From Rhizobium tumorigenes (GTDB lineage: Bacteria; Pseudomonadota; Alphaproteobacteria; Rhizobiales; Rhizobiaceae), in contig NZ_CP117256.1 of assembly GCF_003240565.2 (NCBI RefSeq), positions 496,001-560,000 of the forward strand: a DNA stretch of 64,000 nucleotides. Reading direction: 5' to 3'. The position numbers and the translations under genes are program-made. The notes beneath the pieces are model-generated. The model saw nothing but the letters and a program-made list of their open reading frames with translations. It had not been told where the DNA came from and searched no databases. Below are positions 1 to 64,000 of the stretch, one piece after another (within the stretch, counting starts at the first letter, position 1; every line of letters begins with the position of its first letter).

Positions 1-308
1 CCCTTGGCGGCCAGGAGATCGCGGCGCCGCCCAACCTGTTCGATTCACTGGTCGTCTTCATTCCGAGCGGAACGGAAGGCCCGCGCCTCCCGGGCATCGC
101 TACCCGATGGCAGCGCCTTCACAACGACGCGACGCAGTTTCCCCTCGTTCCACTGGGCTTGGAAGTCTTCGTGCGCGGCCGCGGCGCGCAAACCGTCATC
201 GATGTCGAGGCCACCTACGCCCGGAACGCCTTCTGCAGCGAAACCATCACCGAACTCCTTTCGCAGCTGGACAACACCATCCGCGATGCAGTCCAAGAGG
301 TCTGGTAA
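1..308 (+). CDS. NRPS condensation domain, C-terminal end (partial)
   Basis: The frame is open from the left edge (codons start at base 3) to a TAA just before the next NRPS gene, so only the last 101 codons of an upstream gene are present. They contain LFDSLVVFIPSG and then VIDVEATYARNAFCSE, the pattern of the closing part of an NRPS condensation domain, followed by the helix that usually ends such a domain. No adenylation or carrier signature is visible in this piece, so the protein appears to end with a C-like domain. It lies 5 bp from the next NRPS start on the same strand and is almost certainly in the same operon. The assignment to an NRPS is firm; whether the domain is catalytic cannot be judged without its N-terminal half. 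Confidence 0.75.
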   Translation, partial: LGGQEIAAPPNLFDSLVVFIPSGTEGPRLPGIATRWQRLHNDATQFPLVPLGLEVFVRGRGAQTVIDVEATYARNAFCSETITELLSQLDNTIRDAVQEVW

Positions 309-313
309 AATCC

Positions 314-3300
314 ATGAATTCGCGAATTGAACTCCTGCACCGACGGCTCGAGCAGAATGGCGTGAAACGCACGGCGATCCGGAAACGCCCGAACGCCGAT
401 GCGGCACCGCTATCGGACGCCCAGCACAGGATGTGGCTGCACCAGAAACTCCATCCCGCCAGCGGCGCCTACAATGTCTGCATCCGCATCGACCTTGCCG
501 GCGCTCTCGATGTGTCCCGGCTGCTCGCCGCGCTTGCCGCCGTAGTCGATCACCACGAAATCCTGCGCACCACCTATTCGACGGACGCAAAAGGCCAGCC
601 CTTCCAGCGAATTCACGCCCAATTGTCCCCTGAGGTGCATATCGTCGAACACGGCGACCCCGAGCGCGTGGCGCGCGACAGCGCCTGCGCGCCGTTCGAT
701 ATCGCCTCCTCCGGGCCGCTCCGTGCGCATCTGGTCACGATAGATGCCGCCAGATGGTCGCTGGTGCTGACGGTACATCATATCGTCTGGGACGGCGGAT
801 GCTTCGGTATTTTCAGTCGGGATCTCAGCCTTGCCTATCGTGGGCTGGCGATCGAGCCCCTGTCGATCCAGTATGCTGACATCACGGCGCATCGGAGCTC
901 CCCCAATTCCGACGCAGACCTCGAGGCACAGCTCAGCTACTGGCGTGAAACGCTGACGCCATTGCCGCCGGCTTTGCCCCTGCCTACCATCCAATCGTCC
1001 GGCCCCCGCACCAGCGAAAGGGCAAGCCGCCTGGATCGCGTCATGCCGACCGACTGCGCCACGGGCCTGCGCGCGGCCGCCGCCAGCCTCAAGACAACGC
1101 CTTTCGCCGTTTTCATCGCCGCCTATGCGCTCCTGCTCCATCGCTGGACCGGAGCATCCGATATCACCATCGGCACGACAGTCGCCAATCGGCATGAGCC
1201 GGGAAGCGGCGCGCTCATCGGCAACTTCGGAAACACGGTCCTGCTGCGTCTCGAAGTGTCTGGAGACGCAACGTTCCGCCAACTCGTCGCGCAGACGGCG
1301 CGTGTCGTGACAGACGCGGTCAGCCATGGCGACGTCTCCTTCGAACGGATCGTCTCCGCGCTCGCGCCTGTGCGCGAGGCCGGCCACGGCTACTTCACCG
1401 ACACGCTCGGCCTGTTCCTCGACCGCGACATCGGTGGTCCCGACCTGCCCGAGGTCGAGGTTCGATGGAGCAATGTGTTCAACGGCTCCTCTCCGTTTGC
1501 CCTGACCTTCCAGGGCTTTCTGACAGGCGACGCCCTGGAGGTGGAAGCGACGTTCCGCAGCGAGCTTTTCGCGACCGCCACCGTGCTCGACATGCTCGAC
1601 CACCTGGAATCGATACTGCTCGCGGCGACTGCCGACCCCGCGCAGCTTTGCTCGACCGTCAGCCATCTGCCGGCCCCGCAGCGTGACCGCCTTCTTCGGC
1701 TTTCCCGCGGAGCCGAGATCGATCGAAACCCGGTTTCCGTCCTCGACCACTGGCGCCGCCAGGTAAAGAGCAAGCCCTCGCGAATTGCGCTCGTCAGCGG
1801 CCCGGATCGTTTCCGTTTCTTCGAGATCGACGAACAGGCCAATCGACTGGCAGCGCACCTGATGGCGCGCGGTATCCGGGCGCAGGATGTTGTGGCTGTC
1901 GCTGCAAGCCGCGGATTGATCACCGTCGTCGCGCCGCTGGCGATCTGGAAATGCGGTGCGATCTTCCTCCCGCTCGACCCGCGCCATCCCGAAGCCCGCT
2001 TGCAGAAGCTCGTTCGTTCCGCAAATGCAAAACTCCTGATCTGCGATTTCGACGTCGCGATCGATAATCTGCCCGTCGTCTCCATCGATGCATTCATGGC
2101 TGCGGCAACCGAGCCTGCCATCGATCCCGGCCACAGCCCCCATCGGCTTGAAGCAGCCCATATCGGCTTCACATCGGGATCCACCGGCCAGCCGAAGGGC
2201 GTCGTGACCACACATGGCTCGCTGGCGGCGCGGACCGTCTGGGTGTCGGACCATTGGCGCGGGGGCGTGGGCGGCACCCGCCTTGCCAAGAGCGCACCCA
2301 CGGCGATCGATGCAACGGCAGAGCTCTGCGAAGCCTTCGTCACTGGCGAATACATCGTTCTTGCGACGGATGACGAAGCCAGGGATGCGGCAGCGCTCGC
2401 TCGCCTTCTGAAAACCCACGGCATAGGACACTTCATGGCGGTACCGGGGCTGATCGGGGCCGTCGCGATCGCCGCGCCGGACGTCATGTCCGACATGGAT
2501 CGGGTTCTCTCCACCGGCGAGCCCCTCCTTCCCGGCGTTGCGGCCTCCATCTACCGGACAGCCGAAAGCGTGCCGCTCTACAATTCCTACGGATGCACGG
2601 AAACCACCGGAGACGTCACGGCCGGAAGGATAAGCAGCAAAGATGCCGCAAACGGCGTCATATCGATCGGCCGGCCGCTCCCCGGGTCCTGCTGCTACGT
2701 GCTGACCGCAGATCTGACGCTGTCTCCGCCGGGCGCGCTCGGCGAACTCTATGTCGAAGGACAACAGCTCGCCCGCGGCTATCTTGCCCAGCCGGCATTG
2801 ACCGCGACCCGGTTCATTGCCAGCCCCTTTGCCGGGCACGACCGCTTGTACCGCACAGGGGATCTCGCTCGCTGGCGCGAAGACGGGCTGCTTGAGCTCG
2901 CCGGCCGCGTTGATGACCAGGTCAACATACGCGGCTACAGGGTAGAGCCCGACGAGACCGTCGCGGAACTTTATGCCGCCCCCGATGTGAAAGAGGCGGC
3001 CATTCTGGCGCGCAGGATCGGATCCACAATGGAACTCGTCGCCTATGTGTCGGGCGACGGCCTGCGACCGCAGGACGGGCCGAGGCTCCGCGCACGGCTG
3101 GCCGATCGCCTACCGGGCCCGCTTGTCCCGGCCGAGGTGGTCGTGCTGCCGTCATTGCCGCGGCTCGAGGGCGGCAAGATCGACCGGCAGGCCCTGCCGC
3201 GGGGGGTGGTCGCGCCGGATGTTTCATCGAGATCGCCGCGAAACGATCGCGAGAAAAATCTGACGCGCATCCTGGCGGAGCTTCTCGGCTGCGGGTCCGT

Positions 3301-4516
3301 CGGCATCGACGAGAACTTTTTCACGCTTGGCGGAGATTCGCTGATGGCCTTGTCCTTCGCGGCGTGCGCCAACGCTGCCGGATTCGAATTTCCGGCGGCG
3401 GCGGTGTTCCAGTATCCCACCGTCGCCCAACTGGTGGAGCAGCTCCCGCCATTGGTCGAAGAACAGGCGAAGCCCATCTCTCTTCCGGCGCAGGTACATC
3501 GCTTCCGGCTTTCCGGCTTGCCCCTGTCCGAATTCGTGACGTGGGAGCCACTTCGAGGTCCAGCCAAGCCCGACCGTTTGCGCGCGGCGCTGGCGGAAGC
3601 CATTTCGAGCCATCCGACGCTTCAACAGGGGATTGCCGTCAGGGGACGACTGTGGCGCGCCGCGCGGATGGCCGGGGCCGGGCGTGACGCCAAGGTCATC
3701 GAGATCGCGAGTTCCGACCCAGCCAGGGTGATAGAGGCGGCGCGATCGGCGATCGATATTGCCGCGGGCGCCGTGATTGCCGTAGTCCTCACCCCCGATG
3801 CCGCCCTGCTGGTCGCGCACGCCGCCGCGATCGATGGCCTGTCGCTGAGGCGAATAGCCGATGACATCTATAGACACCTTGCGGCGGAACACATGACGCC
3901 GACGCGCGCCGATCACGCGAGCGGTCGCGGTCAAGCCGCGATGCATCCTTTCGCGCCGGTTCCAGCAACCATCCACCACGACTGGCAATCGATCATTGAC
4001 CTGGGCCCGAAATGCCCATGGTGGGTCGGACCGGACGAGATCCTGTCAAAGGGACCTGATGTCAGGGTTAGGGCCGCGATGGACCTCGCCGCTGAAACTC
4101 TTCACATGCATGCCCTGCTGTCTGCTGCTCTCGATGTCTCCAAAGGCGATCTCGTCGTTGCGGATGTCGAGGTCGAGCCCGACGGGATCGGCCCACTTCT
4201 TGCGGCGCCCGTGCTGGCGCGCGCTGGCGCCCGGGACGCACCCGGCGACGGGGGCTTGTATATCGCCTTTATCGATCGCCGCAGGCCTGTCGCGGGTGGC
4301 CCCGGCCTTCTCGTACGGCGTACCGTCACGCCGCGATCGTGGCCGGACGCCGGCATGGTCCGGGGTACGGATCGCCTTTACCGGATTGTCGCATCCTGGC
4401 AGGAGATCGAAGGCCAAACCGAGTTGGAGATCGCGGCCGGCGATGCGGACATGGCGCGGGCACTGCTGAACGCGTGGATCGCTGCAATCTCACGTCAGGA
4501 TTCAGACCGTGCGTAG
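314..4516 (+). CDS. Non-ribosomal peptide synthetase, C-A-T plus degenerate C domain
   Basis: A 1400-residue siderophore-type NRPS. The ATG at 314 was chosen because it sits 5 bp after the preceding stop and starts the typical leader MNSRIELLHRRLEQNG; the frame is open further upstream but overlaps the previous gene. Domains: condensation (about 30-460) with HHIVWDG at 155-161, catalytic second His intact; adenylation (about 490-960) with FTSGSTGQPKG from 619, YRTGDLARW, GRVDDQVNIRGYRVEPDE and GGKIDRQALP; carrier (about 985-1050) with LGGDSL, phosphopantetheine Ser1009. The last ~350 residues look like a shortened condensation domain whose HHxxxDG is HAAAIDG (1169-1175), so the catalytic His is Ala1170. 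The enzyme would activate one amino acid and join it to an upstream chain. The substrate is not called: the pocket begins IDATAE, an unusual form. The end overlaps the next gene by 8 bp. Confidence 0.93.
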   Translation: MNSRIELLHRRLEQNGVKRTAIRKRPNADAAPLSDAQHRMWLHQKLHPASGAYNVCIRIDLAGALDVSRLLAALAAVVDHHEILRTTYSTDAKGQPFQRIHAQLSPEVHIVEHGDPERVARDSACAPFDIASSGPLRAHLVTIDAARWSLVLTVHHIVWDGGCFGIFSRDLSLAYRGLAIEPLSIQYADITAHRSSPNSDADLEAQLSYWRETLTPLPPALPLPTIQSSGPRTSERASRLDRVMPTDCATGLRAAAASLKTTPFAVFIAAYALLLHRWTGASDITIGTTVANRHEPGSGALIGNFGNTVLLRLEVSGDATFRQLVAQTARVVTDAVSHGDVSFERIVSALAPVREAGHGYFTDTLGLFLDRDIGGPDLPEVEVRWSNVFNGSSPFALTFQGFLTGDALEVEATFRSELFATATVLDMLDHLESILLAATADPAQLCSTVSHLPAPQRDRLLRLSRGAEIDRNPVSVLDHWRRQVKSKPSRIALVSGPDRFRFFEIDEQANRLAAHLMARGIRAQDVVAVAASRGLITVVAPLAIWKCGAIFLPLDPRHPEARLQKLVRSANAKLLICDFDVAIDNLPVVSIDAFMAAATEPAIDPGHSPHRLEAAHIGFTSGSTGQPKGVVTTHGSLAARTVWVSDHWRGGVGGTRLAKSAPTAIDATAELCEAFVTGEYIVLATDDEARDAAALARLLKTHGIGHFMAVPGLIGAVAIAAPDVMSDMDRVLSTGEPLLPGVAASIYRTAESVPLYNSYGCTETTGDVTAGRISSKDAANGVISIGRPLPGSCCYVLTADLTLSPPGALGELYVEGQQLARGYLAQPALTATRFIASPFAGHDRLYRTGDLARWREDGLLELAGRVDDQVNIRGYRVEPDETVAELYAAPDVKEAAILARRIGSTMELVAYVSGDGLRPQDGPRLRARLADRLPGPLVPAEVVVLPSLPRLEGGKIDRQALPRGVVAPDVSSRSPRNDREKNLTRILAELLGCGSVGIDENFFTLGGDSLMALSFAACANAAGFEFPAAAVFQYPTVAQLVEQLPPLVEEQAKPISLPAQVHRFRLSGLPLSEFVTWEPLRGPAKPDRLRAALAEAISSHPTLQQGIAVRGRLWRAARMAGAGRDAKVIEIASSDPARVIEAARSAIDIAAGAVIAVVLTPDAALLVAHAAAIDGLSLRRIADDIYRHLAAEHMTPTRADHASGRGQAAMHPFAPVPATIHHDWQSIIDLGPKCPWWVGPDEILSKGPDVRVRAAMDLAAETLHMHALLSAALDVSKGDLVVADVEVEPDGIGPLLAAPVLARAGARDAPGDGGLYIAFIDRRRPVAGGPGLLVRRTVTPRSWPDAGMVRGTDRLYRIVASWQEIEGQTELEIAAGDADMARALLNAWIAAISRQDSDRA

Positions 4517-5993
4517 TGGCGACCTCAATACGCCGCTGGCAACACATCTGGCACAATTCACGCGCCATGGACGTTGCCACAATTTTCACGCGGTGCCGTG
4601 GCCAGCCATCCTTGAGGCTGCATCCCCGGAATTCGCACAGCAGTATCGCGCAATACTCGGCGCCGACCTTTCGCGGATAGACGCAAGTTGGTCGGGCAGC
4701 GCCGTTGATTCGTTCTTCACACCCCACGGGCCGCTTGCCGACGCACAACAAAGGACGGCCAGGGCATTCGGCGCGGATGCAACGTTCTTCGGCACCAGCG
4801 GCACGACGACCAGCAATCAAATCGCCCTGGAATCTCTCCGCTTTCCCGGCGCTGACGTGCTGATAGATTGCACAGCTCACCAATCACTGCTCTTTGCTGC
4901 CGAGGGAATGAACGTCGTGTCCTCGCCTTGCGCCGGCACGGTGGAAAACCCGTGCATCGACATTGAGGAAACGGCGAGGCTGCTTGCGCGACGCGCCTCC
5001 GAGGGTCGACCATTCGATATCCTGGTGCTTTCAGCCACAAGTTACGATGGTCGAAAGCTGCGTCTTGATCGCGCTCTGCCGGTCATGGTCGAATCGTCTC
5101 CGACGACGGCAATCGTCATCGATGAAGCCTGGTCGGCACTGCACGCGTTTGTTCCTTCGCTTGTCGATTCCACCGCCCTTGCCGTTGCTTCCCGTCTGCC
5201 ACTGCTCGCACCCGTCCTGGTGACGCATTCGGCGCACAAGACGATGGCAGCGCTGCGGCAGGGTTCCTACCTTCACGTCCTCGGCTCTTCCTCCGATATC
5301 GAGAAAGTGCGCCTGGCGCGGTATCGCATTCACACCACCTCCCCGTCATGGCCGATCCTGACCTCGCTCGATCTTGCGCGCGCGCATGCCGAGCAATTCG
5401 GCGCCACCGAGTTTGCCAATGCCGTCGTCATCAAGACGAAACTCGAAGCAATGCTGCGCCAAGACCCTGTCACCGCCGACATTCTGGCGTCCCCGTCGCT
5501 TGGCCCCTACTACGAGCTTGATCCGCTGGTGTTATGCCTTCTTGTCGGGCCGCGCTCGCGTATCATCAGGGATCGGCTCTTAAGCGAACACCACGTGCTC
5601 ATCACGGTAGCCGGCGATCATCTCGTCGTGCGTCTGCATTTTGGCGTTACCGAGTTCGATCTGCTTGCGCTGATGAAAGGCCTGTCGCTGCTGGCGTCGG
5701 AATTCAGATCGCCACCACCCGCTCCACGACCGGCCGGCCCGCAGGATTTCGTGCCCGTCATTGGCTCGCATAGCCGGAACTATATCATTCCCTATCCTCC
5801 CGGCGTTCCGCTAGCGAGGCCTGGAGAGCTCTGGACGGACCGGCACGCCAAGGCGCTTACACAAGAAAGAGCGCGAGGGTCTGAAATCTATTGCCTGGCA
5901 GCAGGCGGCGGCGGCGCGCGTCGCGCCACGGGTGCGGTCCCTGTGGCGCTCGACCCGATAGTCAGTCCGGCCACCGAGGACGAGCCCATGTGA
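4509..5993 (+). CDS. PLP-dependent Orn/Lys/Arg decarboxylase-family enzyme
   Basis: A 494-residue fold-type I PLP enzyme of the Orn/Lys/Arg decarboxylase class. Visible signatures are the GTSGTTTSNQ loop that binds the cofactor phosphate, DEAW (the PLP-pyridine Asp), and the lysine motif HSAHKTMAALRQGSY with the Schiff-base Lys244. The length and the small C-terminal domain fit the shorter bacterial decarboxylases rather than the ~710-residue inducible enterobacterial ones. The GTG start lies inside the end of the NRPS gene (8-bp overlap), so translation is coupled and the product is presumably made in step with the synthetase. By inference it supplies a diamine such as putrescine or cadaverine, or a decarboxylated amino acid, as a siderophore building block. 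The family assignment is strong; the substrate is unknown. Confidence 0.85.
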   Translation: MRSGDLNTPLATHLAQFTRHGRCHNFHAVPWPAILEAASPEFAQQYRAILGADLSRIDASWSGSAVDSFFTPHGPLADAQQRTARAFGADATFFGTSGTTTSNQIALESLRFPGADVLIDCTAHQSLLFAAEGMNVVSSPCAGTVENPCIDIEETARLLARRASEGRPFDILVLSATSYDGRKLRLDRALPVMVESSPTTAIVIDEAWSALHAFVPSLVDSTALAVASRLPLLAPVLVTHSAHKTMAALRQGSYLHVLGSSSDIEKVRLARYRIHTTSPSWPILTSLDLARAHAEQFGATEFANAVVIKTKLEAMLRQDPVTADILASPSLGPYYELDPLVLCLLVGPRSRIIRDRLLSEHHVLITVAGDHLVVRLHFGVTEFDLLALMKGLSLLASEFRSPPPAPRPAGPQDFVPVIGSHSRNYIIPYPPGVPLARPGELWTDRHAKALTQERARGSEIYCLAAGGGGARRATGAVPVALDPIVSPATEDEPM

Positions 5994-6134
5994 CCGAGGC
6001 TTTTTGCGACAGTTTGCCAGCAACCGCGAAGCCGCCCTTCATCCCATGCGACGCCTAGCCGCAAAGACGACTGGCCAGCCGGGTCTCGACACCCCATTCG
6101 ACGGCCTTCGCCGTGATCAGACAGGAGAAATGAA

Positions 6135-9100
6135 ATGATGTTTTCGGATCGCAAGCAGCAGCTTTTGCTGCAACGGCTCGCGGGCGCAGGTCTTCTGCAC
6201 TCGGAGCAATCCGTCGCCAACGATCGCCCGCGGCGCGAAGAGCGCGACGGGCCCGCTGTCCTTTCCAACGCGCAACGGCGGATGTGGTATCACTCCCAGC
6301 TTGCCGAAGGGTCCGCGGCCTATAATTTCTGCCTCGTGCTCCGGCCGGACGAAGACGCATCCTTTTCCGTCCCGGCTCTGACCGCAGCGCTGGAGCAGGT
6401 AATGCTCAGACACGAGATATTACGGACGAGGTACCGGACCGGCGCCGACGGTGCGCCGCAGCAGGTCATCGAGCCCTATCTTGCGCCGGACGTGACGGAG
6501 ATCGATCTGACGCCGGCATCGAACGAGTTTGCCGGGACGATCGAGGAAAGGCTGGACGACCTCGCATGCCGGGCCCGCGACCAGCCCTTCGATCTAAAGG
6601 TTGATGCGCCCCTGCGCGCGCTGGTGGTGCGAAGCGGCGCGGCTGTTATCGCCATCATCCTCGTCCTGCCCCACATCGCCGGAGACGGTGGGTCATTCGG
6701 AATCGTGCTCGCCGATCTGGAGCGGGCCTATGGGCATGGCGCCGGATCGGATGCGTCGCCGCCTGCGTCCAGCATCCGCTATTCGGACTATGCCTTGTGG
6801 GAGCAGCGGCATCTGGGCGATCCCAAAACACCGGCGAGCCTGCATGCCCGCCAACTGCGCTTCTGGGAGACCCAGCTGGCCGACCTTCCCGCGGAGATCC
6901 CGCTTCCCTTCGACCGCCCTCGCCCGACTACACCGAGCTTCTCCGGCAGCCAGGTGAGGGAATGGCTCGGGGAAGGGTTGTCGGCAGCCCTGCGGCGAAT
7001 GGCCGGAACCAACGGCGGTACGCCACTTGTCGCGCTACAGTGCGCCGTCGCCGTTGCTCTCGGCCGCGTGGGCGCCGGACAGGACATTCCCCTCGGCGCC
7101 GCAGTCGACCTACGCCATGATTCCTCGCTCGACCAGCTCGTGGGCTTCTTCAGCAATACGGTGGTCGTGCGTGTCGATCTAGGGCGGGATTCCGAATTCT
7201 CGGAGCTGTTCCAACGCGTCCATGACACCGGCCTCAAGGCCCTCGACAACAGCGATGCACCCTTTGAAAGCGTCGTCGAGCACATCAATCCGCCGCGCGC
7301 CGTCGCGCGAAATCCGCTCTTCGGCGTCATGGTGACCGCCACCAGACCCTGGCCCGTTCTGCGGTTCGGCGATACGACCCTGCGTCTCGAGGAGCCGCGG
7401 CAGACCCAAGCGAAGTTCGATTTGACCTTCGTCGTCCATGACGAAGGCGCGGGCGGGCGGATCGGCGTGTCGCTGCTCTATGCCCGCGATCTCTTCGATG
7501 AAACCACGGCGCGACATCTGCTCGATCTGGTGATCGGCATCCTCGGGCAGGCAGCCCATCACCCACAGTTGCGGCTATCGCAATTCGCGGAATTCGGACA
7601 CCGGTACTTGACCCCGCAAGCCTCCTCCCTTGCAACGATACTGGCGGCGCGTCAGGGAGCCTCCTCCACTACGATGCGCTCCATCCAGCTGGTCGACGGC
7701 GTTCGGCAAGCCGATGTCGTTGCGGCCCTTGTCGGCCTGCTCGGGCGGCACGACGCGCTGCGCCTGCGCCGCGACGCGGAAAACGGACAATGGGACCTTG
7801 CCGCCACCGCCCGGCTCTGGGACGCCCCTGTGCTGCTGGAACAGCCGGCAACCGCCGAGGATGCGGAGCGATTCGTCGCCTGGCTCGAGGTCCCTCCGGG
7901 AAGCGATTCCGCCACGCCCAAGCGCCTTCTGAAGCTGCAGGCGCCGGGGCGATGGATAGATGACGAGTCGTGGAGCGTGCTGCTGGCGGAGCTCTCTCCA
8001 CTGCGGTCGGATGGCAGGCAAACGGTCCCAAACAGGGCCGGATCCTACGCCGACTGGTTGACCCGCACCGCCGACTTCGCGGCGGAGACGGACATGGTCG
8101 CCCATACCGAATCCTGGCTCGACATGCTGGACGAGGCCGCCGATCGCGCGCCGACGGGCGAATTTTCCGACAATTCCTTCATATCGACCGAGCGCCGCAT
8201 GGCACTCCCTGGCCTCGGGGAGAGGCCCGATCCGGCGGCGCTCCGGGTTGCCGCGATGGCGGCCCTCATCTGGACAAAGCGGCGGGCTGCCGCTCCGCTT
8301 CTGCTTGAGATCGATGAAGCCGATCGAGATCGCTTCGCCAACACCACCACGGGAACCGCCGCCGGATGGTGCAGACGACGTTTTCCTCTTCTCGTAGCGG
8401 CTCCGCAGGAAGGCGCCGCGGAAAGCCTGCTTTCGCCGCAGCGCATCGAAAGCTTCATCCGCGCCGCCGGTCATGTTCTCGGGCTCGATAACCCCGAGCC
8501 GGTGAGCGGCGACTTCGCCGCAAGCTACTTTCTCGCGCGCGACGTCAGCGCCGATGTGGCCGGCGCGCTCGATGATACGCCCCGACCCGACCTGACGCTT
8601 GCCATCATCACCACCGACGAGGGCGATGCACCGATCTCGCCTGAAGCTGATATCCACGAGGAAGGAGAGCGCTGGACGATCAGGATCGACCTGCGACGCA
8701 AGCAGGCATGGCTTGGCATTCGTGCGCGCCGCAGCGCCTCCGAAATCGACGCCCTCATCGACGCGTGGCGGGGCGTCCTTGCGGAATTCCTGGCAGCGGC
8801 CGCTCCCACAGATAGCGGCGGACGATCCGAAGACGATGGAATCCTGGAATTGTCCCCCTGGGATCTGCGGCGTCTCGAGGAATCCTTCGGCACCGTGCGC
8901 GCGGTGCTGCCGCTCTCGCCTCTCCAGGAAGGCCTGCGCTTTCACGCCGTCGGCGCAGCGGAAGGCTCGAACGAGGTCTACATATCCCAGACCTCGCTGG
9001 ATCTCCTTGGCGAAATCGACGCCGATCGTCTTCACCGGGCCGTCGAAAAGGCGATCAAACTGGCGCCGACCGTTACCGCGGGCTTCGCGGAAATCGGCGG

Positions 9101-12100
9101 CAGGATGGTGCAGGTCGTGCCTGCCGATGTGAAGGTTCCCTGGCGCTTCGAAAGGGCCGCCGACGAGGATCGGGCGAGGCTGATCGCCGACCAGGAATAT
9201 GGGGCTCGGTTCGATGCCGCCCGTCCGCCCCTGATCCGGTTTGCGCTCATCGGCATGCCGGACGCCGGCGCCGGCGGTCTCAATCGGCTTTTGTTGACGG
9301 CGCACCATATCCTGCTCGACGGCTGGTCGATCCGCCTCCTCTACCGCCTCATCGTCCAGCTCTACCTGGACCCAGCTGGAGCGGCGCCTCCACCGTCCTT
9401 CGGGCGCTATCTGCGATGGTTCACGGGGCAGAACATGGCCGATGCCGAGACCGTATGGCACCAGCTGCTCGCCGGAAGCGAAGCGACGATCCTCTATCCC
9501 GCCGCCCGTGGTCTGGAGGCAAGCGTCGAGCACAGCCATGAGCGCGCACGCTCCATTGACGCCGGAACAACCACGGCGCTGTCCCGGCTGGCCCGCTCGG
9601 CATCCACGACCCTCAGCACCGTCCTCGAGCTTGCGTGGGGCACGCTCCTCATGCGGCTGAGCGGCGCTTCGAATGTAGTGTTCGGAAACGTCGTATCGGG
9701 CCGACCGGCGGACATCGAGCAGGTGAGCGAAATCATCGGCCTCCTGTTCAATACGGTTCCCGTGCGTGTGGAAGCCGCGGGTCCGCAATCGGTAAAGGCG
9801 GCGCTCGGCGCTCTTCACGCGCAAAAGGCCGTTTCCCTTCGTCATTCTCATGTCAATCTCACGCGCCTGCAGCAGATCGCCGGGCATAGTCCGCTCTTCG
9901 ACACGCTCTTTTCCGTCCAGAACCTGCCCGTTTTCGAATCTCCGAGAAACCAGGCCATCCGGATCGGGCATGCCAGTGTTCGCGACGCGACCCATTATCC
10001 CCTCAGCATGTCGGTCACGCCGACGGGCGAGACGATCGACCTGCGGCTGATGTTCCGCAGCGACATCGTCGGGCGGGAGCAGGCCGAGGCGATCATCCAT
10101 GCCTACGAGCACATATTGAACGCCTTTGCCCGGGATGCGGACCTACCGCTGCTCGCCGTGAACGCCTTGCCGGAGACCAGCCTCCTGCTGCCGCGATCCA
10201 TCTCGGGAGAAAACATGGAGATCGGCTCCCTCTCCGTTGCCGATCTGCTCGTCAAACAGGCGCTGGCCACGCCGGATGACAATGCCGTCACCTCCGGCGA
10301 TGCCAGGCTCACCTTCGACCAGTTGGCGACAGCGGCGCACCGACTGGCGCATCTCCTCCAGGCGCGCGGTGTCTGGCCGGAGCATCGAGTCGCGCTGCTT
10401 TTGCCCCGCTCGGAGCTGATGATCGTGGCGCTGTTCGGTGTTTTTGCCGCCCATGCGGCCTATGTTCCGATCGATCCAGAGACGCCCGTCAATCGGGTCC
10501 GCTCGATGCTGGACCAGTCGCAGCCAACCGTCATTCTCAGCGTCAGCGAGATGACGGCGCTTCTGCCCCCCGAATATGCTAATGACCCGCGGGTTGTGCT
10601 GCTCGACGACCCCGCCACGAAGGCGGAGCTTGAACGCCTCCCGAATACTCTGCCGGAAAGCGAGCGGCCGGCAGGCCTGAGGCATCTGGCCTATATCATC
10701 TTCACTTCAGGATCGACCGGAGAACCGAAGGGCGTCGCCGTGCCCTATATCGGGCTCACCAGCATGTTCATCAATCACAGGAAGGCCATCTTTGCGCCTG
10801 TTCTGGCCGCCCAGGGTGGCCGCCGGCTGAAGATCGCGCATACGACTTCATTCGCCTTCGACGCGTCCTGGGAGCAGCTGCTGTGGCTGCTGGCCGGGCA
10901 CGAGGTGTATGTGATCGACGACGAACTCCGCCGGGATCCAGACCGGCTGCTGCCGTTATTCGATCGCGAGGAGATCGACGCCTTCGACGTCACCCCGACC
11001 TATGGCGGGTATCTTCTGGAGCACGGACTGCTCGAACGGGACCGCCCGCAGGGAAGGGACGGAACCGGCGTCGTCTTCGTCTCGCTCGGAGGCGAGGCGG
11101 TCGGCCAGGATCTGTGGACACGGCTGCGGGAGGCGCCAGGTGTCGGCGGCTACAATCTCTATGGTCCGACCGAATATACGATCAACGCACTTGGGGCGGA
11201 CCTTGCGGAAAATTCCGAGCCGACCGTCGGCCGGCCGATCGCCAACACGGACGCACATATTCTCGACCCGGGACTGCATCCGGCGCCTGTGGGCGTCACC
11301 GGCGAACTCTATCTCGGCGGCGTGGGTCTGGCCCGCGGCTATGTCGGGCGGCCCGCAATGACGGCGGATCGCTTTGTTGCAAACCCCTTCGGCAATGCCG
11401 GAGAACGGATCTATCGCACCGGGGATCTGTGCCGCTGGCGGCCGGATGGAGGCATCGACTATCTCGGCCGGTCCGACAATCAGCTGAAAATTCGCGGGTA
11501 TCGCATCGAACCGGCCGAAGTCGAAAACGCGCTGGTCGCGCAGACGGGGGTGAAGCGCGCCGCCGTCGTGGGAAACACCACCCCGGACGGTTCCGTGCGC
11601 CTCATCGCCTATGTGGTATCCGACGCTCAGGTGGCCGACGCGGACAGCCTGCGCGAGCGGCTCCGGCTGCAACTTCCATCCTACATGGTGCCCGCCGTCA
11701 TCGTTTTCGTGGAAGACCTGCCTAGAACCATCAACGGCAAGCTCGACATCGCGTCGCTCCCCAATCCGGCGACGGCGGAGGTCCGGACTGCGCTGCCGAT
11801 CAACGAGACCGAGCGGATTATCTGCGATCTCTTCGCCTCCGTGCTGGACCGGCGGCCGATCGGCCGCTTCGACGACTTCTTCGAATCCGGCGGCCACTCC
11901 CTCCTCACCGTCCGGCTTGTCGGCCTGCTTCGCGATGCGATCGGCCCGGGCATCAACGTCCGGCAAATATACGATCACCCGACGCCCGCAGCCCTCGCCC
12001 TGTCCCTTGGGACGACCCACGGGATCGCCCCTGTGCAGGCAGGCTCCGCCGATGCGGATCGCGAGACAGCGCTCATGCTCGCGGATCTGGTCCTGCCGGC

Positions 12101-13298
12101 CGACATTGCCGTCCCCGATCATGGGGGCATTGCGCCACGGCTTGCTCTGGCAACCATCAACTCCGTGCTGCTCACCGGCGCCGCTGGCTTCATCGGCTCC
12201 TTCATCCTGGCCGAGTTGCTGCGGAAAAGCGACGCCAGGATCCATTGCCTAGTGCGCGCAAGGGATGAGGCGGGTGCCACGGCGCGGATACGCCAGTCGT
12301 TGACCCTGTATGGCTTGTGGGACGATGTCTTCGAGCATCGGATCGTCGGGCTTCCCGGCGACCTGTCGCAGCCTCGTCTCGGACTGACTGAGGAGACGTT
12401 CGCCGCGCTTACCGACGACCTCGATGTCATCATCCACAATGGCGGTGCGACGAACGAATTCGATCCATATTCGCGCCTCGCGGCGATCAATGTCGGGGGC
12501 GCGAAGGAGATCTTGCGGCTGGCAGCCGGGGGAAACCGTGTCACGCCTGTCCATTTCGTCTCCACGGCTTCGGTCGTCGCGCGGCGTGGGGCAAATCCCC
12601 CCGTCATCGGGGAAAGCACCCGCCTGCCCATCGGCGAGGTGGAGAGTACCGGATATGTCCAGAGCAAGTGGGTGGCCGAAGAGCTGATGCACGCGGCCGC
12701 GGCAAGGGGCCTGTCCGTCACCATCCATCGGCCCGGTCGCGTCAGCGGACACACCGTGACGGGAGCCTGCAGCACCAGCGTCGGCTTCTGGCATTTCATC
12801 CGGTCGATGCTTGTGCTTGGGGCAGCGCCCGCCTTGCGATCCGATCGCCTCACCCTTGCGCCGGTCGATTACGTGGCCAAGGCACTCGTTGCGCTTGTCG
12901 AGCGCGGGGATCCCGGCGCCACCTATCATCTCTCCAACCGCATGCAGACCAGCATCGGCGCCATTGTGAAGGCGGCGCAAAGGGCTGGCCATCATCTGGA
13001 AATCATGCCCTTCGAGGCTTGGCGCGAGCGCCTGGCACAGGCGGTGGAAGAGCGGACGAGGCGGGACGACGACTCCCTGTCGTCCATCATGCTCCTCGTC
13101 GAGCACCTCGACAAGTATGACGGTCCCGCAGTGGAATCAGCGCTCGGCCAGGAAGCAGTCGAGGCCGCTTTGGCCGGTCTGGACATTGCGCCGCCGCCGA
13201 TAACGGATGCGGTGCTCGACCGCTACGTCGAACATTTCATCGCCACGGGCTTCTTTCCTGCCGCCGATAATGGGCGGGCAAGGTCTGCCCTTGCCTAA
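6135..13298 (+). CDS. NRPS, C-E*-C-A-T-reductase, terminal module
   Basis: A 2387-residue NRPS started at an ATG with GGAG 7 bp upstream. Domain order: condensation (about 35-480) with LPHIAGDG, where the first motif His is Pro179 but the catalytic His180 remains; an epimerization-like domain (about 490-900) whose motif reads PGRWIDDESW (604-613), so both His are lost; a second condensation domain (about 920-1330) with the PLSPLQEGLRFH entry typical of C domains that follow E domains and HHILLDG at 1057-1063; adenylation (about 1370-1850) with FTSGSTGEPKG from 1523, NLYGPTEYT and YRTGDLCRW; carrier with GGHSL, Ser1922; thioester reductase (about 2005-2380) with TGAAGFIG from 2014 and YVQSK (Tyr2174, Lys2178). 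The reductase should release the chain as an aldehyde or alcohol using NAD(P)H. There is no thioesterase. The pocket starts FDASWEQLLWLLAGH, one residue shorter than the GrsA pattern; the substrate is not called. Confidence 0.94.
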   Translation: MMFSDRKQQLLLQRLAGAGLLHSEQSVANDRPRREERDGPAVLSNAQRRMWYHSQLAEGSAAYNFCLVLRPDEDASFSVPALTAALEQVMLRHEILRTRYRTGADGAPQQVIEPYLAPDVTEIDLTPASNEFAGTIEERLDDLACRARDQPFDLKVDAPLRALVVRSGAAVIAIILVLPHIAGDGGSFGIVLADLERAYGHGAGSDASPPASSIRYSDYALWEQRHLGDPKTPASLHARQLRFWETQLADLPAEIPLPFDRPRPTTPSFSGSQVREWLGEGLSAALRRMAGTNGGTPLVALQCAVAVALGRVGAGQDIPLGAAVDLRHDSSLDQLVGFFSNTVVVRVDLGRDSEFSELFQRVHDTGLKALDNSDAPFESVVEHINPPRAVARNPLFGVMVTATRPWPVLRFGDTTLRLEEPRQTQAKFDLTFVVHDEGAGGRIGVSLLYARDLFDETTARHLLDLVIGILGQAAHHPQLRLSQFAEFGHRYLTPQASSLATILAARQGASSTTMRSIQLVDGVRQADVVAALVGLLGRHDALRLRRDAENGQWDLAATARLWDAPVLLEQPATAEDAERFVAWLEVPPGSDSATPKRLLKLQAPGRWIDDESWSVLLAELSPLRSDGRQTVPNRAGSYADWLTRTADFAAETDMVAHTESWLDMLDEAADRAPTGEFSDNSFISTERRMALPGLGERPDPAALRVAAMAALIWTKRRAAAPLLLEIDEADRDRFANTTTGTAAGWCRRRFPLLVAAPQEGAAESLLSPQRIESFIRAAGHVLGLDNPEPVSGDFAASYFLARDVSADVAGALDDTPRPDLTLAIITTDEGDAPISPEADIHEEGERWTIRIDLRRKQAWLGIRARRSASEIDALIDAWRGVLAEFLAAAAPTDSGGRSEDDGILELSPWDLRRLEESFGTVRAVLPLSPLQEGLRFHAVGAAEGSNEVYISQTSLDLLGEIDADRLHRAVEKAIKLAPTVTAGFAEIGGRMVQVVPADVKVPWRFERAADEDRARLIADQEYGARFDAARPPLIRFALIGMPDAGAGGLNRLLLTAHHILLDGWSIRLLYRLIVQLYLDPAGAAPPPSFGRYLRWFTGQNMADAETVWHQLLAGSEATILYPAARGLEASVEHSHERARSIDAGTTTALSRLARSASTTLSTVLELAWGTLLMRLSGASNVVFGNVVSGRPADIEQVSEIIGLLFNTVPVRVEAAGPQSVKAALGALHAQKAVSLRHSHVNLTRLQQIAGHSPLFDTLFSVQNLPVFESPRNQAIRIGHASVRDATHYPLSMSVTPTGETIDLRLMFRSDIVGREQAEAIIHAYEHILNAFARDADLPLLAVNALPETSLLLPRSISGENMEIGSLSVADLLVKQALATPDDNAVTSGDARLTFDQLATAAHRLAHLLQARGVWPEHRVALLLPRSELMIVALFGVFAAHAAYVPIDPETPVNRVRSMLDQSQPTVILSVSEMTALLPPEYANDPRVVLLDDPATKAELERLPNTLPESERPAGLRHLAYIIFTSGSTGEPKGVAVPYIGLTSMFINHRKAIFAPVLAAQGGRRLKIAHTTSFAFDASWEQLLWLLAGHEVYVIDDELRRDPDRLLPLFDREEIDAFDVTPTYGGYLLEHGLLERDRPQGRDGTGVVFVSLGGEAVGQDLWTRLREAPGVGGYNLYGPTEYTINALGADLAENSEPTVGRPIANTDAHILDPGLHPAPVGVTGELYLGGVGLARGYVGRPAMTADRFVANPFGNAGERIYRTGDLCRWRPDGGIDYLGRSDNQLKIRGYRIEPAEVENALVAQTGVKRAAVVGNTTPDGSVRLIAYVVSDAQVADADSLRERLRLQLPSYMVPAVIVFVEDLPRTINGKLDIASLPNPATAEVRTALPINETERIICDLFASVLDRRPIGRFDDFFESGGHSLLTVRLVGLLRDAIGPGINVRQIYDHPTPAALALSLGTTHGIAPVQAGSADADRETALMLADLVLPADIAVPDHGGIAPRLALATINSVLLTGAAGFIGSFILAELLRKSDARIHCLVRARDEAGATARIRQSLTLYGLWDDVFEHRIVGLPGDLSQPRLGLTEETFAALTDDLDVIIHNGGATNEFDPYSRLAAINVGGAKEILRLAAGGNRVTPVHFVSTASVVARRGANPPVIGESTRLPIGEVESTGYVQSKWVAEELMHAAAARGLSVTIHRPGRVSGHTVTGACSTSVGFWHFIRSMLVLGAAPALRSDRLTLAPVDYVAKALVALVERGDPGATYHLSNRMQTSIGAIVKAAQRAGHHLEIMPFEAWRERLAQAVEERTRRDDDSLSSIMLLVEHLDKYDGPAVESALGQEAVEAALAGLDIAPPPITDAVLDRYVEHFIATGFFPAADNGRARSALA

Positions 13299-14131
13299 TC
13301 GGTGCGATCGGACCTCTGCGCCGTCGACGGACGTGGACGGCGCAGGGACTGGAACAGCACAGCCGAGCCGGCGCGCGGTTCCAGCATATGGCGATCCAGG
13401 ATCGCCCATGTCCTGGCAAATCCGCCGTCGGTCTCGAAATCGATCCGGATCTCCGCGTTTTTGGGCATGCATTCGTCCAGCGACTGCACAATCGAAAAGC
13501 GCAGACGATCATCGTCGCCGATACCGTTGAAGATGGCGGCGTCGAACCCGAAGAATTGCCGGACGACGGGATGCAATGCCTTGAAGATGGTTTCCTTGGC
13601 GGAAAAAATCAGGGTAGCCAAGAGAGCGGCGTCAAACCTCGTCTGCCAAAGAACCAGGTTGCGTTCCTCCGCGGACAGCGCCTCTTTCAAGATCGCGTCG
13701 AGAGCAGCGCCCGTCGCCACCTTTTCCACATCGATGCCCACCAGTCTATTTTCATCGGCAACCAAGAGGCAGACGCATTTCCCGTGCGAATGGCTAATCG
13801 ACCCGGATATCCCGATCGGCCAGACGGGCGCGCCCTGGTCACCAATGGCGATCGGAACGTTGCCGCGACGGAGGCACTCCAGCGCGGCGCGGGCGAGAAC
13901 ACGCCCCGCCAGAAATTCGCCTTGGCGTTTCGCCACCGCGCCCGCCAGCCTTGAGGGAAAGTCGATATCGCAGGCCACGAACAGCGACGGGCTGTAGGCT
14001 TCGACTTTGTAGTCCGCCTCCAGAGCGATAAGCCTGTCGGTCTCCATGCCGAAGACAGCGATCGCGCTCAGGAAGGGGTCTGCACATGCCGGCAGCTGAG
14101 AGAGATATCCCGATACAGGCTTCACATCCAT
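13295..14131 (-). CDS. 4'-phosphopantetheinyl transferase, EntD type
   Basis: A 278-residue EntD-like transferase that would convert the NRPS carrier serines to the holo form using coenzyme A. Motifs in order: RQGEFLAGRVLARAAL, P-W-P-G-SISHSHG (CoA and acyl-carrier contact), GIDVEK (Mg-binding Asp and Glu) and FSAKETIFKAL (the catalytic WxxKE-type block). It is convergent with the large NRPS gene and their 3' ends overlap by 4 bp, so the two genes share a junction and presumably end in each other's terminators. Its place in the siderophore locus suggests it is dedicated to these synthetases. The C-terminal tail of about 30 residues is rich in Arg and Pro and is not part of the family core. 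Confidence 0.92.
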   Translation of the reverse strand: MDVKPVSGYLSQLPACADPFLSAIAVFGMETDRLIALEADYKVEAYSPSLFVACDIDFPSRLAGAVAKRQGEFLAGRVLARAALECLRRGNVPIAIGDQGAPVWPIGISGSISHSHGKCVCLLVADENRLVGIDVEKVATGAALDAILKEALSAEERNLVLWQTRFDAALLATLIFSAKETIFKALHPVVRQFFGFDAAIFNGIGDDDRLRFSIVQSLDECMPKNAEIRIDFETDGGFARTWAILDRHMLEPRAGSAVLFQSLRRPRPSTAQRSDRTD

Positions 14132-14167
14132 GTTTCCGTCATCACGCAGCGTCCCGCCGGAATACCG

Positions 14168-14818
14168 CTACGAAGTCCTGTTGCCACCCACGCCGTTGAT
14201 GAGCCAGCGCCATGTCCTGTCAAAATGCGCTTCCACATCTTCACGTGCGCTGAATTCATTGCTGCCCATCATTGCCGCGGCCGTCGGCAACGCGACCATA
14301 CAGTGAATGAGATGGTTGGCGATATCATTTGCAACCCCCGCGCAGATCGCCCCGGCCTCCTGGGCTTCCTCCACCGTCCTTATCAACTTCGCCATGATCG
14401 GATCGGGCTGCGGCGGTATCGGTGCGGTCTTTTCGAACACGACGGTTTCGCTAAAGGTGATCCGCTTCAGCGCGATCAGCTCCGGCTCCATGTTGACGTG
14501 CAGAAGCTGCAGCAGCAGGGACTGCAGCCGCTTGAGAGGATCACCAGTGACCAGCGGCAGTTCCGCGATCTTCGCGACGGCACTCCTGTGGGCGTGCTCG
14601 ACCACGGCCTCGAACAAGGCCACCTTCGAGGAGAACCGGCGATAGACGGTGTCCTTGCCCGCGCCGCAATGGGCCGCGACCTGCTCCATGGACGTGCCCG
14701 CAAACCCCCTGCCCGCGAAAAGCTCCGTTGCGGCAAGAATGATCCGCTCGGCCGCCATATCCTGGAACGCTTTCGGGGGACGGCCCGGCCGCACCACTGC
14801 ACTCACACTTTTTTCCAT
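14168..14818 (-). CDS. TetR-family transcriptional regulator
   Basis: A 216-residue repressor-type protein. The basic leader RPGRPPK is followed by a TetR helix-turn-helix (about 20-65): IILAATELFAGRGFAGTSME, then AGKDTVYRRFSSK, which is the recognition helix. The C-terminal part is helical and carries the ligand and dimer region. It is transcribed away from the receptor gene, and the gap between their starts is the likely operator region for both. It lies 36 bp upstream of the phosphopantetheinyl transferase on the same strand, so the two may form an operon. A TetR protein in a siderophore locus may sense the siderophore, an intermediate or an unrelated ligand; the sequence does not say. Confidence 0.9.
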   Translation of the reverse strand: MEKSVSAVVRPGRPPKAFQDMAAERIILAATELFAGRGFAGTSMEQVAAHCGAGKDTVYRRFSSKVALFEAVVEHAHRSAVAKIAELPLVTGDPLKRLQSLLLQLLHVNMEPELIALKRITFSETVVFEKTAPIPPQPDPIMAKLIRTVEEAQEAGAICAGVANDIANHLIHCMVALPTAAAMMGSNEFSAREDVEAHFDRTWRWLINGVGGNRTS

Positions 14819-14887
14819 TGCCTTTTCCTGCGTTTAACCCCGTCCGACTATTGTGAGAACATCCCTCTGACATCAACAGATAAAAGT

Positions 14888-14902
14888 TGAGTGATGCATT
14901 CA
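14888..14902. promoter_or_regulatory. Candidate iron-responsive operator (IRO), TGA-N9-TCA
   Basis: The intergenic gap between the TetR and receptor genes contains TGA, nine bases, TCA in a partly palindromic setting (TGAGTGATGCATTCA). This is the core reported for the IRO box linked to the iron regulator RirA in Rhizobium and Agrobacterium. It sits about 76 bp upstream of the preferred receptor start. A motif this short occurs by chance, so position and context carry most of the weight. Confidence 0.4.
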
Positions 14903-14978
14903 TATTAACTGGACAGGACGTACCCGTTTGATTATTAGATGTACCATAATCGGATTGCTCGGGCCATGGGGAACGTTC

Positions 14979-17129
14979 GTGAATCGTCATATTTCTGTTG
15001 CGCAAATTTTGCTGGTGTCTACATTTCTGGTTCCGGCGCCGCAGGCGGCTTCCCAGGAAAAAGCCACGCCCTTGGTGCCCATTGTCGTTCAATCGCCGGG
15101 CAAGGACGATGACACGGCAAACAAGATTCTCGCCAAGTCCACTCCATCCGCCACCAAGACCGCAACGCCGGTAATCGAGACGCCGCAATCGGTGACGACC
15201 GTCACCCGCAGACAGATCGATGAGCAGAACCCGCAGACCGTCAGCGAAGCGCTGCGCTATACCGCCGGCGTGCTTTCCGACAGGGACTCCAATTCCCGCT
15301 ACGACTCGCTGTTCATTCGCGGGTTCGGCGCCTTCGGCACCGCAACCAGCTATGTCAACTACTTGGACGGCATCAAGCTGCAGCGTGGGCAGGCTTTCGC
15401 CACACCGTCCATCGATCCGTTCTTCCTCGACCATATCGATGTCCTGAAAGGTCCGTCCGCGCTGCTCTACGGACAGGTCAGCCCAGGCGGCCTGGTAAAC
15501 CAGGTCAGTCGCGCGCCATCGGATGTCCAGGCGAACGAGATCAGGATCGAGGGCGGAACCGATGGTCGCATCCAGACCGGCCTTTATTCGACAGGGCCGA
15601 TCACGACCGACGGGACGTGGCAATACGGGCTCGCCACCGTCGGCCGCTCCTCGGGCACCCGCTACGACGATGTCGACGAGAAGCGGTTCGGCATCGCGCC
15701 GGCTCTCAAGTGGCAGCCCGACGCGACGACGTCCCTCACATTTTCCGGCTATTATCAGCGGGATCCCGAGGGTGGCTACTTCAATTCGATCTATCCGAAA
15801 TTCCTGGCTCCGGCAGGCCTTGCCGGCTATCTCGGCCCCAAGCTCGATGTCGGGGATCCCAGCTACGATAGCTTCGAGCGCGAGCAATACGGGGCTGGCT
15901 ACCAGTTCGAACATAGTTTCGACAACCAAGTAACAGTCCGCTCCAATTTCCGATATTCCGGTGTGAATTCCGAGCTGCATTCACTTCAGATGAACGGCCC
16001 GATGTCGGCGGCGGGCATCATTCCGCGCTGGGCCGTCGAATCCATCGAGGATGCCAAGGGCTTCTCGTTTGACAACCAAGCGGAATTCAAGGTCGATACA
16101 GGTGCTGTGAACCACACGCTTCTCGCCGGCGTCGATATTCAACGCACCGACAGCAGTTGGCAATATCTGCTCGGCGGGGCAACGCCGCTTGATGTCACAA
16201 ACCCCGTCTACGGCCAGCCGGTTGGGCCGTTCGTGAAAGCGATCGATACCGACCTGTCCCTGCGCCAGACCGGGATCTACCTTCAAGATCAGATCGAACT
16301 CGGCGGCCTGCGCGGCGTCTTCGGCGTGCGCCACGACTGGGCGGACCAAGACACGGACAACCTGCTCGCCGGAACATCGTCCGACCAGTCGGACAGCGCG
16401 ACGAGCTATCGGGCCGGCCTTCTCTATCTCTTCGATAACGGTATCGCGCCCTTCGCCAGCTATTCCACCTCATTCGAACCATCCACCAGCACCGGCGCGG
16501 GCGGCGCAGCGTTCAAGCCGACCGACGCACAGCAATATGAGGTGGGGATAAAGTATCAACCCACGGGGTTCGACGCGCTATTCACCGTGTCGGCCTTCGA
16601 TATCCGCCAGCAGAACGTCGTTTCTTACGACGCCGCATCGGGTTTCAACGTTCAGCAGGGCGAGATCCATTCGCGCGGAGTGGAATTCGAAGCGAGGGGT
16701 AATGTAACGAGCAATATCGAGCTGATCGGCGCGTTTTCCCTGCTCGATACGACGGTCTCCAAATCGTTCGACACATCCCTCATCGGCAATCGTCCGCAGG
16801 CCGTGCCACGGTATTTCGGTTCGCTCTGGGCCAATTATACCGTTGACAGCGGTGCGCTGGAGGGACTGAGCATTGGCGGCGGCGTGCGTTTTGTCGGATC
16901 GAGCTACAGCGATGACGCCAATACGGTGAAAGCCGATGGATATACCTTGCTGGATGCGGCGCTGAGTTACGACTTTGGTGCGAAAAACCTGAAGTTAAAG
17001 GGTCTTCAGGCGACGCTGAACGTCACCAATCTGCTCGACAAGGAATACTATTCCTCCTGCAGTTCCGAATATTATTGCCAGTACGGAAACGGAAGAACGC
17101 TTCTCGCGGGCCTGAAGTACAAGTGGTGA
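14979..17129 (+). CDS. TonB-dependent ferric-siderophore receptor
   Basis: An outer-membrane receptor of the FhuA/FoxA type that would take up the ferric siderophore using TonB energy. The GTG at 14979 is preferred: it has a GGGGA stretch upstream and starts directly with a good signal peptide (hydrophobic AQILLVSTFLVPAP, cleavage near PQAAS). A TTG 17 codons further upstream is possible but would spoil the signal. After the signal come a TonB-box-like PLVPIVVQSP, a plug domain (QSVTTVTRRQI, LFIRGFG, DHIDVLKGPSALLYGQ-PGG) and a 22-strand-type barrel ending in the aromatic YKW. Length (716 residues) is normal. The binding-protein gene follows after 6 bp. Probably iron-repressed through the box upstream. 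Confidence 0.93.
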   Translation: MNRHISVAQILLVSTFLVPAPQAASQEKATPLVPIVVQSPGKDDDTANKILAKSTPSATKTATPVIETPQSVTTVTRRQIDEQNPQTVSEALRYTAGVLSDRDSNSRYDSLFIRGFGAFGTATSYVNYLDGIKLQRGQAFATPSIDPFFLDHIDVLKGPSALLYGQVSPGGLVNQVSRAPSDVQANEIRIEGGTDGRIQTGLYSTGPITTDGTWQYGLATVGRSSGTRYDDVDEKRFGIAPALKWQPDATTSLTFSGYYQRDPEGGYFNSIYPKFLAPAGLAGYLGPKLDVGDPSYDSFEREQYGAGYQFEHSFDNQVTVRSNFRYSGVNSELHSLQMNGPMSAAGIIPRWAVESIEDAKGFSFDNQAEFKVDTGAVNHTLLAGVDIQRTDSSWQYLLGGATPLDVTNPVYGQPVGPFVKAIDTDLSLRQTGIYLQDQIELGGLRGVFGVRHDWADQDTDNLLAGTSSDQSDSATSYRAGLLYLFDNGIAPFASYSTSFEPSTSTGAGGAAFKPTDAQQYEVGIKYQPTGFDALFTVSAFDIRQQNVVSYDAASGFNVQQGEIHSRGVEFEARGNVTSNIELIGAFSLLDTTVSKSFDTSLIGNRPQAVPRYFGSLWANYTVDSGALEGLSIGGGVRFVGSSYSDDANTVKADGYTLLDAALSYDFGAKNLKLKGLQATLNVTNLLDKEYYSSCSSEYYCQYGNGRTLLAGLKYKW

Positions 17130-17135
17130 CGAACG

Positions 17136-18260
17136 TTGAAGATCGATAGACGTCAATTCTGCGCCTCCATCGCCGCCGGCGGCATCCTGCTGGGCGCAAG
17201 GCCGCTCCTGGCGGCGGAACCGGTCACGGTCGTCGACATAGCCGGGCGCACGGTGCATCTCCCGGCGCCGCCCAGACGTATCATTTTGCTGGAAGGCCAC
17301 GATCTGCTGACAATGTCGCTCCTCCATCCAGATCCCGCAGCGCTCGTCGTGGGTTGGGCGGCCGTCGACAGGATCGACAGCAAGATCCTGGAAACGCGAC
17401 TGCGGAACAATCACGCGCTGGCGGAGGTCGGCAAGCAGGGGCCCGACACCGTGTCGCTGGAAGGCGTAATTGGCCTCATGCCCGACCTCATCGTCACCAC
17501 GGAGTTCATGACGCCGGGTGGTGATGGGAATCCGCTGCTGGAGCGTCTGAAGCTGCTCGATATTCCCGTCGTTTTCAGCGATGCCTCGAGCAACGGACCG
17601 GCCGATGGCCAATCGCCCGATCCGATCGCACAACTCGAAATCTCGATGCGAATGTGGGGCACCCTTCTCGGTAAAACGGCGAAGGCGGACGCGTTCACAG
17701 CCTTCGTGAGACGGCAGATGGCAGGCATCGCCGCACGGGTTTCCCGCAAACCGGCCGTGACGACCTATCTCGAAGTCCAGTCCACGCTCGATGATTGCTG
17801 CTGGGCCGCGGGGCGCAAGGTCTGGGGCGAATTGCTGGCCTTGGCCGGCGGTGCGCCGCTGCCAGGCATCACCGCGCCGTGGTTTCAGAAGCTGTCGCTC
17901 GAATACCTGCTATCCACCAGCTTCGACGTCTACATCGCCTCAGGCGGCGGGTGGGCGTCCGGCAGCCGACCTGCGATCGGTCCGGCGATCGACCCCAAGC
18001 TGGGCCAGGGGGGATTGCAGCGCCTGATCGACGGCCGGCCCGGCTTCGATGCCTTGCCAAGCGTTCTCGCGAGGCGCGTGCACGGGATCTGGACCGGACT
18101 GATCACCAATCTGCCTCTCAACATCCTGTTCGTGGCGCAAGCGGCGCAATGGCTTCATCCCGAAGAATGCGCCGACCTCGACCCAGCGGCGATCCTCGAC
18201 AGCATCAACACCCAGTTCGCGGCCTTTCCGATCGAGGGACCTTTGTGGGCCTCGATATAA
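17136..18260 (+). CDS. Iron-siderophore ABC transporter substrate-binding protein
   Basis: A 374-residue periplasmic binding protein of the FepB/FhuD class (cluster 8 SBP). The N-terminus MKIDRRQFCASIAAGGILL is a twin-arginine (Tat) signal, and a Cys within it (C9) makes a lipoprotein possible, though no clean lipobox is present. The mature part has VDIAGRTVHLPAPPRRIILL and LEGVIGLMPDLIVTTEF, characteristic of the first lobe. The start is a TTG, the only sensible one given the signal, 6 bp after the receptor stop. It would collect the ferric siderophore from the receptor for an inner-membrane ABC importer, but no permease or ATPase gene lies in the window. It must therefore use a transporter encoded elsewhere. 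Confidence 0.9.
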   Translation: MKIDRRQFCASIAAGGILLGARPLLAAEPVTVVDIAGRTVHLPAPPRRIILLEGHDLLTMSLLHPDPAALVVGWAAVDRIDSKILETRLRNNHALAEVGKQGPDTVSLEGVIGLMPDLIVTTEFMTPGGDGNPLLERLKLLDIPVVFSDASSNGPADGQSPDPIAQLEISMRMWGTLLGKTAKADAFTAFVRRQMAGIAARVSRKPAVTTYLEVQSTLDDCCWAAGRKVWGELLALAGGAPLPGITAPWFQKLSLEYLLSTSFDVYIASGGGWASGSRPAIGPAIDPKLGQGGLQRLIDGRPGFDALPSVLARRVHGIWTGLITNLPLNILFVAQAAQWLHPEECADLDPAAILDSINTQFAAFPIEGPLWASI

Positions 18261-18264
18261 GCCT

Positions 18265-19401
18265 ATGGAGCCAGTCCGGATGTTACCGACTTCGTTGAAG
18301 ACATATAGAGCCACCGCCGTGGTGCGATTTCCCGGGATCGACGCGTACGTGGATCCGATCCTTGAGTCGATCGCCACCCACGACATGGTCGTGGAGGCGG
18401 CGGCGGGGATACATCATTTCCGGTCGTCTTTCGGCCATGCCACGCTCGAAGTCCTCGAGGACGGCTTCCGGCTGACGGCCGAGGCTCCGGACGCCGGCGG
18501 TCTCAACCGGGTGAAACATGCGCTGGTCGGGCCGATCGGCTTCATCGCCGCCCGCGAGACGATGGACATTCTATGGGAGGGCGATCATGCGGAGCCTGCT
18601 TTGCCCGACGATCTACGGATTCTGCAGGTGACGTCGATCGAGGACATTGCTCCTCGCCTCCGCCGCATGACGTTTCGCGGCGAAAATCTGGAGCGCTACG
18701 ATCGCTCCGATCAGTTGCACTGTCGACTTATTTTTCAGCCCCGCGGCATCAGCGAGCCCCTGTGGCCCATGCTCGATCACCGCGGCCATGTTGTCTGGCC
18801 GGACGCCGGCGCGGTGCCGACGCGCGTCTACACCATCCGGCATATCCATGCCGCCCGGCGGGAAATCGCCGTCGACTTCGCCCTTCACTCAAACCCCGGC
18901 CCCGCAACGCAATGGGCCATGGACGCCAGACAGGGCGACGTCGTCGGCATTCTGGGTCCGGCCGCGCACGGGCCGAAAGATGCCGGGTTCTATGTGCTGA
19001 TCGCGGATGAAACAGGATTGCCGGGGGTTGCCCGGATCGTTGAAACCCTGCCTGCCACGGCAACCGGCCTTGCATTCATAGAGGTGGATTCCGATGCCGA
19101 CGAATTGCCGATGCGCTATCCCGAGGGGATGTCGATCGTCTGGCTGCACAGGAACGGCGCCGGCCCCGGCACGACGACCTTGCTGCAGGATGCCCTACGA
19201 AGGGTAGAGTGGCCCGACAATGCGGACAGGACCTTCGTATGGGGTGGATGCGAACATAAGGCGTTCAGCGCCATCCATCGGTATCTGAAAACAGAAGTCG
19301 GGCTGCCGAGAGACCGCTTCCTCCTGTACTCCCACTGGCATCGGTCACTCAGCGAGGAAGAAATCATCGCAATTGGCGGCAAGGCATATCTCCCAGAGTA
19401 A
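18265..19401 (+). CDS. Siderophore-interacting protein (ViuB/YqjH-like ferric reductase) with DUF2218 domain
   Basis: A 378-residue cytoplasmic flavoprotein that would reduce the imported ferric siderophore and free the iron. The N-terminal ~95 residues match DUF2218 (RFPGIDAYVDPI, HHFRSSFGHATLEV), commonly fused to this family. The rest is the SIP core: a FAD-binding barrel with TRVYTIRHI and DFALHSNPGPATQWA, then the NAD(P)H-binding part with WGGCEHKAFSAIHRYLK and DRFLLYSHWHRSLSEEE, the typical family ending. The gene starts 4 bp after the binding-protein stop and closes the uptake operon; a hairpin with a T-tract follows. Confidence 0.93.
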   Translation: MEPVRMLPTSLKTYRATAVVRFPGIDAYVDPILESIATHDMVVEAAAGIHHFRSSFGHATLEVLEDGFRLTAEAPDAGGLNRVKHALVGPIGFIAARETMDILWEGDHAEPALPDDLRILQVTSIEDIAPRLRRMTFRGENLERYDRSDQLHCRLIFQPRGISEPLWPMLDHRGHVVWPDAGAVPTRVYTIRHIHAARREIAVDFALHSNPGPATQWAMDARQGDVVGILGPAAHGPKDAGFYVLIADETGLPGVARIVETLPATATGLAFIEVDSDADELPMRYPEGMSIVWLHRNGAGPGTTTLLQDALRRVEWPDNADRTFVWGGCEHKAFSAIHRYLKTEVGLPRDRFLLYSHWHRSLSEEEIIAIGGKAYLPE

Positions 19402-19438
19402 GGTCAAGCGTATGATTGATCGAATGGGGCAGCATTGA

Positions 19439-19472
19439 CCGGCCTGCGTGCGTGCGGCCGATCGCCTTTTTT
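19439..19472 (+). terminator. Rho-independent terminator after the siderophore uptake operon
   Basis: A short GC stem (CCGGCC with GGCCG, loop tgcgtgcgtgc) is followed within a few bases by six T residues. It lies 38 bp after the siderophore-interacting protein stop on the same strand. The stem is short, so termination may be modest. Confidence 0.55.
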
Positions 19473-19753
19473 ATGGGTGTCGGCCGTTAAATGAGCGGAT
19501 TCGAGCGCCCGGCGTCTCTAAGCGGGGCGCGTGAGCTGGCTCTCGTCACCGCCTAGTCTGCTCGGCATTTCATCGCTCTGTCTGGAAGGAGCCAGCTTCT
19601 CCGAAGCTCTATCACTACAAGCAAAACTCACTCGACTACGGCGCATAAGTTTTTGGTGTGAACTCCTTATCGGAGGTGAGCCATCTTGGATGCGATTGTT
19701 GCCATCTCGACCGGCAAACGCTATGTTTACGTCGACATTCATCGAGGATCACC

Positions 19754-20011
19754 ATGTCCGAACCACAGCTTTCCATCCGCAGTGCCAAGGCGCGTGACCT
19801 GGCCCATGCGCTGGCCCGACGGACCGGCCAGCCTATCAACAGGCTCGTCGAGCAAGCGCTTGAGCTCTACGACCAGGAACTGCGTGAAAAACAAGCAAAG
19901 ACGCCGGCCGATATCCTTTGGGACCTGATGGCGGAAGGCCGCCGCTCGGTGCCGTCAGGCACGACGTCGGCTCATGATGATCTCTATGACGAAAACGGCC
20001 TGCCTAAATGA
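19754..20011 (+). CDS. vapB: VapB-type antitoxin
   Basis: An 85-residue antitoxin that would bind and silence the adjacent PIN toxin and repress its own operon. The start at 19754 follows GAGGA by 5 bp; the frame is open upstream but without a ribosome site. The N-terminal half (LSIRSAKARDLAHALARRTG) looks like the small ribbon-helix-helix or PSK-type DNA-binding segment of VapB proteins. The C-terminal half (ADILWDLMAEGRRS) is the flexible toxin-binding tail. The stop overlaps the vapC start by 4 bp (ATGA), the classic coupled arrangement. Confidence 0.85.
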   Translation: MSEPQLSIRSAKARDLAHALARRTGQPINRLVEQALELYDQELREKQAKTPADILWDLMAEGRRSVPSGTTSAHDDLYDENGLPK

Positions 20012-20412
20012 TTGCTCTCGATACGTCAGCGATCGTGGCCACCGCGCTGGGCGAGCCTGAGGCCGAACTTTTCCACGCCCTTATAAGCCGCGAAGAAGTC
20101 CTCGTGGGTTGGCCAACCGTTCTCGAGGCCCGGATGGTGTTGACGGGAAAGCGCTTTCCAGGTGCTGCGGCCGTCATCGCCCAGTTGGTCGTGCTGCCCA
20201 ATGTCACCGCCGTCGCGTTTGGTGAGCGCCACTACCATGCCGCAGAGCTCGCGTTCGAGCGGTTCGGAAAGGGGCACCATCCAGCGAGCCTGAACATGGG
20301 TGACTGCTTCTCCTATGCGGTGTCTGCGGTGGCTAAGGCGCCCCTCTTGTTCAAGGGGCGGGACTTTTGGCAATCTGACCTGAAATTACATTCGGCGTCA
20401 TCGACGGCATGA
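20008..20412 (+). CDS. vapC: VapC-type PIN-domain ribonuclease toxin
   Basis: A 134-residue PIN-domain nuclease, expected to be an Mg-dependent RNase held inactive by VapB. The acidic residues of the active site are visible: Asp5 (MIALDTSAI), Glu40 (LEARMVL), Asp99 (NMGDCFSYA) and Asp119 (FKGRDF), in normal order and spacing. It overlaps vapB by 4 bp at its start and the integrase by 4 bp at its end, so all three genes are translationally coupled. An integrase as third gene of a vapBC operon is unusual and suggests the module stabilises a mobile segment. Confidence 0.9.
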   Translation: MIALDTSAIVATALGEPEAELFHALISREEVLVGWPTVLEARMVLTGKRFPGAAAVIAQLVVLPNVTAVAFGERHYHAAELAFERFGKGHHPASLNMGDCFSYAVSAVAKAPLLFKGRDFWQSDLKLHSASSTA

Positions 20413-21551
20413 GCGGATCAAGCGACAAGGCCCTGAACCGCCGGCTCGAAGAGCTCGACACGATCGCCGCCGTCCTGCCGATGGGGCGACGGGACGAACT
20501 CGCTGAAATCCTGTCGGACGAGGACGTCAAAACCCTTCGTCATCTGGTCAATGAGGGCATGGGTGCCAATTCTTTGCGCGCTCTCACATCGGATCTCGCC
20601 TACCTGCAGGCCTGGTCGCTTGCTGCCACCGGCAAATCCCTCCCTTGGCCGGCCCCTGAGGCGCTGCTCCTGAAGTTCGTGGCCCATCATCTCTGGGATC
20701 CGGAAAAGAGACTGACTGATCCACAGCATGGCATGCCGATCATCGTAGAAGAAATCCTTCGCAGCCAGGGCCTTCTTAGAGTGGCGGGACCGCATGCGCC
20801 CGATACCGTTCGCAGACGGCTTGCCACATGGTCGACACTGACAAAATGGCGCGGGTTGAATGGTGTCTTCGCCTCCCCTTCCCTGAAATCGGCCATTCGA
20901 CTGGCTGTTCGCGCCAACCCACGACCAAGAAAACGCAAGAGTGCTCAGGCCGTTACATCAGATGTGCTGGCAAAACTGCTCGGCACCTGTCGCAGCACAA
21001 GCCTTCGCGACGTCCGCGATCGGGCAATCCTGATGGTGGCCTTTGCCTCCGGCGGCCGTCGTCGCAGCGAAATCGCCGGACTGCGGCGGGAACAGTTCAC
21101 CGTTGAGCCTTCAATCGCCGTTGAAGGTGCCCCTCCCCTCCTGTCGCTCTCCATCCATCTTAGACGTACCAAGACCAGCAGTGCCGACACCGAGGAGGTC
21201 GTGTACCTCACCGGCCGGCCGGTCGATGCGCTGAACGCCTGGCTCAAGGCTGCCAGGATCGACAGCGGCAGTGTGTTTCGGGCGATTGATCGCTGGGGCA
21301 ATGTGTCCCGCAGGGCGCTCGATCCGAAGGCCGTCAATGATATTGTCAAGCATCGGGCCGCGCTGGCCGGGCTGGAGGCTGGGGAGTTTTCGGCGCACGG
21401 CTTGCGATCAGGCTATCTGACCGAGGCGGCCAATCGTGGCGTTCCCCTTCCTGAAGCCATGGAACAGTCTCGGCACCGCTCGGTCCAACAGGCGTCCAGC
21501 TATTACAACAATGCGACCCGGCGCACCGGACGGGCCGCCAAACTGCTGTAG
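20409..21551 (+). CDS. Tyrosine recombinase / phage-type integrase
   Basis: A 380-residue site-specific recombinase. An N-terminal SAM-like arm (about 30-160, DVKTLRHLVNEGMGANSL) precedes the catalytic domain (about 180-375) with GGRRRSEIAGL (catalytic Arg), HGLRSG (His-x-x-Arg), SRHRSVQQASSYY (second His) and the nucleophile Tyr365 or Tyr366. All catalytic residues are present, so it may be active. The ATG overlaps the vapC stop by 4 bp. Two damaged relatives occur elsewhere in the window: a 5' remnant near 33.4-33.9 kb and a 3' fragment at 47.6-47.8 kb. This family has therefore been copied or rearranged within the replicon. No attachment site could be identified. Confidence 0.9.
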   Translation: MSGSSDKALNRRLEELDTIAAVLPMGRRDELAEILSDEDVKTLRHLVNEGMGANSLRALTSDLAYLQAWSLAATGKSLPWPAPEALLLKFVAHHLWDPEKRLTDPQHGMPIIVEEILRSQGLLRVAGPHAPDTVRRRLATWSTLTKWRGLNGVFASPSLKSAIRLAVRANPRPRKRKSAQAVTSDVLAKLLGTCRSTSLRDVRDRAILMVAFASGGRRRSEIAGLRREQFTVEPSIAVEGAPPLLSLSIHLRRTKTSSADTEEVVYLTGRPVDALNAWLKAARIDSGSVFRAIDRWGNVSRRALDPKAVNDIVKHRAALAGLEAGEFSAHGLRSGYLTEAANRGVPLPEAMEQSRHRSVQQASSYYNNATRRTGRAAKLL

Positions 21552-21669
21552 GAGGCACACAATCAAAACTTTCGTAGCTGTTTTTGGTTGATAAAGGCGG
21601 CGTACGATTTGGAGTAATTCTTGCTCCGACCCCAATCCGACCCAAAAATCATGCAATAAAACAAAAATC

Positions 21670-22110
21670 TCAAGTGACGTCACGAGAACTGAACTGCTCT
21701 TTCTCAGGCGCAAGGGCCATAAGCGGATCAGCAGTTTTAAAGGCCGCAATCAACTTTGGTATGTCTGAGTCATTGACAGCAATCGGATGAGCCGTAGCAG
21801 CATAAAAATGCGCCATGAATTCCTCTGGCAGTCGTACTCTGTACTTCTCAACCCAATGTAATATCACTCCGTCCCAAAAATATACGCCATCTGAAAAAAC
21901 AACGTTTCTCACCATATCGTGCTGACTGTATGGGTCGCGCGTGGGGCTTACAAATTCGATGAGAATCAGTCCCTGTTTTAGGTAAGCAGCAACTTCTTTA
22001 GCAAGCCTGACGGGCATTGCATTCATATTGTCTTCAATACTCGGAGCCGCCAATGACTCGGGCAAGTCTTGTCGTTCCTTATATAAAAATAAGCGCTTCA
22101 AATTTTCCAT
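21670..22110 (-). CDS. Hypothetical protein, possible immunity protein
   Basis: A 146-residue soluble protein with no family I recognise. The start was set at the ATG giving MENLKRLFLYKERQD; the frame is open 43 codons further but that stretch reads unlike a protein N-terminus. The core has several aromatic blocks (DGVYFWDGVILHWVEKYRVR) and an acidic N-terminal helix, a composition common in small immunity proteins. It is the last gene of the minus-strand run vgrG, DUF2169 adaptor, PAAR-like nuclease, first immunity candidate. It is lower in GC than the genes around it, which also fits a recently acquired effector-immunity tail. The function is inferred from position only. Confidence 0.6.
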   Translation of the reverse strand: MENLKRLFLYKERQDLPESLAAPSIEDNMNAMPVRLAKEVAAYLKQGLILIEFVSPTRDPYSQHDMVRNVVFSDGVYFWDGVILHWVEKYRVRLPEEFMAHFYAATAHPIAVNDSDIPKLIAAFKTADPLMALAPEKEQFSSRDVT

Positions 22111-22417
22111 AACGTCACTTTCGCTGAAAAATGGCCACTTAGCTTGTCTGGTGACGTTGCACCGCTGAATTAATCCATTTTGAGAATTGATCCCTGCACT
22201 GACGGGGTTCGGGCATGGGGTAAAGTCTATTGCCCACAACTGGCGCTCTTATTGGGCCTTCGTTTCAATCCGTGGCCAGAGCGTTTAGCTGTAGTGTGCC
22301 GTGAAGCAGACCGTTTAATGTTGGAAGTTTTTGCAAAACCGCCGAAAAGCTAAGGCTGCTTTCAGGCCCTGGATGTCTTCAGCTCGACCCATGCTTGATA
22401 GTAATCGCATTCCGTGC
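22111..22417. other. Intergenic, AT-richer, no gene seen
   Basis: About 300 bp between the two candidate immunity genes. It contains no convincing start with a ribosome site and no clear hairpin. The lower GC matches the immunity genes on either side and may reflect loss of a gene. Confidence 0.4.
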
Positions 22418-23074
22418 CTAATCGTTGCTCATGGCGATCGCCGTCCAACTGTCAAAGAGGTCCCAGAAATCCATACCAACCAACGGCTCGTCATCATCAA
22501 CCCAGAGCAACATGGCGTCTGGGTTTTCGCCGAAGGTGCTGCTAAGGCTCACATAGCCTTGGCCTTTGCCACCGCTGTTAAAAACATTCAGATAGTCTTT
22601 CGACTTATGATTGTTAAACTCACTTAATGACGGCTCGGTTAGATATTCGTTGCCGTCCCGACCGATTGGACGGATATCTCGTTCCGGCAACAGACCGCCC
22701 ATCGAGTGGAAATCACAAAATCCATCCATTAAATTATAGAATTTACCAATGCTGCCACCAAACCGGGAAGCTGCTCTAGGCAAGAAGCCCCTGTAGGACA
22801 CCATATCTCCATCTAGAAGGCGGTCGACCACTAGCATGAGATCTATATCCAACTTTACGAGATAGGCATCCTTTGTTGTTTCGCCAAGCGTGGCAAGTGT
22901 CTCCGGCATGAGGGAAAAAACCTGATCCGCCAGCATTTCAAAAGCGGCAATCCGCCTGGTCTGATCGCCGTCAGCCAACGGCGCCCAAAGGCTGGGAAGT
23001 GCACCGACCGCCGAATGAGTGGTGACGATAGAAAAATTTCCAGTCAAGAATTTGGAAATGTAGGCTTCGTTCAT
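22418..23074 (-). CDS. Candidate immunity protein to the HNH effector
   Basis: A 218-residue soluble protein beginning 18 bp after the stop of the PAAR-like nuclease on the same strand, the usual place of a cognate immunity gene. It has a GAD/DUF1851-like or SMI1-like look: an acidic helical N-terminal half and a C-terminal half with GYVSLSSTFGENPDAMLLW and GMDFWDLFDSW. I cannot fix the family from sequence alone. By inference it binds the nuclease domain and protects the producing cell and its kin. The GC content is clearly lower than in the vgrG gene. Confidence 0.65.
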   Translation of the reverse strand: MNEAYISKFLTGNFSIVTTHSAVGALPSLWAPLADGDQTRRIAAFEMLADQVFSLMPETLATLGETTKDAYLVKLDIDLMLVVDRLLDGDMVSYRGFLPRAASRFGGSIGKFYNLMDGFCDFHSMGGLLPERDIRPIGRDGNEYLTEPSLSEFNNHKSKDYLNVFNSGGKGQGYVSLSSTFGENPDAMLLWVDDDEPLVGMDFWDLFDSWTAIAMSND

Positions 23075-23092
23075 TACATTTTCCTGCGTACA

Positions 23093-24706
23093 CTATCGTT
23101 GTGTTGAGTTTAGCTCATTTATCTGTTGTTGCAACTGAGGTCGCAACGTAGTCGACCGGTCAATCATTTGTTGGCGGAGCTTGGTGTTGACGGTGATCTG
23201 ATCGCCACCCTGACCGTAAGTTGTCCAATCTTCAAATGATTTTGCGCCTTTCGATGCATTGGCTGACTTACTAAGGCCAGTGAAATTATCTGGGTTATTC
23301 AAAACCTTAAGCTGATTTTCAGGAGATAGATCAGCAAACCCATCCATCTGCGTAATTTCCTTCATCGAAACGATATGGTCCGCCTCTAGCGACTGGGTGC
23401 GCTGCTTCCCTGGCAGCCACGGATCATCGACCGGGTTTTCCGGCGTTGCTTTTGGCTGACTTTCATTGACGGCATCGCGAATCCGTTGATTTGGCGTTTT
23501 GCTCCTTAGCTTTTTGTATTCCTCCTTCGTTAGCTTTTTCTTGGGTGGCTCCAGCTCTTCCTTCGTACTTCTGGCCCCTTGGGAGCCATCAACCTCAGAT
23601 TTTGCCGTCTTGGCCGCATCCTCTGCGGCTTGACTACCTTCCGTCCGTGCTTCTGTTCGTCCGATAGTCGAGGCTACATGCGCACCTTCAGCCGCCGTTT
23701 TCATCGTGGCAGCCGCTGCGCCAAAGCCACCGCCAATCGCTTGCGTCATTCCGGTTACATTTTCTACCCCTTCAGCCGTTTCAGGAGATGCCCCCGCTGC
23801 ACGTGCGGCACTGCCGGCAATTTTCTGTAAGTTGGTTTGCTGAAACTCGCCCGTCCACAGGGTCTTTAAATTCGCCTGGCCATTGTCCACGGCGTTTCCG
23901 ACAAGCAACGCTCCACCAGCCATGGCTGGTATTCCTGGAGCAGCCCCCACTCCAGTTGCACTGGCCGCACCACCCCCAGTAGCCAGTGCCAACCCTGCTG
24001 CTCCTTCGAAGGCGGAACCGACCACACCGACAGCGGCAATACCTCGGGTTACGACTTTGTAGTGGCTATTGTCGAAATCCCAGACTGCTTTATTGGCTTG
24101 AGAAAGCTTGTCGCCGGACCATTCCCAAGCTTTCTCGTACCAAGCCTTGTCCTGATGATCTGTCGAACTTGGGGCAGCGTGAACATCTGTTGACTTCACA
24201 TGGACATATTCACCTTCAGTGTTACCGTTATTTAGCGTGCAGCGATCGTTGTGCCTTTGCACCCAGATGCCGTTTGCGCGAACTATTCCCGAAGAGGTTA
24301 CCGGCTCAACTACGTCGCCGACGGTTTGTGACTTACACCCGAGGCCGACGCCTGGCTCATCCCCGTAACAGCAAGAAAATTTGGAGTCCTGGCGCTTGAT
24401 GAACAACCCGTTCGAGCGCACATCAGGAGAGTAGTTCAAACTGTCAGAAGCCTTGCCCCATGACATATACGGCACGGGGTTCTCCGGCGACTTACAGACG
24501 TCCGGCGACAGGCAGATTGCGAGTGCCATACTATCGCTCGGTATGAACTCCGGCGGAGGAGGATTAGCCGCCGTAGGCGGCGGCGTGTCGGCTTTCTGTT
24601 CGACCTGCCCTGGAAACTGCTTCCATCGATCGGCATTTGTGTCGATGCGGACCCATTCTATGGGCTCCGGATCTGGCGTCGCCGGCGAGTCCTCATCGTC
24701 TGCCAT
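23093..24706 (-). CDS. Type VI secretion effector: PAAR-like (DUF4150) with C-terminal HNH nuclease
   Basis: A 537-residue polymorphic toxin. The ATG at 24706 shares one base with the stop of the adaptor gene (TGATG), so it is preferred over an earlier in-frame start. Residues about 55-165 form a PAAR-like DUF4150 domain (MALAICLSPDVCKSPENPVP, GKSQTVGDVVEP-like turns, GIWVQRHNDRCTLN) that would cap the VgrG spike. A Gly/Ala-rich hydrophobic middle (about 215-300) could help membrane passage. The C-terminus (about 425-515) is an HNH-type nuclease: EADHIVSMKEI with His444, then NNPDNFTGLSKSANASKG. The target is probably DNA. It sits directly downstream of vgrG and the adaptor and upstream of immunity candidates. 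Confidence 0.85.
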   Translation of the reverse strand: MADDEDSPATPDPEPIEWVRIDTNADRWKQFPGQVEQKADTPPPTAANPPPPEFIPSDSMALAICLSPDVCKSPENPVPYMSWGKASDSLNYSPDVRSNGLFIKRQDSKFSCCYGDEPGVGLGCKSQTVGDVVEPVTSSGIVRANGIWVQRHNDRCTLNNGNTEGEYVHVKSTDVHAAPSSTDHQDKAWYEKAWEWSGDKLSQANKAVWDFDNSHYKVVTRGIAAVGVVGSAFEGAAGLALATGGGAASATGVGAAPGIPAMAGGALLVGNAVDNGQANLKTLWTGEFQQTNLQKIAGSAARAAGASPETAEGVENVTGMTQAIGGGFGAAAATMKTAAEGAHVASTIGRTEARTEGSQAAEDAAKTAKSEVDGSQGARSTKEELEPPKKKLTKEEYKKLRSKTPNQRIRDAVNESQPKATPENPVDDPWLPGKQRTQSLEADHIVSMKEITQMDGFADLSPENQLKVLNNPDNFTGLSKSANASKGAKSFEDWTTYGQGGDQITVNTKLRQQMIDRSTTLRPQLQQQINELNSTQR

Positions 24707-25767
24707 CAGGCCACACCCTCCGGCATATCGACAATGCTCATTTTCGGTAGGCCGGTCCGCTCTGGCCAGGGAAATCCGCAGCGCCATGTGAGGAACACAC
24801 GGCCGACGCCCGGGCGCAGATCAAAATGAACGCCGTCGAGCACCATGGGGCCTTTCAAGGGGCCGTTTCCCTGATCGACATCTATCTGCAGCCTGATGTC
24901 GGGGAGGCGTCCGCGAAGTACTTCGCGTCCCGGCAGAAGATGATCCAGCTCGAATGCCTCATCACCAATGAAATGGGTCTGGCTCACCAGGCCCGTCGGA
25001 GCGGCCTGCCAGAAGGAAAAATCGAAATCTGTGGGCAAGAGCGGATGCCGTTCCTTAAGCCAGACATCGTCATAGGTGCCAGCACGAGATAAGCGATCCT
25101 TCCAGAAGGGCGATATCGGCCCTAGACCGGCAGGTGCCAAGCGGTCTTTGACATTACGGATCGGTTGATCTGCATCTTCTATCTGCGGAGCGGGCCACTC
25201 CCGCTGTTCACGGAAGCGATCTTCATCGACTATGCCGATGCCGACAGGGTTGCGCTCGCAAACTTCACCACCCTCGCTCCGCCCGCCGAATGCCAATCGC
25301 CAGTCGATCGGGACATAGTCAACCGCCTTACCCTCGGTCAAATCCCAGCCGTCCAGCCTTTCTTCCTTGTCGCGATCAATAAGGCCGCGCCAGGCCTTAC
25401 GGGTCCGTGCCCGCCAGACGCGAGGTCCATGAACACGCAACCGCCGTCCCACGGGGCCGACCTTGATGCCGCAGGTCCATGAGGACGAGGCTTGTCCGTC
25501 AGGCGGAAAGGCCGCCCCGATGAAGGTCACGTCGGTGCCCGGCTTGAAAGGCGCTAGGTCTGTGCAGGCCATCTGCGGCGACTTGTGTGGATCGCCATCA
25601 TAAGTATCAGACATGACAAGCGGACGTTGCTTATCGTCCAAAGCGAGCGGGCCGCTGACCGCCAGCTTGAACGTTCCGCGCGCCACAACCACGCCCATAA
25701 GTTCGCCCACGAGATTATATTGACGAAAGGCGAGAGCTGGAAAAGGCGTATGATTTTCAACCGACAT
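24706..25767 (-). CDS. DUF2169 family T6SS adaptor/chaperone
   Basis: A 353-residue DUF2169 protein, a family found between vgrG and PAAR-type effector genes and taken to be an adaptor that loads the effector on the VgrG tip. Recognisable parts are the N-terminal NHTPFPALAFRQYN, the central VDYVPIDWRLAFGG with ERNPVGIG, and the C-terminal RVFLTWRCGFPWP. Length is typical. It starts 6 bp after the vgrG stop and its stop overlaps the start of the effector by one base, so the three genes are translationally linked. Confidence 0.88.
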   Translation of the reverse strand: MSVENHTPFPALAFRQYNLVGELMGVVVARGTFKLAVSGPLALDDKQRPLVMSDTYDGDPHKSPQMACTDLAPFKPGTDVTFIGAAFPPDGQASSSWTCGIKVGPVGRRLRVHGPRVWRARTRKAWRGLIDRDKEERLDGWDLTEGKAVDYVPIDWRLAFGGRSEGGEVCERNPVGIGIVDEDRFREQREWPAPQIEDADQPIRNVKDRLAPAGLGPISPFWKDRLSRAGTYDDVWLKERHPLLPTDFDFSFWQAAPTGLVSQTHFIGDEAFELDHLLPGREVLRGRLPDIRLQIDVDQGNGPLKGPMVLDGVHFDLRPGVGRVFLTWRCGFPWPERTGLPKMSIVDMPEGVA

Positions 25768-25773
25768 CAGATG

Positions 25774-28105
25774 TCATCCCTTGGCAGCGGAATCAGCCAA
25801 AGTGGGAGAAGCCTCCGACAAACCGCCGCCAGGCTTGTTGAGATCCACGACAGAGCCATTGATTTGCGTCGGACCAGAGGCTGTAAAGTTGAAATGCGTA
25901 CCGAGGATAATCACGGTACCGTCCTTGCGCATGATGAATTTCGATGCACCGCACTCGATGACAAACTCCTCTCCAACAATGACCTTCTTGAACTTGCCAA
26001 CGCTCTCCAATGATGTCTGCCCGACGTTCACTACCTTGCTCACACCGATCTGCTCGGCCTTGGCGACACCGACACTTGTCGACTGAAACGCGCCGACAAT
26101 GGTGTTCATGATTCCGGGCATCGGGAAGAGGCTGGAGGCAGCGTCGCCGACGCCGGTGCCGGAGCCGGCAAGCGCTGTACCGGCGTCCGCGCGGGGGCTC
26201 GGGCCGGCGACGACGCCTTCGCGGCTGCCGAGACCGCCTGCGCCGAGAAAGCCCAATGCCGAGGAGGCGAGCGTGGTTGCGAAGCCCGCGAGCCCGGCCC
26301 CCCCCGCCACCGGCGATCTGAGCTGCCTGGGAGAGCAGGTCTGCAGTCTGGCCGGACAGCGCCTGGACGCCGGCCATCGCCAGCATAGCCATCGGCCCTG
26401 TGCCACCGACCACCGTATTCACCGAACCGCCGATCTCGTGCTTCTGGTTGCCGGAGACTTCCACCGCACGGTTGCCGCCAACCGAGGCGACCTCGTGGCG
26501 GTCGACGCGCTTGGTGCGATCGTTCAGCACCCGCGTCGTCTGGTCCTTCTGGGCGTGGAAAAACATGTTCTCCCTGCCCGCCTCGTCCTCGAACGAAAGT
26601 TCGTTAAAGCCTTGGCCCTTATGCGTGTTGGAGCGCATCACCGTGCGGGTCTTGTTTGCCGGCAAATCATAAGGCACGCCATTCGCCGGATTGGGCACCA
26701 CCCCCGTCACCAGCGGACGATCCGGATCGCCGTCGACGAAAGCGACCATGACTTCCATGCCGATGCGCGGGATGATCTGGCCGCCCCAGGTGGAGCCGGC
26801 CCAGGATTGGGCGACCCGCACCCATGTGGTGTCCGAGCCATCCTTCTTTGCCCGGCGATCCCAGGGGAACCACACCTTGATGCGGCCGTATTGGTCCGGG
26901 TGGATCTCCTCGCCCTCAGGACCCGCCACGATCGCCACCTGCGCGCCCTCGATGCGCGGGCGCTTGGTGTCGCGGTGCGGGGTCATCGGCACGCGTGACG
27001 GGATTGCCTCGAAGCGGTTGGTATATTCGGGCTCGTTGGTGTTGGTCTCGTAGGAGCGGTCGACGACCTCGTAGACCGCCCGGACGATCACGTGTTCCTC
27101 GTAGGCATGGTCGGGGTGGGCGACTTCGTAAGGAGTAAACCGGCGACCGGCTTCGAGGATGCGCGAGGTCGAGGCGCCGAAGACACGGTCGTGGTCGGCC
27201 TCCGAGGACTGCATCCGCAGTTTTTCGGCCCGCTCTGCCTCGGCCACCGAGGAGATGCGGGCCGGGTATTCGTAAAGCTCGCGCTTGATCGCATCCGGCA
27301 TCTGCACCAGCGACGGCGTCATCGTGCCCGGGACCATGCGCGGCGTCTCGAAATTCCAGTCGGCGCCGGCGCGCTGGCCCGGCACATAGGAGAAGCGGCG
27401 TGCCCAGTCGTTGATGTGGTTGCGATCCGACGAACCCTGGGCCAAGCGCACTTTCGTCTCTCCCCTCGCCGACGGTGAAGGGCCGAGCCAGCCGCTGGCG
27501 CTGTCGGCCACATGCAGCCGGTGCTTGCCGTCCTCGTGGGAGAACCAGTAAAATAGCCCGTCTTCCTCGAAACGGCGAGTGAGATAGGCTAGATCGGTCT
27601 CGTTCCACTGAACAGAATAATGCTGGGGTGGTGGCGGAGAAACAATCCCTGAGGTATCGGGGGCGGGAATGCCGTGCTCGGAAAACAGCGTCTCGACGAT
27701 GTCGACCGACGTCTTGTCCATCCAGATGCGGCAGTCGGAGCGTTGCGACAGAAGCCACATCTGCGGCCGAAGTACCATCGAATAGGCACGCAGGCCGCGG
27801 GTGATCGGCGGCCCCTCGTTGAGTTCGGTGACGAGGCCGTTGAAAGGCCGACGCACCGCACTGCCCTCCTCACCATCCCCCTGCTCCACCTCGACGGACA
27901 CATCCATCAACCGGCCGATCAGATCCTCAGGCTTTACCTGCTCTTTCTTAGAGCGCGCCGAGATGCGGATCTCGAACAGCGCCGATATGCCTTCGTGGAT
28001 CACCGCGCGCTCCGGCAGAAGCTGGTCTTCGCCGAGCGGCGAGACGATCTTCAGGATACGGTTTGCCTGGATGAAATCGGCGGCATTGGAAACGCCATTG
28101 TCCAT
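25774..28105 (-). CDS. vgrG: VgrG, T6SS spike protein (frameshifted at a G8 tract)
   Basis: The tip protein of the type VI secretion needle, about 777 residues once restored. The start at 28105 (MDNGVSNAADFIQ) has GAGG 5 bp upstream. Seen in order: a gp27-like N-terminal half (ALFEIRISARS, VLRPQMWLLSQRSDCRIW, YSVQWNETDLAYLTRRFEED), the gp5-like OB fold (DQYGRIKVWFPWDRR, WVRVAQSWAGSTWGGQ, PRIGMEVMVAFVDGDPDRP), and a DUF2345-like repeat tail. The reading frame breaks at eight G residues on the coding strand (26298-26305): with seven G the Gly/Ala-rich extension continues as GLAGFATTLASSALGFLG and ends normally at 25774. As given, ribosomes run into a long Arg-rich out-of-frame tail. This may be a sequencing error, a mutation or a phase-variable switch. 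Confidence 0.85.
26298..26305 (-). repeat. G8 homopolymer at the vgrG frameshift
   Basis: Eight consecutive C on the plus strand (G on the coding strand) fall exactly where the vgrG frame changes. A seven-base tract restores the frame. Such tracts are prone to slippage during replication and also to base-calling errors. Confidence 0.7.
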
Positions 28106-28397
28106 GAGGGCCTCAACACGTCTCGAAACCAGAATGGCACCACCGGAAACCGATTGATGCATGAAAATGCACGTCAAGTTTGTAAGTAAAAAATAGTCGG
28201 CGGGCCTTCTGGGTCAACCCCTAAAATGCTGGTGTCGCTCACCAAGGCTTTCTGCGGCAGCCTAGACTCTGAAAATGTGGGCAAAATTAGCACGCATCAA
28301 GACAGCGGGCTTTCTGGCGCTTACACTCGGCGTGATCTGAGGCTAGTCTAGTGTCTCATTCGGACACAGGACGCGCTCCACACAGATCGCGGATCTA

Positions 28398-29336
28398 ATG
28401 ATAGATGGACAATCCTTGGCCTCGAGCGAAAACCCCACGACACCTGAGAAGCAACAGGACGATGCGGATACTTATGGTCTCACCCGCGAGCCAGCCAACA
28501 AAAACCGCGGTGCCGGATGGTCCGTCGCCCTGCGCCGACGCGGCCATAAGATCGTAAGACTATTCAAGGACAGCATCTACGGCTCATCTGAGGCAAGTTA
28601 TGAGCGAGCGCGTGCCTATCGTGACGCCATCATCTCGGCCGTGCCGCCGCCCACCAATCACGAGCAGGCAGTCCAGATCCGCAGGAATAACCACAGCGGG
28701 ATTTCCGGCGTACGGCGTGTCGAGACAGAGAGCGGCGATGCATGGCAAGCCACGTTGCTGACGAAGGAAGGACAGAAGAGGGAAACCTTCCCCGTCGGTC
28801 GATATGGAGAAGAGGTCGCCAAATCCATGGCGATCGCGCAGCGCTCCAGATGGCTAAAGGGGCTGGCGGGCAAGCATCTCGCATATTCGATCCATTCCGA
28901 AGAGGTCACTCGCCATAAATTCAACGACCAGCTTGTCTCTTCCGGGGATGTCATGCCCCATGTGCAGATCACCGAAGAGGAGATAGTCGCACGACTTGCC
29001 GCCATTGACGTCGCGTTCGATGCGGACCGCCCTCCCCGGCTGCGCGTGCGTGTGAAGAGCTATGCCAAGGGCCGGTTAAGTGTTGCGATCTCAGATGGCG
29101 GCCAACCGGCACAGCGCAAACTAATCCAGCTGAATACGGCGTCGCTGTCACACGCAGACATGCTGCAAGCCTCCAGAACGACCATTGGGGAAGTTGTCGC
29201 CGCCTTCTATAACGCCGATGTTGCTCGCTGGTTTATGGAAACACATGGGAGCGCTCTTCTGGCCGAGGCGAACTTCGACAGTGCGGTAGGTTTCAATGTC
29301 CTCGTGTGGATACCTGGCGAAGTGCATGGCAAGTAA
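28398..29336 (+). CDS. AP2-like DNA-binding domain protein
   Basis: A 312-residue soluble protein divergent from the vgrG operon. Two stretches read as AP2/ERF-type beta-sheet domains: about 38-78 (GWSVALRRRGHKIVRLFKDS, then SYERARAYRDAI) and about 100-155 (SGISGVRRVETESGDAWQAT, RETFPVGRYGEEVAKSMA). The pattern is the N-[HK]-[ST]-G-x-x-G-V followed by W-x-A strands seen in bacterial and phage AP2 proteins, often joined to homing endonucleases. No nuclease motif was found in the C-terminal half, so it may be a regulator or the DNA-binding part of a former mobile gene. The start was chosen as the first ATG of the open frame; the ribosome site is weak. Confidence 0.65.
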   Translation: MIDGQSLASSENPTTPEKQQDDADTYGLTREPANKNRGAGWSVALRRRGHKIVRLFKDSIYGSSEASYERARAYRDAIISAVPPPTNHEQAVQIRRNNHSGISGVRRVETESGDAWQATLLTKEGQKRETFPVGRYGEEVAKSMAIAQRSRWLKGLAGKHLAYSIHSEEVTRHKFNDQLVSSGDVMPHVQITEEEIVARLAAIDVAFDADRPPRLRVRVKSYAKGRLSVAISDGGQPAQRKLIQLNTASLSHADMLQASRTTIGEVVAAFYNADVARWFMETHGSALLAEANFDSAVGFNVLVWIPGEVHGK

Positions 29337-29494
29337 TTCAACGTTGAAAAAGCACCCCAAGACACACAAGAAATTACCGGCCAATTATACGTACCGGTAC
29401 CGGGACCCTTTTCGCTTTTACATTCATAGCAAGCAGAACTTGTAGCCTATATGGATGGGCAAAACCTGCCTGAATTGGCCCGAGGCTTTGTTGG

Positions 29495-30127
29495 CTATGC
29501 CCCAACATTGAAACGGTGTTCTTCCTTGGCGGCTTTGAAGACCTGCCGAGCGGCATCAGCGTTCATTGCGGCAATGCCAATCCCAACGATGAGATCTGGC
29601 CACGCCGACGACCACAGGAACGCAGTTATGAGCCCTGCTACGACGATTCCAATGTTGGCGATCGCATCGTTTCGCGCAGACAAAAAGGCTGCCTTGGTGA
29701 GACTGCCGCCATGACTTAGGTACGGTGCTAGAAGGAAAGCGCAGAGGAGGTTGACGATCAAAGCGCCAGCGCCCGTCACGGTCAGGGACAGCGGGTCAGG
29801 CGGTGAAAGAGAGTGGAGCTTGCTCCAAGCGGTCCATAGTGTTGCCAGCCCTGGCACCATCAAAAGTGCCGCCAGCAGCATTCCGAGCCTGGCACGATTT
29901 CGAACGCTCCAACCCAGCCCAATCAAAATCAGCAGATTGACCGAGGCGTCCTCAAGGAAGTCCAAGCTGTCAGCGAAGAGGGAAACTGATCCAATGGAAA
30001 GGGCCACGCCGAATTCGATCCCGAAGTAACCGATGTTGAGCGCCGCAACCCATCTGACGATCCTTGCAAGGTCGACATCGGTCCGTTGGGTCGCTGCCTG
30101 ACCATGGGGCGCTGATTTTTTCCTCAC
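29495..30127 (-). CDS. Cation diffusion facilitator-like transporter
   Basis: A 210-residue membrane protein with about six hydrophobic segments, matching the transmembrane half of the CDF family, which exports divalent metals. The metal-site helices are visible as FADSLDFLEDASVN and AARNDAIANIGIV, where classical members have HxxxD in the second; here it is ARNDAIAN. The cytoplasmic C-terminal domain is missing, so it is a short form. It uses a GTG start that overlaps the ChrB stop (GTGA, 4 bp). Coupling to a ChrB-like protein suggests metal or chromate stress, but the ion is unknown. Confidence 0.82.
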   Translation of the reverse strand: MRKKSAPHGQAATQRTDVDLARIVRWVAALNIGYFGIEFGVALSIGSVSLFADSLDFLEDASVNLLILIGLGWSVRNRARLGMLLAALLMVPGLATLWTAWSKLHSLSPPDPLSLTVTGAGALIVNLLCAFLLAPYLSHGGSLTKAAFLSARNDAIANIGIVVAGLITAFLWSSAWPDLIVGIGIAAMNADAARQVFKAAKEEHRFNVGA

Positions 30128-30666
30128 CGGTTCTCATCCTGCGCGTCGTAAACCTGGCGCGCATAGCTATCCAATAGCGCTTCACATTCGGCGAGCCGCC
30201 GCTCGGCCTCTGCAGCCAAATCCGCACCGTAGAAGTCGAGCTTTCTGATTTTTTCCAGCCAAGTCTGGAGTTTCTTCAGATCGGCATCATTCTCCTCCAG
30301 CTCAGCATAGGTGAAATGGCCATCGGCTGTTTCCTTGGCTATTTCCGCATCGAAGTCGGTGCATTTGCCGAGGAATTCCCGATATTGTTCGTCACGGTCG
30401 GCTTTAAAGCGGCCTACAACCTTATCTTCTTGCGATTTATCAAGGGCGATGGTTTCCAGGATGACAGCTTCGCCCTGGATCTGCGCGAGCTCGTTTTCCA
30501 AGAGCTTGATGTGACGGACATGCTCGTCGGTCTTCGGCAGAAGGCAAACGCCGTTTTGAAGATAAACCGCGCCCATGCCTTTAAGCCGGCGCCAAAAGCT
30601 GACGCGGTAACGCGACGGTTCGGAAGGAACCTTATAGGTTAGGAGAAGCCAAGTGAGAGATGTCAT
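30124..30666 (-). CDS. ChrB N-terminal domain protein (chromate resistance-associated)
   Basis: A 180-residue protein beginning WLLLTYKVPSEPSRYRVSFW, then RRLKGMGAVYLQNGVCLLP, the strongly conserved start of ChrB, the chromate-responsive regulator. The remaining part is helical and charged. It is about 180 residues against some 300 for full ChrB, so the C-terminal domain is absent and this is the stand-alone N-terminal type. It is the first gene of a two-gene operon with a CDF transporter, not with the chromate transporter ChrA, which was not found. A perfect palindrome lies 11 bp upstream of its start and may be its operator. Confidence 0.8.
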   Translation of the reverse strand: MTSLTWLLLTYKVPSEPSRYRVSFWRRLKGMGAVYLQNGVCLLPKTDEHVRHIKLLENELAQIQGEAVILETIALDKSQEDKVVGRFKADRDEQYREFLGKCTDFDAEIAKETADGHFTYAELEENDADLKKLQTWLEKIRKLDFYGADLAAEAERRLAECEALLDSYARQVYDAQDENR

Positions 30667-30676
30667 AGGAACCTAT

Positions 30677-30692
30677 TGTAACGAGTGTTACA
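30677..30692. promoter_or_regulatory. Palindrome TGTAAC-N4-GTTACA, candidate operator
   Basis: A perfect 6-bp inverted repeat with a 4-bp spacer, 11 bp upstream of the chrB-like start and about 115 bp upstream of the divergent phosphatase gene. Size and position suit a dimeric repressor site acting on one or both genes. The bound protein is unknown. Confidence 0.5.
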
Positions 30693-30807
30693 TCTAGTTG
30701 TATCACTATCATCACAGCCAATGCAACGCTTCATAGGCTTGTTATGTGCGCGCGGTAGGCAAACCCTGCGTCGATCCGGGCGCACGGCCATCACAAGGGA
30801 CCAATTT

Positions 30808-32280
30808 ATGTTTCGTTCATTCCGCCCCCTCACTTTATCTCTTTGCTTTGGAACCGCACTCGCAACGCAGCCCATGCCGCTCCAAGCGGCGACGCCGGCT
30901 TCCTCCCAGCATGTGCTCATCATCAGCATCGATGGCCTTCATGCAGTCGACCTGGCCCGATATGTGAAGCAGAATCCCGCATCTGCGATGGCCAAGCTCA
31001 CGTCGATGGGCACGACCTATACCAACGCCTCGACCGCTGTACCCTCGGATTCGCTGACATCCGTCGTCAGCATGATGACCGGCGGCACGCCGCGCACGAC
31101 GGGCATCTACTATCCTGAATTCTATGCCCGCAATCTTTCACCCGCAGGATCTGACTGTTCCGTGCTGGGCGCACATGTCATTCTCGACGAGTCCGTCGAT
31201 GCCGATCCGAACGCCGTCGATGGCGGTGCTTCCAAGAATGGCGGATCCCCAATCGATGTCGCCAAACTTCCGCGTGATCCCGCCAAGAAATGCGCGCCGG
31301 TCTACCCCCATGACGAAGTGCGCGTGAATACCGTGTTCGAAGTGGTTAAAAGCCATGGAATGCGGACAGCCTGGATGGACAAACACCCGGCCTACGAAGT
31401 CATCAATGGACCGTCAGGCACCGGAGTCGACGACCTTTATCTCCCGGAAATTCATGGCATCGAGGTGACGCTTCCCGCCATCATGGCGTATGACGACACA
31501 AAGACTGAAGCACTAAAAAACGAGATTCGTGGCTTCGACCACACCGGCAAGAACAAGGTCGGTGTCCCCGCACTGTTCGGCCTCAATATTCAGGCCCTCA
31601 ATATCGCCCAGAAACTGCCGGAAGGCGGATATCTCGACAGCAACGCGACACCAGGTCCGCTCATTGCCGAGGCACTCAAGCACACCGACGCATCCTTGCA
31701 GACTGTCATCGAGACGCTGAAGAGCGAGAACCTCACCGATACCACGACTATTATCCTTACAGCGAAGCACGGGCAGATGCCGATCGCTCGCTCTGAATTG
31801 AAGACGGTCAGTACGTCTCTGCTCAAGGGATTGATCGGCGACAAGATGGGCGCCAACATTCAGGACGACGTGATGTTGGTCTGGTTGAAGGATCACAGCG
31901 AGACAGAGGCCGTTGCCAAGCTGATGCGGGCACATCCGGAACTGGGCCTCGGGCAGATCCTATACGGTGACGCGCTGGCCTCGGTGGTTGGCGATTCACG
32001 GACGGATCCTACCGCCCCCGACATCATCGGGTTGGTGAACCACGGAACCGTCTATGCCGGAAAGAGCATGACGACACGCGGCGCGGATCACGGTGGCTTC
32101 TCGGTGGAGGATACCAACGTGGCGCTCGTTGTGGCTCAGCCGCATGCACAAGCTCGCACAATCACATCGCCGGCAAGCCTGGTGCAGTTGGCCCCGTCCG
32201 TATTGAAACTGCTCGGCATAGAACCGAACGAGCTGCAGGCGGTGAAAGTGGAATCAACACAGATCCTATCGGGTCTGTAA
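30808..32280 (+). CDS. Secreted alkaline phosphatase-superfamily phosphodiesterase/pyrophosphatase
   Basis: A 490-residue exported enzyme. The ATG at 30808 has AAGGGA upstream and starts a clear Sec signal peptide (FRSFRPLTLSLCFGTALA, cleavage near PLQAATP); an in-frame start 41 codons earlier would lack it. The mature part belongs to the alkaline phosphatase fold of the nucleotide pyrophosphatase/phosphodiesterase type. Features are VLIISIDGLHAVDL (metal Asp), the nucleophile region STAVPSDSLTS with MTGGTPRTTGIYYP, LTAKHGQM and RGADHGGFS (metal His). Substrate specificity cannot be told. It is divergent from the chrB-like operon and followed by a strong hairpin. Confidence 0.83.
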   Translation: MFRSFRPLTLSLCFGTALATQPMPLQAATPASSQHVLIISIDGLHAVDLARYVKQNPASAMAKLTSMGTTYTNASTAVPSDSLTSVVSMMTGGTPRTTGIYYPEFYARNLSPAGSDCSVLGAHVILDESVDADPNAVDGGASKNGGSPIDVAKLPRDPAKKCAPVYPHDEVRVNTVFEVVKSHGMRTAWMDKHPAYEVINGPSGTGVDDLYLPEIHGIEVTLPAIMAYDDTKTEALKNEIRGFDHTGKNKVGVPALFGLNIQALNIAQKLPEGGYLDSNATPGPLIAEALKHTDASLQTVIETLKSENLTDTTTIILTAKHGQMPIARSELKTVSTSLLKGLIGDKMGANIQDDVMLVWLKDHSETEAVAKLMRAHPELGLGQILYGDALASVVGDSRTDPTAPDIIGLVNHGTVYAGKSMTTRGADHGGFSVEDTNVALVVAQPHAQARTITSPASLVQLAPSVLKLLGIEPNELQAVKVESTQILSGL

Positions 32281-32290
32281 CAAATGCCGA

Positions 32291-32315
32291 ACGAGGGGGG
32301 GTAACTCCCCCTCGT
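32291..32315. terminator. Hairpin after the phosphatase gene
   Basis: A perfect 9-bp stem (ACGAGGGGG with CCCCCTCGT, 7-base loop) 10 bp after the stop. No T-tract follows, so it may stabilise the mRNA end or act with Rho rather than as an intrinsic terminator. Confidence 0.45.
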
Positions 32316-32648
32316 GATCGGCTGAATGCTCCGGCTGACCGCTTGCAAAATCCGCAGATGAGCCGAGAGACGCATCGCTTCGGCCTGGTTCATAAGATGA
32401 CCCATCTTTCTGTCCCGGGAATTGTGCTTCCTGTTGGAAACCCTCTTCCAATCTCCGCTTGTAATGATCTGTTTCGCCAAAAGATGGAGTTCGATATCGG
32501 GTGCAATAAGCGAGGGGTCCATGCCAATACGAATGATAAACACTTATTATTCCGCACGTTGATGCGGCTCACTTCTGTCTGCCGGATCACAGAAAAAATG
32601 TAATGCGAGACACGAAAACTCTGCAATGTGCGCGTGGCCGTGCAGCAG
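32316..32648. other. Intergenic, no gene supported
   Basis: Short open frames occur on both strands, none with a good ribosome site or family signature. A minus-strand frame starting MDPSLIAPDIELHLLAK is the most protein-like and could be a decayed gene end, but I cannot name it. Confidence 0.35.
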
Positions 32649-33080
32649 CTACTCGCTTCGGGCCGTAGCACGGTGGCGCTGTGCCCGCGCCAATTCGACG
32701 AACCGGCGTTTGATCTCTTCAAACAGCGCCGGTGGCAATGCCCCGTAGTAGCCGCTTTCTTGGTCGATCGGCCTGACGTCCGGTCCAGGCCAGACAAAGC
32801 GGTTGCTTTCGGTCAGAACAATCCAGGAGCGCTCATCGTCGAGCTCGAGGCGACGCTTGGTGGCGGCCGGGATTTCGACAGCATCTTGTGGATCGGATGG
32901 CGGCGAATGTGTGATTGGCAAAACCCGCACCGCCGGCGTTCCGTCTTCCAACGTGGCGACGATTGCCAGAACCAGGACGGGCCGGTCCTTATCGCCTTCC
33001 TCACGGCCTTCGAGATGCTGCCAATGCCAGAGATACGAATATCGAAACAGCCAGCCAACCCTGGGTTCAGTCGGCAGCAT
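32649..33080 (-). CDS. PemK/MazF-like toxin candidate
   Basis: A 143-residue soluble protein with the pattern GWLFRYSYLWHWQ, then GDKDRPVLVLAIV, VRVLPITHSPP and ESNRFVW. It resembles the rhizobial growth-inhibitor group related to PemK/MazF, where the R-P-x-L-V strand and the P-I-T-H strand form the SH3-like barrel. It is the second gene of a pair: its start overlaps the upstream Phd/YefM-type antitoxin by 14 bp. The pairing supports a type II toxin-antitoxin role. The family match is moderate and no RNase activity can be inferred from sequence alone. Confidence 0.65.
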   Translation of the reverse strand: MLPTEPRVGWLFRYSYLWHWQHLEGREEGDKDRPVLVLAIVATLEDGTPAVRVLPITHSPPSDPQDAVEIPAATKRRLELDDERSWIVLTESNRFVWPGPDVRPIDQESGYYGALPPALFEEIKRRFVELARAQRHRATARSE

Positions 33081-33345
33081 GCTTTTCCGTCAACAGTTCG
33101 GCATTGAGATGATCCAGCCCCGGTTCCATCTGCGATGCTTCAATGGCAGCGAGGTCATCCTCACTGAGGTCCGGTGAGAGTTCTACACGACGATCACGCT
33201 TCGCCAGCCGGACATAGTCCTCATAGGCGATCAGCACTGTACGCGGACGGCCGTTTTTGGTGATAATGACGGGCTCGCGAACTGCAGCGTCCTGGTAGGC
33301 CCCAAAATTTTTCGAAACCGCCGCAGCGGTAACAGTAGATGTCAT
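33067..33345 (-). CDS. Phd/YefM-family antitoxin
   Basis: A 92-residue antitoxin. The ATG at 33345 follows AGGAG by 7 bp and gives MTSTVTAAAVSKNFGAYQD, the usual Phd/YefM opening; the open frame extends upstream without a ribosome site. The block REPVIITKNGRPRTVLIAYEDY is the family hallmark, a DNA-binding and dimerisation unit. The acidic C-terminal part would wrap the toxin. It overlaps the toxin gene by 14 bp. A long inverted repeat 15 bp upstream of the start is a likely autoregulatory operator. Confidence 0.85.
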   Translation of the reverse strand: MTSTVTAAAVSKNFGAYQDAAVREPVIITKNGRPRTVLIAYEDYVRLAKRDRRVELSPDLSEDDLAAIEASQMEPGLDHLNAELLTEKHAAD

Positions 33346-33359
33346 GACAGAACTCCTTT

Positions 33360-33387
33360 GTTCCGGATTATACGGGATTTCCGGAAC
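33360..33387. promoter_or_regulatory. Inverted repeat operator of the Phd-like antitoxin
   Basis: GTTCCGGA and TCCGGAAC form a perfect 8-bp inverted repeat with a 12-bp spacer, directly upstream of the antitoxin ribosome site. The spacing puts both halves on one face of the helix, as expected for autoregulation by a Phd dimer. Confidence 0.55.
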
Positions 33388-33418
33388 TATCGCAAGTTGC
33401 GATCTATGGAGCATTTAG

Positions 33419-33893
33419 GTGAAAGATAATTCCAAGATCCAATCGGCCGAGGACACCGAGTTGCGATCAACTTGTAGCGTCCCTCACGACGACGTCGTGA
33501 CGCTCAAGCACCTGGCCAGCGAAGGCATGGGCGACAACTTGATGCGGGCGCTGGCATCTGGTTTTGCCTACCTGGAGGCTTGGTGCGTGCTGGCGACGGG
33601 CGCCCCCTGCCCTTGCCCGCCCCTGAAAGTCTGCTTCTACAATTTGTAGCCTACCATCTGTGGCATCCAGTCCAACGTTAGATCAACGCCGACCACGGCA
33701 TGCCCAAGGAGGTCGCGATCGCGCTCCTCAAGGGCTTGTTGAGAAGCACCGGACCGCGTGCCCCGGCGACCATTCGCCGTCTGTTGACAAGGTGGCGTGG
33801 GCTGACCGGATTGGTTTCGGCGTCGTCGCTGAAAAGCACTCCGCTTGGCTCGTCCACGACACCAATCACAGCAGCAAGGAAAAAACGCGATTT
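33419..33893 (+). pseudogene. Decayed integrase, N-terminal half
   Basis: A remnant of a second copy of the tyrosine recombinase found near 20.4 kb. The first piece (VTLKHLASEGMGDNLMRAL, FAYLEAWCVLATG) matches the intact protein at DVKTLRHLVNEGMGANSLRAL and LAYLQAWSLAATG. After a frameshift and stop a second piece (EVAIALLKGLLRSTGPRAPA, RWRGLTGLVSASSLKS) matches its VEEILRSQGLLRVAGPHAPD and KWRGLNGVFASPSLKS. The catalytic domain is missing. It lies next to a toxin-antitoxin pair, as does the intact copy, though here the pair is on the opposite strand. Confidence 0.75.
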
Positions 33894-33938
33894 GACTCAG
33901 CGTATAGGATTAACCCGTCAACGTGAGAAATAACAGGA

Positions 33939-33981
33939 CCTTATGATGCGTATCAGCATCGAGGCCCCCTGCCGATTTACA
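33939..33981 (+). repeat. Direct repeat copy A (43 bp)
   Basis: This 43-bp stretch recurs 454 bp downstream in the same orientation with 37 of 43 positions identical; the core CTGCCGATTTACA is exact. It lies just after the integrase remnant and could be an attachment-site or insertion-related duplication. Confidence 0.6.
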
Positions 33982-34680
33982 CTCTGCCCGCAGCGAGCTA
34001 TCGGCAATCACCTGGGCGGAAGTAGGATATGTGAGGTGTCGGGCGACGCGAAGTTGGGCGCGCCGGCGCGCCACTCGAGCTGTCGAAGCGGTCGACAAGA
34101 ACGGCGGACCTGCTCTAATCACCTTTTGCTTGATATAAATTATGATGGCGCGCCGCGGGTTGCGCACGTTTATGATGAACGCGTCTGCTCGTTTGGCGAG
34201 GCGGGGGTCGCGCCGCTTCGGTTAGCGCGAAGAAGGCAAAGTGGTAGGTGCCTGACGTCCACAAGCGGACGTCCCCCAATCTTTCATGTAGAGCGCCTCA
34301 ACCGACTAGCAATATCCACCTTACTTGACCTCAGACACCCACTTTCACTAAAGTTGCGGTTTTTCAGCAAGAGAGACTGATAATCGACTAGGCCTTGTAA
34401 TGCGTACCGGCATCGAGACCCTCTGCCGATTTACAGTTCTTACTTGGGAGCGGGAAGCCACGCCCGCAAAAGGAGTGGGATTTTGGTATCCCGCATCGGG
34501 ATATCACCACAAAGAGGCTCAAAACGTGGCCCCGGTTCGTTCACCCTTTGGTTGAGTCATATTAGAATTTTGCACCGCAGATGGAACACTTGGCGAACGC
34601 GTTGCCTGCTCGTGCATAAGCGAAATGACTGACTTTTGGCCTCTCAAATTGAGCGATAGTTTTACTCGACCATTTCATCT
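33982..34680. other. Gene-poor region with repeats
   Basis: No coding region is supported in about 700 bp. It carries three GGCGCGCC octamers, two of them back to back (34057-34072, a perfect 16-bp palindrome) and one at 34147-34154, and the second direct-repeat copy. It reads like leftover sequence of a mobile segment. Confidence 0.45.
34393..34435 (+). repeat. Direct repeat copy B (43 bp)
   Basis: Partner of the repeat at 33939; six substitutions and no gaps between the two. The 411 bp between them hold no gene. Confidence 0.6.
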
Positions 34681-36483
34681 TTAAAGTGTTCCAGACGGCG
34701 ACCGCAAAGCCACGAGTAGCGGTCTGAGCTTGTGCTTGCGCCGATGCTTTTCAATCAGGAAATCGATCCTCGCGGTCCAGTCTTCAAAGCGGCCGGCGGC
34801 GTCGTAGGCAAGCGCAGCCTTTTCAAGCCATTGGGCCGCTGACGCATATTGCCCCGATTGCCCAGCCTCCATGATACTGCTTGCCATGCGTTCGGCGATT
34901 TCGATCACCCAGTCCGGATGAGTGGCATGCGCGACGTCCGCAAGTTTCATCAAAACCGTGTCGGACGGATTTGCCGGCAAGATATCGAGATCGACGAACC
35001 GTATAGCCTCCTCAATCATGTCTTCGCTGAGGTAGATCCTGGTTCTGTCCCAGGCATGACGCGCAGCCGCGAGGCTGCTCAACAGAGCGCCACGAAGTTC
35101 GATCCACTCTGGCCCAGCCAACGTTGCTGCGACTTCAAAATCCTCAAACGACAGGCTCTCCTCAAAGGCTCGCCGCGCCGCCACCATCGCCAGCTTCTTT
35201 CGTCCCAACAAACCGGCATTGTCTCGCAGCCAACGGGCCAAGCTGGCCGCCCCCGCGAAACCGTCGCCCTCACACGCCAGGTTTACGCCCCACTCGGCAA
35301 GGTCTAGCGCCGCATCACCGTGCCCGGCGTCCTTGAGCAGGCGCGCAAGCTGGAACGTCTCCTCGCCAGAGCGGAACCGTCTGCGTGCATAGTCCCCCGC
35401 TTCATTGATGCGTCCCAGCCGCACCAACATGGCGGCATAATCGCCATGGAGGCCTGCTGCGCTGGCAAGATTGAGGAACGCGTCGATCCGTCCGCTGATA
35501 TCGAGGACACGCAGCCGCGCTCGCGTCAACCGCTCGGTCGTCCAATCGCTTCGCCCCGAAGGCGGCCAGGACCGGCTTCTCCCAGCCAAGGCATCGTCAA
35601 GACCGATCTCATCCCACCCTTGATCGAGGGCATCGACTGCAACCTGCAGGTAGTCATCCAGCCCGTAGTCGTTGAGCATACCTTGCCAGACATCGAGCCG
35701 GACCATCAGGTCATCGCGTTCTTCCGGAGGGAGGTCACACATGAGGACTGCCTCGGCGATGAGCTGTCCTAGCGGGGAGAAAAACTCGTGCAGCGTCTCA
35801 TCGAAATCAGCCTGTTCTCTCCAGGCCGGCACCAGCGCTTCCATCAGCGGCACCAAAATCTTCAGAGCATCGCCTCCTTTGCCGATGTCGAGGAACGGCC
35901 TTGCGTTGTCGATCAGCGCTGCGAAGGCTTCTTCATCAACGGCACCCACGTCATCGTCCCAGCGACGCCGGCGCGAATAGCCTCCCGACAACAGCCGCTC
36001 CGCCTGCCGCATGACGACCTCCGAATTGACAGCACTTGCAAGCTTACCCCTCACGCCCGGTGTTGCGGTTTCTAGTTCTGCCTCGAGCCAGGGTTCCAGC
36101 CCAGGATCCTGTCCAGCCCTCTTGACCAACAGGGCCACCAAAGCCTGTCGATCAAGGTCGCTAATCATGTCAGCAAGAGAGGGACGCTGGGGAACCGCAC
36201 TAGGCGCCTCGTTATACTTGAGGAGCACCGCGACGATGTGTTTGCAGGCACCGCCCCAGTCATACGAGCAGGAACAACGCGTAGCGCCCAAACCGCCGTC
36301 ATAAAGTTCTAATGTGACGGCATAGGGTGAGAGCTCGCTACCGTCGACCTCGGCAATTGTCCGCTCACCACGACGCTCCAAGCTGGAAACCGCACCGCGA
36401 CGAAAATACTCTAGGCCACGCGTAAAGGATTCGACAGTCGCCACCGCGCGCACGTCGCTCTCGTCGAATATTGCATCCTTCAT
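34681..36483 (-). CDS. SWIM zinc-finger domain protein
   Basis: A 600-residue protein with the SWIM signature CxCx7CxH: Cys70, Cys72, Cys80 and His82 in RCSCSYDWGGACKHIVAVLL. SWIM fingers bind zinc and mediate DNA or protein contacts. The rest is a long alpha-helical region with TPR-like pairs (DYARRRFRSGEETFQLARLL, AALDLAEWGVNLACEGDG), probably a scaffold. The start has AGGAGG 6 bp upstream. Members are often encoded beside helicase or VWA-domain genes; here the upstream stretch appears decayed and the gene stands alone. The function is unknown beyond the domain. Confidence 0.85.
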   Translation of the reverse strand: MKDAIFDESDVRAVATVESFTRGLEYFRRGAVSSLERRGERTIAEVDGSELSPYAVTLELYDGGLGATRCSCSYDWGGACKHIVAVLLKYNEAPSAVPQRPSLADMISDLDRQALVALLVKRAGQDPGLEPWLEAELETATPGVRGKLASAVNSEVVMRQAERLLSGGYSRRRRWDDDVGAVDEEAFAALIDNARPFLDIGKGGDALKILVPLMEALVPAWREQADFDETLHEFFSPLGQLIAEAVLMCDLPPEERDDLMVRLDVWQGMLNDYGLDDYLQVAVDALDQGWDEIGLDDALAGRSRSWPPSGRSDWTTERLTRARLRVLDISGRIDAFLNLASAAGLHGDYAAMLVRLGRINEAGDYARRRFRSGEETFQLARLLKDAGHGDAALDLAEWGVNLACEGDGFAGAASLARWLRDNAGLLGRKKLAMVAARRAFEESLSFEDFEVAATLAGPEWIELRGALLSSLAAARHAWDRTRIYLSEDMIEEAIRFVDLDILPANPSDTVLMKLADVAHATHPDWVIEIAERMASSIMEAGQSGQYASAAQWLEKAALAYDAAGRFEDWTARIDFLIEKHRRKHKLRPLLVALRSPSGTL

Positions 36484-37137
36484 GGATCGTCCTCCTTCTC
36501 AAACCGAACCCGCGGCCGCCGGCTTCCTCGGCTGCATCTTCCTCACCCGCGTGCTCGCTATTCACCTGTTCCTTCAAACCATAGGCCGCCCGCAGCTTTT
36601 TTTCTTCTTAGTAGCCCCAGCAAGTGCCTCGACGTTTGCCAGGTCGCGCAGCGTCTCCCTGCCAAACGCGGAAAGGGAGCAAGGGGTTGTCCCATACGTA
36701 TATGGCGCACCCGTGTTGGACTGCTTGGCCCTGAAAAAGAAAGCCTGAACCGCGAAGTGTGGCGACGACATCGCGTCCGCTATTTCTTGCCGGTCGAGTG
36801 CTGAGAACGCAGCGGCTGGTGCCAAATACTCGCAGCAGCAAAACCGGTTTCGACCTTAATTTGAAATACCTCCCTCAGATGTGGTGGCTGAGCACGGACG
36901 GCCACAAGATAATGCGAAATGCGGCAGTGCCGCCACACATCTCTCCAGATTCGGTCAAGCAAAGGGCTCTAATCATAAATAGCTACCCTCGGACTCGCTT
37001 TTACCACCATCGCGTACGCGCCAGGATTCACGGCGTAAGTCATCACACGTGATCAGCGTGCCAGGTAACCGAGGCAATCGGCGATCTTGGAACCTGGTCC
37101 GCACTTAGGTGTTGTGACTCAAACAAAGGAGCTTCAC
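36484..37137. other. Intergenic, possible decayed gene
   Basis: Upstream of the SWIM gene on the same strand, overlapping short frames switch at an A-rich Lys tract (around 36596-36607) and finish in an Arg/Glu-rich tail. This looks like the end of a broken upstream gene, but no family is recognisable. The rest of the gap shows nothing. Confidence 0.35.
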
Positions 37138-37323
37138 ATGACGTCGAATGTCGAAAATGAACCAAGCCTAACTCCATCTGCCGATACTCACGCGGAAAAA
37201 GCCGAGAAGGTACGCGCCGGCAAAGGAGTGGCGGGTGTTCTGGGGGGTGTAGCCGGCCTGTTCCTCTTAGCCTTTGTCGCGATCATTATCGGCGCGCTTC
37301 TTCTGGGCCTTCATATAATTTAA
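37138..37323 (+). CDS. Small single-pass membrane protein
   Basis: A 61-residue protein. The ATG at 37138 has AAAGGAG 7 bp upstream, a strong site; an earlier in-frame start lacks one. The N-terminal 35 residues are hydrophilic (HAEKAEKVRAGKG), followed by one transmembrane helix (VLGGVAGLFLLAFVAIIIGA). No family is recognised. Such small proteins often associate with larger membrane complexes or act in stress, but no partner is adjacent. Confidence 0.7.
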   Translation: MTSNVENEPSLTPSADTHAEKAEKVRAGKGVAGVLGGVAGLFLLAFVAIIIGALLLGLHII

Positions 37324-38072
37324 TGATCACGGAAGAAGGGACCCGGGCGCGGTGAGAGCGCTTAAACCCGGACAGTTCAACCAAGCTGGACTTCTTATGC
37401 ATATACTTTCAAGTGCGCCTAGGTTTGCACCGGCGCCTCGGCAAGCCCTTTCTGATTTCGTTCGTGATCAGGGTGGGTTGATTACGGCCCTTTCGGCACT
37501 GGCCGCCAATGGGTCGGCGTCCAATCATCCCATAGCCCTTGCCACATCTCGAAAACCTGATCTGTTCTGGACAACTTTTGCGGAACGTCTGAACGCCAGA
37601 CCACCTGCGTTCTCCAGTCGCTTTTCGCCGTTTGTCATGGTCTCTCGTACTGCCCAAACGTCGACGCCAACGTTGACCGGTACTTCTTTGAGGCCTTTCC
37701 AATTGCTCATGCTTTTATTCTGTCGAAATGACAGAAGTTCGCAAGGGCAAGGGGCGTGTACATACCGCGAGTGCGATATTTTCAAGTGCACATGATTTAA
37801 TTTGTGGGACAATCGCATTGCTAGCCCTGGGATTTGTCGTTTCGCTCCAAGCGTGCCCCCCTGGCTAGCGCCGGATCGTAAGAGGGGCGACTATCTCGCC
37901 GTTCATAGGTGTGGCGTGGCCACCACCATCTGATGTCGGCCGACCCGACTCTCGGAAAATCATATCTAAGGCGTCTGTCAGTCGCCTGGTCTTCGGACAT
38001 TTCGAACTGTAGTAGATCGTCTGCGCTTCCCGGCCAGTTGACCACGTGGCTTTGCCTCCCCAATGGAGATGC
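37324..38072. other. Intergenic, no gene confidently supported
   Basis: Several overlapping short frames on both strands, none convincing. The best are minus-strand frames beginning MSNWKGLKEVPVNVGVDVW (ending at 37525) and MSEDQATDRRLRYDF (ending at 37821); neither has a clear ribosome site or a known family. Confidence 0.35.
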
Positions 38073-38101
38073 AAAAGCCCGGCTTCAAGGGCCGGGCTTT
38101 T
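38073..38101. terminator. Bidirectional rho-independent terminator
   Basis: A perfect 11-bp stem AAAAGCCCGGC / GCCGGGCTTTT with a 7-base loop. Read on the minus strand it follows the broken PRC-barrel gene by 22 bp and ends in TTTT, so it is its likely terminator; it also works in the other direction. Confidence 0.75.
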
Positions 38102-38123
38102 CAGTCTTTCTACAATCGAGCCT

Positions 38124-38419
38124 TCAAGCGAGATTCTCAGGCATTTCCTTCAGCTGATCCTTGGTCCAGGTCGTGACAGCATGAACATCGCCATCCTCAT
38201 CACGTATGATTCGAGATCACTGAGAACGACTGCAACGTGTTTTGCTCCCATGCCAAGGAAACCGCCTACATCGATTACGGCCTTGCCGCTCGGGCTTGTC
38301 CCGCTGATGTGATCAAGCGTTCCGACCTTGTGGTCGTCTGCTCCGTAAATGGTCGCACCTTCAAGAATTTCGGGCGTAAGATCAGCTGTGCTGAGGCGAA
38401 CATGGTTTGTGTGGTCCAG
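38124..38419 (-). pseudogene. PRC-barrel domain protein, frameshifted
   Basis: Minus-strand translation from 38419 gives DHTNHVRLSTADLTPEILEG, then ATIYGADDHKVGTLDHISG and GGFLGMGAKHVAVVLSDLE, a clear PRC-barrel domain of the type common in alphaproteobacteria. Near 38210 one base is missing; in the next frame it continues RDEDGDVHAVTTWTKDQLKE and stops at 38124. The expected ATG before DHTNHV reads CTG, although AGGAGG is in place upstream. Start loss plus frameshift make a pseudogene likely; sequencing error could explain the frameshift only. Confidence 0.75.
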
Positions 38420-38552
38420 TTATAGTCCTCCTTTAATTCGAATAGGCTTACTTAAATCCGGAGCGAGCGAGGGTGTTCCACGCGAGCGACCTTGGAATTT
38501 GTCCGGCGCGAGTTCGAGTAGGACTTATATTACCTCGAGCGGTGTGCCGTAC

Positions 38553-39575
38553 TTAAGGCTGGCCGCTACCGCCGGCTGCCCCGTAAACCTGACCTGTCGC
38601 ATAACTCGCATCGGCAGCGGCGAGTTGGACGTAGATCGACGCCAATTCGGCAGGCTGGCCGGGCCGGCCAAGCGGGGTGTTGCTACCAAAGGACATGAGT
38701 TTGACTTGCGTGGCGCCGCCACTCACCTGCAACGGTGTCCAGATCGGCCCAGGGGCGACGCCATTGACGCGGATGCCTTTGGGGCCGAGCTGCTTTGCCA
38801 TCGACTTGGTGAAGGACATCATCGCAGCCTTCGTCATCGCGTAATCGACCAGGTCTTCGGATGGGTCGTAAGCCTGTTCCGACGTTGTCTGTATAATTGC
38901 CGATCCTTCAGGCAGATGCGGCAATGCGGCCTTGGTCAGCCAAAACATCGCGTAGAGGTTAGTCTTCATTGTTGCATCAAAGTCTTCGCTGGATATATCG
39001 AGGAGCGACGGACGCTGTTGTTGCCGACTGGCATTGTTGACGAGGATATCAAGACCACCAAGCTGGCGCACCGCCTCCTCGACAATCTTGCCGCAACGAG
39101 CTTCGTCTCGGATGTCGCCGGGCAATGCCACGGCCACCCTGCCCTCTTGTCTGATCAATTCGATGACTTCGCGCGCGTCAGGCTCTTCATCCGGCAGATA
39201 GCTGATCGCCACATCCGCACCTTCACGCGCAAATGCTATGGCTGCCGCACGCCCCATGCCGGAGTCCCCCCCGGTGATCAGTGCCTTGCGGCCGGCAAGC
39301 CTTCCCGATCCTTTGTAGCTGCTCTCGCCGTGATCTGGCTTGGGGTCCATCTTGCTGGCGAGGCCAGGCCAAGGCTGCGTCTGCGATTTGAACGGTGGCT
39401 TTGGATAGAGCTTTGTCGGGTTGCTGATTTTGACCTCATTCGCAACTGCGGCAGGTGGTTGCGCTGCGTTTGTTTGGCGTGATGCCAAAGCTACAGTTGC
39501 CATGACTGCAGTAGCACCGCCAACTATGGCCCTGCGGGACAGCTTTGGTGGCAACGTCTGGTCATGCTTGGTCAT
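38553..39575 (-). CDS. SDR-family oxidoreductase with Tat signal
   Basis: A 340-residue short-chain dehydrogenase. The ATG at 39575 has AAGGAAGGGAT upstream; an in-frame ATG ten codons earlier is less likely. The N-terminus carries a twin-arginine signal (LSRRAIVGGATAVMATVALA), so the enzyme is probably exported. The core has the nucleotide site TGGDSGMGRAAAIAFAREGA, NNAS, the catalytic Ser in TTSEQ, and YAMTK (Tyr and Lys). This YhdF/YghA-like group is often called glucose/ribitol dehydrogenase-like; the substrate is unknown. It lies downstream of no obvious partner. Confidence 0.88.
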   Translation of the reverse strand: MTKHDQTLPPKLSRRAIVGGATAVMATVALASRQTNAAQPPAAVANEVKISNPTKLYPKPPFKSQTQPWPGLASKMDPKPDHGESSYKGSGRLAGRKALITGGDSGMGRAAAIAFAREGADVAISYLPDEEPDAREVIELIRQEGRVAVALPGDIRDEARCGKIVEEAVRQLGGLDILVNNASRQQQRPSLLDISSEDFDATMKTNLYAMFWLTKAALPHLPEGSAIIQTTSEQAYDPSEDLVDYAMTKAAMMSFTKSMAKQLGPKGIRVNGVAPGPIWTPLQVSGGATQVKLMSFGSNTPLGRPGQPAELASIYVQLAAADASYATGQVYGAAGGSGQP

Positions 39576-39760
39576 TGGATATCCCTTCCTTGATTTACCA
39601 AACAACCAGCTTTGAGCCGTTCCGTTCCGGATCTACGTCGTCAAGCCATTAATTGGGATGCGATAGATAGGGAACCTGAACGGTGAGCATCTGCTCAATT
39701 TGCTGTTGTGGAAGCCCCTGCTGGCTTCTGCGCGTCGCCTGGATGGATCTCGTACGAATA

Positions 39761-39946
39761 CTAGCCTGCTAGCGCGAATACGATTATGAGTGCCGCCGCG
39801 ACGAACGCGATCATCCGACGGTACGGCCTGGGACGTTCATTAGTCAATTTATCCTCCGGACCTGTCAGGATCACGGCGTCTTCCCGGACCCTCGAACACG
39901 AGAACCCGACGCTAGGCACAATGTTCCGCCGCTCCACTTTATCCAT
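39761..39946 (-). CDS. Possible small membrane protein
   Basis: A 61-codon frame ending in one hydrophobic helix (MIAFVAAALIIVFALAG) preceded by Arg residues, which suits a small inner-membrane protein. It is divergent from cyoA. There is no family match and no strong ribosome site, so it may not be real. Confidence 0.3.
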   Translation of the reverse strand: MDKVERRNIVPSVGFSCSRVREDAVILTGPEDKLTNERPRPYRRMIAFVAAALIIVFALAG

Positions 39947-40026
39947 ACTCCGTCGCCTTGAAAGTCGATCCGATCAGTGTACTTCGCCTTTAACGGCCCA
40001 ATCATTTCAGCGATCGAGATCCATAC

Positions 40027-40857
40027 GTGTTCATGAGCGGTATCATCGCCCCAGAAGGCCCGATTGCCATCTCCGAGGCCAAAATCCTCTTCGATGCAAC
40101 GGCGATCATGCTTGCCGTAATCGTTCCTGTTATTTTGGGGACGATCGGTTTTGCGTGGTGGTTCCGCGAAGGCAACCAAAAGGCCCACTACCGCGCCGAC
40201 TGGACGTATTCAGGTCATATTGAATTGGTCGTTTGGTCTGTCCCGGCTTTGGTGGTGCTCTTTCTCGCTGGCATCACCTGGCTTGGGACCCATGAACTCG
40301 ACCCTTTCAAGCCTATCGCTTCCAACCAGAGGCCCTTGAATGTCCAGGCGATCTCCCTCGACTGGAAGTGGCTGTTCGTCTACCCCGACGAAGGCGTGGC
40401 GACGGTCAACCACCTCGTCGTACCAGTCGGGCGTCCGCTGCATTTCTCCATCACCTCGGCGTCGGTGATGAACAGCCTGCTGATCCCCCAGCTTGGGAGC
40501 CAGATCTACGCGATGGCCGGGATGGTGACCCAGCTAAACCTCAAGACCGACCACGCGGGCACATTTCGCGGGCAGTCTGCGCAATTTAGCGGCGAAGGGT
40601 TTTCCGACATGGTCTTCGATGTCCAGTCCCTGCCGCCGGACCAGTACAAGACGTGGGCCGACAAGGCTCGAACCGATGGCAACATGCTTGACGAGCCCGC
40701 GTACTCGCAATTGACGCAAGGCAACACGCCACGGCTCGTCCAGACTTTTGGAAAGGTTCAGCAGGGTTTGTTCGACAAGATTGTCGCGAGATCCGGCGGG
40801 AATTTCCAGCCCACCAATCTGGCCCCGGCGACCCCGACAGCGATGGAGATGCCTTGA
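40027..40857 (+). CDS. cyoA: Cytochrome bo-type ubiquinol oxidase subunit II
   Basis: Subunit II of a heme-copper quinol oxidase. Two transmembrane helices ([20 protein letters not shown] and [20 protein letters not shown]) precede a periplasmic cupredoxin domain ([38 protein letters not shown]). The Cys and His ligands of the CuA centre are absent, which marks a quinol rather than cytochrome c oxidase. The start is GTG at 40027 (ATG two codons later is also possible); a TAA 36 bp upstream closes the frame. Unusually, the lipoprotein signal with its Cys that CyoA normally has is missing, so the N-terminus is short. The stop overlaps cyoB by one base. Confidence 0.92.
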
Positions 40858-42815
40858 TGCTCGGCAGACTTGACTGGAGCGCGATCCCCCTCGATCAACC
40901 TATCCCGCTGATCGCCGCAGGCATCGTCTCGCTGACGGCCCTTGCTTTGCTCGGCCTGGTTACTGTCAAAGGTTGGTGGCCCTACCTCTGGAACGAGTGG
41001 ATCACCAGCGTTGATCACAAGCGGATCGGCGTTATGTATGTCATGCTGGCCTTCGTAATGCTGATGCGCGGCTTCGTGGACGCCATCATGATGCGCACCC
41101 AGTTGGCCCTGGCGGCAAACGGGGCGCAAGGGTACCTACCCCCTGAGCATTATAATCAGATATTTTCGGCCCACGGGACGATTATGATCTTCTTCGTTGC
41201 CATGACGTTCATGGTCGGCCTGATGAACTTTGCGGTTCCGTTGCAACTGGGCGTCAGGGATGTTGCCTTCCCCGTCCTGAATTCGGTCAGTTTCTGGCTG
41301 ACGGCCGCTGGCGTCCTTCTCATCAATTTGTCGCTGGTCATCGGGGAGTTCGCAAAGACTGGATGGCTGGTCTATCCACCGTTGTCGGAGCTGACCTACT
41401 CTCCGGGTGTGGGCGTCGACTACTACCTGTGGGCGCTACAGATTTCTGGGCTGGGCACGCTTCTGTCCGGGATCAATTTGACGGCGACGATCCTGAAGCT
41501 GCGGGCTCCCGGCATGGGTTACATGCGCATGCCGATCTTCTGCTGGACGGCGCTCGCCTCGAACCTGCTGATCATCGCCGCCTTTCCAATCCTGACGGCC
41601 ACCTTCGCGATGCTCCTGTTGGACCGATACCTTGGGTTCCACTTCTTTACCAACGACCTCGGCGGCAACGCGATGATGTACGTCAACCTGATTTGGGCAT
41701 GGGGACATCCGGAGGTTTATATCCTCATCCTCCCCGCCTTCGGGGTCTTCTCGGAGGTAATCGCCACATTCTCGCGCAAGTCCCTGTTCGGGTACCGCTC
41801 GATGGTCGCCGCCACGATGGCGATCTGCATTCTGTCGTTTTTGGTCTGGCTGCACCACTTCTTCACGATGGGCGCTGGAGCCGACGTGAATGCCTTCTTC
41901 GGCATCATGACGATGATCATCGCAATACCGACGGGGGTCAAAATCTTCAACTGGCTGTTCACGCTCTATGGCGGGCGTATCCATTTCGGGCTTCCGATTT
42001 ACTGGGCCCTGGGATTCATGGTGACCTTCGTCATCGGCGGAATGAGCGGCGTCCTGCTGGCAATCCCGCCGATCGACTTCAACCTGCACAACAGCCTGTT
42101 CCTCGTCGCGCATTTCCATAATGTCATTATAGGCGGCGTGCTGTTCGGGGCCTTCTCCGGCTATAACTACTGGTTCCCTAAGGCTTTCGGCTTCAAACTG
42201 AACGAGCCCCTTGGCAAGGCGGCATTCTGGTGCTGGTTCGTCGGCTTCTATCTGGCCTTTATGCCGCTCTATCTGCTTGGCCTGATGGGCGCGACACGGC
42301 GCATGCAACACTACGACGATCCGACGTGGCAGCCACTGATGATCATTGCCCTCGGTGGGGCAGTGCTGATCCTGCTCGGGATTGTCTTTACCGTCCTCCA
42401 GCTCGTCGTCAGCATCCGGAACCGCGATCAGAACCTCGACGAAACGGGCGATCCGTGGAACGGCCGCACGCTCGAATGGTCGACTGTCTCCCCGCCTCCA
42501 GCCTGGAACTATGCTGTCCTCCCCAAGGTGACGAGCCTGGATGCCTTCTGGAAGACAAAGCAAGATGGCGATAGCCATGACCGGAGCGAACCGGTGGAGG
42601 CCATCGAAGTCCCACAGAACACCATGATCGGCATCACCCTTTCCTTCTTCGCGGTCATCTTGGGGTTCGCGATGATCTGGCACATCTGGTGGATGGCAAT
42701 CTTCGGCGGGCTGGGCCTTGTGGTGGCCTGCCTCATCTATGCATGGCGGACGTCCACGGAGACCGAAATTTCCGCTCACGACTTAGCCGCGAGTGGGAGC
42801 TTCGGGCATGAGTGA
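40857..42815 (+). CDS. cyoB: Cytochrome bo-type ubiquinol oxidase subunit I
   Basis: The 652-residue catalytic subunit, about 15 transmembrane helices, carrying low-spin heme, high-spin heme and CuB. Seen are [24 protein letters not shown] (heme ligand region), the [17 protein letters not shown] motif with the CuB His and cross-linked Tyr, [18 protein letters not shown], and [16 protein letters not shown] with the heme ligands. Together with the quinol-type subunit II this is a proton-pumping terminal oxidase. The ATG shares one base with the cyoA stop; the end overlaps cyoC by 8 bp. Confidence 0.96.
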
Positions 42816-43425
42816 CGCCAGCGCTACCGGTGACCAAACCAAAATCCCACTCTCCGAGCGTGGGCCAGCCTCCAAGGAGATGGTCGTCCGGTTCGGCTTC
42901 TGGCTATTCCTTCTAAGCGATATTGTCGTCTTTGCAGGATTGTTCGCCGCCTATGCGGTCCTGTCGAAGTCCACTGCGGGCGGACCGACCGGACCCGAGC
43001 TGTTTAGCCGGACCCATACGTTCATCGAGACGACCTGTCTCCTTCTGTCGAGCTTCACCTGCGGTCTGATGACCGTCGGGGTCGAGATCCGGCAGCGGAT
43101 GCTGATCTACCTATCGGCACTCGGGACCTTTGTCCTTGGCATTGGTTTCGTTGGACTTGAGCTGAGCGAGTTTATCGATCTCGTTGCACGGGGAGCCGGG
43201 CCGACACACAGTGCGTTCCTATCCGCGTTCTTTGCCCTGGTCGCCACTCACGGACTGCATGTGACCGCAGGACTGCTGTGGCTCATCGTCATGATGGCAC
43301 AGGTTGCAACCCTTGGGCTGCGAGACATGGTCTTGAGACGCCTCTTCTGCTTTAGCCTGTTCTGGCACGCGCTCGACATCGTCTGGGTGGGGGTCTTCAC
43401 AATCGTCTACCTGGGAGCAAGCTGA
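42808..43425 (+). CDS. cyoC: Cytochrome bo-type ubiquinol oxidase subunit III
   Basis: A 205-residue subunit III with five transmembrane helices. It has [27 protein letters not shown] first helix content, [17 protein letters not shown], and [14 protein letters not shown] near the end, all family marks. The ATG at 42808 overlaps the cyoB stop by 8 bp and the stop overlaps cyoD by one base, giving tight coupling within the operon. Confidence 0.95.
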
Positions 43426-43808
43426 TGGCCGACACAACCGGCAGCCAAAGCAACAATGGAGCGAAATCACCAGGAGAGCACGGCAAAGGGAAAGCAGCGA
43501 TCAAAAGCTATGTCGCGGGTCTTCTTCTTGCATTCCTGTTGACAGTGGCATCGTTCTGGGCCGCGCAAACAGATCTTGTGTACGCTCCCGCCGTTCCAGT
43601 CTTGTTGGCTGCGTTGGCTATCGGCCAGATGGGCGTTCACTTGGTGTTCTTCCTCCACATATCGAGCGGCCCCGAGGACACGAACAATGTCCTGGCGCTG
43701 GCGTTCGGCGTATTCGTGGTTGGACTGGTGGTTCTGGGCTCGATGATGATCATCCATAACCTCAACGTTAACATGATGCCGAATGGCGCTCCCATGGGTA
43801 TGGGCTAG
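43425..43808 (+). CDS. cyoD: Cytochrome bo-type ubiquinol oxidase subunit IV
   Basis: A 127-residue small subunit with three transmembrane helices (SYVAGLLLAFLLTVASFWAA, VPVLLAALAIGQMGVHLVFF, ALAFGVFVVGLVVLGSMMII) and the conserved HLVFFLHI. It is the last gene of the operon. No cyoE (heme O synthase) follows, so heme O would have to come from another locus, or the enzyme uses heme A or B. Confidence 0.93.
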   Translation: MADTTGSQSNNGAKSPGEHGKGKAAIKSYVAGLLLAFLLTVASFWAAQTDLVYAPAVPVLLAALAIGQMGVHLVFFLHISSGPEDTNNVLALAFGVFVVGLVVLGSMMIIHNLNVNMMPNGAPMGMG

Positions 43809-43891
43809 CCAGGTTATTGTCGACAGCACTACATCGTGGGATGATTTCTTAGAGCGGTATTCTTACAACCAGGACTTCGTCCCCTTCTCCG

Positions 43892-45116
43892 CTACTGCTT
43901 TGGCGGCTGGAATTTGAACAGGGTGAAGCTGTCATCTGTCCAGTCACCCGTGTGGAACCATGGCGAATCCTGGATATGCGACGCCGTAATATAAATCGCG
44001 CCGTCGGGTCCTTGCGAGAACGTGTCCGGCCAGCGTAGGCGTGAATCCGTCAGGACGGTTTCCAGCTTGTTGTCCGCCGTCAGCATCTTGATGGAGTCGC
44101 TCTGCATCGTGCTCAGGAACAGGCGGCCCGACTTGTCCATCCAGAACCCGTCGGAGGGCTCGGTCGTCGCGACCTTCTTGACTTTCGAGGCAACCTCGTT
44201 GGGGGTAGCACCAGGGTTTTGCAAAACTGATGTGTCGATGCGATAAAGCGTCTTCCCAGTCAGCGCCTGGACATAGAGAAGCTTGCCATCCGGCGACAGG
44301 GCGATGCCATCGACGTTGAACATCGGTCCACGGCCGTCCGGGCGTTGAGCGGCTTGTCATCGGTCTGGACAACAACGGTGGGGTCGGCCTGAGTGGAAGC
44401 ATCGTCGCTGAGCGCGCGCCAGGCCTTGCCGTTTGCAAGATCCACGACAACGATGGCTCCCGGAGAGCCGAATCTGTCATGTAGGCGAACTTGCCGTCCG
44501 GGGAGATGCGGACGTCGTTGAGATAGCTGGCAGGACCTGCGGCGTCGGTGCCGAATGCGTAAGTGCGTTTGACCGCATTTGTCTTCAGGTCGATCTGAAC
44601 GAGTTTTGGTCCACCCTTAATGACCTTTTCGGAATTGGGTGCGGCCGCGTCGACGACCCAGAGCGATCCGCGGCCGTCGGCAACCACGCTCTGCACGGTG
44701 ACGAAATGCTCTCCGGGCGTGACCTCGTTCATCCGGGCGTTGCGCCACGAATTCCATTCGTCATTCGGATAGGGTTTGATCGAGCCGTCCTTCTGCACTT
44801 CGGCGACCGATACCGGGACGTCTTCTGACCAGCGCGGGAAGTTCACGAAAATGCGGCCGTCCTCTGAGACAGTGACGCCGGTCACCTGATGGTCAAATTT
44901 TGCCACCTGCTCAAGACGCTTGTCGGTGGAACCTGTGATCGGAGCGACCAGCTTGCTCGTCTCGCTCTTCAGCTTGTCGAGCATCTGAGCGCTGGCAGGA
45001 AACGTGGCGAGGCTGGTTGCCGCTGTCACAGTAACGATGAGAGCTGCGTTTCGAAGAAAAAAGAAGGATGCTTTGGCTCCGTTCAACTGATGCCGATCAA
45101 CGACAATTCCGAACAT
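43892..45116 (-). pseudogene. Yellow/major royal jelly protein-like secreted protein, two frameshifts
   Basis: A beta-propeller protein of the MRJP/yellow family spread over three frames. The start at 45116 begins a signal-bearing N-terminus (AALIVTVTAATSLATFPASA). Frame one ends in LNDVRISPDGKFAYMTDS; one base is missing near 44465 and the chain continues VDLANGKAWRALSDDAST; another is missing near 44335 and it resumes MFNVDGIALSPDGKLLYVQA, then GFWMDKSGRLFLSTM and the stop at 43892. Restoring both bases gives a full-length protein of about 410 residues with no other defect. That fits either a recent pseudogene or two sequencing errors. Bacterial members are secreted; substrates are mostly unknown. 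Confidence 0.8.
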
Positions 45117-45204
45117 GAGTTCCGTACGAGACGCCGTTGGTCGCCTAAAAGGCGGAACTGCGGCCGTTCCTGCTCGTTGAATAATTTCAACGGAGGAAAC
45201 GACA

Positions 45205-45435
45205 ATGGCTACGAACTCGATCCCGGCCTCAGGCAAACTGCGACCGAAATCGCTGAACGAAGACACCCAGAGCGACGAACTTCAGGAAAGCAGCGTCGAT
45301 GAGCAGCGCGAGCCGCCGGTCAACATGGGAAACAGTCGCGAGAGTGGCAATGGCGTGACCGAGGCAAACCCGGAAACGGGACGCGTCGATCCGAAGGATC
45401 GCATTCCAGCGCCACAGTTCTCCAATCGCAAATGA
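45205..45435 (+). CDS. Small hydrophilic hypothetical protein
   Basis: A 76-residue, highly charged and probably disordered protein (SLNEDTQSDELQESSVDEQR, NPETGRVDPKDRIPAP). GGAGG lies 9 bp upstream of the ATG, a strong ribosome site. It is divergent from the MRJP-like gene by 88 bp and its stop is 35 bp from the outer end of the Tn3-type inverted repeat. No family recognised; the composition recalls small stress-induced proteins of rhizobia. Confidence 0.65.
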   Translation: MATNSIPASGKLRPKSLNEDTQSDELQESSVDEQREPPVNMGNSRESGNGVTEANPETGRVDPKDRIPAPQFSNRK

Positions 45436-45470
45436 CGAATTGAAGAGGTTGAGATGTCCAGTTCCCATAC

Positions 45471-45507
45471 GGCCTCTGAACATTAAAGGGGCACAGATAT
45501 ACGGTAG
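45471..45507 (+). repeat. Left inverted repeat of the Tn3-family remnant
   Basis: 37 bp matching the reverse complement of 47603-47639 with three mismatches; the shared part includes CTGAACATTAAA and GGGCACAGATATACGGTAG. Length and the inner ACGGTA end suit Tn3-family ends. Confidence 0.8.
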
Positions 45508-47560
45508 GCCGAAGGTAAACGAGATGGGTCGGAAGCCGGTATCGTCGAGCGCGGGCTTTTCTTCCCATAGGTAATCACCGGTAAGATTTACGTGTTCCCA
45601 TGAGAGCGGCGACAGGCTGGCAAGCAGGGGCTCGGCGACTGGCTGCCCGGTATTTCGAAGGACATCGACGACACAGCCCGTGTAGATCGTGTTCCAGTGA
45701 ATGATAGCGGTGACGATCAGATTGAGGGCCGATGCTCGGATTGACAAGTTTTCCTGGCTTCGATCGCGGAACCGGCCGAGACGGTGGAGATTGACGCACG
45801 CACGAGACTGTTGCGGCTCTCCCCTTTATTCAGCTCTGCAGTTGTTGTCTTCCGAAGATCCTCGTCATTGATCCAGTCGAGCGTGACCAGGGTCCGCTCG
45901 ATCCGGCCCATGTGACGTAGCGCCTGGGCGAGACCGCTCTGCCTCGTGGTTGCGGACAATCGCTTGAGCATGAGCGAGGCACTGACGGTGCGCGTGCGCA
46001 GCGAGGTCATCAGGCGCAAAATATCGTCCCAATGCGCCCGGATCAGGTCGGCGTCGATGCGGTCGCCCATGACATTCTGAAGAATGCCATACTGTTTTGC
46101 AGGCCTAAAGCCATAGAGGCATCGCCCATCGAGATCGGGAATGCGAGGCACGAAAGCAAAGCCGAGCGCATGGCAAAATGCAAAGACGAGATCGCTGACG
46201 CCGCCGCCATCGACGTGATGGCGGACGATGTTGAGACCTACATCGGTTTCAAGAAGAGCATCGAGAACATGGACCGCTTCGCTCGCCGTCGCAGCGATGA
46301 TCTTTGTGTGGAACGGAGCATAGCGGCCCGAGATCGCTGTGTAGAGCTTGATGATCGGGTTGGTTCCGTAATGGCCGTTGACGCCGCCGGCGACTTCACC
46401 GCCATCGCCAAGATGAATATGGTGTCCATCGGAGGAGGAGACGGTGTGAGAACCAAACACGGCCGCGAACGGGGCGGCATGTTGGGCCTCGACGAGCTTG
46501 GCAAGCGCCAGGGAGAACGTCTCCTCCCTGAAGTGCCATATCGCCATCTGCTGTAGCTGGCGGCGTGTTATGCCGGGGCAGGCGAGCGCCATCTTCGAAA
46601 AGCCGAGATTTGTGGCTTCGGAGATGAGCGCTGCATAGAACACACGCATGTCGTTCGGCGTCCGCCCGGTCTGAAGATGCTCAAACAGGGAGCTGAAGCC
46701 GGTCATTCGATCAATATCGGCGACGAGGTCCGTCAGCCGGATCGGCGGCATGGCTGCTGCCACTCGTTTTGCGAATGCGAGTGCAGCTTCGGTCTCGGCG
46801 GTTTTGACCGCGGGTACTCGCAACCCCTTTGCGCCGATGCGCGTGTCGCCACGACCGGTCTCCAAACGGTTCGCTGCCTCGCGCAGTTTCTGGTCCAGCG
46901 CTTCGGCTTTCTGAGCAAGATAGATCTCGACATCGATCGGAATTGCGACGGGGATTCGGGCCTCGGCCTTGATGATGGCATAGGTCTGGTGCGAGATCAT
47001 GTCCTCGTCGAGCGCGCGGTAGGTGCGCGACCCTTTTATCCAGATCTCGTTGGCAGCAATCCGGTTCTTCAGTTCGACAAGGATGAAGAGTTCCAGCATT
47101 CTTTGATCGATCGAGCCGTCCGCTGCCAGGATCACCTTGATCCAGCGCTTGTCGACCAAATCGCGCGTTCTCAATCCAGGGCGGATTTGTCGAGCGACGG
47201 CGACCTTTTCCTGCGACCTTCATTTGCATCACTATGCCGATGAAGTCGCGGTTTTGACGGTTCCCCTCGAAGGTGAACGCTGTCAGGAACGGAGCTGAGA
47301 ACCGCCGGACGCGCGCATATTGGGCCGGCGGGTAGGCGATCAGATCGTCATCTTTACGGGTACGAGAGGCCGCTTTTGCAGCTGCGGTCGCCTGCATCAA
47401 CTGGTCCCAACTGCTGACAGCGTTGACTGCCTCATCCAGGGAAAGCCCGGTTTCGCGTTTGGTGGAAATAGCCTCTCCGAAGCTTGCTCGATTATCCCGA
47501 CACATTCCGCAGAGTGAAAATGACACCGTAGTTACGTCCGCGATAAATAGGGAAAATCGC
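45474..47560 (-). pseudogene. tnpA: Tn3-family transposase, truncated and frameshifted
   Basis: DDE transposase of the Tn3 family in three frames on the minus strand. The N-terminal piece (SSWDQLMQATAAAKAASRTR, AYPPAQYARVRRFSAPF, NRQNRDFIGIVMQMKVAGKG) shifts near 47210 into the long central frame (LRTRDLVDKRWIKVILAADG, SHTVSSSDGHHIHLGDGG, NGHYGTNPIIKLYTAISGRY, TLDWINDEDLRKTTTAELNK). One base is missing near 45803, after which RLGRFRDRSQENLSIRASAL and SWEHVNLTGDYLWEE complete the C-terminus. Intact members have about 990 residues; only about 690 remain and the first ~300 are gone. It cannot be functional. Confidence 0.88.
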
Positions 47561-47602
47561 TGTCCACTCGACTCTGGCCCCGCTGACCATACGTCGATCT
47601 CA

Positions 47603-47639
47603 CTACCGTATATCTGTGCCCGTTTAATGTTCAGGGGTC
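47603..47639 (-). repeat. Right inverted repeat of the Tn3-family remnant
   Basis: Reverse-complement partner of 45471-45507 (34 of 37 identical). Integrase-derived sequence starts 5 bp outside it. Confidence 0.8.
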
Positions 47640-47643
47640 GGAA

Positions 47644-47784
47644 GGCTATCTGACCGAGGCGGCCAATCGCGGCGTTCCCCTTCCTGAGGCTATGGAACAG
47701 TCGAGGCACCGCTCCGTCCAGCAGGCGTCCAGCTATTACAACAATGCGACACGCCGCACCGGTCGGGCTGCCAGACTGATTTAG
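47644..47784 (+). pseudogene. Integrase 3' fragment
   Basis: The last 46 codons of a tyrosine recombinase nearly identical to the intact gene ending at 21551: YLTEAANRGVPLPEAMEQSR, HRSVQQASSYYNNATRR, ending in RLI instead of KLL. Nucleotide identity is about 90 percent by eye. It starts directly beside the Tn3-type inverted repeat, so transposon activity or recombination at its end removed the 5' part. It retains the catalytic His and Tyr region but is not expressible. Confidence 0.85.
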
Positions 47785-48004
47785 GCAAGTCATGCAGCAA
47801 CGAAGATGGCCGGGCGGCGTGGTGCTGCACGCTGATCTGCGCGCCCATTTACGCTGGCGAAGGAATTGATATGACCAACGGGTTCATGATCTCCGTTACC
47901 ATTTCGCCGTCCGGACCCTGATCAACGGCATCGCACCGGCGAAGATGTGGAGGCCGAAATCGAATCTTTTGGAAAACAGAGGTGGCTCGATGCCAACGCG
48001 TCGG

Positions 48005-49987
48005 TCAGCCGCGATGCAAGGCCTTTCCGATTTCCGCTGCAAGTTGTGCTTGAGTGTAAGGCTTGCCGAGGCGCGGAAGATCTATCCCGCTGCCAGCTGG
48101 GAGATCGGCGTATCCAGTCGCTATCAGGATCGGCATCCCCGGCACCTTTTCTCGTACAGCCTTGGCCAGCTCTGCACCGGTCATGCCGGGCATAGAATAA
48201 TCGGTGATCATCAGGTCGAATGTGTTGCCCGATTCCAGATACTTCAGGGCATCCGCACCAGAATTTGCTTCCACGACTTCGTGACCGAGATCTTCAAGCA
48301 TGTCCACCGAGGCCATGGCAATAAGAGCATCGTCGTCCACCATCAGGATACGGACAGCTCGAGTGACGCCAATGGCACCTGGCTCGACAGCGTCATCGAC
48401 GGATATCGGTCGGAAAGTTTCGGGGAGCCAAAGCTCCGCAAAAGTTCCGTGACCGACAGCACTGGTGAGTCGCAAGCTTCCCTTCAACTGAAGAGCCAGA
48501 CCGTGGACCATCGACAAGCCGAGGCCTGTTCCCTTTCCAAGTTCCTTAGTGGAAAAAAACGGGTCGACTGCCTTCATCAGTGTCTGTTCGCTCATTCCGG
48601 TTCCGCTGTCTTCCACCGATAGAACGAGGTAGCGCCCTGACGTCAGATCCTTGGAAACTCCCCGTATTTCTTCGCCACGAACGCGAACCTTGATTACTCC
48701 GCCGGAGGGCATCGCGTCCCGCGCGTTGACCACGAGATTGAGGAGTGCGAGTTCAACCTGGTTTGAATCGATCATGGCAGGCATCAGATTGTCTTCCAGC
48801 AGAACCTCAATTGCTATCGTCGTCCCGACCGATCGCTTGAGCAGATCCTCCATTCCCGTTACCAGCTTTCCGAGGTCCGTCGGTTCGGCGCTCAGATCCT
48901 GACGCCGCGCAAAGGCAAGCAAGCGTTGCGTCAGCGCCGCGCCACGCTTTGCGCCCTGGACAGCACCGTCAATCAGGCGAGATGCCTTCGGATCGTGCTG
49001 GAAATGCTTGCGAAGGAGATCAAGGTTTCCAAGCACGGCCATCAACAGGTTGTTGAAGTCGTGGGCGACACCGCCGGTGAGCTGGCCGATAACCTCCATC
49101 TTCTGAGCCTGCCTGAGTTGCTCTTCCGCTCTCTCCCGCTGGGCCACCTCTTCGATCAACCCCGCATTGGCTGCTTTCAACTCGGCTGTTCGCAGAGATA
49201 CGCGCTCTTCAAGCAGATCGTTGACGCTCTTCAGCGTATCCTCGGCCGCGCGGCGTTCGGTAATATCGGACGCAATGCCTACGAGTTTTTGTGCGCCACC
49301 GTTACGGTCCCGGTAAAGCTGCGCGCGCACATCGACCCAGTGCTGGGTGCCATCGGGCCAGATGCAGCGGAAGTCGATGTCGCAATCCCTGCCAGTCTCC
49401 ACTGTCAGAGATATTGCACGTTTCAGTCGCGGCAGGTCGTCCCCGTGAATAGTCGCCAACAAATGTTCGTAAGATAGCGGGCCGTCTTTCGACTTTCCGA
49501 AAATTGTGCGAAATAATTCAGAAGTCGTGAGCCGGTTTGCCTTGAGTTCCAGTTCCCAAGAGCCCAACCGCCCAGCTTCGAGCGCGGCCTGCAAACGCCG
49601 TTCGCCATCTGCAAGGTCGTTGACACGTGCACGCGCTTCGTATTGCCTTTGCCGGCCCTTCATGGCAGTGCGCGCCACGCTGATAAATGTGGTGGCGTGA
49701 AACGGCCTTTCCAGAAAAGTTACATTGCCGAGAATTTCCGAAAGCCGCGCCGCCGCCGGATTTTTTTCCGGACCGCCGCCTCTTTGCGTCAACACTATGA
49801 ACGGCATGTCAGACCAGCTCGGCTGGCCTGCGATCCAGCTGGCGAGCGGCTTCAAGTCGTTCGATCGTACGGTCTCCTCTGTCAGCACTCCAAAGGCAAC
49901 GTTTTCGCCGAGGGCTGCAACGAAGGAAGGAAGGTCTCGAGCCGACCGGCACACAATCTTTGCGGCAGAAAGGAGCGAAGAGGCCAC
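48005..49987 (-). CDS. Hybrid sensor histidine kinase with PAS and receiver domains
   Basis: A 660-residue kinase, last of a two-gene operon with a KaiC-like ATPase. Order: a degenerate receiver-like N-terminal domain (about 1-110), PAS with PAC (about 130-250, GSWELELKANRL, WVDVRAQLYRDRNG), a coiled coil, HisKA with GGVAHDFNNLL (phospho-acceptor His309), HATPase (VVNARDAMPSGG, FFSTKELGKGTGLGLSMVHG), and a C-terminal receiver with phospho-acceptor Asp596 in MITDYSMPG. The stated start is a GTG, but receiver-like sequence (RFADAIILAPGGRDAD) continues 19 codons upstream to an ATT at 50044 overlapping the previous gene by 8 bp, which may be the real, rare start. No transmembrane segment: a soluble sensor. 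Confidence 0.9.
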   Translation of the reverse strand: MASSLLSAAKIVCRSARDLPSFVAALGENVAFGVLTEETVRSNDLKPLASWIAGQPSWSDMPFIVLTQRGGGPEKNPAAARLSEILGNVTFLERPFHATTFISVARTAMKGRQRQYEARARVNDLADGERRLQAALEAGRLGSWELELKANRLTTSELFRTIFGKSKDGPLSYEHLLATIHGDDLPRLKRAISLTVETGRDCDIDFRCIWPDGTQHWVDVRAQLYRDRNGGAQKLVGIASDITERRAAEDTLKSVNDLLEERVSLRTAELKAANAGLIEEVAQRERAEEQLRQAQKMEVIGQLTGGVAHDFNNLLMAVLGNLDLLRKHFQHDPKASRLIDGAVQGAKRGAALTQRLLAFARRQDLSAEPTDLGKLVTGMEDLLKRSVGTTIAIEVLLEDNLMPAMIDSNQVELALLNLVVNARDAMPSGGVIKVRVRGEEIRGVSKDLTSGRYLVLSVEDSGTGMSEQTLMKAVDPFFSTKELGKGTGLGLSMVHGLALQLKGSLRLTSAVGHGTFAELWLPETFRPISVDDAVEPGAIGVTRAVRILMVDDDALIAMASVDMLEDLGHEVVEANSGADALKYLESGNTFDLMITDYSMPGMTGAELAKAVREKVPGMPILIATGYADLPAGSGIDLPRLGKPYTQAQLAAEIGKALHRG

Positions 49988-50036
49988 ATCTGCATCCCGC
50001 CCGCCAGGGGCAAGTATGATCGCGTCTGCAAAACGA

Positions 50037-51545
50037 TCAGGAATTGCCCGGCCCTCCGGTGGTCATGACCATGAGAGGCTCGGAGACATCCGTGAGTACT
50101 GGCACGCCGCGCAACACACCCTGGAACCCGGAGAGCGGCGCACCGAGGCTCAGACCTGTATTGTCGATCCGGTATTCACGGATCGTGTCCTCGTGCCTAC
50201 CGGCACGTTTCTTGATTACGGAGACCGCGCGGCGGACGCGCCCGGCAGCCTCGAAATAACGCAACAGTATGACGGTGTCGGCCAGATAGGTGACATCCAC
50301 CGGAGATTTCATGTCGCCGAAAAGTCCGTGCTGGGCAACCGTGATGAACGTATTGGCACCCTGTCTGTTCAAGTACTGCAGAAGCTCGTGCATATGAAGG
50401 ATAAGGGCATTTTCATCGGGCATCGCAGACTGATAGCCGTTGATGCTGTCGACGATCACAGTCTTTGCTTTGGCTTCTGTGACCCGGTCCATAACCCGAC
50501 GAGTAAACTCCCCCGGCGACAGCTCAGCGGCGTCCAGTTGCTCTATGTGAACCAAGCCTTGATCGCTCAACGCCTCGAGATCCAGGCCCATCGCTTTCAT
50601 GCGTGCGAAAAGTAGGCCAAGCTCCTCGTCGAAGATGAAAACCGCAGCGTTTTCACCACGGGCGACGGCGGCCTTGACGAACTCGAAGGTAAACGTGCTC
50701 TTTCCCGTGCCGGCAGGGCCAATGAGAAGCGTGCTCGATCCGCGTTCGACACCGCCTCCAAGCAGGCTGTCAAACTCAGCGTTGCCGGTCGGCAAAATAT
50801 TACGGGCGAAATCCGTTCGGTGCTCGGCGGCACGCAATCGCGGAAACACCTCTACGCCGCCTGTCTTGATAGCAAGGTCATGATAGCCGCCGCGAAACGC
50901 CCGTCCACGGTATTTGATGACCCGCAGCCGGCGGCGCTCGGAACCATAATCTGGAGCGAGTTCCTCGAGGTGGATGACCCCGTGGACCACACTGTGGACA
51001 GTCTTATCCATCATCTCGGTCGTCATGTCATCGAGCAGCAGCACCGTTGCCCCCTGCCGCGCAAAGAAGTGCTTGAGAGCCAGGATTTGACGGCGATAGC
51101 GAAGCGAACTCTGCGCCAGAAGCCTGATTTCGGAAAGGCTATCGAGGACAACTCTGCTCGGCTTTATGCGCTCGAAAGCGTCAAAGATCAGCTTAGTCGT
51201 TTCACCGAGTTCGAGATCCGAAGAATACAAAAGGCTCTGCTGTTGATCGGGATCGAGAAGGCTTTCAGGCGGCACGAGCTCGAAGATCTCGATGGTATCA
51301 TCGATGGACATCCCATGCGAGGCGGCGCTTGCCCGCAGCTCTGAATCCGTTTCGGAGAGTGTGATGTAGAGGCACTTTTCTCCGAGTTTGGCGCCTTCGA
51401 GAAGGAATTGTAGTGCGATTGTCGTCTTACCCGTGCCCGGATTTCCTTCCAGCAGAAACACATGATCGCGTGACAGTCCGCCGGAAAGTATGTTGTCCAG
51501 TCCGGCCACGCCCGTCAGGGCGTTGGTTTCCAGCCCTACGGCCAT
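50037..51545 (-). CDS. KaiC-like dual RecA-type ATPase
   Basis: A 502-residue protein with two KaiC domains. The ATG at 51545 follows GGAG by 5 bp. The first Walker A is GNPGTGKTT (Lys40), the second GPAGTGKST (about 274-282); Walker B-like SRVVLDSLSEIR and KTVIVDSINGYQ are present, as are the catalytic Glu pairs. Non-cyanobacterial KaiC homologues next to hybrid histidine kinases are known from several proteobacteria, where they serve stress or signalling rather than a proven clock. No kaiA or kaiB is present. The gene is directly followed by a hybrid kinase, with likely overlap, suggesting that the kinase reads or controls its state. Confidence 0.92.
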   Translation of the reverse strand: MAVGLETNALTGVAGLDNILSGGLSRDHVFLLEGNPGTGKTTIALQFLLEGAKLGEKCLYITLSETDSELRASAASHGMSIDDTIEIFELVPPESLLDPDQQQSLLYSSDLELGETTKLIFDAFERIKPSRVVLDSLSEIRLLAQSSLRYRRQILALKHFFARQGATVLLLDDMTTEMMDKTVHSVVHGVIHLEELAPDYGSERRRLRVIKYRGRAFRGGYHDLAIKTGGVEVFPRLRAAEHRTDFARNILPTGNAEFDSLLGGGVERGSSTLLIGPAGTGKSTFTFEFVKAAVARGENAAVFIFDEELGLLFARMKAMGLDLEALSDQGLVHIEQLDAAELSPGEFTRRVMDRVTEAKAKTVIVDSINGYQSAMPDENALILHMHELLQYLNRQGANTFITVAQHGLFGDMKSPVDVTYLADTVILLRYFEAAGRVRRAVSVIKKRAGRHEDTIREYRIDNTGLSLGAPLSGFQGVLRGVPVLTDVSEPLMVMTTGGPGNS

Positions 51546-51923
51546 GTCAGCTCCTACTTTTGCAAATAACAAATATGTCGTCTAATCGAAAATTCAATCC
51601 GGTCAATTTCAGATCGCAGCTTGCCACAAGAATTGTCTAAGCAAATCCTGGAAGAAGAAACCCGCTTCAGTTGTTCAAAAGGAGGTCGTCAATATCGGTC
51701 ACGCGTGAAAGGCCGGGCCGCGCTAAATTTTATCTCCATGTTTATGACTCCAAGCACAAACCTCGATAATTTTTTCAGTGGCGGAAAGTGCCGCCGGTCA
51801 CTGTCTAACTTGGCCGTTCCAGCACGCTGCGCTTTTCTTCGCCGCGATATTTGCCCTGAGTTGGCAGATTTGGAAACTGAAGCTCTTCGGCTGACAAGCT
51901 TCTCTGTGCTGTTGTATCGATAG
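51546..51923. other. Promoter region of the KaiC-like operon; no gene seen
   Basis: About 380 bp upstream of the KaiC-like start and before the GFA remnant. Short frames only; the last codons before 51923 (LTSFSVLLYR) may be the decayed front of the GFA gene. Confidence 0.35.
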
Positions 51924-52239
51924 CCGAAGGATGTCGGGATCTGCCATTGCACGGATTGTCGCCAAGAGAGCTAATCGGCGGTTACGTTCTTCGGTGTTTG
52001 GGATGTTTCGTATTTCGAGACGACAGGAGAGACTATCGACTGGGAAGGTCGAGCGATTTGCCCAGCTTGTGGGTCGCGGCTTTTTTCGGTCGACGACAAC
52101 GAAGTGGAGATTAAACTCGGCGCACTCGACGAAGCTCCGACCACGTTGGCCCCACCTACGAACTCTGGGTCAAACGCCGCGAGGCTTTGCTGCAACCCAT
52201 TGCGGCGCGGAGCAATTTGACGAGGATCGCTTTATATAG
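51924..52239 (+). pseudogene. GFA-family (glutathione-dependent formaldehyde-activating-like) pseudogene
   Basis: The frame from 51924 gives PKDVGICHCTDCRQES, an in-frame TAA (51972), then SAVTFFGVWDVSYFETTGE, TIDWEGRAICPACGSRLFS and VDDNEVEIKLGALDEAPTTL. The CHCxxC and CPxCG zinc motifs identify the GFA fold. A shift near 52150 leads to YELWVKRREALLQPIA and another near 52200 to GAEQFDEDRFI and the stop. Another in-frame stop (TAG) precedes the preserved part. With two nonsense codons and two frameshifts this is a true pseudogene. Confidence 0.8.
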
Positions 52240-52921
52240 AGGGAGCATGCGGCAAGAAGTCTCCCCGGCCGATATTCTGCGCCTCATTATAGCAGCGAAC
52301 GAGCCTGGAAACTGGGGATTGCCGCAACCTGTCACATCTCCTCCACGCAAGCCCGTTTACCTCTTGTTAACCAGATGGTTCGAGCCTTGAGCTGATTGGA
52401 TACCCACTTGCGAGATATGGAGGCGGTTGTGCGGCTTGTTGCAATTCCCGACAAGATTATTCCCCAGGGCGGGCACACGCTCATCATGGCGGATGGCGCG
52501 ACCAAGCATGCGGTCTGCGTCCAATGCGAGACAAGCGAACTGGCGAGTGGTGATCACCACATCGGCATGATCGAGCACTTGGCAAGTGTGAAGACGGAAC
52601 GAGGAGAGCGTTCCTTCGCCTATCGCTAAGGTGATCTGATCACAACCAGCGCAGCACGCATAAGGCGATTTTTGGAAATCTTCGTTAATGCTTTCCACAA
52701 TTTCGCCTTATTTTAGCCCGTCCTGATTGCGACGGTATTGAAAAAATACCAGTAAAAGGCCCAGGCGGCCCGATGTTGCGATTCAGCCAACTCGAAGAAC
52801 GTTGTGTGTGATTAAGCGTACAGTTCAAGGGCGTGGCCCAGGATGCCGAAGAGCTCATGGGCCATATCAAGGATGGCGTCAAAAGGTCGTCGATAAAGCC
52901 TAACGGCTTCATCCGGTAGGA
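52240..52921. other. Decayed region, unassigned short frames
   Basis: Holds only unassigned frames. A plus-strand one ends at 52919 in QFKGVAQDAEELMGHIKDGV and runs to a TAG directly before a strong terminator, so it is probably the tail of a lost gene. Plus frame 52396-52629 (MDTHLRDMEAVVRLVAIPDK) and an opposite frame overlap each other; neither is convincing. Confidence 0.4.
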
Positions 52922-52922
52922 A

Positions 52923-52957
52923 GCCCGCCGGTTTTGCTGCCCCCGGCGGGCATTTTT
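52923..52957 (+). terminator. Rho-independent terminator
   Basis: Perfect 9-bp stem GCCCGCCGG / CCGGCGGGC, loop of 11 bases, then ATTTTT. It ends whatever plus-strand transcript came from the decayed frame ending at 52919 and faces the 3' end of the GH13 gene. Confidence 0.8.
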
Positions 52958-52987
52958 AGGTCCGCGCTTCACCCACATCTTCGGAGC

Positions 52988-54652
52988 TTATACCTCCGAA
53001 CGGATGAGGAGATAGTCAAGCCCGCCGAGCCTGTACCAGCGGTAGCCGTAGGCATCGAGCAGCAACCGATGGCGCCCTTCGCTGTCCGCCTCACTATTTG
53101 CACCATCCATGATGTCGATGAGCTTCGCGCCCTCCCCCGCGGCCTCGTTGGGCTTGATCGTGAACTCGACAGGTTTCGGATGAAGGTTATGGATGACCAG
53201 CACGGAGTTGTTGCGCCAGTCGTAACGTAGGGCCAGGACCCCGTCGTCTCCAGTGTCGACGGCCGTGCATTCTCCCCACCCGATCTCTGGCGCTTCTTTG
53301 CGCATCCGGATCAGTCGTTCCATCCAGTTGAGCATCGAGTCTGCGTCGCGGCGTTGGTTGGCAACGTTGATGTGCGGATAGCCGTACGGGCCCTCGTTGA
53401 TGACCGGCAACACGGGTTTGTCGCTTTTCGTGAACCCAGCTTGAGGTTCCGACGACCACTGCATTGGCGTTCTTGCGCAATTGCGCTCAGGCAGGTTCAG
53501 GTTGTCACCCATGCCGATCTCGTCGCCATAACGCAGAACCGGGGTGCCAGGCAACGAGAACATGAGGCTATAGGCCTGCCGGATGCGACGTGGGTCGCCT
53601 TCTAACATCGGAGCCAGGCGACGCCGGATGCCTCGGTCGTAGAGCTGCATATCCTTTTCGGGCCCAAAGGCCGCGAATACGGCGTTCCGCTGCTTGTTCG
53701 ACAGCCGTCCCAGATCGAGTTCGTCGTGATTGCGAAGGAACATACCCCACTGGGCGGTCTCCGGCCGGGGCTTCGTATCATTCATTGCCTTAACCAAGGG
53801 CCGGGCGTCGGCTACGGCCAGCGCATAGAAAAGTGTCTGGTTGACCTGGAAGTTGAACATCATTTGCATTCGGTCGCCGTCATCGCCGAAATATTCCAAG
53901 TCAGTCTCAGGCAAGACGTTGGCTTCCGCTAGGATGATTGCATCGCCACGGCGCCACTGCAGGAATTCCCGAAAGCGCCGTAGCATGTCATACTGCTCTT
54001 TCGGCTTCGTAACATCCGCGCCCTTCTCGGCGATAACGAATGGGACAGCATCCATGCGGAACCCACAGACGCCAAGCTGAATCCAAAAACCCATGATCTT
54101 GAGAATTTCCGCCTGAACCAGCGGGTTGGCGGTGTTGAGGTCAGGCTGGAAATCGTAGAAGCGGTGGAAATAGTAGGCCTTTGCCTTTTCGTTGTATGTC
54201 CAAGTCGATTTCTGAACACCGGGAAAGACCATGCCTGTATCTGCATTCGCAGGCTTTTTCTTTGACCACACGTACCAGTCGCGATGGGGCGAGTGCGGAT
54301 CTGCGCAGGCTGACTTGAACCAAGCGTGCTCGTTCGATGTGTGATTGACAACCAAGTCGATCAAAACTCGGATACCGCGCTGTTTGGCCGCATGCGTAAA
54401 TTCCACGAAATCTCCGAGTGTCCCATAGCGCGGATCGACGTTGTAGTAATCGGAGACGTCGTACCCATCATCCCGCCCCGGAGATGTCTGAAAAGGCATA
54501 AGCCAGATCGCAGTGATGCCAAGACCGCTGAGATAGTCCAAGCGGCGCATCAGGCCTTGGAAATCGCCCGTTCCGTCGCCGCTGGAGTCCATAAATGAAC
54601 TGACCGACAGGCAGTATACGACGGCGTTTTTATACCAGAGGTCATTGATCAA
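52988..54652 (-). CDS. treS: Trehalose synthase-like GH13 enzyme (maltose glucosylmutase type)
   Basis: A 554-residue alpha-amylase-superfamily enzyme. The TTG start has AAGGAAA upstream and gives INDLWYKNAVVYCLSVSSFM, the usual TreS opening. GH13 regions are present: DLVVNHTSNEHAWF, GFRMDAVPFV with nucleophile Asp201, ILAEANVLPETD with acid/base Glu243, and FLRNHDELDL with Asp310. TreS interconverts maltose and trehalose, or with a partner feeds maltose into glucan synthesis. The fused maltokinase seen in some members is absent and no glgE or treY/treZ gene is nearby. It stands alone. Closely related alpha-glucosidases cannot be fully excluded. Confidence 0.85.
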   Translation of the reverse strand: MINDLWYKNAVVYCLSVSSFMDSSGDGTGDFQGLMRRLDYLSGLGITAIWLMPFQTSPGRDDGYDVSDYYNVDPRYGTLGDFVEFTHAAKQRGIRVLIDLVVNHTSNEHAWFKSACADPHSPHRDWYVWSKKKPANADTGMVFPGVQKSTWTYNEKAKAYYFHRFYDFQPDLNTANPLVQAEILKIMGFWIQLGVCGFRMDAVPFVIAEKGADVTKPKEQYDMLRRFREFLQWRRGDAIILAEANVLPETDLEYFGDDGDRMQMMFNFQVNQTLFYALAVADARPLVKAMNDTKPRPETAQWGMFLRNHDELDLGRLSNKQRNAVFAAFGPEKDMQLYDRGIRRRLAPMLEGDPRRIRQAYSLMFSLPGTPVLRYGDEIGMGDNLNLPERNCARTPMQWSSEPQAGFTKSDKPVLPVINEGPYGYPHINVANQRRDADSMLNWMERLIRMRKEAPEIGWGECTAVDTGDDGVLALRYDWRNNSVLVIHNLHPKPVEFTIKPNEAAGEGAKLIDIMDGANSEADSEGRHRLLLDAYGYRWYRLGGLDYLLIRSEV

Positions 54653-55360
54653 ATTGATTTTCCTTCGGTCCGCTGACGGGCCCGCCCATCATGACAATAG
54701 CTTCCTTGAAACGAATGCCTTCAAATAGGCGCTCAAAGCTGACGGGCAATGCCATTAGCTTTCGCTTGACGGGCGCTGCGGCCTTCTTCGCTTTGCCAAG
54801 TCATGCCACGCAAGCCGCTGGCTTCTTGATTGGGGAATCCGCCGCCGGCCCCAAAACGTGTTGTAGGCTACGCCCTTGTCCCGACCAGCAATCAGGGCAT
54901 GGATGAGGCTCCTATGGCCGAACTGCGTGATTTCGGCTGCTAGCGGATATGTCTGGAGCAGGGTCGGGTGCATTTTACGCGCTTGGCCACTTCTGACGAG
55001 GCTACTACTCGGTGATCTTACCGCCGCCGATGTGGTTGTCGTCGTATCGCCTTGCCCGGTCTGTGAGACACCTCCTGCAGGTGATGAAGATCTCGAGCAG
55101 CGCGGCCGTCCATTTTCATCGATCCGCAATCCGATCCGATCGATACGTCCACGCGACAGGGCATGTTTTCTCTGCAGGTTCTTGGCGCCGTCGCGCAGCT
55201 CTAAAGAACGCTGATCGTTGAGGGAACCAAGGCCGGCATTAACGCGCCAAAAGCCCGCGGCAATCCAGGCCTTCGGGAGAGACAGCTGGGAGCCCTACCC
55301 GGTTCGTCGTCTGATTGGCCGATCAGGGGTGTTGCAGGTAGGCTGGGACTTTACTCGAAT
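54653..55360. other. Intergenic, no gene confidently supported
   Basis: About 700 bp between the GH13 gene and the diguanylate cyclase. A minus-strand frame (54755-55129) contains EITQFGHRSLIHALIAGRDK and could be a decayed gene, but it has no recognised family and no ribosome site. Confidence 0.35.
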
Positions 55361-56101
55361 TTACGCGACGACCCTGTTCCTGCCAAGCGCCTTCGCTTGA
55401 TAGAGGTTTGCATCCGCAGCCTTGAGGCATTCGGATGGATCAAACCCTGTGGGGCAACGACATGCGCCTATGCTTGCAGAAATCATCACCCCGACGCCGG
55501 AGGGCGCATGCAACATGATCCCCGCGATTTCCTCTCGAAGCTTCTCGCAACGGCCACGCATTTCATCGAACGTCAAGCCAATTTGAAACAGGCCAAACTC
55601 TTCGCCGCCAAGTCTCCCAACGATGGAACTCGACTGCATTTGATAGCGTGCGAGGATCCCGCCGGCACAGCGAAGCGCCTCGTCGCCCGCTGCGTGACCG
55701 TATCGATCATTGATCGCCTTGAAATGATCGAGGTCCAGATAAAGCAGTGCTCCGGACAGGCTCTGCTGACTTGCGGCCTCAAGATCATCCATGAACGCGG
55801 TTCGTGTCAGGACTCCCGTCAGACCGTCTGTCCGTGATTGAAGGCGAAGCGCCTCATAGGCATCGGCAAGCCTTTGCAACGCGTCTCTTGTCGCGGCCTC
55901 AGCCCGCCGCACTTTTTCAGACTGCCAAAAATGCAGCGCCGAGGCAGGGATCGATATCGCCAGCGGGCAGAAGATCGTCATGAACAGGCCGGCACCTTCT
56001 ACGCGGCCGCCCAGAAACGGAACGACGCTGAACGAAAGCGCCAGGGAGGCGACAACGGAAAGCAAGCCAGTCAAAACGGACTTCTGAATAACACGACGCA
56101 T
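55361..56101 (-). CDS. Membrane-bound diguanylate cyclase (GGDEF)
   Basis: A 246-residue enzyme making cyclic di-GMP. The ATG at 56101 (MRRVIQKSV) is preferred; one eight codons earlier is possible. Two transmembrane helices (VLTGLLSVVASLALSFSVV and GLFMTIFCPLAISIPASALH) lead to a coiled linker and the GGDEF domain: DGLTGVLTRTAFMDDLE, LLYLDLDHFKAINDRYGHAA, and the active-site RLGGEEFGLF. The RxxD inhibitory site before GGEEF is not evident. The C-terminus DANLYQAKALGRNRV is standard. The gene stands alone. Confidence 0.92.
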   Translation of the reverse strand: MRRVIQKSVLTGLLSVVASLALSFSVVPFLGGRVEGAGLFMTIFCPLAISIPASALHFWQSEKVRRAEAATRDALQRLADAYEALRLQSRTDGLTGVLTRTAFMDDLEAASQQSLSGALLYLDLDHFKAINDRYGHAAGDEALRCAGGILARYQMQSSSIVGRLGGEEFGLFQIGLTFDEMRGRCEKLREEIAGIMLHAPSGVGVMISASIGACRCPTGFDPSECLKAADANLYQAKALGRNRVVA

Positions 56102-56401
56102 CGATACCACCGCCAGCAATGTCAATTCCCTATGACGCAGATGGCTTTAAATTTGTTGAATCCTATACAAAAAAAGCCATCCCACCGACCTGGGCGCTCA
56201 AAAGATCAGTCAGCAGCCGCTCCCTGCGTTTGGGTCGAGATCCTCATAGGAACATATCCCCGCCGTAGTGATGAACGCGTGTATGGTGGCAACGGTATAG
56301 ACATCTCACCCGCAAGTGCGAGGGTACTATAACGGCGGCTTCCCGATACCGCATTAGTTGACCCAAAGACGTCCCCGGCTGATTTCATTTGACGATCGTC
56401 G

Positions 56402-57349
56402 CTAATTTTCCGATGGGACAGCGCAGAAAGTCTTCAGGAACGCGACGAATGCCCGCAGTGCTGCCGACTGGTGACGGCGGCTGGGAAAGTAGAGGTAAAG
56501 CGGCTCGATGGGAGACATCCATCCGGGAAGGACGCGGACGAGCTTTCCTTCGTCTACGAGCTCGGACACGTACGCAGCTGGCGCATTGACGATACCGACC
56601 CCCCTGACCGTCAGGTCGATCTGGGAAGCCAGATCATGAACGATCGTCGCTGCGGGCGGAACGATCTGCACGACTTCGGCAGCGGATTGCAGTGTCCAGG
56701 GTATGATCTGTCCGGTGATCTGACTGCGGCACATCACGGCGCGATGATCGAGAAGGTCGCTGGGTAGATTCGGTCTCGCTCTGTCATGCAGATATCCGGG
56801 CGAAGCGACAAGAACCGCCTCCGATGCCGGTGCGGCCTTAACAGCCACCATGTCCTTCTCAATACAATTGCCATAGCGCAAACCGGCATCATAGCCCTGC
56901 TTGACGATGTCGATCATCCGCGCTTCGACTGCGATCTCGAGATCGATATCAGGATAGATGCGCTGGAACGGGACCAGTGCGGGAGCGATCAGCAGGTCGA
57001 AGGGCGCGCGCGGCATCGTGAGGCGTAAAGGTCCCGTCGGCCGCCCGCTCCGGCCGGATGCCTCCTCGGCAGCCTGACGCAATTGCGATAGAGCCGGCGC
57101 TGTCGCGAGCAGATAGTCCTTCCCGACATCGGTCAGGCTCAGGCTGCGGGTCGAACGGCGAAACAGCGATGCCCCCAGCCGCTCTTCGAGACCGCCGATC
57201 GCCTGACTGACGGCGGAGGGCGAAATGCCTCGCCTCCTCGCCGCCTCGGAAAAGCTGCCGGCTTCGGCAACAGCCACGAACATTGCCACGCCTTCGAGGA
57301 TGTCCTTCTGTCGCAACAAAGCACCTGTAAGTTCTGCTTCAAACGTCAT
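56402..57349 (-). CDS. LysR-family transcriptional regulator
   Basis: A 315-residue LTTR. The winged helix-turn-helix lies near residues 20-78 (FVAVAEAGSFSEAARRRGIS, PSAVSQAIGGLEERLGASLF, RRSTRSLSLTD). The C-terminal part is the effector-binding domain (GLRYGNCIEKDMVAVKAAPA). It belongs to the large YafC/DmlR-like group. It is divergent from the epoxide hydrolase-like gene, with 49 bp between starts, the classic arrangement for an LTTR controlling its neighbour. Confidence 0.92.
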   Translation of the reverse strand: MTFEAELTGALLRQKDILEGVAMFVAVAEAGSFSEAARRRGISPSAVSQAIGGLEERLGASLFRRSTRSLSLTDVGKDYLLATAPALSQLRQAAEEASGRSGRPTGPLRLTMPRAPFDLLIAPALVPFQRIYPDIDLEIAVEARMIDIVKQGYDAGLRYGNCIEKDMVAVKAAPASEAVLVASPGYLHDRARPNLPSDLLDHRAVMCRSQITGQIIPWTLQSAAEVVQIVPPAATIVHDLASQIDLTVRGVGIVNAPAAYVSELVDEGKLVRVLPGWMSPIEPLYLYFPSRRHQSAALRAFVAFLKTFCAVPSEN

Positions 57350-57398
57350 GCACCATTATCAGCCTAATGGCGGGAATGCTAATGACATATAATGGGGC

Positions 57399-58559
57399 AT
57401 GACTAAGATCCAGAACCCTGCCATCGTCCCGCACCAACCGCAGATTTCTCAAAGCGGATCGCTGCCTAGTCGAAGGTCCGTTCTTCTCGGGATGAGTGCT
57501 GCCGCTGCCTTCTTGTCGGGCGGCGCGGCATGGGGTGCACCCCTGACCACATCCACGCTGGCATCGCGAAGCTTAAGCACGTCAAGACATACGACGCACT
57601 ATCTCGTGTCCGGCCCGGCCGACGGACCGTTAATAATATTCCTCCACGGTTGGCCGGAACTCAGTCTGATATGGCGCGCCCAGATGGACGCTTTCGCTGC
57701 CGAAGGCTGGCGCTGTGTTGCGCCGGACATGCGCGGTTACGGCGCCTCGTCGGCACCCGCCAGTAGTGACGCCTATACCCTTGAGGCAATCGTGGCGGAC
57801 ATGGCCGAATTGCACGACCACCTGGGCGGCAAGCCGGCGATCTGGGTTGGCCATGATTGGGGTAGTGTCGTGGCCGGCGAGCTGGTTGCGCATCAGCCTC
57901 AGCGCAGCCGCGGCGCCGTGCTGGTTTCGGTGCCATATTTCCCCGAAACGAACGCTCTGCCGACGTTGGTCCCCCTGGTCGACCGGACGATTTATCCGTC
58001 GGATACGTTTCCGGATGGGCAATGGGACTATTATCGCTACTACACGACGCATTTTGAGTCCGCCGTCGCCGATCTGGACGCGGACAAGGCGGCGTCGCTG
58101 GGGTCTATCTACAGACGCGGAGACCCCGCAAGCATCGGCAAACCTTCACCGAACGCGATGGTCACGCATAAGGGCGGACGCTTTGGCGCCGCGCACCGTG
58201 CCCCGCCGACCCCTCCGGATCCTGCTCTCTGGCCATCAGCGGACTTTGCCGTGCTGGTGAAAACGTTCGAGGCTCACGGCTTCCGCGGGCCCTGCGCGTG
58301 GTATCTGAACGACGAAGCCAACGTCGCCTATGCCCGCAGGTCTGAGAACGGCGGCCGCATCTCTCAACCTGTACTGTTCGTCAATGGTGACTTCGATGCG
58401 ATCAACACCATCCACGGGAACCGCTTTGGCGATCCGATGCGCGCGGCTTGCGCAGATCTCAGCGTGGCCAGTCTGCGCGGCGCGCATTGGCTACCTGTAG
58501 AATGCAAGGTTGAACTCGCTCAGGCGATCCGCACTTGGCTCCAGAGCAAAAAACTGTGA
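57399..58559 (+). CDS. Alpha/beta hydrolase, epoxide hydrolase-like, Tat-exported
   Basis: A 386-residue hydrolase. The N-terminus has a twin-arginine signal (LPSRRSVLLGMSAAAAFL), so it acts in the periplasm or outside. The oxyanion motif HGWPE starts at His83, the nucleophile is Asp153 in GHDWGS, and the catalytic His is His363 in GAHWLPVE. An Asp nucleophile marks the epoxide hydrolase/haloalkane dehalogenase branch, and HGWPE favours epoxide hydrolase. Cap-domain Tyr residues occur in DYYRYYTTHF. It is divergent from a LysR regulator that probably controls it. The natural substrate is unknown. Confidence 0.9.
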   Translation: MTKIQNPAIVPHQPQISQSGSLPSRRSVLLGMSAAAAFLSGGAAWGAPLTTSTLASRSLSTSRHTTHYLVSGPADGPLIIFLHGWPELSLIWRAQMDAFAAEGWRCVAPDMRGYGASSAPASSDAYTLEAIVADMAELHDHLGGKPAIWVGHDWGSVVAGELVAHQPQRSRGAVLVSVPYFPETNALPTLVPLVDRTIYPSDTFPDGQWDYYRYYTTHFESAVADLDADKAASLGSIYRRGDPASIGKPSPNAMVTHKGGRFGAAHRAPPTPPDPALWPSADFAVLVKTFEAHGFRGPCAWYLNDEANVAYARRSENGGRISQPVLFVNGDFDAINTIHGNRFGDPMRAACADLSVASLRGAHWLPVECKVELAQAIRTWLQSKKL

Positions 58560-59125
58560 TGGCGATGAGGAGCCGGCCGGCCGAAACTATCAGCTCCTGG
58601 CTCATTATCGAGGCCGGCTTTCAATGGCTGTACAACGACGTCAATTGCTGCTGTTCGAGGCCCAGTCGGCCCGACGCTGCGATCCTGATCCCCGCCCGTT
58701 GCCGCCTACACCTTGGAGGCCCGCGTTCCCGCCTCGCATCGCGATTTAATCGGGATGATCGCCCGATAAGATCCTGTGAAATGCGTCACCTCCCAGCCTC
58801 CACCTTCAATCTCGTGGGTGATGTATAGATGAATGACAGATCGGCGTTCGTCCAGTAAAGCGACGGGGGTCCCGATGCGGATACATATTATAACGCTTGT
58901 TATTCCCTACGATAATTGGGGCTTTCTATGTATGCCGAGTCACATTTTTGATTGGCCCGACCGCCGGGGCCGTCCCTATGGCATCTGTACCCTCCGATAT
59001 CGCCTGGACTGAGGCGAACGCGCCTCTGGACTCACACCGTCCCGATACCTGCGAGGCAGTAACACGGGCTTGCGTATCGGCGGAGGTGCCGCCCGTACCG
59101 ACCCTCCGTCATCGTCTTATCAAAC
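58560..59125. other. Intergenic with one possible decayed minus-strand frame
   Basis: Minus-strand translation from about 58860 down to a TAG at 58706 reads TPVALLDERRSVIHLYITHE, then EGGGWEVTHFTGSYRAIIPI, which looks like real protein of the short two-layer type. It has no ATG, GTG or TTG start in frame; an ATG one frame away (MYPHRD) suggests a frameshift. Nothing else is supported here. Confidence 0.4.
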
Positions 59126-59158
59126 GACAAGGACCCGCTTCCAAAGCGGGCCTTTGTC
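59126..59158 (-). terminator. Terminator of the small minus-strand gene
   Basis: A 15-bp inverted repeat with two mismatches (GACAAGGACCCGCTT against AAGCGGGCCTTTGTC) 2 bp after the stop at 59161. Read on the minus strand it ends in TTGTCGTTT, so it can terminate that gene; it supports the gene being real. Confidence 0.6.
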
Positions 59159-59160
59159 AA

Positions 59161-59442
59161 TCAGGGCTTGGTATCGTCGGAAGGGACTGTCTCATCTGGA
59201 GGAGCCAACTCGTCCGAGGGCGTTGCCTCCTCAGTGACCGATGCGTCCGGCCCCTTGATTGGCTGACCGTTGACGCTGACCGAGCCGTCGCCGGCAACCG
59301 CCACAGTTGCGCAGCCTCGATCAATGGCTTGGTAGGCTTTTACTGGCAACGGAGAGGTAGAGGCTTCTACTCCAGCAGCACCTCTTCCGTCGAGCCACGT
59401 TTCTATTGCGTCTGGCTCGACGGCTTTCACATCCGCCAGCAC
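59161..59442 (-). CDS. Small hypothetical protein with disordered acidic tail
   Basis: A 93-codon frame from a GTG. The N-terminal half (ADVKAVEPDAIETWLDGRGA, KAYQAIDRGCATVAVAGDGS) is folded-looking; the C-terminus is a Pro/Asp/Glu-rich tail (TEEATPSDELAPPDETVPSD). Upstream in another frame LTFQTDDGRRSLGAG leads smoothly into LTAYLGAKNGVLADV if one base near 59489 is restored, so the true gene probably starts with a TTG or earlier near 59520. A terminator follows its stop. No family recognised. Confidence 0.5.
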   Translation of the reverse strand: MLADVKAVEPDAIETWLDGRGAAGVEASTSPLPVKAYQAIDRGCATVAVAGDGSVSVNGQPIKGPDASVTEEATPSDELAPPDETVPSDDTKP

Positions 59443-59602
59443 GCCGTTCTTAGCGCCAAGGTAGGCTGTCAGCCTGCCCCAAGCGATCGCCTGCCGTCAT
59501 CCGTCTGAAACGTCAACTCGTCGCACTACAGCCGCCAGCTGACCCGAAGGCCGGTCGAACAACCTCATTGGACCGCCCATCTAACCCCCCTGCGCCTGTC
59601 CG

Positions 59603-59779
59603 CTATCGCTTCGAATGTGAACCAAGCATCGTCAGTGCATTTTCGATCGCTGCCCCGGATGCCGTGTTATCGAACACGCACCAGCTATCAACCGCCATCA
59701 CTTTTGAGAATGACCTGATCTCGTTCTTGGTATAGCTCGAATAGTACATCCTTGAACTCTCCCGCAATCGTCTTTACGT
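59603..59779 (-). pseudogene. DUF72-family protein, C-terminal remnant
   Basis: Minus-strand translation gives RLRESSRMYYSSYTKNEIRS, then FSKVMAVDSWCVFDNTASGA and AAIENALTMLGSHSKR before a TAG at 59603. The YYSSY and WCVFDNTASGAA blocks are the C-terminal signature of DUF72 proteins. A stop lies just upstream and the TIM-barrel body (about 190 residues) is gone. Confidence 0.75.
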
Positions 59780-60115
59780 TCTATTCAACGAAAACAATGG
59801 CTTAGGACGGGATTTCCCGGAACCGATTATACAAAGTCCTTGATACTCTCTTACAACTCGATTTAGTTTCCCGAATTCCTTTTTACAGTTTCATAAGTCA
59901 TTGATTTGGCTCAGCAAGTTCTGCAAAATGATATCGTGGATGATATCGACGTAACATCTATACGAATACTCGTTGCGGAACGCTATAGAGGATGAAGCTT
60001 GTGCCGAATTCGCTGTGACCGCGCATTCGTCCGTCGGAAACGGCGGTCTTTGCCCATTCCTTCGGTAACAGCGCGAATAGCTGCGCTTTTCGACCGATGT
60101 CGCCCTTCGACCGCC
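59780..60115. other. Intergenic, AT-rich, no gene seen
   Basis: A notably AT-rich stretch (59780-59990) with no open frame of note, following the DUF72 remnant. Nothing identifiable. Confidence 0.4.
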
Positions 60116-60753
60116 TTATAGACCCGCGCTATTCTCGAAACTTCGTCTGGCGATAATGGAAATTACGGCTGTCGCAGAGCCCGCCGCCTCGACGTACAGT
60201 TCGGCGAGCTGCCTCGTCGCCGAACGGCGGTGTTGTAGATCAAGCGCGAGCGCAAGCGCCGCACGGCCATGCGCCCTGACCTCTTTATAGCTTTCTCCCG
60301 GGAACGTGTGGCTGACGTAGGCCTCAATCATCCGGTTGACATCGGTGGCACTCGGGACAACGCCGTCTTCAGAAACGTGGATACCGGGATCGTATACAGC
60401 CTGGGCCAAAGAAATCATAACCTCGCGACAGTGGAGACCTATGGCCTGGATATCTTCTTCGCCGACGGCGGTGTCTAGCTGGCTGCGTGCCTTGGCCAAG
60501 GTCCTGTCGACCCGCTCCCTGCCCGTCGGCTCCTCAGGAGAATGGCGCTGGCACTTTTGGAAGACGCCGCCGCAATCGCTGGTCGAAGTAGGTTGCGTAC
60601 GTACTGGCGTCGCTCGACGTAGCTCCCGCAATGCTCCTTGTAATAGCGGAACCAGTCCCAGAGGTCTCGATGCTCGGTTGCGTACGCACGAACAAGATTG
60701 CGCCGGTACCGATGTTGACCCAGAATCGGACTAACGAGGGTGAGAATCAACAT
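60116..60753 (-). pseudogene. Hypothetical protein, frameshifted
   Basis: Two minus-strand frames join into one plausible protein. The first (RRNLVRAYATEHRDLWDWFR, YYKEHCGSYVERRQYVRNLL) runs to about 60560; the second carries on with DRTLAKARSQLDTAVGEEDI, QAIGLHCREVMISLAQAVYD and LALALDLQHRRSATRQLAEL to the stop at 60116. A single-base change joins them. The mainly helical C-terminal part resembles small proteins sometimes annotated as abortive-infection-like, but I cannot name the family. The nominal start overlaps the divergent next gene, so the true start may be downstream. Confidence 0.5.
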
Positions 60754-61126
60754 GGTCGAGGACCGTCAAACAAAGCACGTGATGCCGCCTTACAACCTCC
60801 AAAGGAAGGACTATCGGAGCCTTTTGGAAGTCATGGGGCTTTCCGTCGAGATGGGGCGCTACGGATCGCTTGAAGCGATGATCGCCGAACGGGGAAGCAA
60901 GATAGAGGCGTTAAACGCCGAAGGCGATGTTCCAATTCTCAACGAAATGCGGCGGAAACTCGCCGCAGGAAAGAAAATTGAAGCGACGCACGGCAGGGGC
61001 GCGCTGCTCAATCTGGATCATGAGTACATCCTCAATCGACTGGAACATTTGCCGTCCGAGCAAGTCGAAAATGCCAGACGGTATAGGGGCTATAAATACG
61101 GGTCTCTCAACGACCGCGAGGCTTAA
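60752..61126 (+). CDS. Hypothetical protein
   Basis: A 124-residue, charged, mainly helical protein (LEVMGLSVEMGRYGSLEAMI, DHEYILNRLEHLPSEQVENA). The ATG at 60752 follows GAGGGTGAG; four codons of open frame precede it. It is convergent with the next gene and overlaps it by 20 bp at the 3' ends. No family recognised. Confidence 0.55.
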   Translation: MVEDRQTKHVMPPYNLQRKDYRSLLEVMGLSVEMGRYGSLEAMIAERGSKIEALNAEGDVPILNEMRRKLAAGKKIEATHGRGALLNLDHEYILNRLEHLPSEQVENARRYRGYKYGSLNDREA

Positions 61127-61568
61127 CAGCATCTTCGGGTATCGGGTCTGGTTCTTGGTCCTCACCGTAGAAATGCTCCCATGCCTCCTCGGTGGCGTGT
61201 TCGAGCGTGAGAAAAATTCCGACAATACGACTAGCTGGACTTAGAACCATGTACCGCCCGCCATCGAACATGACGACATACCCGTCAGGCAGGTCGTCAC
61301 CGTCAACCCTGACGCGCCGGAATACCGTTACGTTCAATGCACCGTTCGCACCAGGAGTCGCCGCGAGCCTACGTAGTGACTTGTTTTGATGCTCCCGAAA
61401 GTCGAGTATCGCAACAGGACCGCATATTGGGGTAAAATCCCGGGTGACGACAATCGAGATTTGCCCGTCCAGAATTGTTTGATCGTCATCTACGTCCTGA
61501 TCGTGGAAGATATATGAGTACGTTTTCAAACCAAATTCTCCAGACACGATGCAGAGGATGTCTTTCAT
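61107..61568 (-). CDS. Hypothetical protein
   Basis: A 153-residue soluble protein with beta-rich segments (GQISIVVTRDFTPICGPVAI, GYVVMFDGGRYMVLSPASRI) and an acidic C-terminus. No family recognised. It starts about 85 bp after the stop of the FtsH-like protease on the same strand and may be in the same transcript. Confidence 0.6.
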   Translation of the reverse strand: MKDILCIVSGEFGLKTYSYIFHDQDVDDDQTILDGQISIVVTRDFTPICGPVAILDFREHQNKSLRRLAATPGANGALNVTVFRRVRVDGDDLPDGYVVMFDGGRYMVLSPASRIVGIFLTLEHATEEAWEHFYGEDQEPDPIPEDAVKPRGR

Positions 61569-61654
61569 AGCGGGTTTAGGCTTCCTTGTTCGTTAACGTT
61601 GTGGGTCCTGTAAAGATGCTGCCTCACAACGCTATCACGCGAGAAATGTCTCAT

Positions 61655-63583
61655 TCATGCCTTGCACATTTGGTTTTGATCGAGGCAGTGAACTACCTCC
61701 CCGCCCTCCAGCCGCTTCCGCTCGACGAGCTTCGCCTTCAGCACCAACAGCGCGTCCATTCGCGGTGCGATCATGTCCCTCGCCCGCTCCATCTGCTCCT
61801 TGATGATGACGTCGATTTTCGCGAAGCGCCGGGGATCGGCGCGGAGCATCTCAAGACGCCGTTTGTCGTCGTCCTGCTCGGAAACCATGACGTCGCCCAT
61901 CGCAAGATGAGTCTCGATCAGGGTCGCGAGGTATGTCGCCCGCGCGAGGTCCGAACGCTCGGAACCGCCGGCCCCGTCGGAATGCTCGCCGAAGACAAGC
62001 TGTTCGGCCGCCATGCCCGCCAGGTAGCAAACCAGTTCGTCCAGATAGTCGCTGCGCGTCCAGATCTTCATCCCAGGCTGCTGGAAGCCGGTTCTGCCGA
62101 ACGACCCGACCCCGGCTCCGTACTTGGCGTCTTCGATCTCGACGGCAAGCAGCTCTTGGCCGACGAGCACGCCGACGATGGCATGGCCCAACTCGTGGAC
62201 GGCCAGACGGTCGAGCATCTCGGCGGGCACAGGCACACGCTCCGGAAGCAAGGCTTCGACGTCGGACGCACAGACCGGCCGCCTGGCAAGCCTGGCGACG
62301 CGCCGCGCGTCCCGTGCGAGCTTCTCGATTTGCGCGCCGCTCCAGCCGACGGTCGCTACCTCGAAGCCGCCGTCGGCGAACTTAAGGTTTTCGATACCGA
62401 TGTGGCCGCAAAGGACGTGGAGGCGCGCCTCGCCGTCAAGCGGCGGGATGACAAGATGGGTTTCAAGGCGGCCGGGTCGCAGCAAGCCGGGATCGATGCG
62501 GTCAGGATAATTGGTGGCACCGACGACGACCACGCCTTCATGTCCGATCGCGCCGTCGAGCAACTCGAGCAGGCCGTTGATGACCTGCCGCGCGTAGTTT
62601 GAGTTCTGGCCGTCGTCGTCGTCGCGGCTCCCAAGCGAGTCGAACTCGTCGAGAAACAGGATCGACGGCGTCTGTCGCATCGCCTCTTCGAAGCTTCCCC
62701 GCATTGCCTTCAGCAGGTCGCCCAGATGACCCATAGCCTGCCACTTGGCAGCGGAGGCCGTCACGAGCGCTGCACCGCAGCTGGCGGCCAGCATGGAGGC
62801 GTAGGACGTCTTCCCGGAACCGGGCGGCCCCACAAGCAGCGCGCCTCGGTCGACGTCGGTCCACGAGAGCGTACCGGCAGACCATGCCTTGAGGTCTTCG
62901 GCGACGCGAAGACCCCAGTCCTTCGCCTCCCCATAACCCACGGCTTCTTCAAGGCATCGCCTGGCGGAGACAGGTGCGGAGGCTACGGCAGCCGCCTCGT
63001 GCTTTTCCTCGACAGCCAGTTCCGCCGCCAGGGTCTTCAGACGCCGCAGGCCGTTCGCCAGCGGTCTGCGGCTGCGGAAGGCGAGCTTCACATTATAGAA
63101 CGAGCAGCCACAGAGAAATCCGGCGTCCGCTTCCGTCATGCCGGAAAGCCCCGTGACTTCGGCGGCGGCCAGATAATGTCCGGGAAGCGGAGGTTCGATT
63201 TCCGCGACCAGATCGGCGGCCATCAAGACCTGGCCCGGGATATCCCCGCCTCCGGTGTGCAGGACAATGGTCCGCCGCATGTACCTCAGGGTCTGCGCGC
63301 GCCGGATATTGACGGCGTCGGCAAAGTCGCCGAATGCCTCGACGCCTTCGTTGTTTTCTTCGCTGAAGTCGTTGATCGATCGTTTGCGCTGAAGCCGGAG
63401 CAGGTACTCGGCCGCCGTCTGATAGACATCGAGGTCTTCGGGACTCTCAACTCTGAGCACGGCGACGAACGACACCGCCGGCCTGTGCACGAAGGGCCGC
63501 AAGGCCCGGGCCAGTCCGTAGACGGCTACGTGCAGAGTGACGGATTTGTGCTTGAGGGCTTTCTCGAAACGGAAGTTGTGCAT
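61655..63583 (-). CDS. Soluble FtsH-like AAA+ zinc metalloprotease
   Basis: A 642-residue ATP-dependent protease lacking the membrane anchors of FtsH. The first ~220 residues are a helical domain of unknown type. The AAA module follows: Walker A GPPGSGKT (Lys258), Walker B ILFLDEFDSLG, sensor VVVGATNYPDRIDPGLLRPG and Arg finger RPGRLE. The peptidase domain has the zinc motif HELGH (His463, Glu464, His467) and the third-ligand region RSDLARATYLA. Such FtsH-like proteins occur in accessory regions of alphaproteobacteria, sometimes with defence or transposition genes; the targets are unknown. The upstream gene is 54 bp away on the same strand. Confidence 0.88.
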   Translation of the reverse strand: MHNFRFEKALKHKSVTLHVAVYGLARALRPFVHRPAVSFVAVLRVESPEDLDVYQTAAEYLLRLQRKRSINDFSEENNEGVEAFGDFADAVNIRRAQTLRYMRRTIVLHTGGGDIPGQVLMAADLVAEIEPPLPGHYLAAAEVTGLSGMTEADAGFLCGCSFYNVKLAFRSRRPLANGLRRLKTLAAELAVEEKHEAAAVASAPVSARRCLEEAVGYGEAKDWGLRVAEDLKAWSAGTLSWTDVDRGALLVGPPGSGKTSYASMLAASCGAALVTASAAKWQAMGHLGDLLKAMRGSFEEAMRQTPSILFLDEFDSLGSRDDDDGQNSNYARQVINGLLELLDGAIGHEGVVVVGATNYPDRIDPGLLRPGRLETHLVIPPLDGEARLHVLCGHIGIENLKFADGGFEVATVGWSGAQIEKLARDARRVARLARRPVCASDVEALLPERVPVPAEMLDRLAVHELGHAIVGVLVGQELLAVEIEDAKYGAGVGSFGRTGFQQPGMKIWTRSDYLDELVCYLAGMAAEQLVFGEHSDGAGGSERSDLARATYLATLIETHLAMGDVMVSEQDDDKRRLEMLRADPRRFAKIDVIIKEQMERARDMIAPRMDALLVLKAKLVERKRLEGGEVVHCLDQNQMCKA

Positions 63584-63637
63584 GGTGGCCTCGCAGGGAA
63601 ATGTCGGAATGGGTCGACCGGGCGGCAGAGTGCCGCG

Positions 63638-64000
63638 TCAGCCCCCTATCGAACGCACCTGCGTGGACGGCCCAATCAGACCGGCGTCCAGATCGATTTC
63701 GATGAACCCGTTGAGGATGAGGGAGCTGAGGCCGGCCATGGGCCTGATCTCCTGAAATGCCTGCAGGCATTCCGAGACGGTCATCGACCCGAGTTCTTCC
63801 AGAGCCGCCAGCAGACGGATGCGGTCGCCGAGCGTGACTGTGTAGTTCCCGTATCGAAGGAGGTCCTTCGCGTTACGGAGGCGATACCCCGATCGAAGTT
63901 CAGCGTCGCTCATTACCGAATAGGGTCTGCCGGTCTTGGCTAGGACTGCCCGGGAAACGTCGTCGGCCTTCACGTCCCCTCGGTCGGGAGCGTCGAGGAA
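63638..64000 (-). CDS. Hypothetical protein, partial at right edge
   Basis: The frame runs from the window edge to a stop at 63638; a GTG at 63973 could start a 111-residue protein, but the codons before it (FLDAPDRGD) are open and protein-like, so the gene probably continues outside. The sequence (LAKTGRPYSVMSDAELRSGY, RLRNAKDLLRYGNYTVTLGD) followed by a small winged-helix-like end (LLAALEELGSMTVSECLQAF) recalls the tail of TnsA-type or similar nuclease-fold proteins, a weak likeness that I do not assert. It lies upstream of the FtsH-like protease in the same direction. Confidence 0.55.
   Translation of the reverse strand, partial: FLDAPDRGDVKADDVSRAVLAKTGRPYSVMSDAELRSGYRLRNAKDLLRYGNYTVTLGDRIRLLAALEELGSMTVSECLQAFQEIRPMAGLSSLILNGFIEIDLDAGLIGPSTQVRSIGG

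Follow-up and report, generated by a model that had tools for sequence, protein, structure and literature searches.

A putative plasmid-borne mixed-ligand siderophore locus of Rhizobium tumorigenes with a decarboxylase coupled to one NRPS gene

Gene content and regulation of the locus

We analyzed a 64,000-nucleotide stretch of Rhizobium tumorigenes DNA (the window), in which positions 1-19401 hold the downstream 60% of a siderophore locus of about 32 kb and 17 genes. Nine of these genes begin upstream of the window, in contig G000:C2 from about position 483,640 (locus L005), and this upstream part holds an N-monooxygenase, MbtH, a salicylate synthase, a salicyl-AMP ligase, a stand-alone threonine adenylation (A) domain and an ArCP-Cy-PCP protein. 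The locus lies on a plasmid and, judged by its genes, looks able to make and take up a mixed-ligand siderophore. Within the window, we mapped the following features:

1..308, plus strand: 3' end of a stand-alone condensation (C) domain gene, the ninth upstream gene (455 aa, whole gene at L005 16941-18308; active site HHIIWDG)
314..4516, plus strand: NRPS1 (1400 aa), with C 395-1693, A 1754-2785, PCP 3260-3442 and a tail 3479-4513
4509..5993, plus strand: short-form Orn/Lys/Arg decarboxylase (PLP, fold I), Lys244 codon 5238-5240, overlapping NRPS1 by 8 bp
6135..13298, plus strand: NRPS2 (2387 aa), with C1 6258-7583, domain X 7611-8879, C2 8889-10229, A 10254-11342, PCP 11817-11999 and thioester reductase (R) 12165-13253
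13295..14131, minus strand: 4'-phosphopantetheinyl transferase (PPTase)
14168..14818, minus strand: TetR-family regulator, candidate owner of a shared operator
14913..14937, plus strand: third, weaker copy of an operator/promoter element, with 5 mismatches to ACGGGACCGTCCCGTTTGATTATAA
14928..17129, plus strand: TonB-dependent siderophore receptor, FhuA/FoxA-like and hydroxamate-type, below the equivalog cut-off
17136..18260, plus strand: periplasmic binding protein, ferrichrome/ferrioxamine-like (172.6 bits, below the cut-off of 374)
18265..19401, plus strand: FAD-dependent siderophore-interacting protein (SIP, iron release)

Every feature named in a preliminary description of this DNA is present, and its assignment of a siderophore locus stands. 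The gene order that it gave was confirmed for all genes, with the addition that the PPTase and TetR genes sit on the minus strand, which it had left unstated, and the 8-bp overlap that it reported is exact. Its remark that the product has no match that could be named also holds within the databases searched, where we found no close characterized cluster; no NRPS gene reached an NCBIfam equivalog cut-off among the matches listed, and no title or abstract opening in the literature searched, which leaves most subscription journals outside, described this cluster. The genes most informative on the product, those for salicylate, the oxazoline and N-hydroxylation, lay outside that description's view. 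Within the window, scans for Rfam families and tRNAs gave 0 hits, and no relative was found on viral contigs.

A palindromic element precedes three operons, in two exact copies (G000:C2 483455 and 490569) and the weaker one listed above; in 20 block shuffles of 20 kb, the best chance matches had 7-10 mismatches. A search of the window that allowed at most 1 mismatch did not bring up the palindrome core. The element is conserved in rhizobial copies of the cluster. Its owner would be the cluster's TetR, which probably represses all three operons through this one palindromic operator (candidate site ACGGGACCGTCCCGT). Because the element covers position 14928, the true start of the receptor probably lies further in, at 14979-15015. 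The N-terminus of the binding protein is twin-arginine (DRRQFCASI), suggesting Tat export.

R. tumorigenes 932, Rhizobium sp. B230/85, and the bean-associated R. etli 8C-3 (L007) carry the whole cluster. Clusters resembling it were also seen in further rhizobia, in one Rhodobacteraceae, and in two actinobacteria (Sciscionella and Rhodococcus). Prevalence counts across genomes are lower bounds, as few candidates were scored per genome, and domain maps cover 8 of 80 loci. No N-monooxygenase or salicylate synthase match was found within 55 kb in Sciscionella; homologous clusters therefore need not share one product.

Aryl, oxazoline and hydroxamate functions

The salicylate synthase scored 405.1 bits against TIGR03494 (cut-off 325.15). 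The aryl-AMP ligase is nearest to the salicylate-AMP ligase 5WM2, which we take to be CahJ (624.6 bits), with identical LACPG and GLLN stretches, whose residues presumably mark salicylate; a 2,3-dihydroxybenzoate ligase follows as the second PDB match (573.3 bits). A catechol product is disfavored by this ranking and by the absence of a DhbA/DhbB family from the ORFs scanned, yet among NCBIfam models the enzyme scores best against the one for 2,3-dihydroxybenzoate ligase (600.2 bits, under its cut-off of 723.55). The Cy protein, with the motif DMIAADAVS, is closest to dihydroaeruginoic acid synthetase 7EMY, and the stand-alone A domain carries the code DFWNIGMVHK, which we take to specify threonine, in 3/3 alphaproteobacterial copies compared. 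The locus hence contains the salicylate synthase, salicyl-AMP ligase and ArCP-Cy combination of salicylate-oxazoline/hydroxamate clusters.

The amino-acid N-monooxygenase expected of mixed-ligand clusters was likewise found, as read from the R. tumorigenes 932 copy (L008), which scored 406.7 bits against MbtG, 327.9 against KtzI, and 253.6 against L-ornithine 5-monooxygenase 3S5W. An amine-type monooxygenase (putrescine/cadaverine/histamine) is disfavored, since matches of that type score far lower: 148.4 bits for 6XBB, presumably an amine-type monooxygenase, 109.2 for the desferrioxamine enzyme, and 89.6 for putrescine hydroxylase. An amino-acid-type enzyme is a poor fit to N-hydroxylation of a free diamine, which counts against the pathway that we favor below.

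The NRPS2 A domain has the code D-A-(E/W)-D-S-G-L-I-N-K, identical in 5/5 clusters compared; the code ends in GLINK, as we assume hydroxy-ornithine A domains to do. The NRPS2 reductase domain scored 279.8 bits against TIGR01746 (cut-off 213.35), with the motifs TGAAGFIG and YVQSK intact, and would allow an alcohol end. The amine end envisaged in the preliminary description was not borne out, as a Pfam scan of cluster proteins brought up no aminotransferase family. Its linking of the decarboxylase to reductive release was weakened: Rhodococcus yunnanensis keeps the decarboxylase in a cluster whose NRPS ends in a thioesterase-like domain, so that decarboxylation and reductive release are separable and a decarboxylase tied to the latter is disfavored.

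Several domains appear degenerate. Domain X may be a degenerate C/E-like domain, which we treat only as a lead: its AF2 model is poor (pLDDT 53.4, pTM 0.38), and profile comparison with C domains was weak (Prob 25.3, 28.1). The 345-aa tail of NRPS1 weakly resembles a C/E-type N-lobe and lacks the HHxxxDG histidine pair; relatives of this tail also occur in Rhizobium sp. AP16 and R. paknamense. Such domains without catalytic histidines in NRPS1 and NRPS2, together with an NRPS2 C1 motif that reads PHIAGDG and an 829-aa protein without an A core, could indicate that the locus is decaying or silent. We consider this highly implausible: gene order is the same in the R. etli and Rhodobacteraceae copies, with long open frames in the mapped parts, Sciscionella keeps the NRPS2 domain order C1-X-C2-A-PCP-R, and the rhizobial conservation of the shared element also argues against decay. 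Moreover, in each of the 8 alphaproteobacterial copies examined, the protein without an A core comes with a separate A-domain gene.

The decarboxylase and its NRPS partner

The decarboxylase scored 119.1 bits against the Pfam family OKR_DC_1 (cut-off 27). We aligned the query with 33 relatives, taken from 120 listed of 427 found; H124, D205, A207, W208, S241, H243, and K244 (the PLP-site residues His, DxAW, and SxHK) are invariant in 34/34 sequences. In a second alignment, the cut ends were picked by hand. The C-terminal domain family OKR_DC_1_C reached 21.2 bits, under its cut-off of 24.2, with the YPPGVPL-PGE stretch kept, and PF03711 is annotated in some relatives. The AF2 model (pLDDT 87.3) retrieved only OKR decarboxylase-family chains at Foldseek PDB ranks 1-40. 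By its residues and predicted fold, the protein is thus a genuine short Orn/Lys/Arg-type enzyme.

This enzyme is coupled to one NRPS gene, NRPS1. Its start overlaps NRPS1 in 8/8 alphaproteobacterial copies, four of them near-identical (8 bp in seven, 11 bp in L020); an overlap is possible in Rhodococcus with one of five candidate starts, while the Sciscionella decarboxylase lies about 7 kb downstream of NRPS2, not adjoining NRPS1. Since the genome loci were found via the decarboxylase, its presence there is by construction, and the only independent check is a plasmid search with NRPS1. There, 7 plasmid records match 80% or more of the NRPS1 length, and exactly these 7 also carry the decarboxylase at 78% identity or more.

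We place the NRPS1 start at 314, guided by the annotated L008 relative and by the distance from the gene upstream, the frame itself being open to base 2. Its A-domain code is D-A-E-M-L-T-S-G-D-K, with position 239 read by hand from the alignment, and matches no code known to us. Copies from Rhizobium, R. etli, the Rhodobacteraceae, Sciscionella, and Rhodococcus retain the pattern D[AG]E-M-[LV]-T-[SA]-G-D-K, with residue 239 and the entire Rhodococcus row read by hand; the code reading left out three rows without motifs, namely the Sciscionella and Rhodococcus Cy-module A domains and the Rhodococcus NRPS1 A domain, the last being the one read by hand. The domain keeps Asp235, the mark of an alpha-amino acid, which disfavors a decarboxylase that makes beta-alanine for NRPS1, a role considered because cahuitamycin uses beta-alanine.

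These observations make it plausible that the decarboxylase supplies a dedicated decarboxylated building block. It could instead be a passenger that makes polyamines for general use, the siderophore being made without it, as its more distant short-form relatives in other settings (Streptomyces, Rathayibacter, Azospirillum) might suggest. The NRPS1 overlap in all eight copies and the decarboxylase in all seven plasmid records with full-length NRPS1 make this very unlikely. That the distant relatives, too, adjoin activating enzymes suggests a dedicated biosynthetic role; these AMP-binding enzymes look acyl- rather than amino-acid-specific, in a comparison of 12 of 80 loci plus L009 picked because the match adjoined the decarboxylase.

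Alternatively, the enzyme may serve NRPS1 and not release, preparing or altering something used with the unusual NRPS1 A domain, and no free diamine would be incorporated. It might, for instance, decarboxylate an amino acid that is N-hydroxylated or attached to the chain, or have drifted to another PLP reaction. The overlaps, the shared plasmid records, the conservation of the unusual NRPS1 code across lineages, and the retention of the decarboxylase where a thioesterase-like domain replaces the reductase are all consistent with this reading, which we regard as possible but doubtful. The enzyme shares its catalytic residues and its fold with ordinary decarboxylases of basic amino acids, the Sciscionella gene stands away from NRPS1, and in fimsbactin, acinetobactin, pseudomonine, and alcaligin biosynthesis an amino acid decarboxylase makes an amine building block, all of which count against it.

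Proposed pathway and related siderophores

Our preferred reading, which we consider probable, is a horizontally spread, plasmid-borne pathway to a mixed-ligand salicyl-methyloxazoline/hydroxamate siderophore, with an N-hydroxy-ornithine or -lysine end and release by the reductase. Salicylate would come from the salicylate synthase, with an isochorismate synthase helping, and would be adenylated and loaded onto the ArCP of the ArCP-Cy-PCP protein. Threonine would be loaded in trans by the stand-alone A domain, and Cy would close the hydroxyphenyl-methyloxazoline. The MbtG/KtzI-like monooxygenase would make N-hydroxy-lysine or -ornithine, to be activated by the last NRPS2 A domain.

As the C domains (four plus Cy) outnumber the amino-acid A domains (three), some C domains would acylate acceptors without cis A loading. 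One acceptor may be the N-hydroxy group, giving a hydroxamate without an acyltransferase, a family not found in the cluster; another may be a soluble diamine, the decarboxylase product of lysine, ornithine or arginine. The lone C domain has 37 PDB matches at E ≤ 1e-8, the best being Txo2 and Txo1 and none named VibH, and is therefore not a clear case of a diamine-using domain. The reductase would free the chain as an aldehyde, or as an alcohol upon a second reduction, and the receptor, Tat-type binding protein, and SIP would import the siderophore and release its iron. What the sequences show directly is the gene content, the intact domains, the conserved A codes, the coupling of the decarboxylase and the shared element; the linkage of the units, the use of a diamine, the owner of the operator and the final structure are inferred.

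A broader extension, rather unlikely in our estimate, is a siderophore family common to rhizobial plasmids, one Rhodobacteraceae, and actinobacteria. Here the NRPS-coupled decarboxylase would supply a surplus C domain with a diamine or with an N-hydroxy amino acid that has been decarboxylated, and the N-hydroxy-ornithinal freed by the reductase would cyclize through its own hydroxylamine, giving a cyclic nitrone or a hemiaminal end. Reductase and thioesterase release domains would have been exchanged between lineages, with NRPS1 and the decarboxylase retained.

Mycobactin and nocobactin pathways share with this locus a salicylate synthase, ArCP-Cy, an MbtG-like monooxygenase, and MbtH; unlike them, it ends in a reductase, and no ketosynthase family or polyketide module was found in the cluster proteins scanned. 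Vibriobactin, agrobactin, fimsbactin, and acinetobactin resemble the predicted pathway in their amine building block and methyloxazoline, the latter two also in having a decarboxylase and an N-hydroxylase. They differ in their catechol starter, whereas here we found an amino-acid-type monooxygenase, a reductase end, and neither a VibH-named match nor an acyltransferase family. Myxochelin MxcG has a similar C-A-PCP-R terminal module, though NRPS2 scored 682.3 bits against NF038078 over 924-2375, far under the equivalog cut-off of 2300; myxochelin chemistry involves a catechol and an aminotransferase, in contrast to the salicylate-oxazoline predicted here and the lack of an aminotransferase family.

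Closest in predicted structure are the actinobacterial salicyl/catechol-oxazoline plus N-hydroxyornithine siderophores cahuitamycin, kineochelin, and kasichelin, alongside which amychelin and gobichelin are named (PMC4757757, PMC13238742, PMC12305651). According to these papers, cahuitamycin and kineochelin share the salicylate synthase and salicyl-AMP ligase, a Cy-made oxazoline is a further common feature, and kineochelin and kasichelin have a threonine methyloxazoline and terminal N-hydroxyornithine like our predicted product. By the same papers, release differs from the reductase here, being by a hydrolase (proposed) for cahuitamycin and by TE-linked cyclization (proposed) for kineochelin. 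Our locus is further set apart by its tandem C domains flanking a degenerate domain, its threonine A domain encoded on its own, its decarboxylase for basic amino acids, and its TonB-dependent uptake. In the main text of each of the three papers, "decarboxylase" is a word with 0 occurrences.

Orphan siderophore clusters are common, with 619 gene-cluster families (93%) reported to lack a reference cluster in a 2026 survey (PMC12971057), so the lack of a match is not surprising in itself. With the reading proposed here, one such orphan locus would gain a specific structure class, in a pathway that appears to travel on plasmids among tumor-associated and bean-associated rhizobia and in which a short-form OKR decarboxylase is tied to a single NRPS gene.

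Extent and surroundings of the cluster

The genes named in the preliminary description are all real and follow the order it gave, with the PPTase and TetR genes on the minus strand. The cluster is cut by the edge of the window (bases 496,001-560,000 of contig C2, in a 5.98 Mb genome), and its remaining genes were recovered from 38 kb of upstream sequence. The parts discussed here are as follows (L005 and L006 are own-genome stretches upstream; other positions are those of the window).

L005 ~5644-7023: N-monooxygenase (NMO)
L005 7023-7268: MbtH, placed via the annotated copies in R. etli 8C-3 (L007) and R. tumorigenes 932 (L008)
Also upstream: salicylate synthase, alpha/beta hydrolase, aryl-AMP ligase, isochorismate synthase, stand-alone A domain
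Upstream of the window: ArCP-Cy-PCP protein of 829 aa, of whose A domain only the C-terminal subdomain is left
Starting upstream, 3' end at 1-308: lone C domain
314-4516: NRPS1 (C domain n1C, A, PCP, 345-aa tail)
4509-5993: decarboxylase
6135-13298: NRPS2 (C domain n2C1, degenerate domain X, C domain n2C2, A, PCP, thioester reductase R)

Just past the cluster (20008-21551) lies a PIN-domain (VapC-like) gene followed immediately by a phage-type integrase. This pair recurs in R. tumorigenes 932, where a VapB is also annotated, and is not listed beside the B230/85 and 8C-3 plasmid copies; the surroundings of the cluster therefore differ. Further on, a Tox-PAAR-like gene (23093-24787) has an equivalent in R. 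tumorigenes 932 that runs on into DUF2169 and TssI/VgrG of type VI secretion. Upstream of the cluster we found ORC-CDC6-like and PRTase-CE genes (L006 13174-15078 and 18406-19653; L005 1-1569, where the ORC-CDC6-like match is slightly below cut-off).

Predicted structure of the siderophore

The molecule most likely starts with a salicyl-methyloxazoline, as judged from the salicylate synthase, the aryl-AMP ligase, a threonine code and the likeness of the Cy domain. The synthase scores above its equivalog cut-off (405.1 versus 325.15), the code of the stand-alone A domain is that for threonine (DFWNIGMVHK), and the Cy domain has its closest match in dihydroaeruginoic acid synthetase. The ligase matches the salicylate-AMP ligase 5WM2 best and shares with it residues that we take to be salicylate-type, although its best NCBIfam model is, below cut-off, a DHB ligase.

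With the R. tumorigenes 932 copy as query, the NMO was nearest to MbtG (406.7 bits), KtzI (327.9) and L-ornithine 5-monooxygenase (253.6), and scored much lower against three amine-hydroxylating-type enzymes (148.4, 109.2 and 89.6). The code of the NRPS2 A domain, which precedes the reductase, ends in GLINK and is kept in all five clusters compared. The reductase domain carries the motifs TGAAGFIG and YVQSK and passes TIGR01746. The receptor and the binding protein are similar to proteins of hydroxamate uptake, at scores below the equivalog cut-offs.

The cluster has three amino-acid A domains for a total of five domains of the condensation type (Cy, lone C, n1C, n2C1 and n2C2). Identities of 30-35% relate the lone C, n1C and n2C1 to one another, with n2C2 more distant. 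No member of the acetyl- or formyltransferase families was found among the cluster proteins scanned. The surplus C domains would acylate the N-hydroxy group and possibly also a diamine. The NRPS1 A domain reads D-A-E-M-L-T-S-G-D-K, its position 239 hinging on gap placement (A by script, E by eye), and we know of no matching code.

The cluster carries the genes typical of salicyl-oxazoline/hydroxamate siderophores, as known for cahuitamycin, kineochelin and kasichelin (PMC4757757, PMC13238742, PMC12305651). The end resembles that of myxochelin, yet scores below the MxcG cut-off. The product stays unassigned, as first proposed: the literature searched, PDB and NCBIfam held no characterised close match.

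The decarboxylase and its distribution

The decarboxylase is a short-form enzyme of the Orn/Lys/Arg (OKR) class (PF01276, 119.1 bits; OKR_DC_1_C slightly below cut-off). Among PDB sequences it matches arginine, lysine and ornithine decarboxylases best, along with a protein labelled 'probable amino acid decarboxylase', and a Foldseek search of the PDB with its AF2 model (pLDDT 87.3) returned OKR decarboxylase-family chains at all ranks from 1 to 40. His124, Asp205-x-Ala-Trp and Ser241-x-His-Lys are kept without exception in the 34 sequences aligned.

The 8-bp overlap of its start with the end of NRPS1, noted at the outset, is exact in the window and, counting the window, stands in seven of eight alphaproteobacterial copies (11 bp in the eighth, L020, an uncultured Rhodobacteraceae), which amount to fewer than eight independent cases since the window, L008, L010 and L019 copies are near-identical. 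Seven plasmid records in the collection carry NRPS1 across 80% or more of its length (75-99% identity), and these coincide with the seven that have the decarboxylase at 78% identity or more. In Rhodococcus, one of five candidate decarboxylase starts gives an ATGA overlap; there, a thioesterase-like domain (VCLHPAGGSSWPF...GWSFGG) comes after C-C-A-PCP, and a methyltransferase is added. The suggested tie between the decarboxylase and reductive release is thus weak, because the decarboxylase survives this swap of reductase for a thioesterase-like end.

Plasmids of R. tumorigenes 932 and of five Rhizobium sp. strains from blackberry and blueberry carry copies 97.8-99.4% identical to the enzyme, which is rare in genome samples, where counts are lower bounds. 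It occurred in its own genome and one other among 200 relatives, in its own and one 33% relative in the family sample (394 genomes), and in 6 of 385 genomes of the class sample, five of these matching over only ~225 residues at 28-30%. The Rhodococcus genus sample gave 1 of 37, the cluster genome itself. The NRPS1 tail was seen in its own genome only (1 of 394); among 17 protein clusters of tail relatives, the named sources are Rhizobium, Agrobacterium or a Brucellaceae bacterium.

The cluster was present at four of 80 decarboxylase-family loci from named genomes (L017, Agrobacterium cavarae; L018; L019; L020), and longer flanking sequence revealed homologous clusters around those of Rhodococcus yunnanensis (L022) and Sciscionella marina (L023). 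The Sciscionella NRPS2 has the same order, C-X-C-A-PCP-R, in a 2359-aa frame, with an A domain 66-68% identical. Most remaining loci show the decarboxylase alone, and some have an adjoining AMP-binding enzyme or another NRPS. Decarboxylase relatives paired with an AMP-binding enzyme of acyl-specific appearance occur in Azospirillum (L009 14872-18906, where that enzyme is fused to an EamA-type transporter) and at Streptomyces loci (e.g. L025), and apparently form a dedicated pathway.

A palindromic element shared by the siderophore operons

The element ACGGGACCGTCCCGTTTGATTATAA occurs exactly twice genome-wide at up to 3 mismatches (reversed control, 0). Both copies are exact (contig C2, 483455 and 490569), one ahead of the NMO operon, the other ahead of the NRPS operon, whose first gene encodes the threonine A domain. 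A third, weaker copy with 5 mismatches lies upstream of the receptor (14913-14937). The palindrome core by itself has no match in the window when 1 mismatch is allowed. Mismatches per site were 0, 4 and 6 in L007, 0, 0 and 5 in L008, 0, 1 and 5 in L010, 5 and 5 in L017, 2 and 7 in L018, and 0 and 5 in L019. Twenty shuffles gave best sites of 7-10 mismatches, and the Rhodobacteraceae and actinobacterial stretches 9-11; with 6 and 7 mismatches, the receptor sites of L007 and L018 reach or approach what shuffling yields and depend on their position. On the simplest reading, this palindromic element of three siderophore operons is a candidate operator of the cluster-specific TetR.
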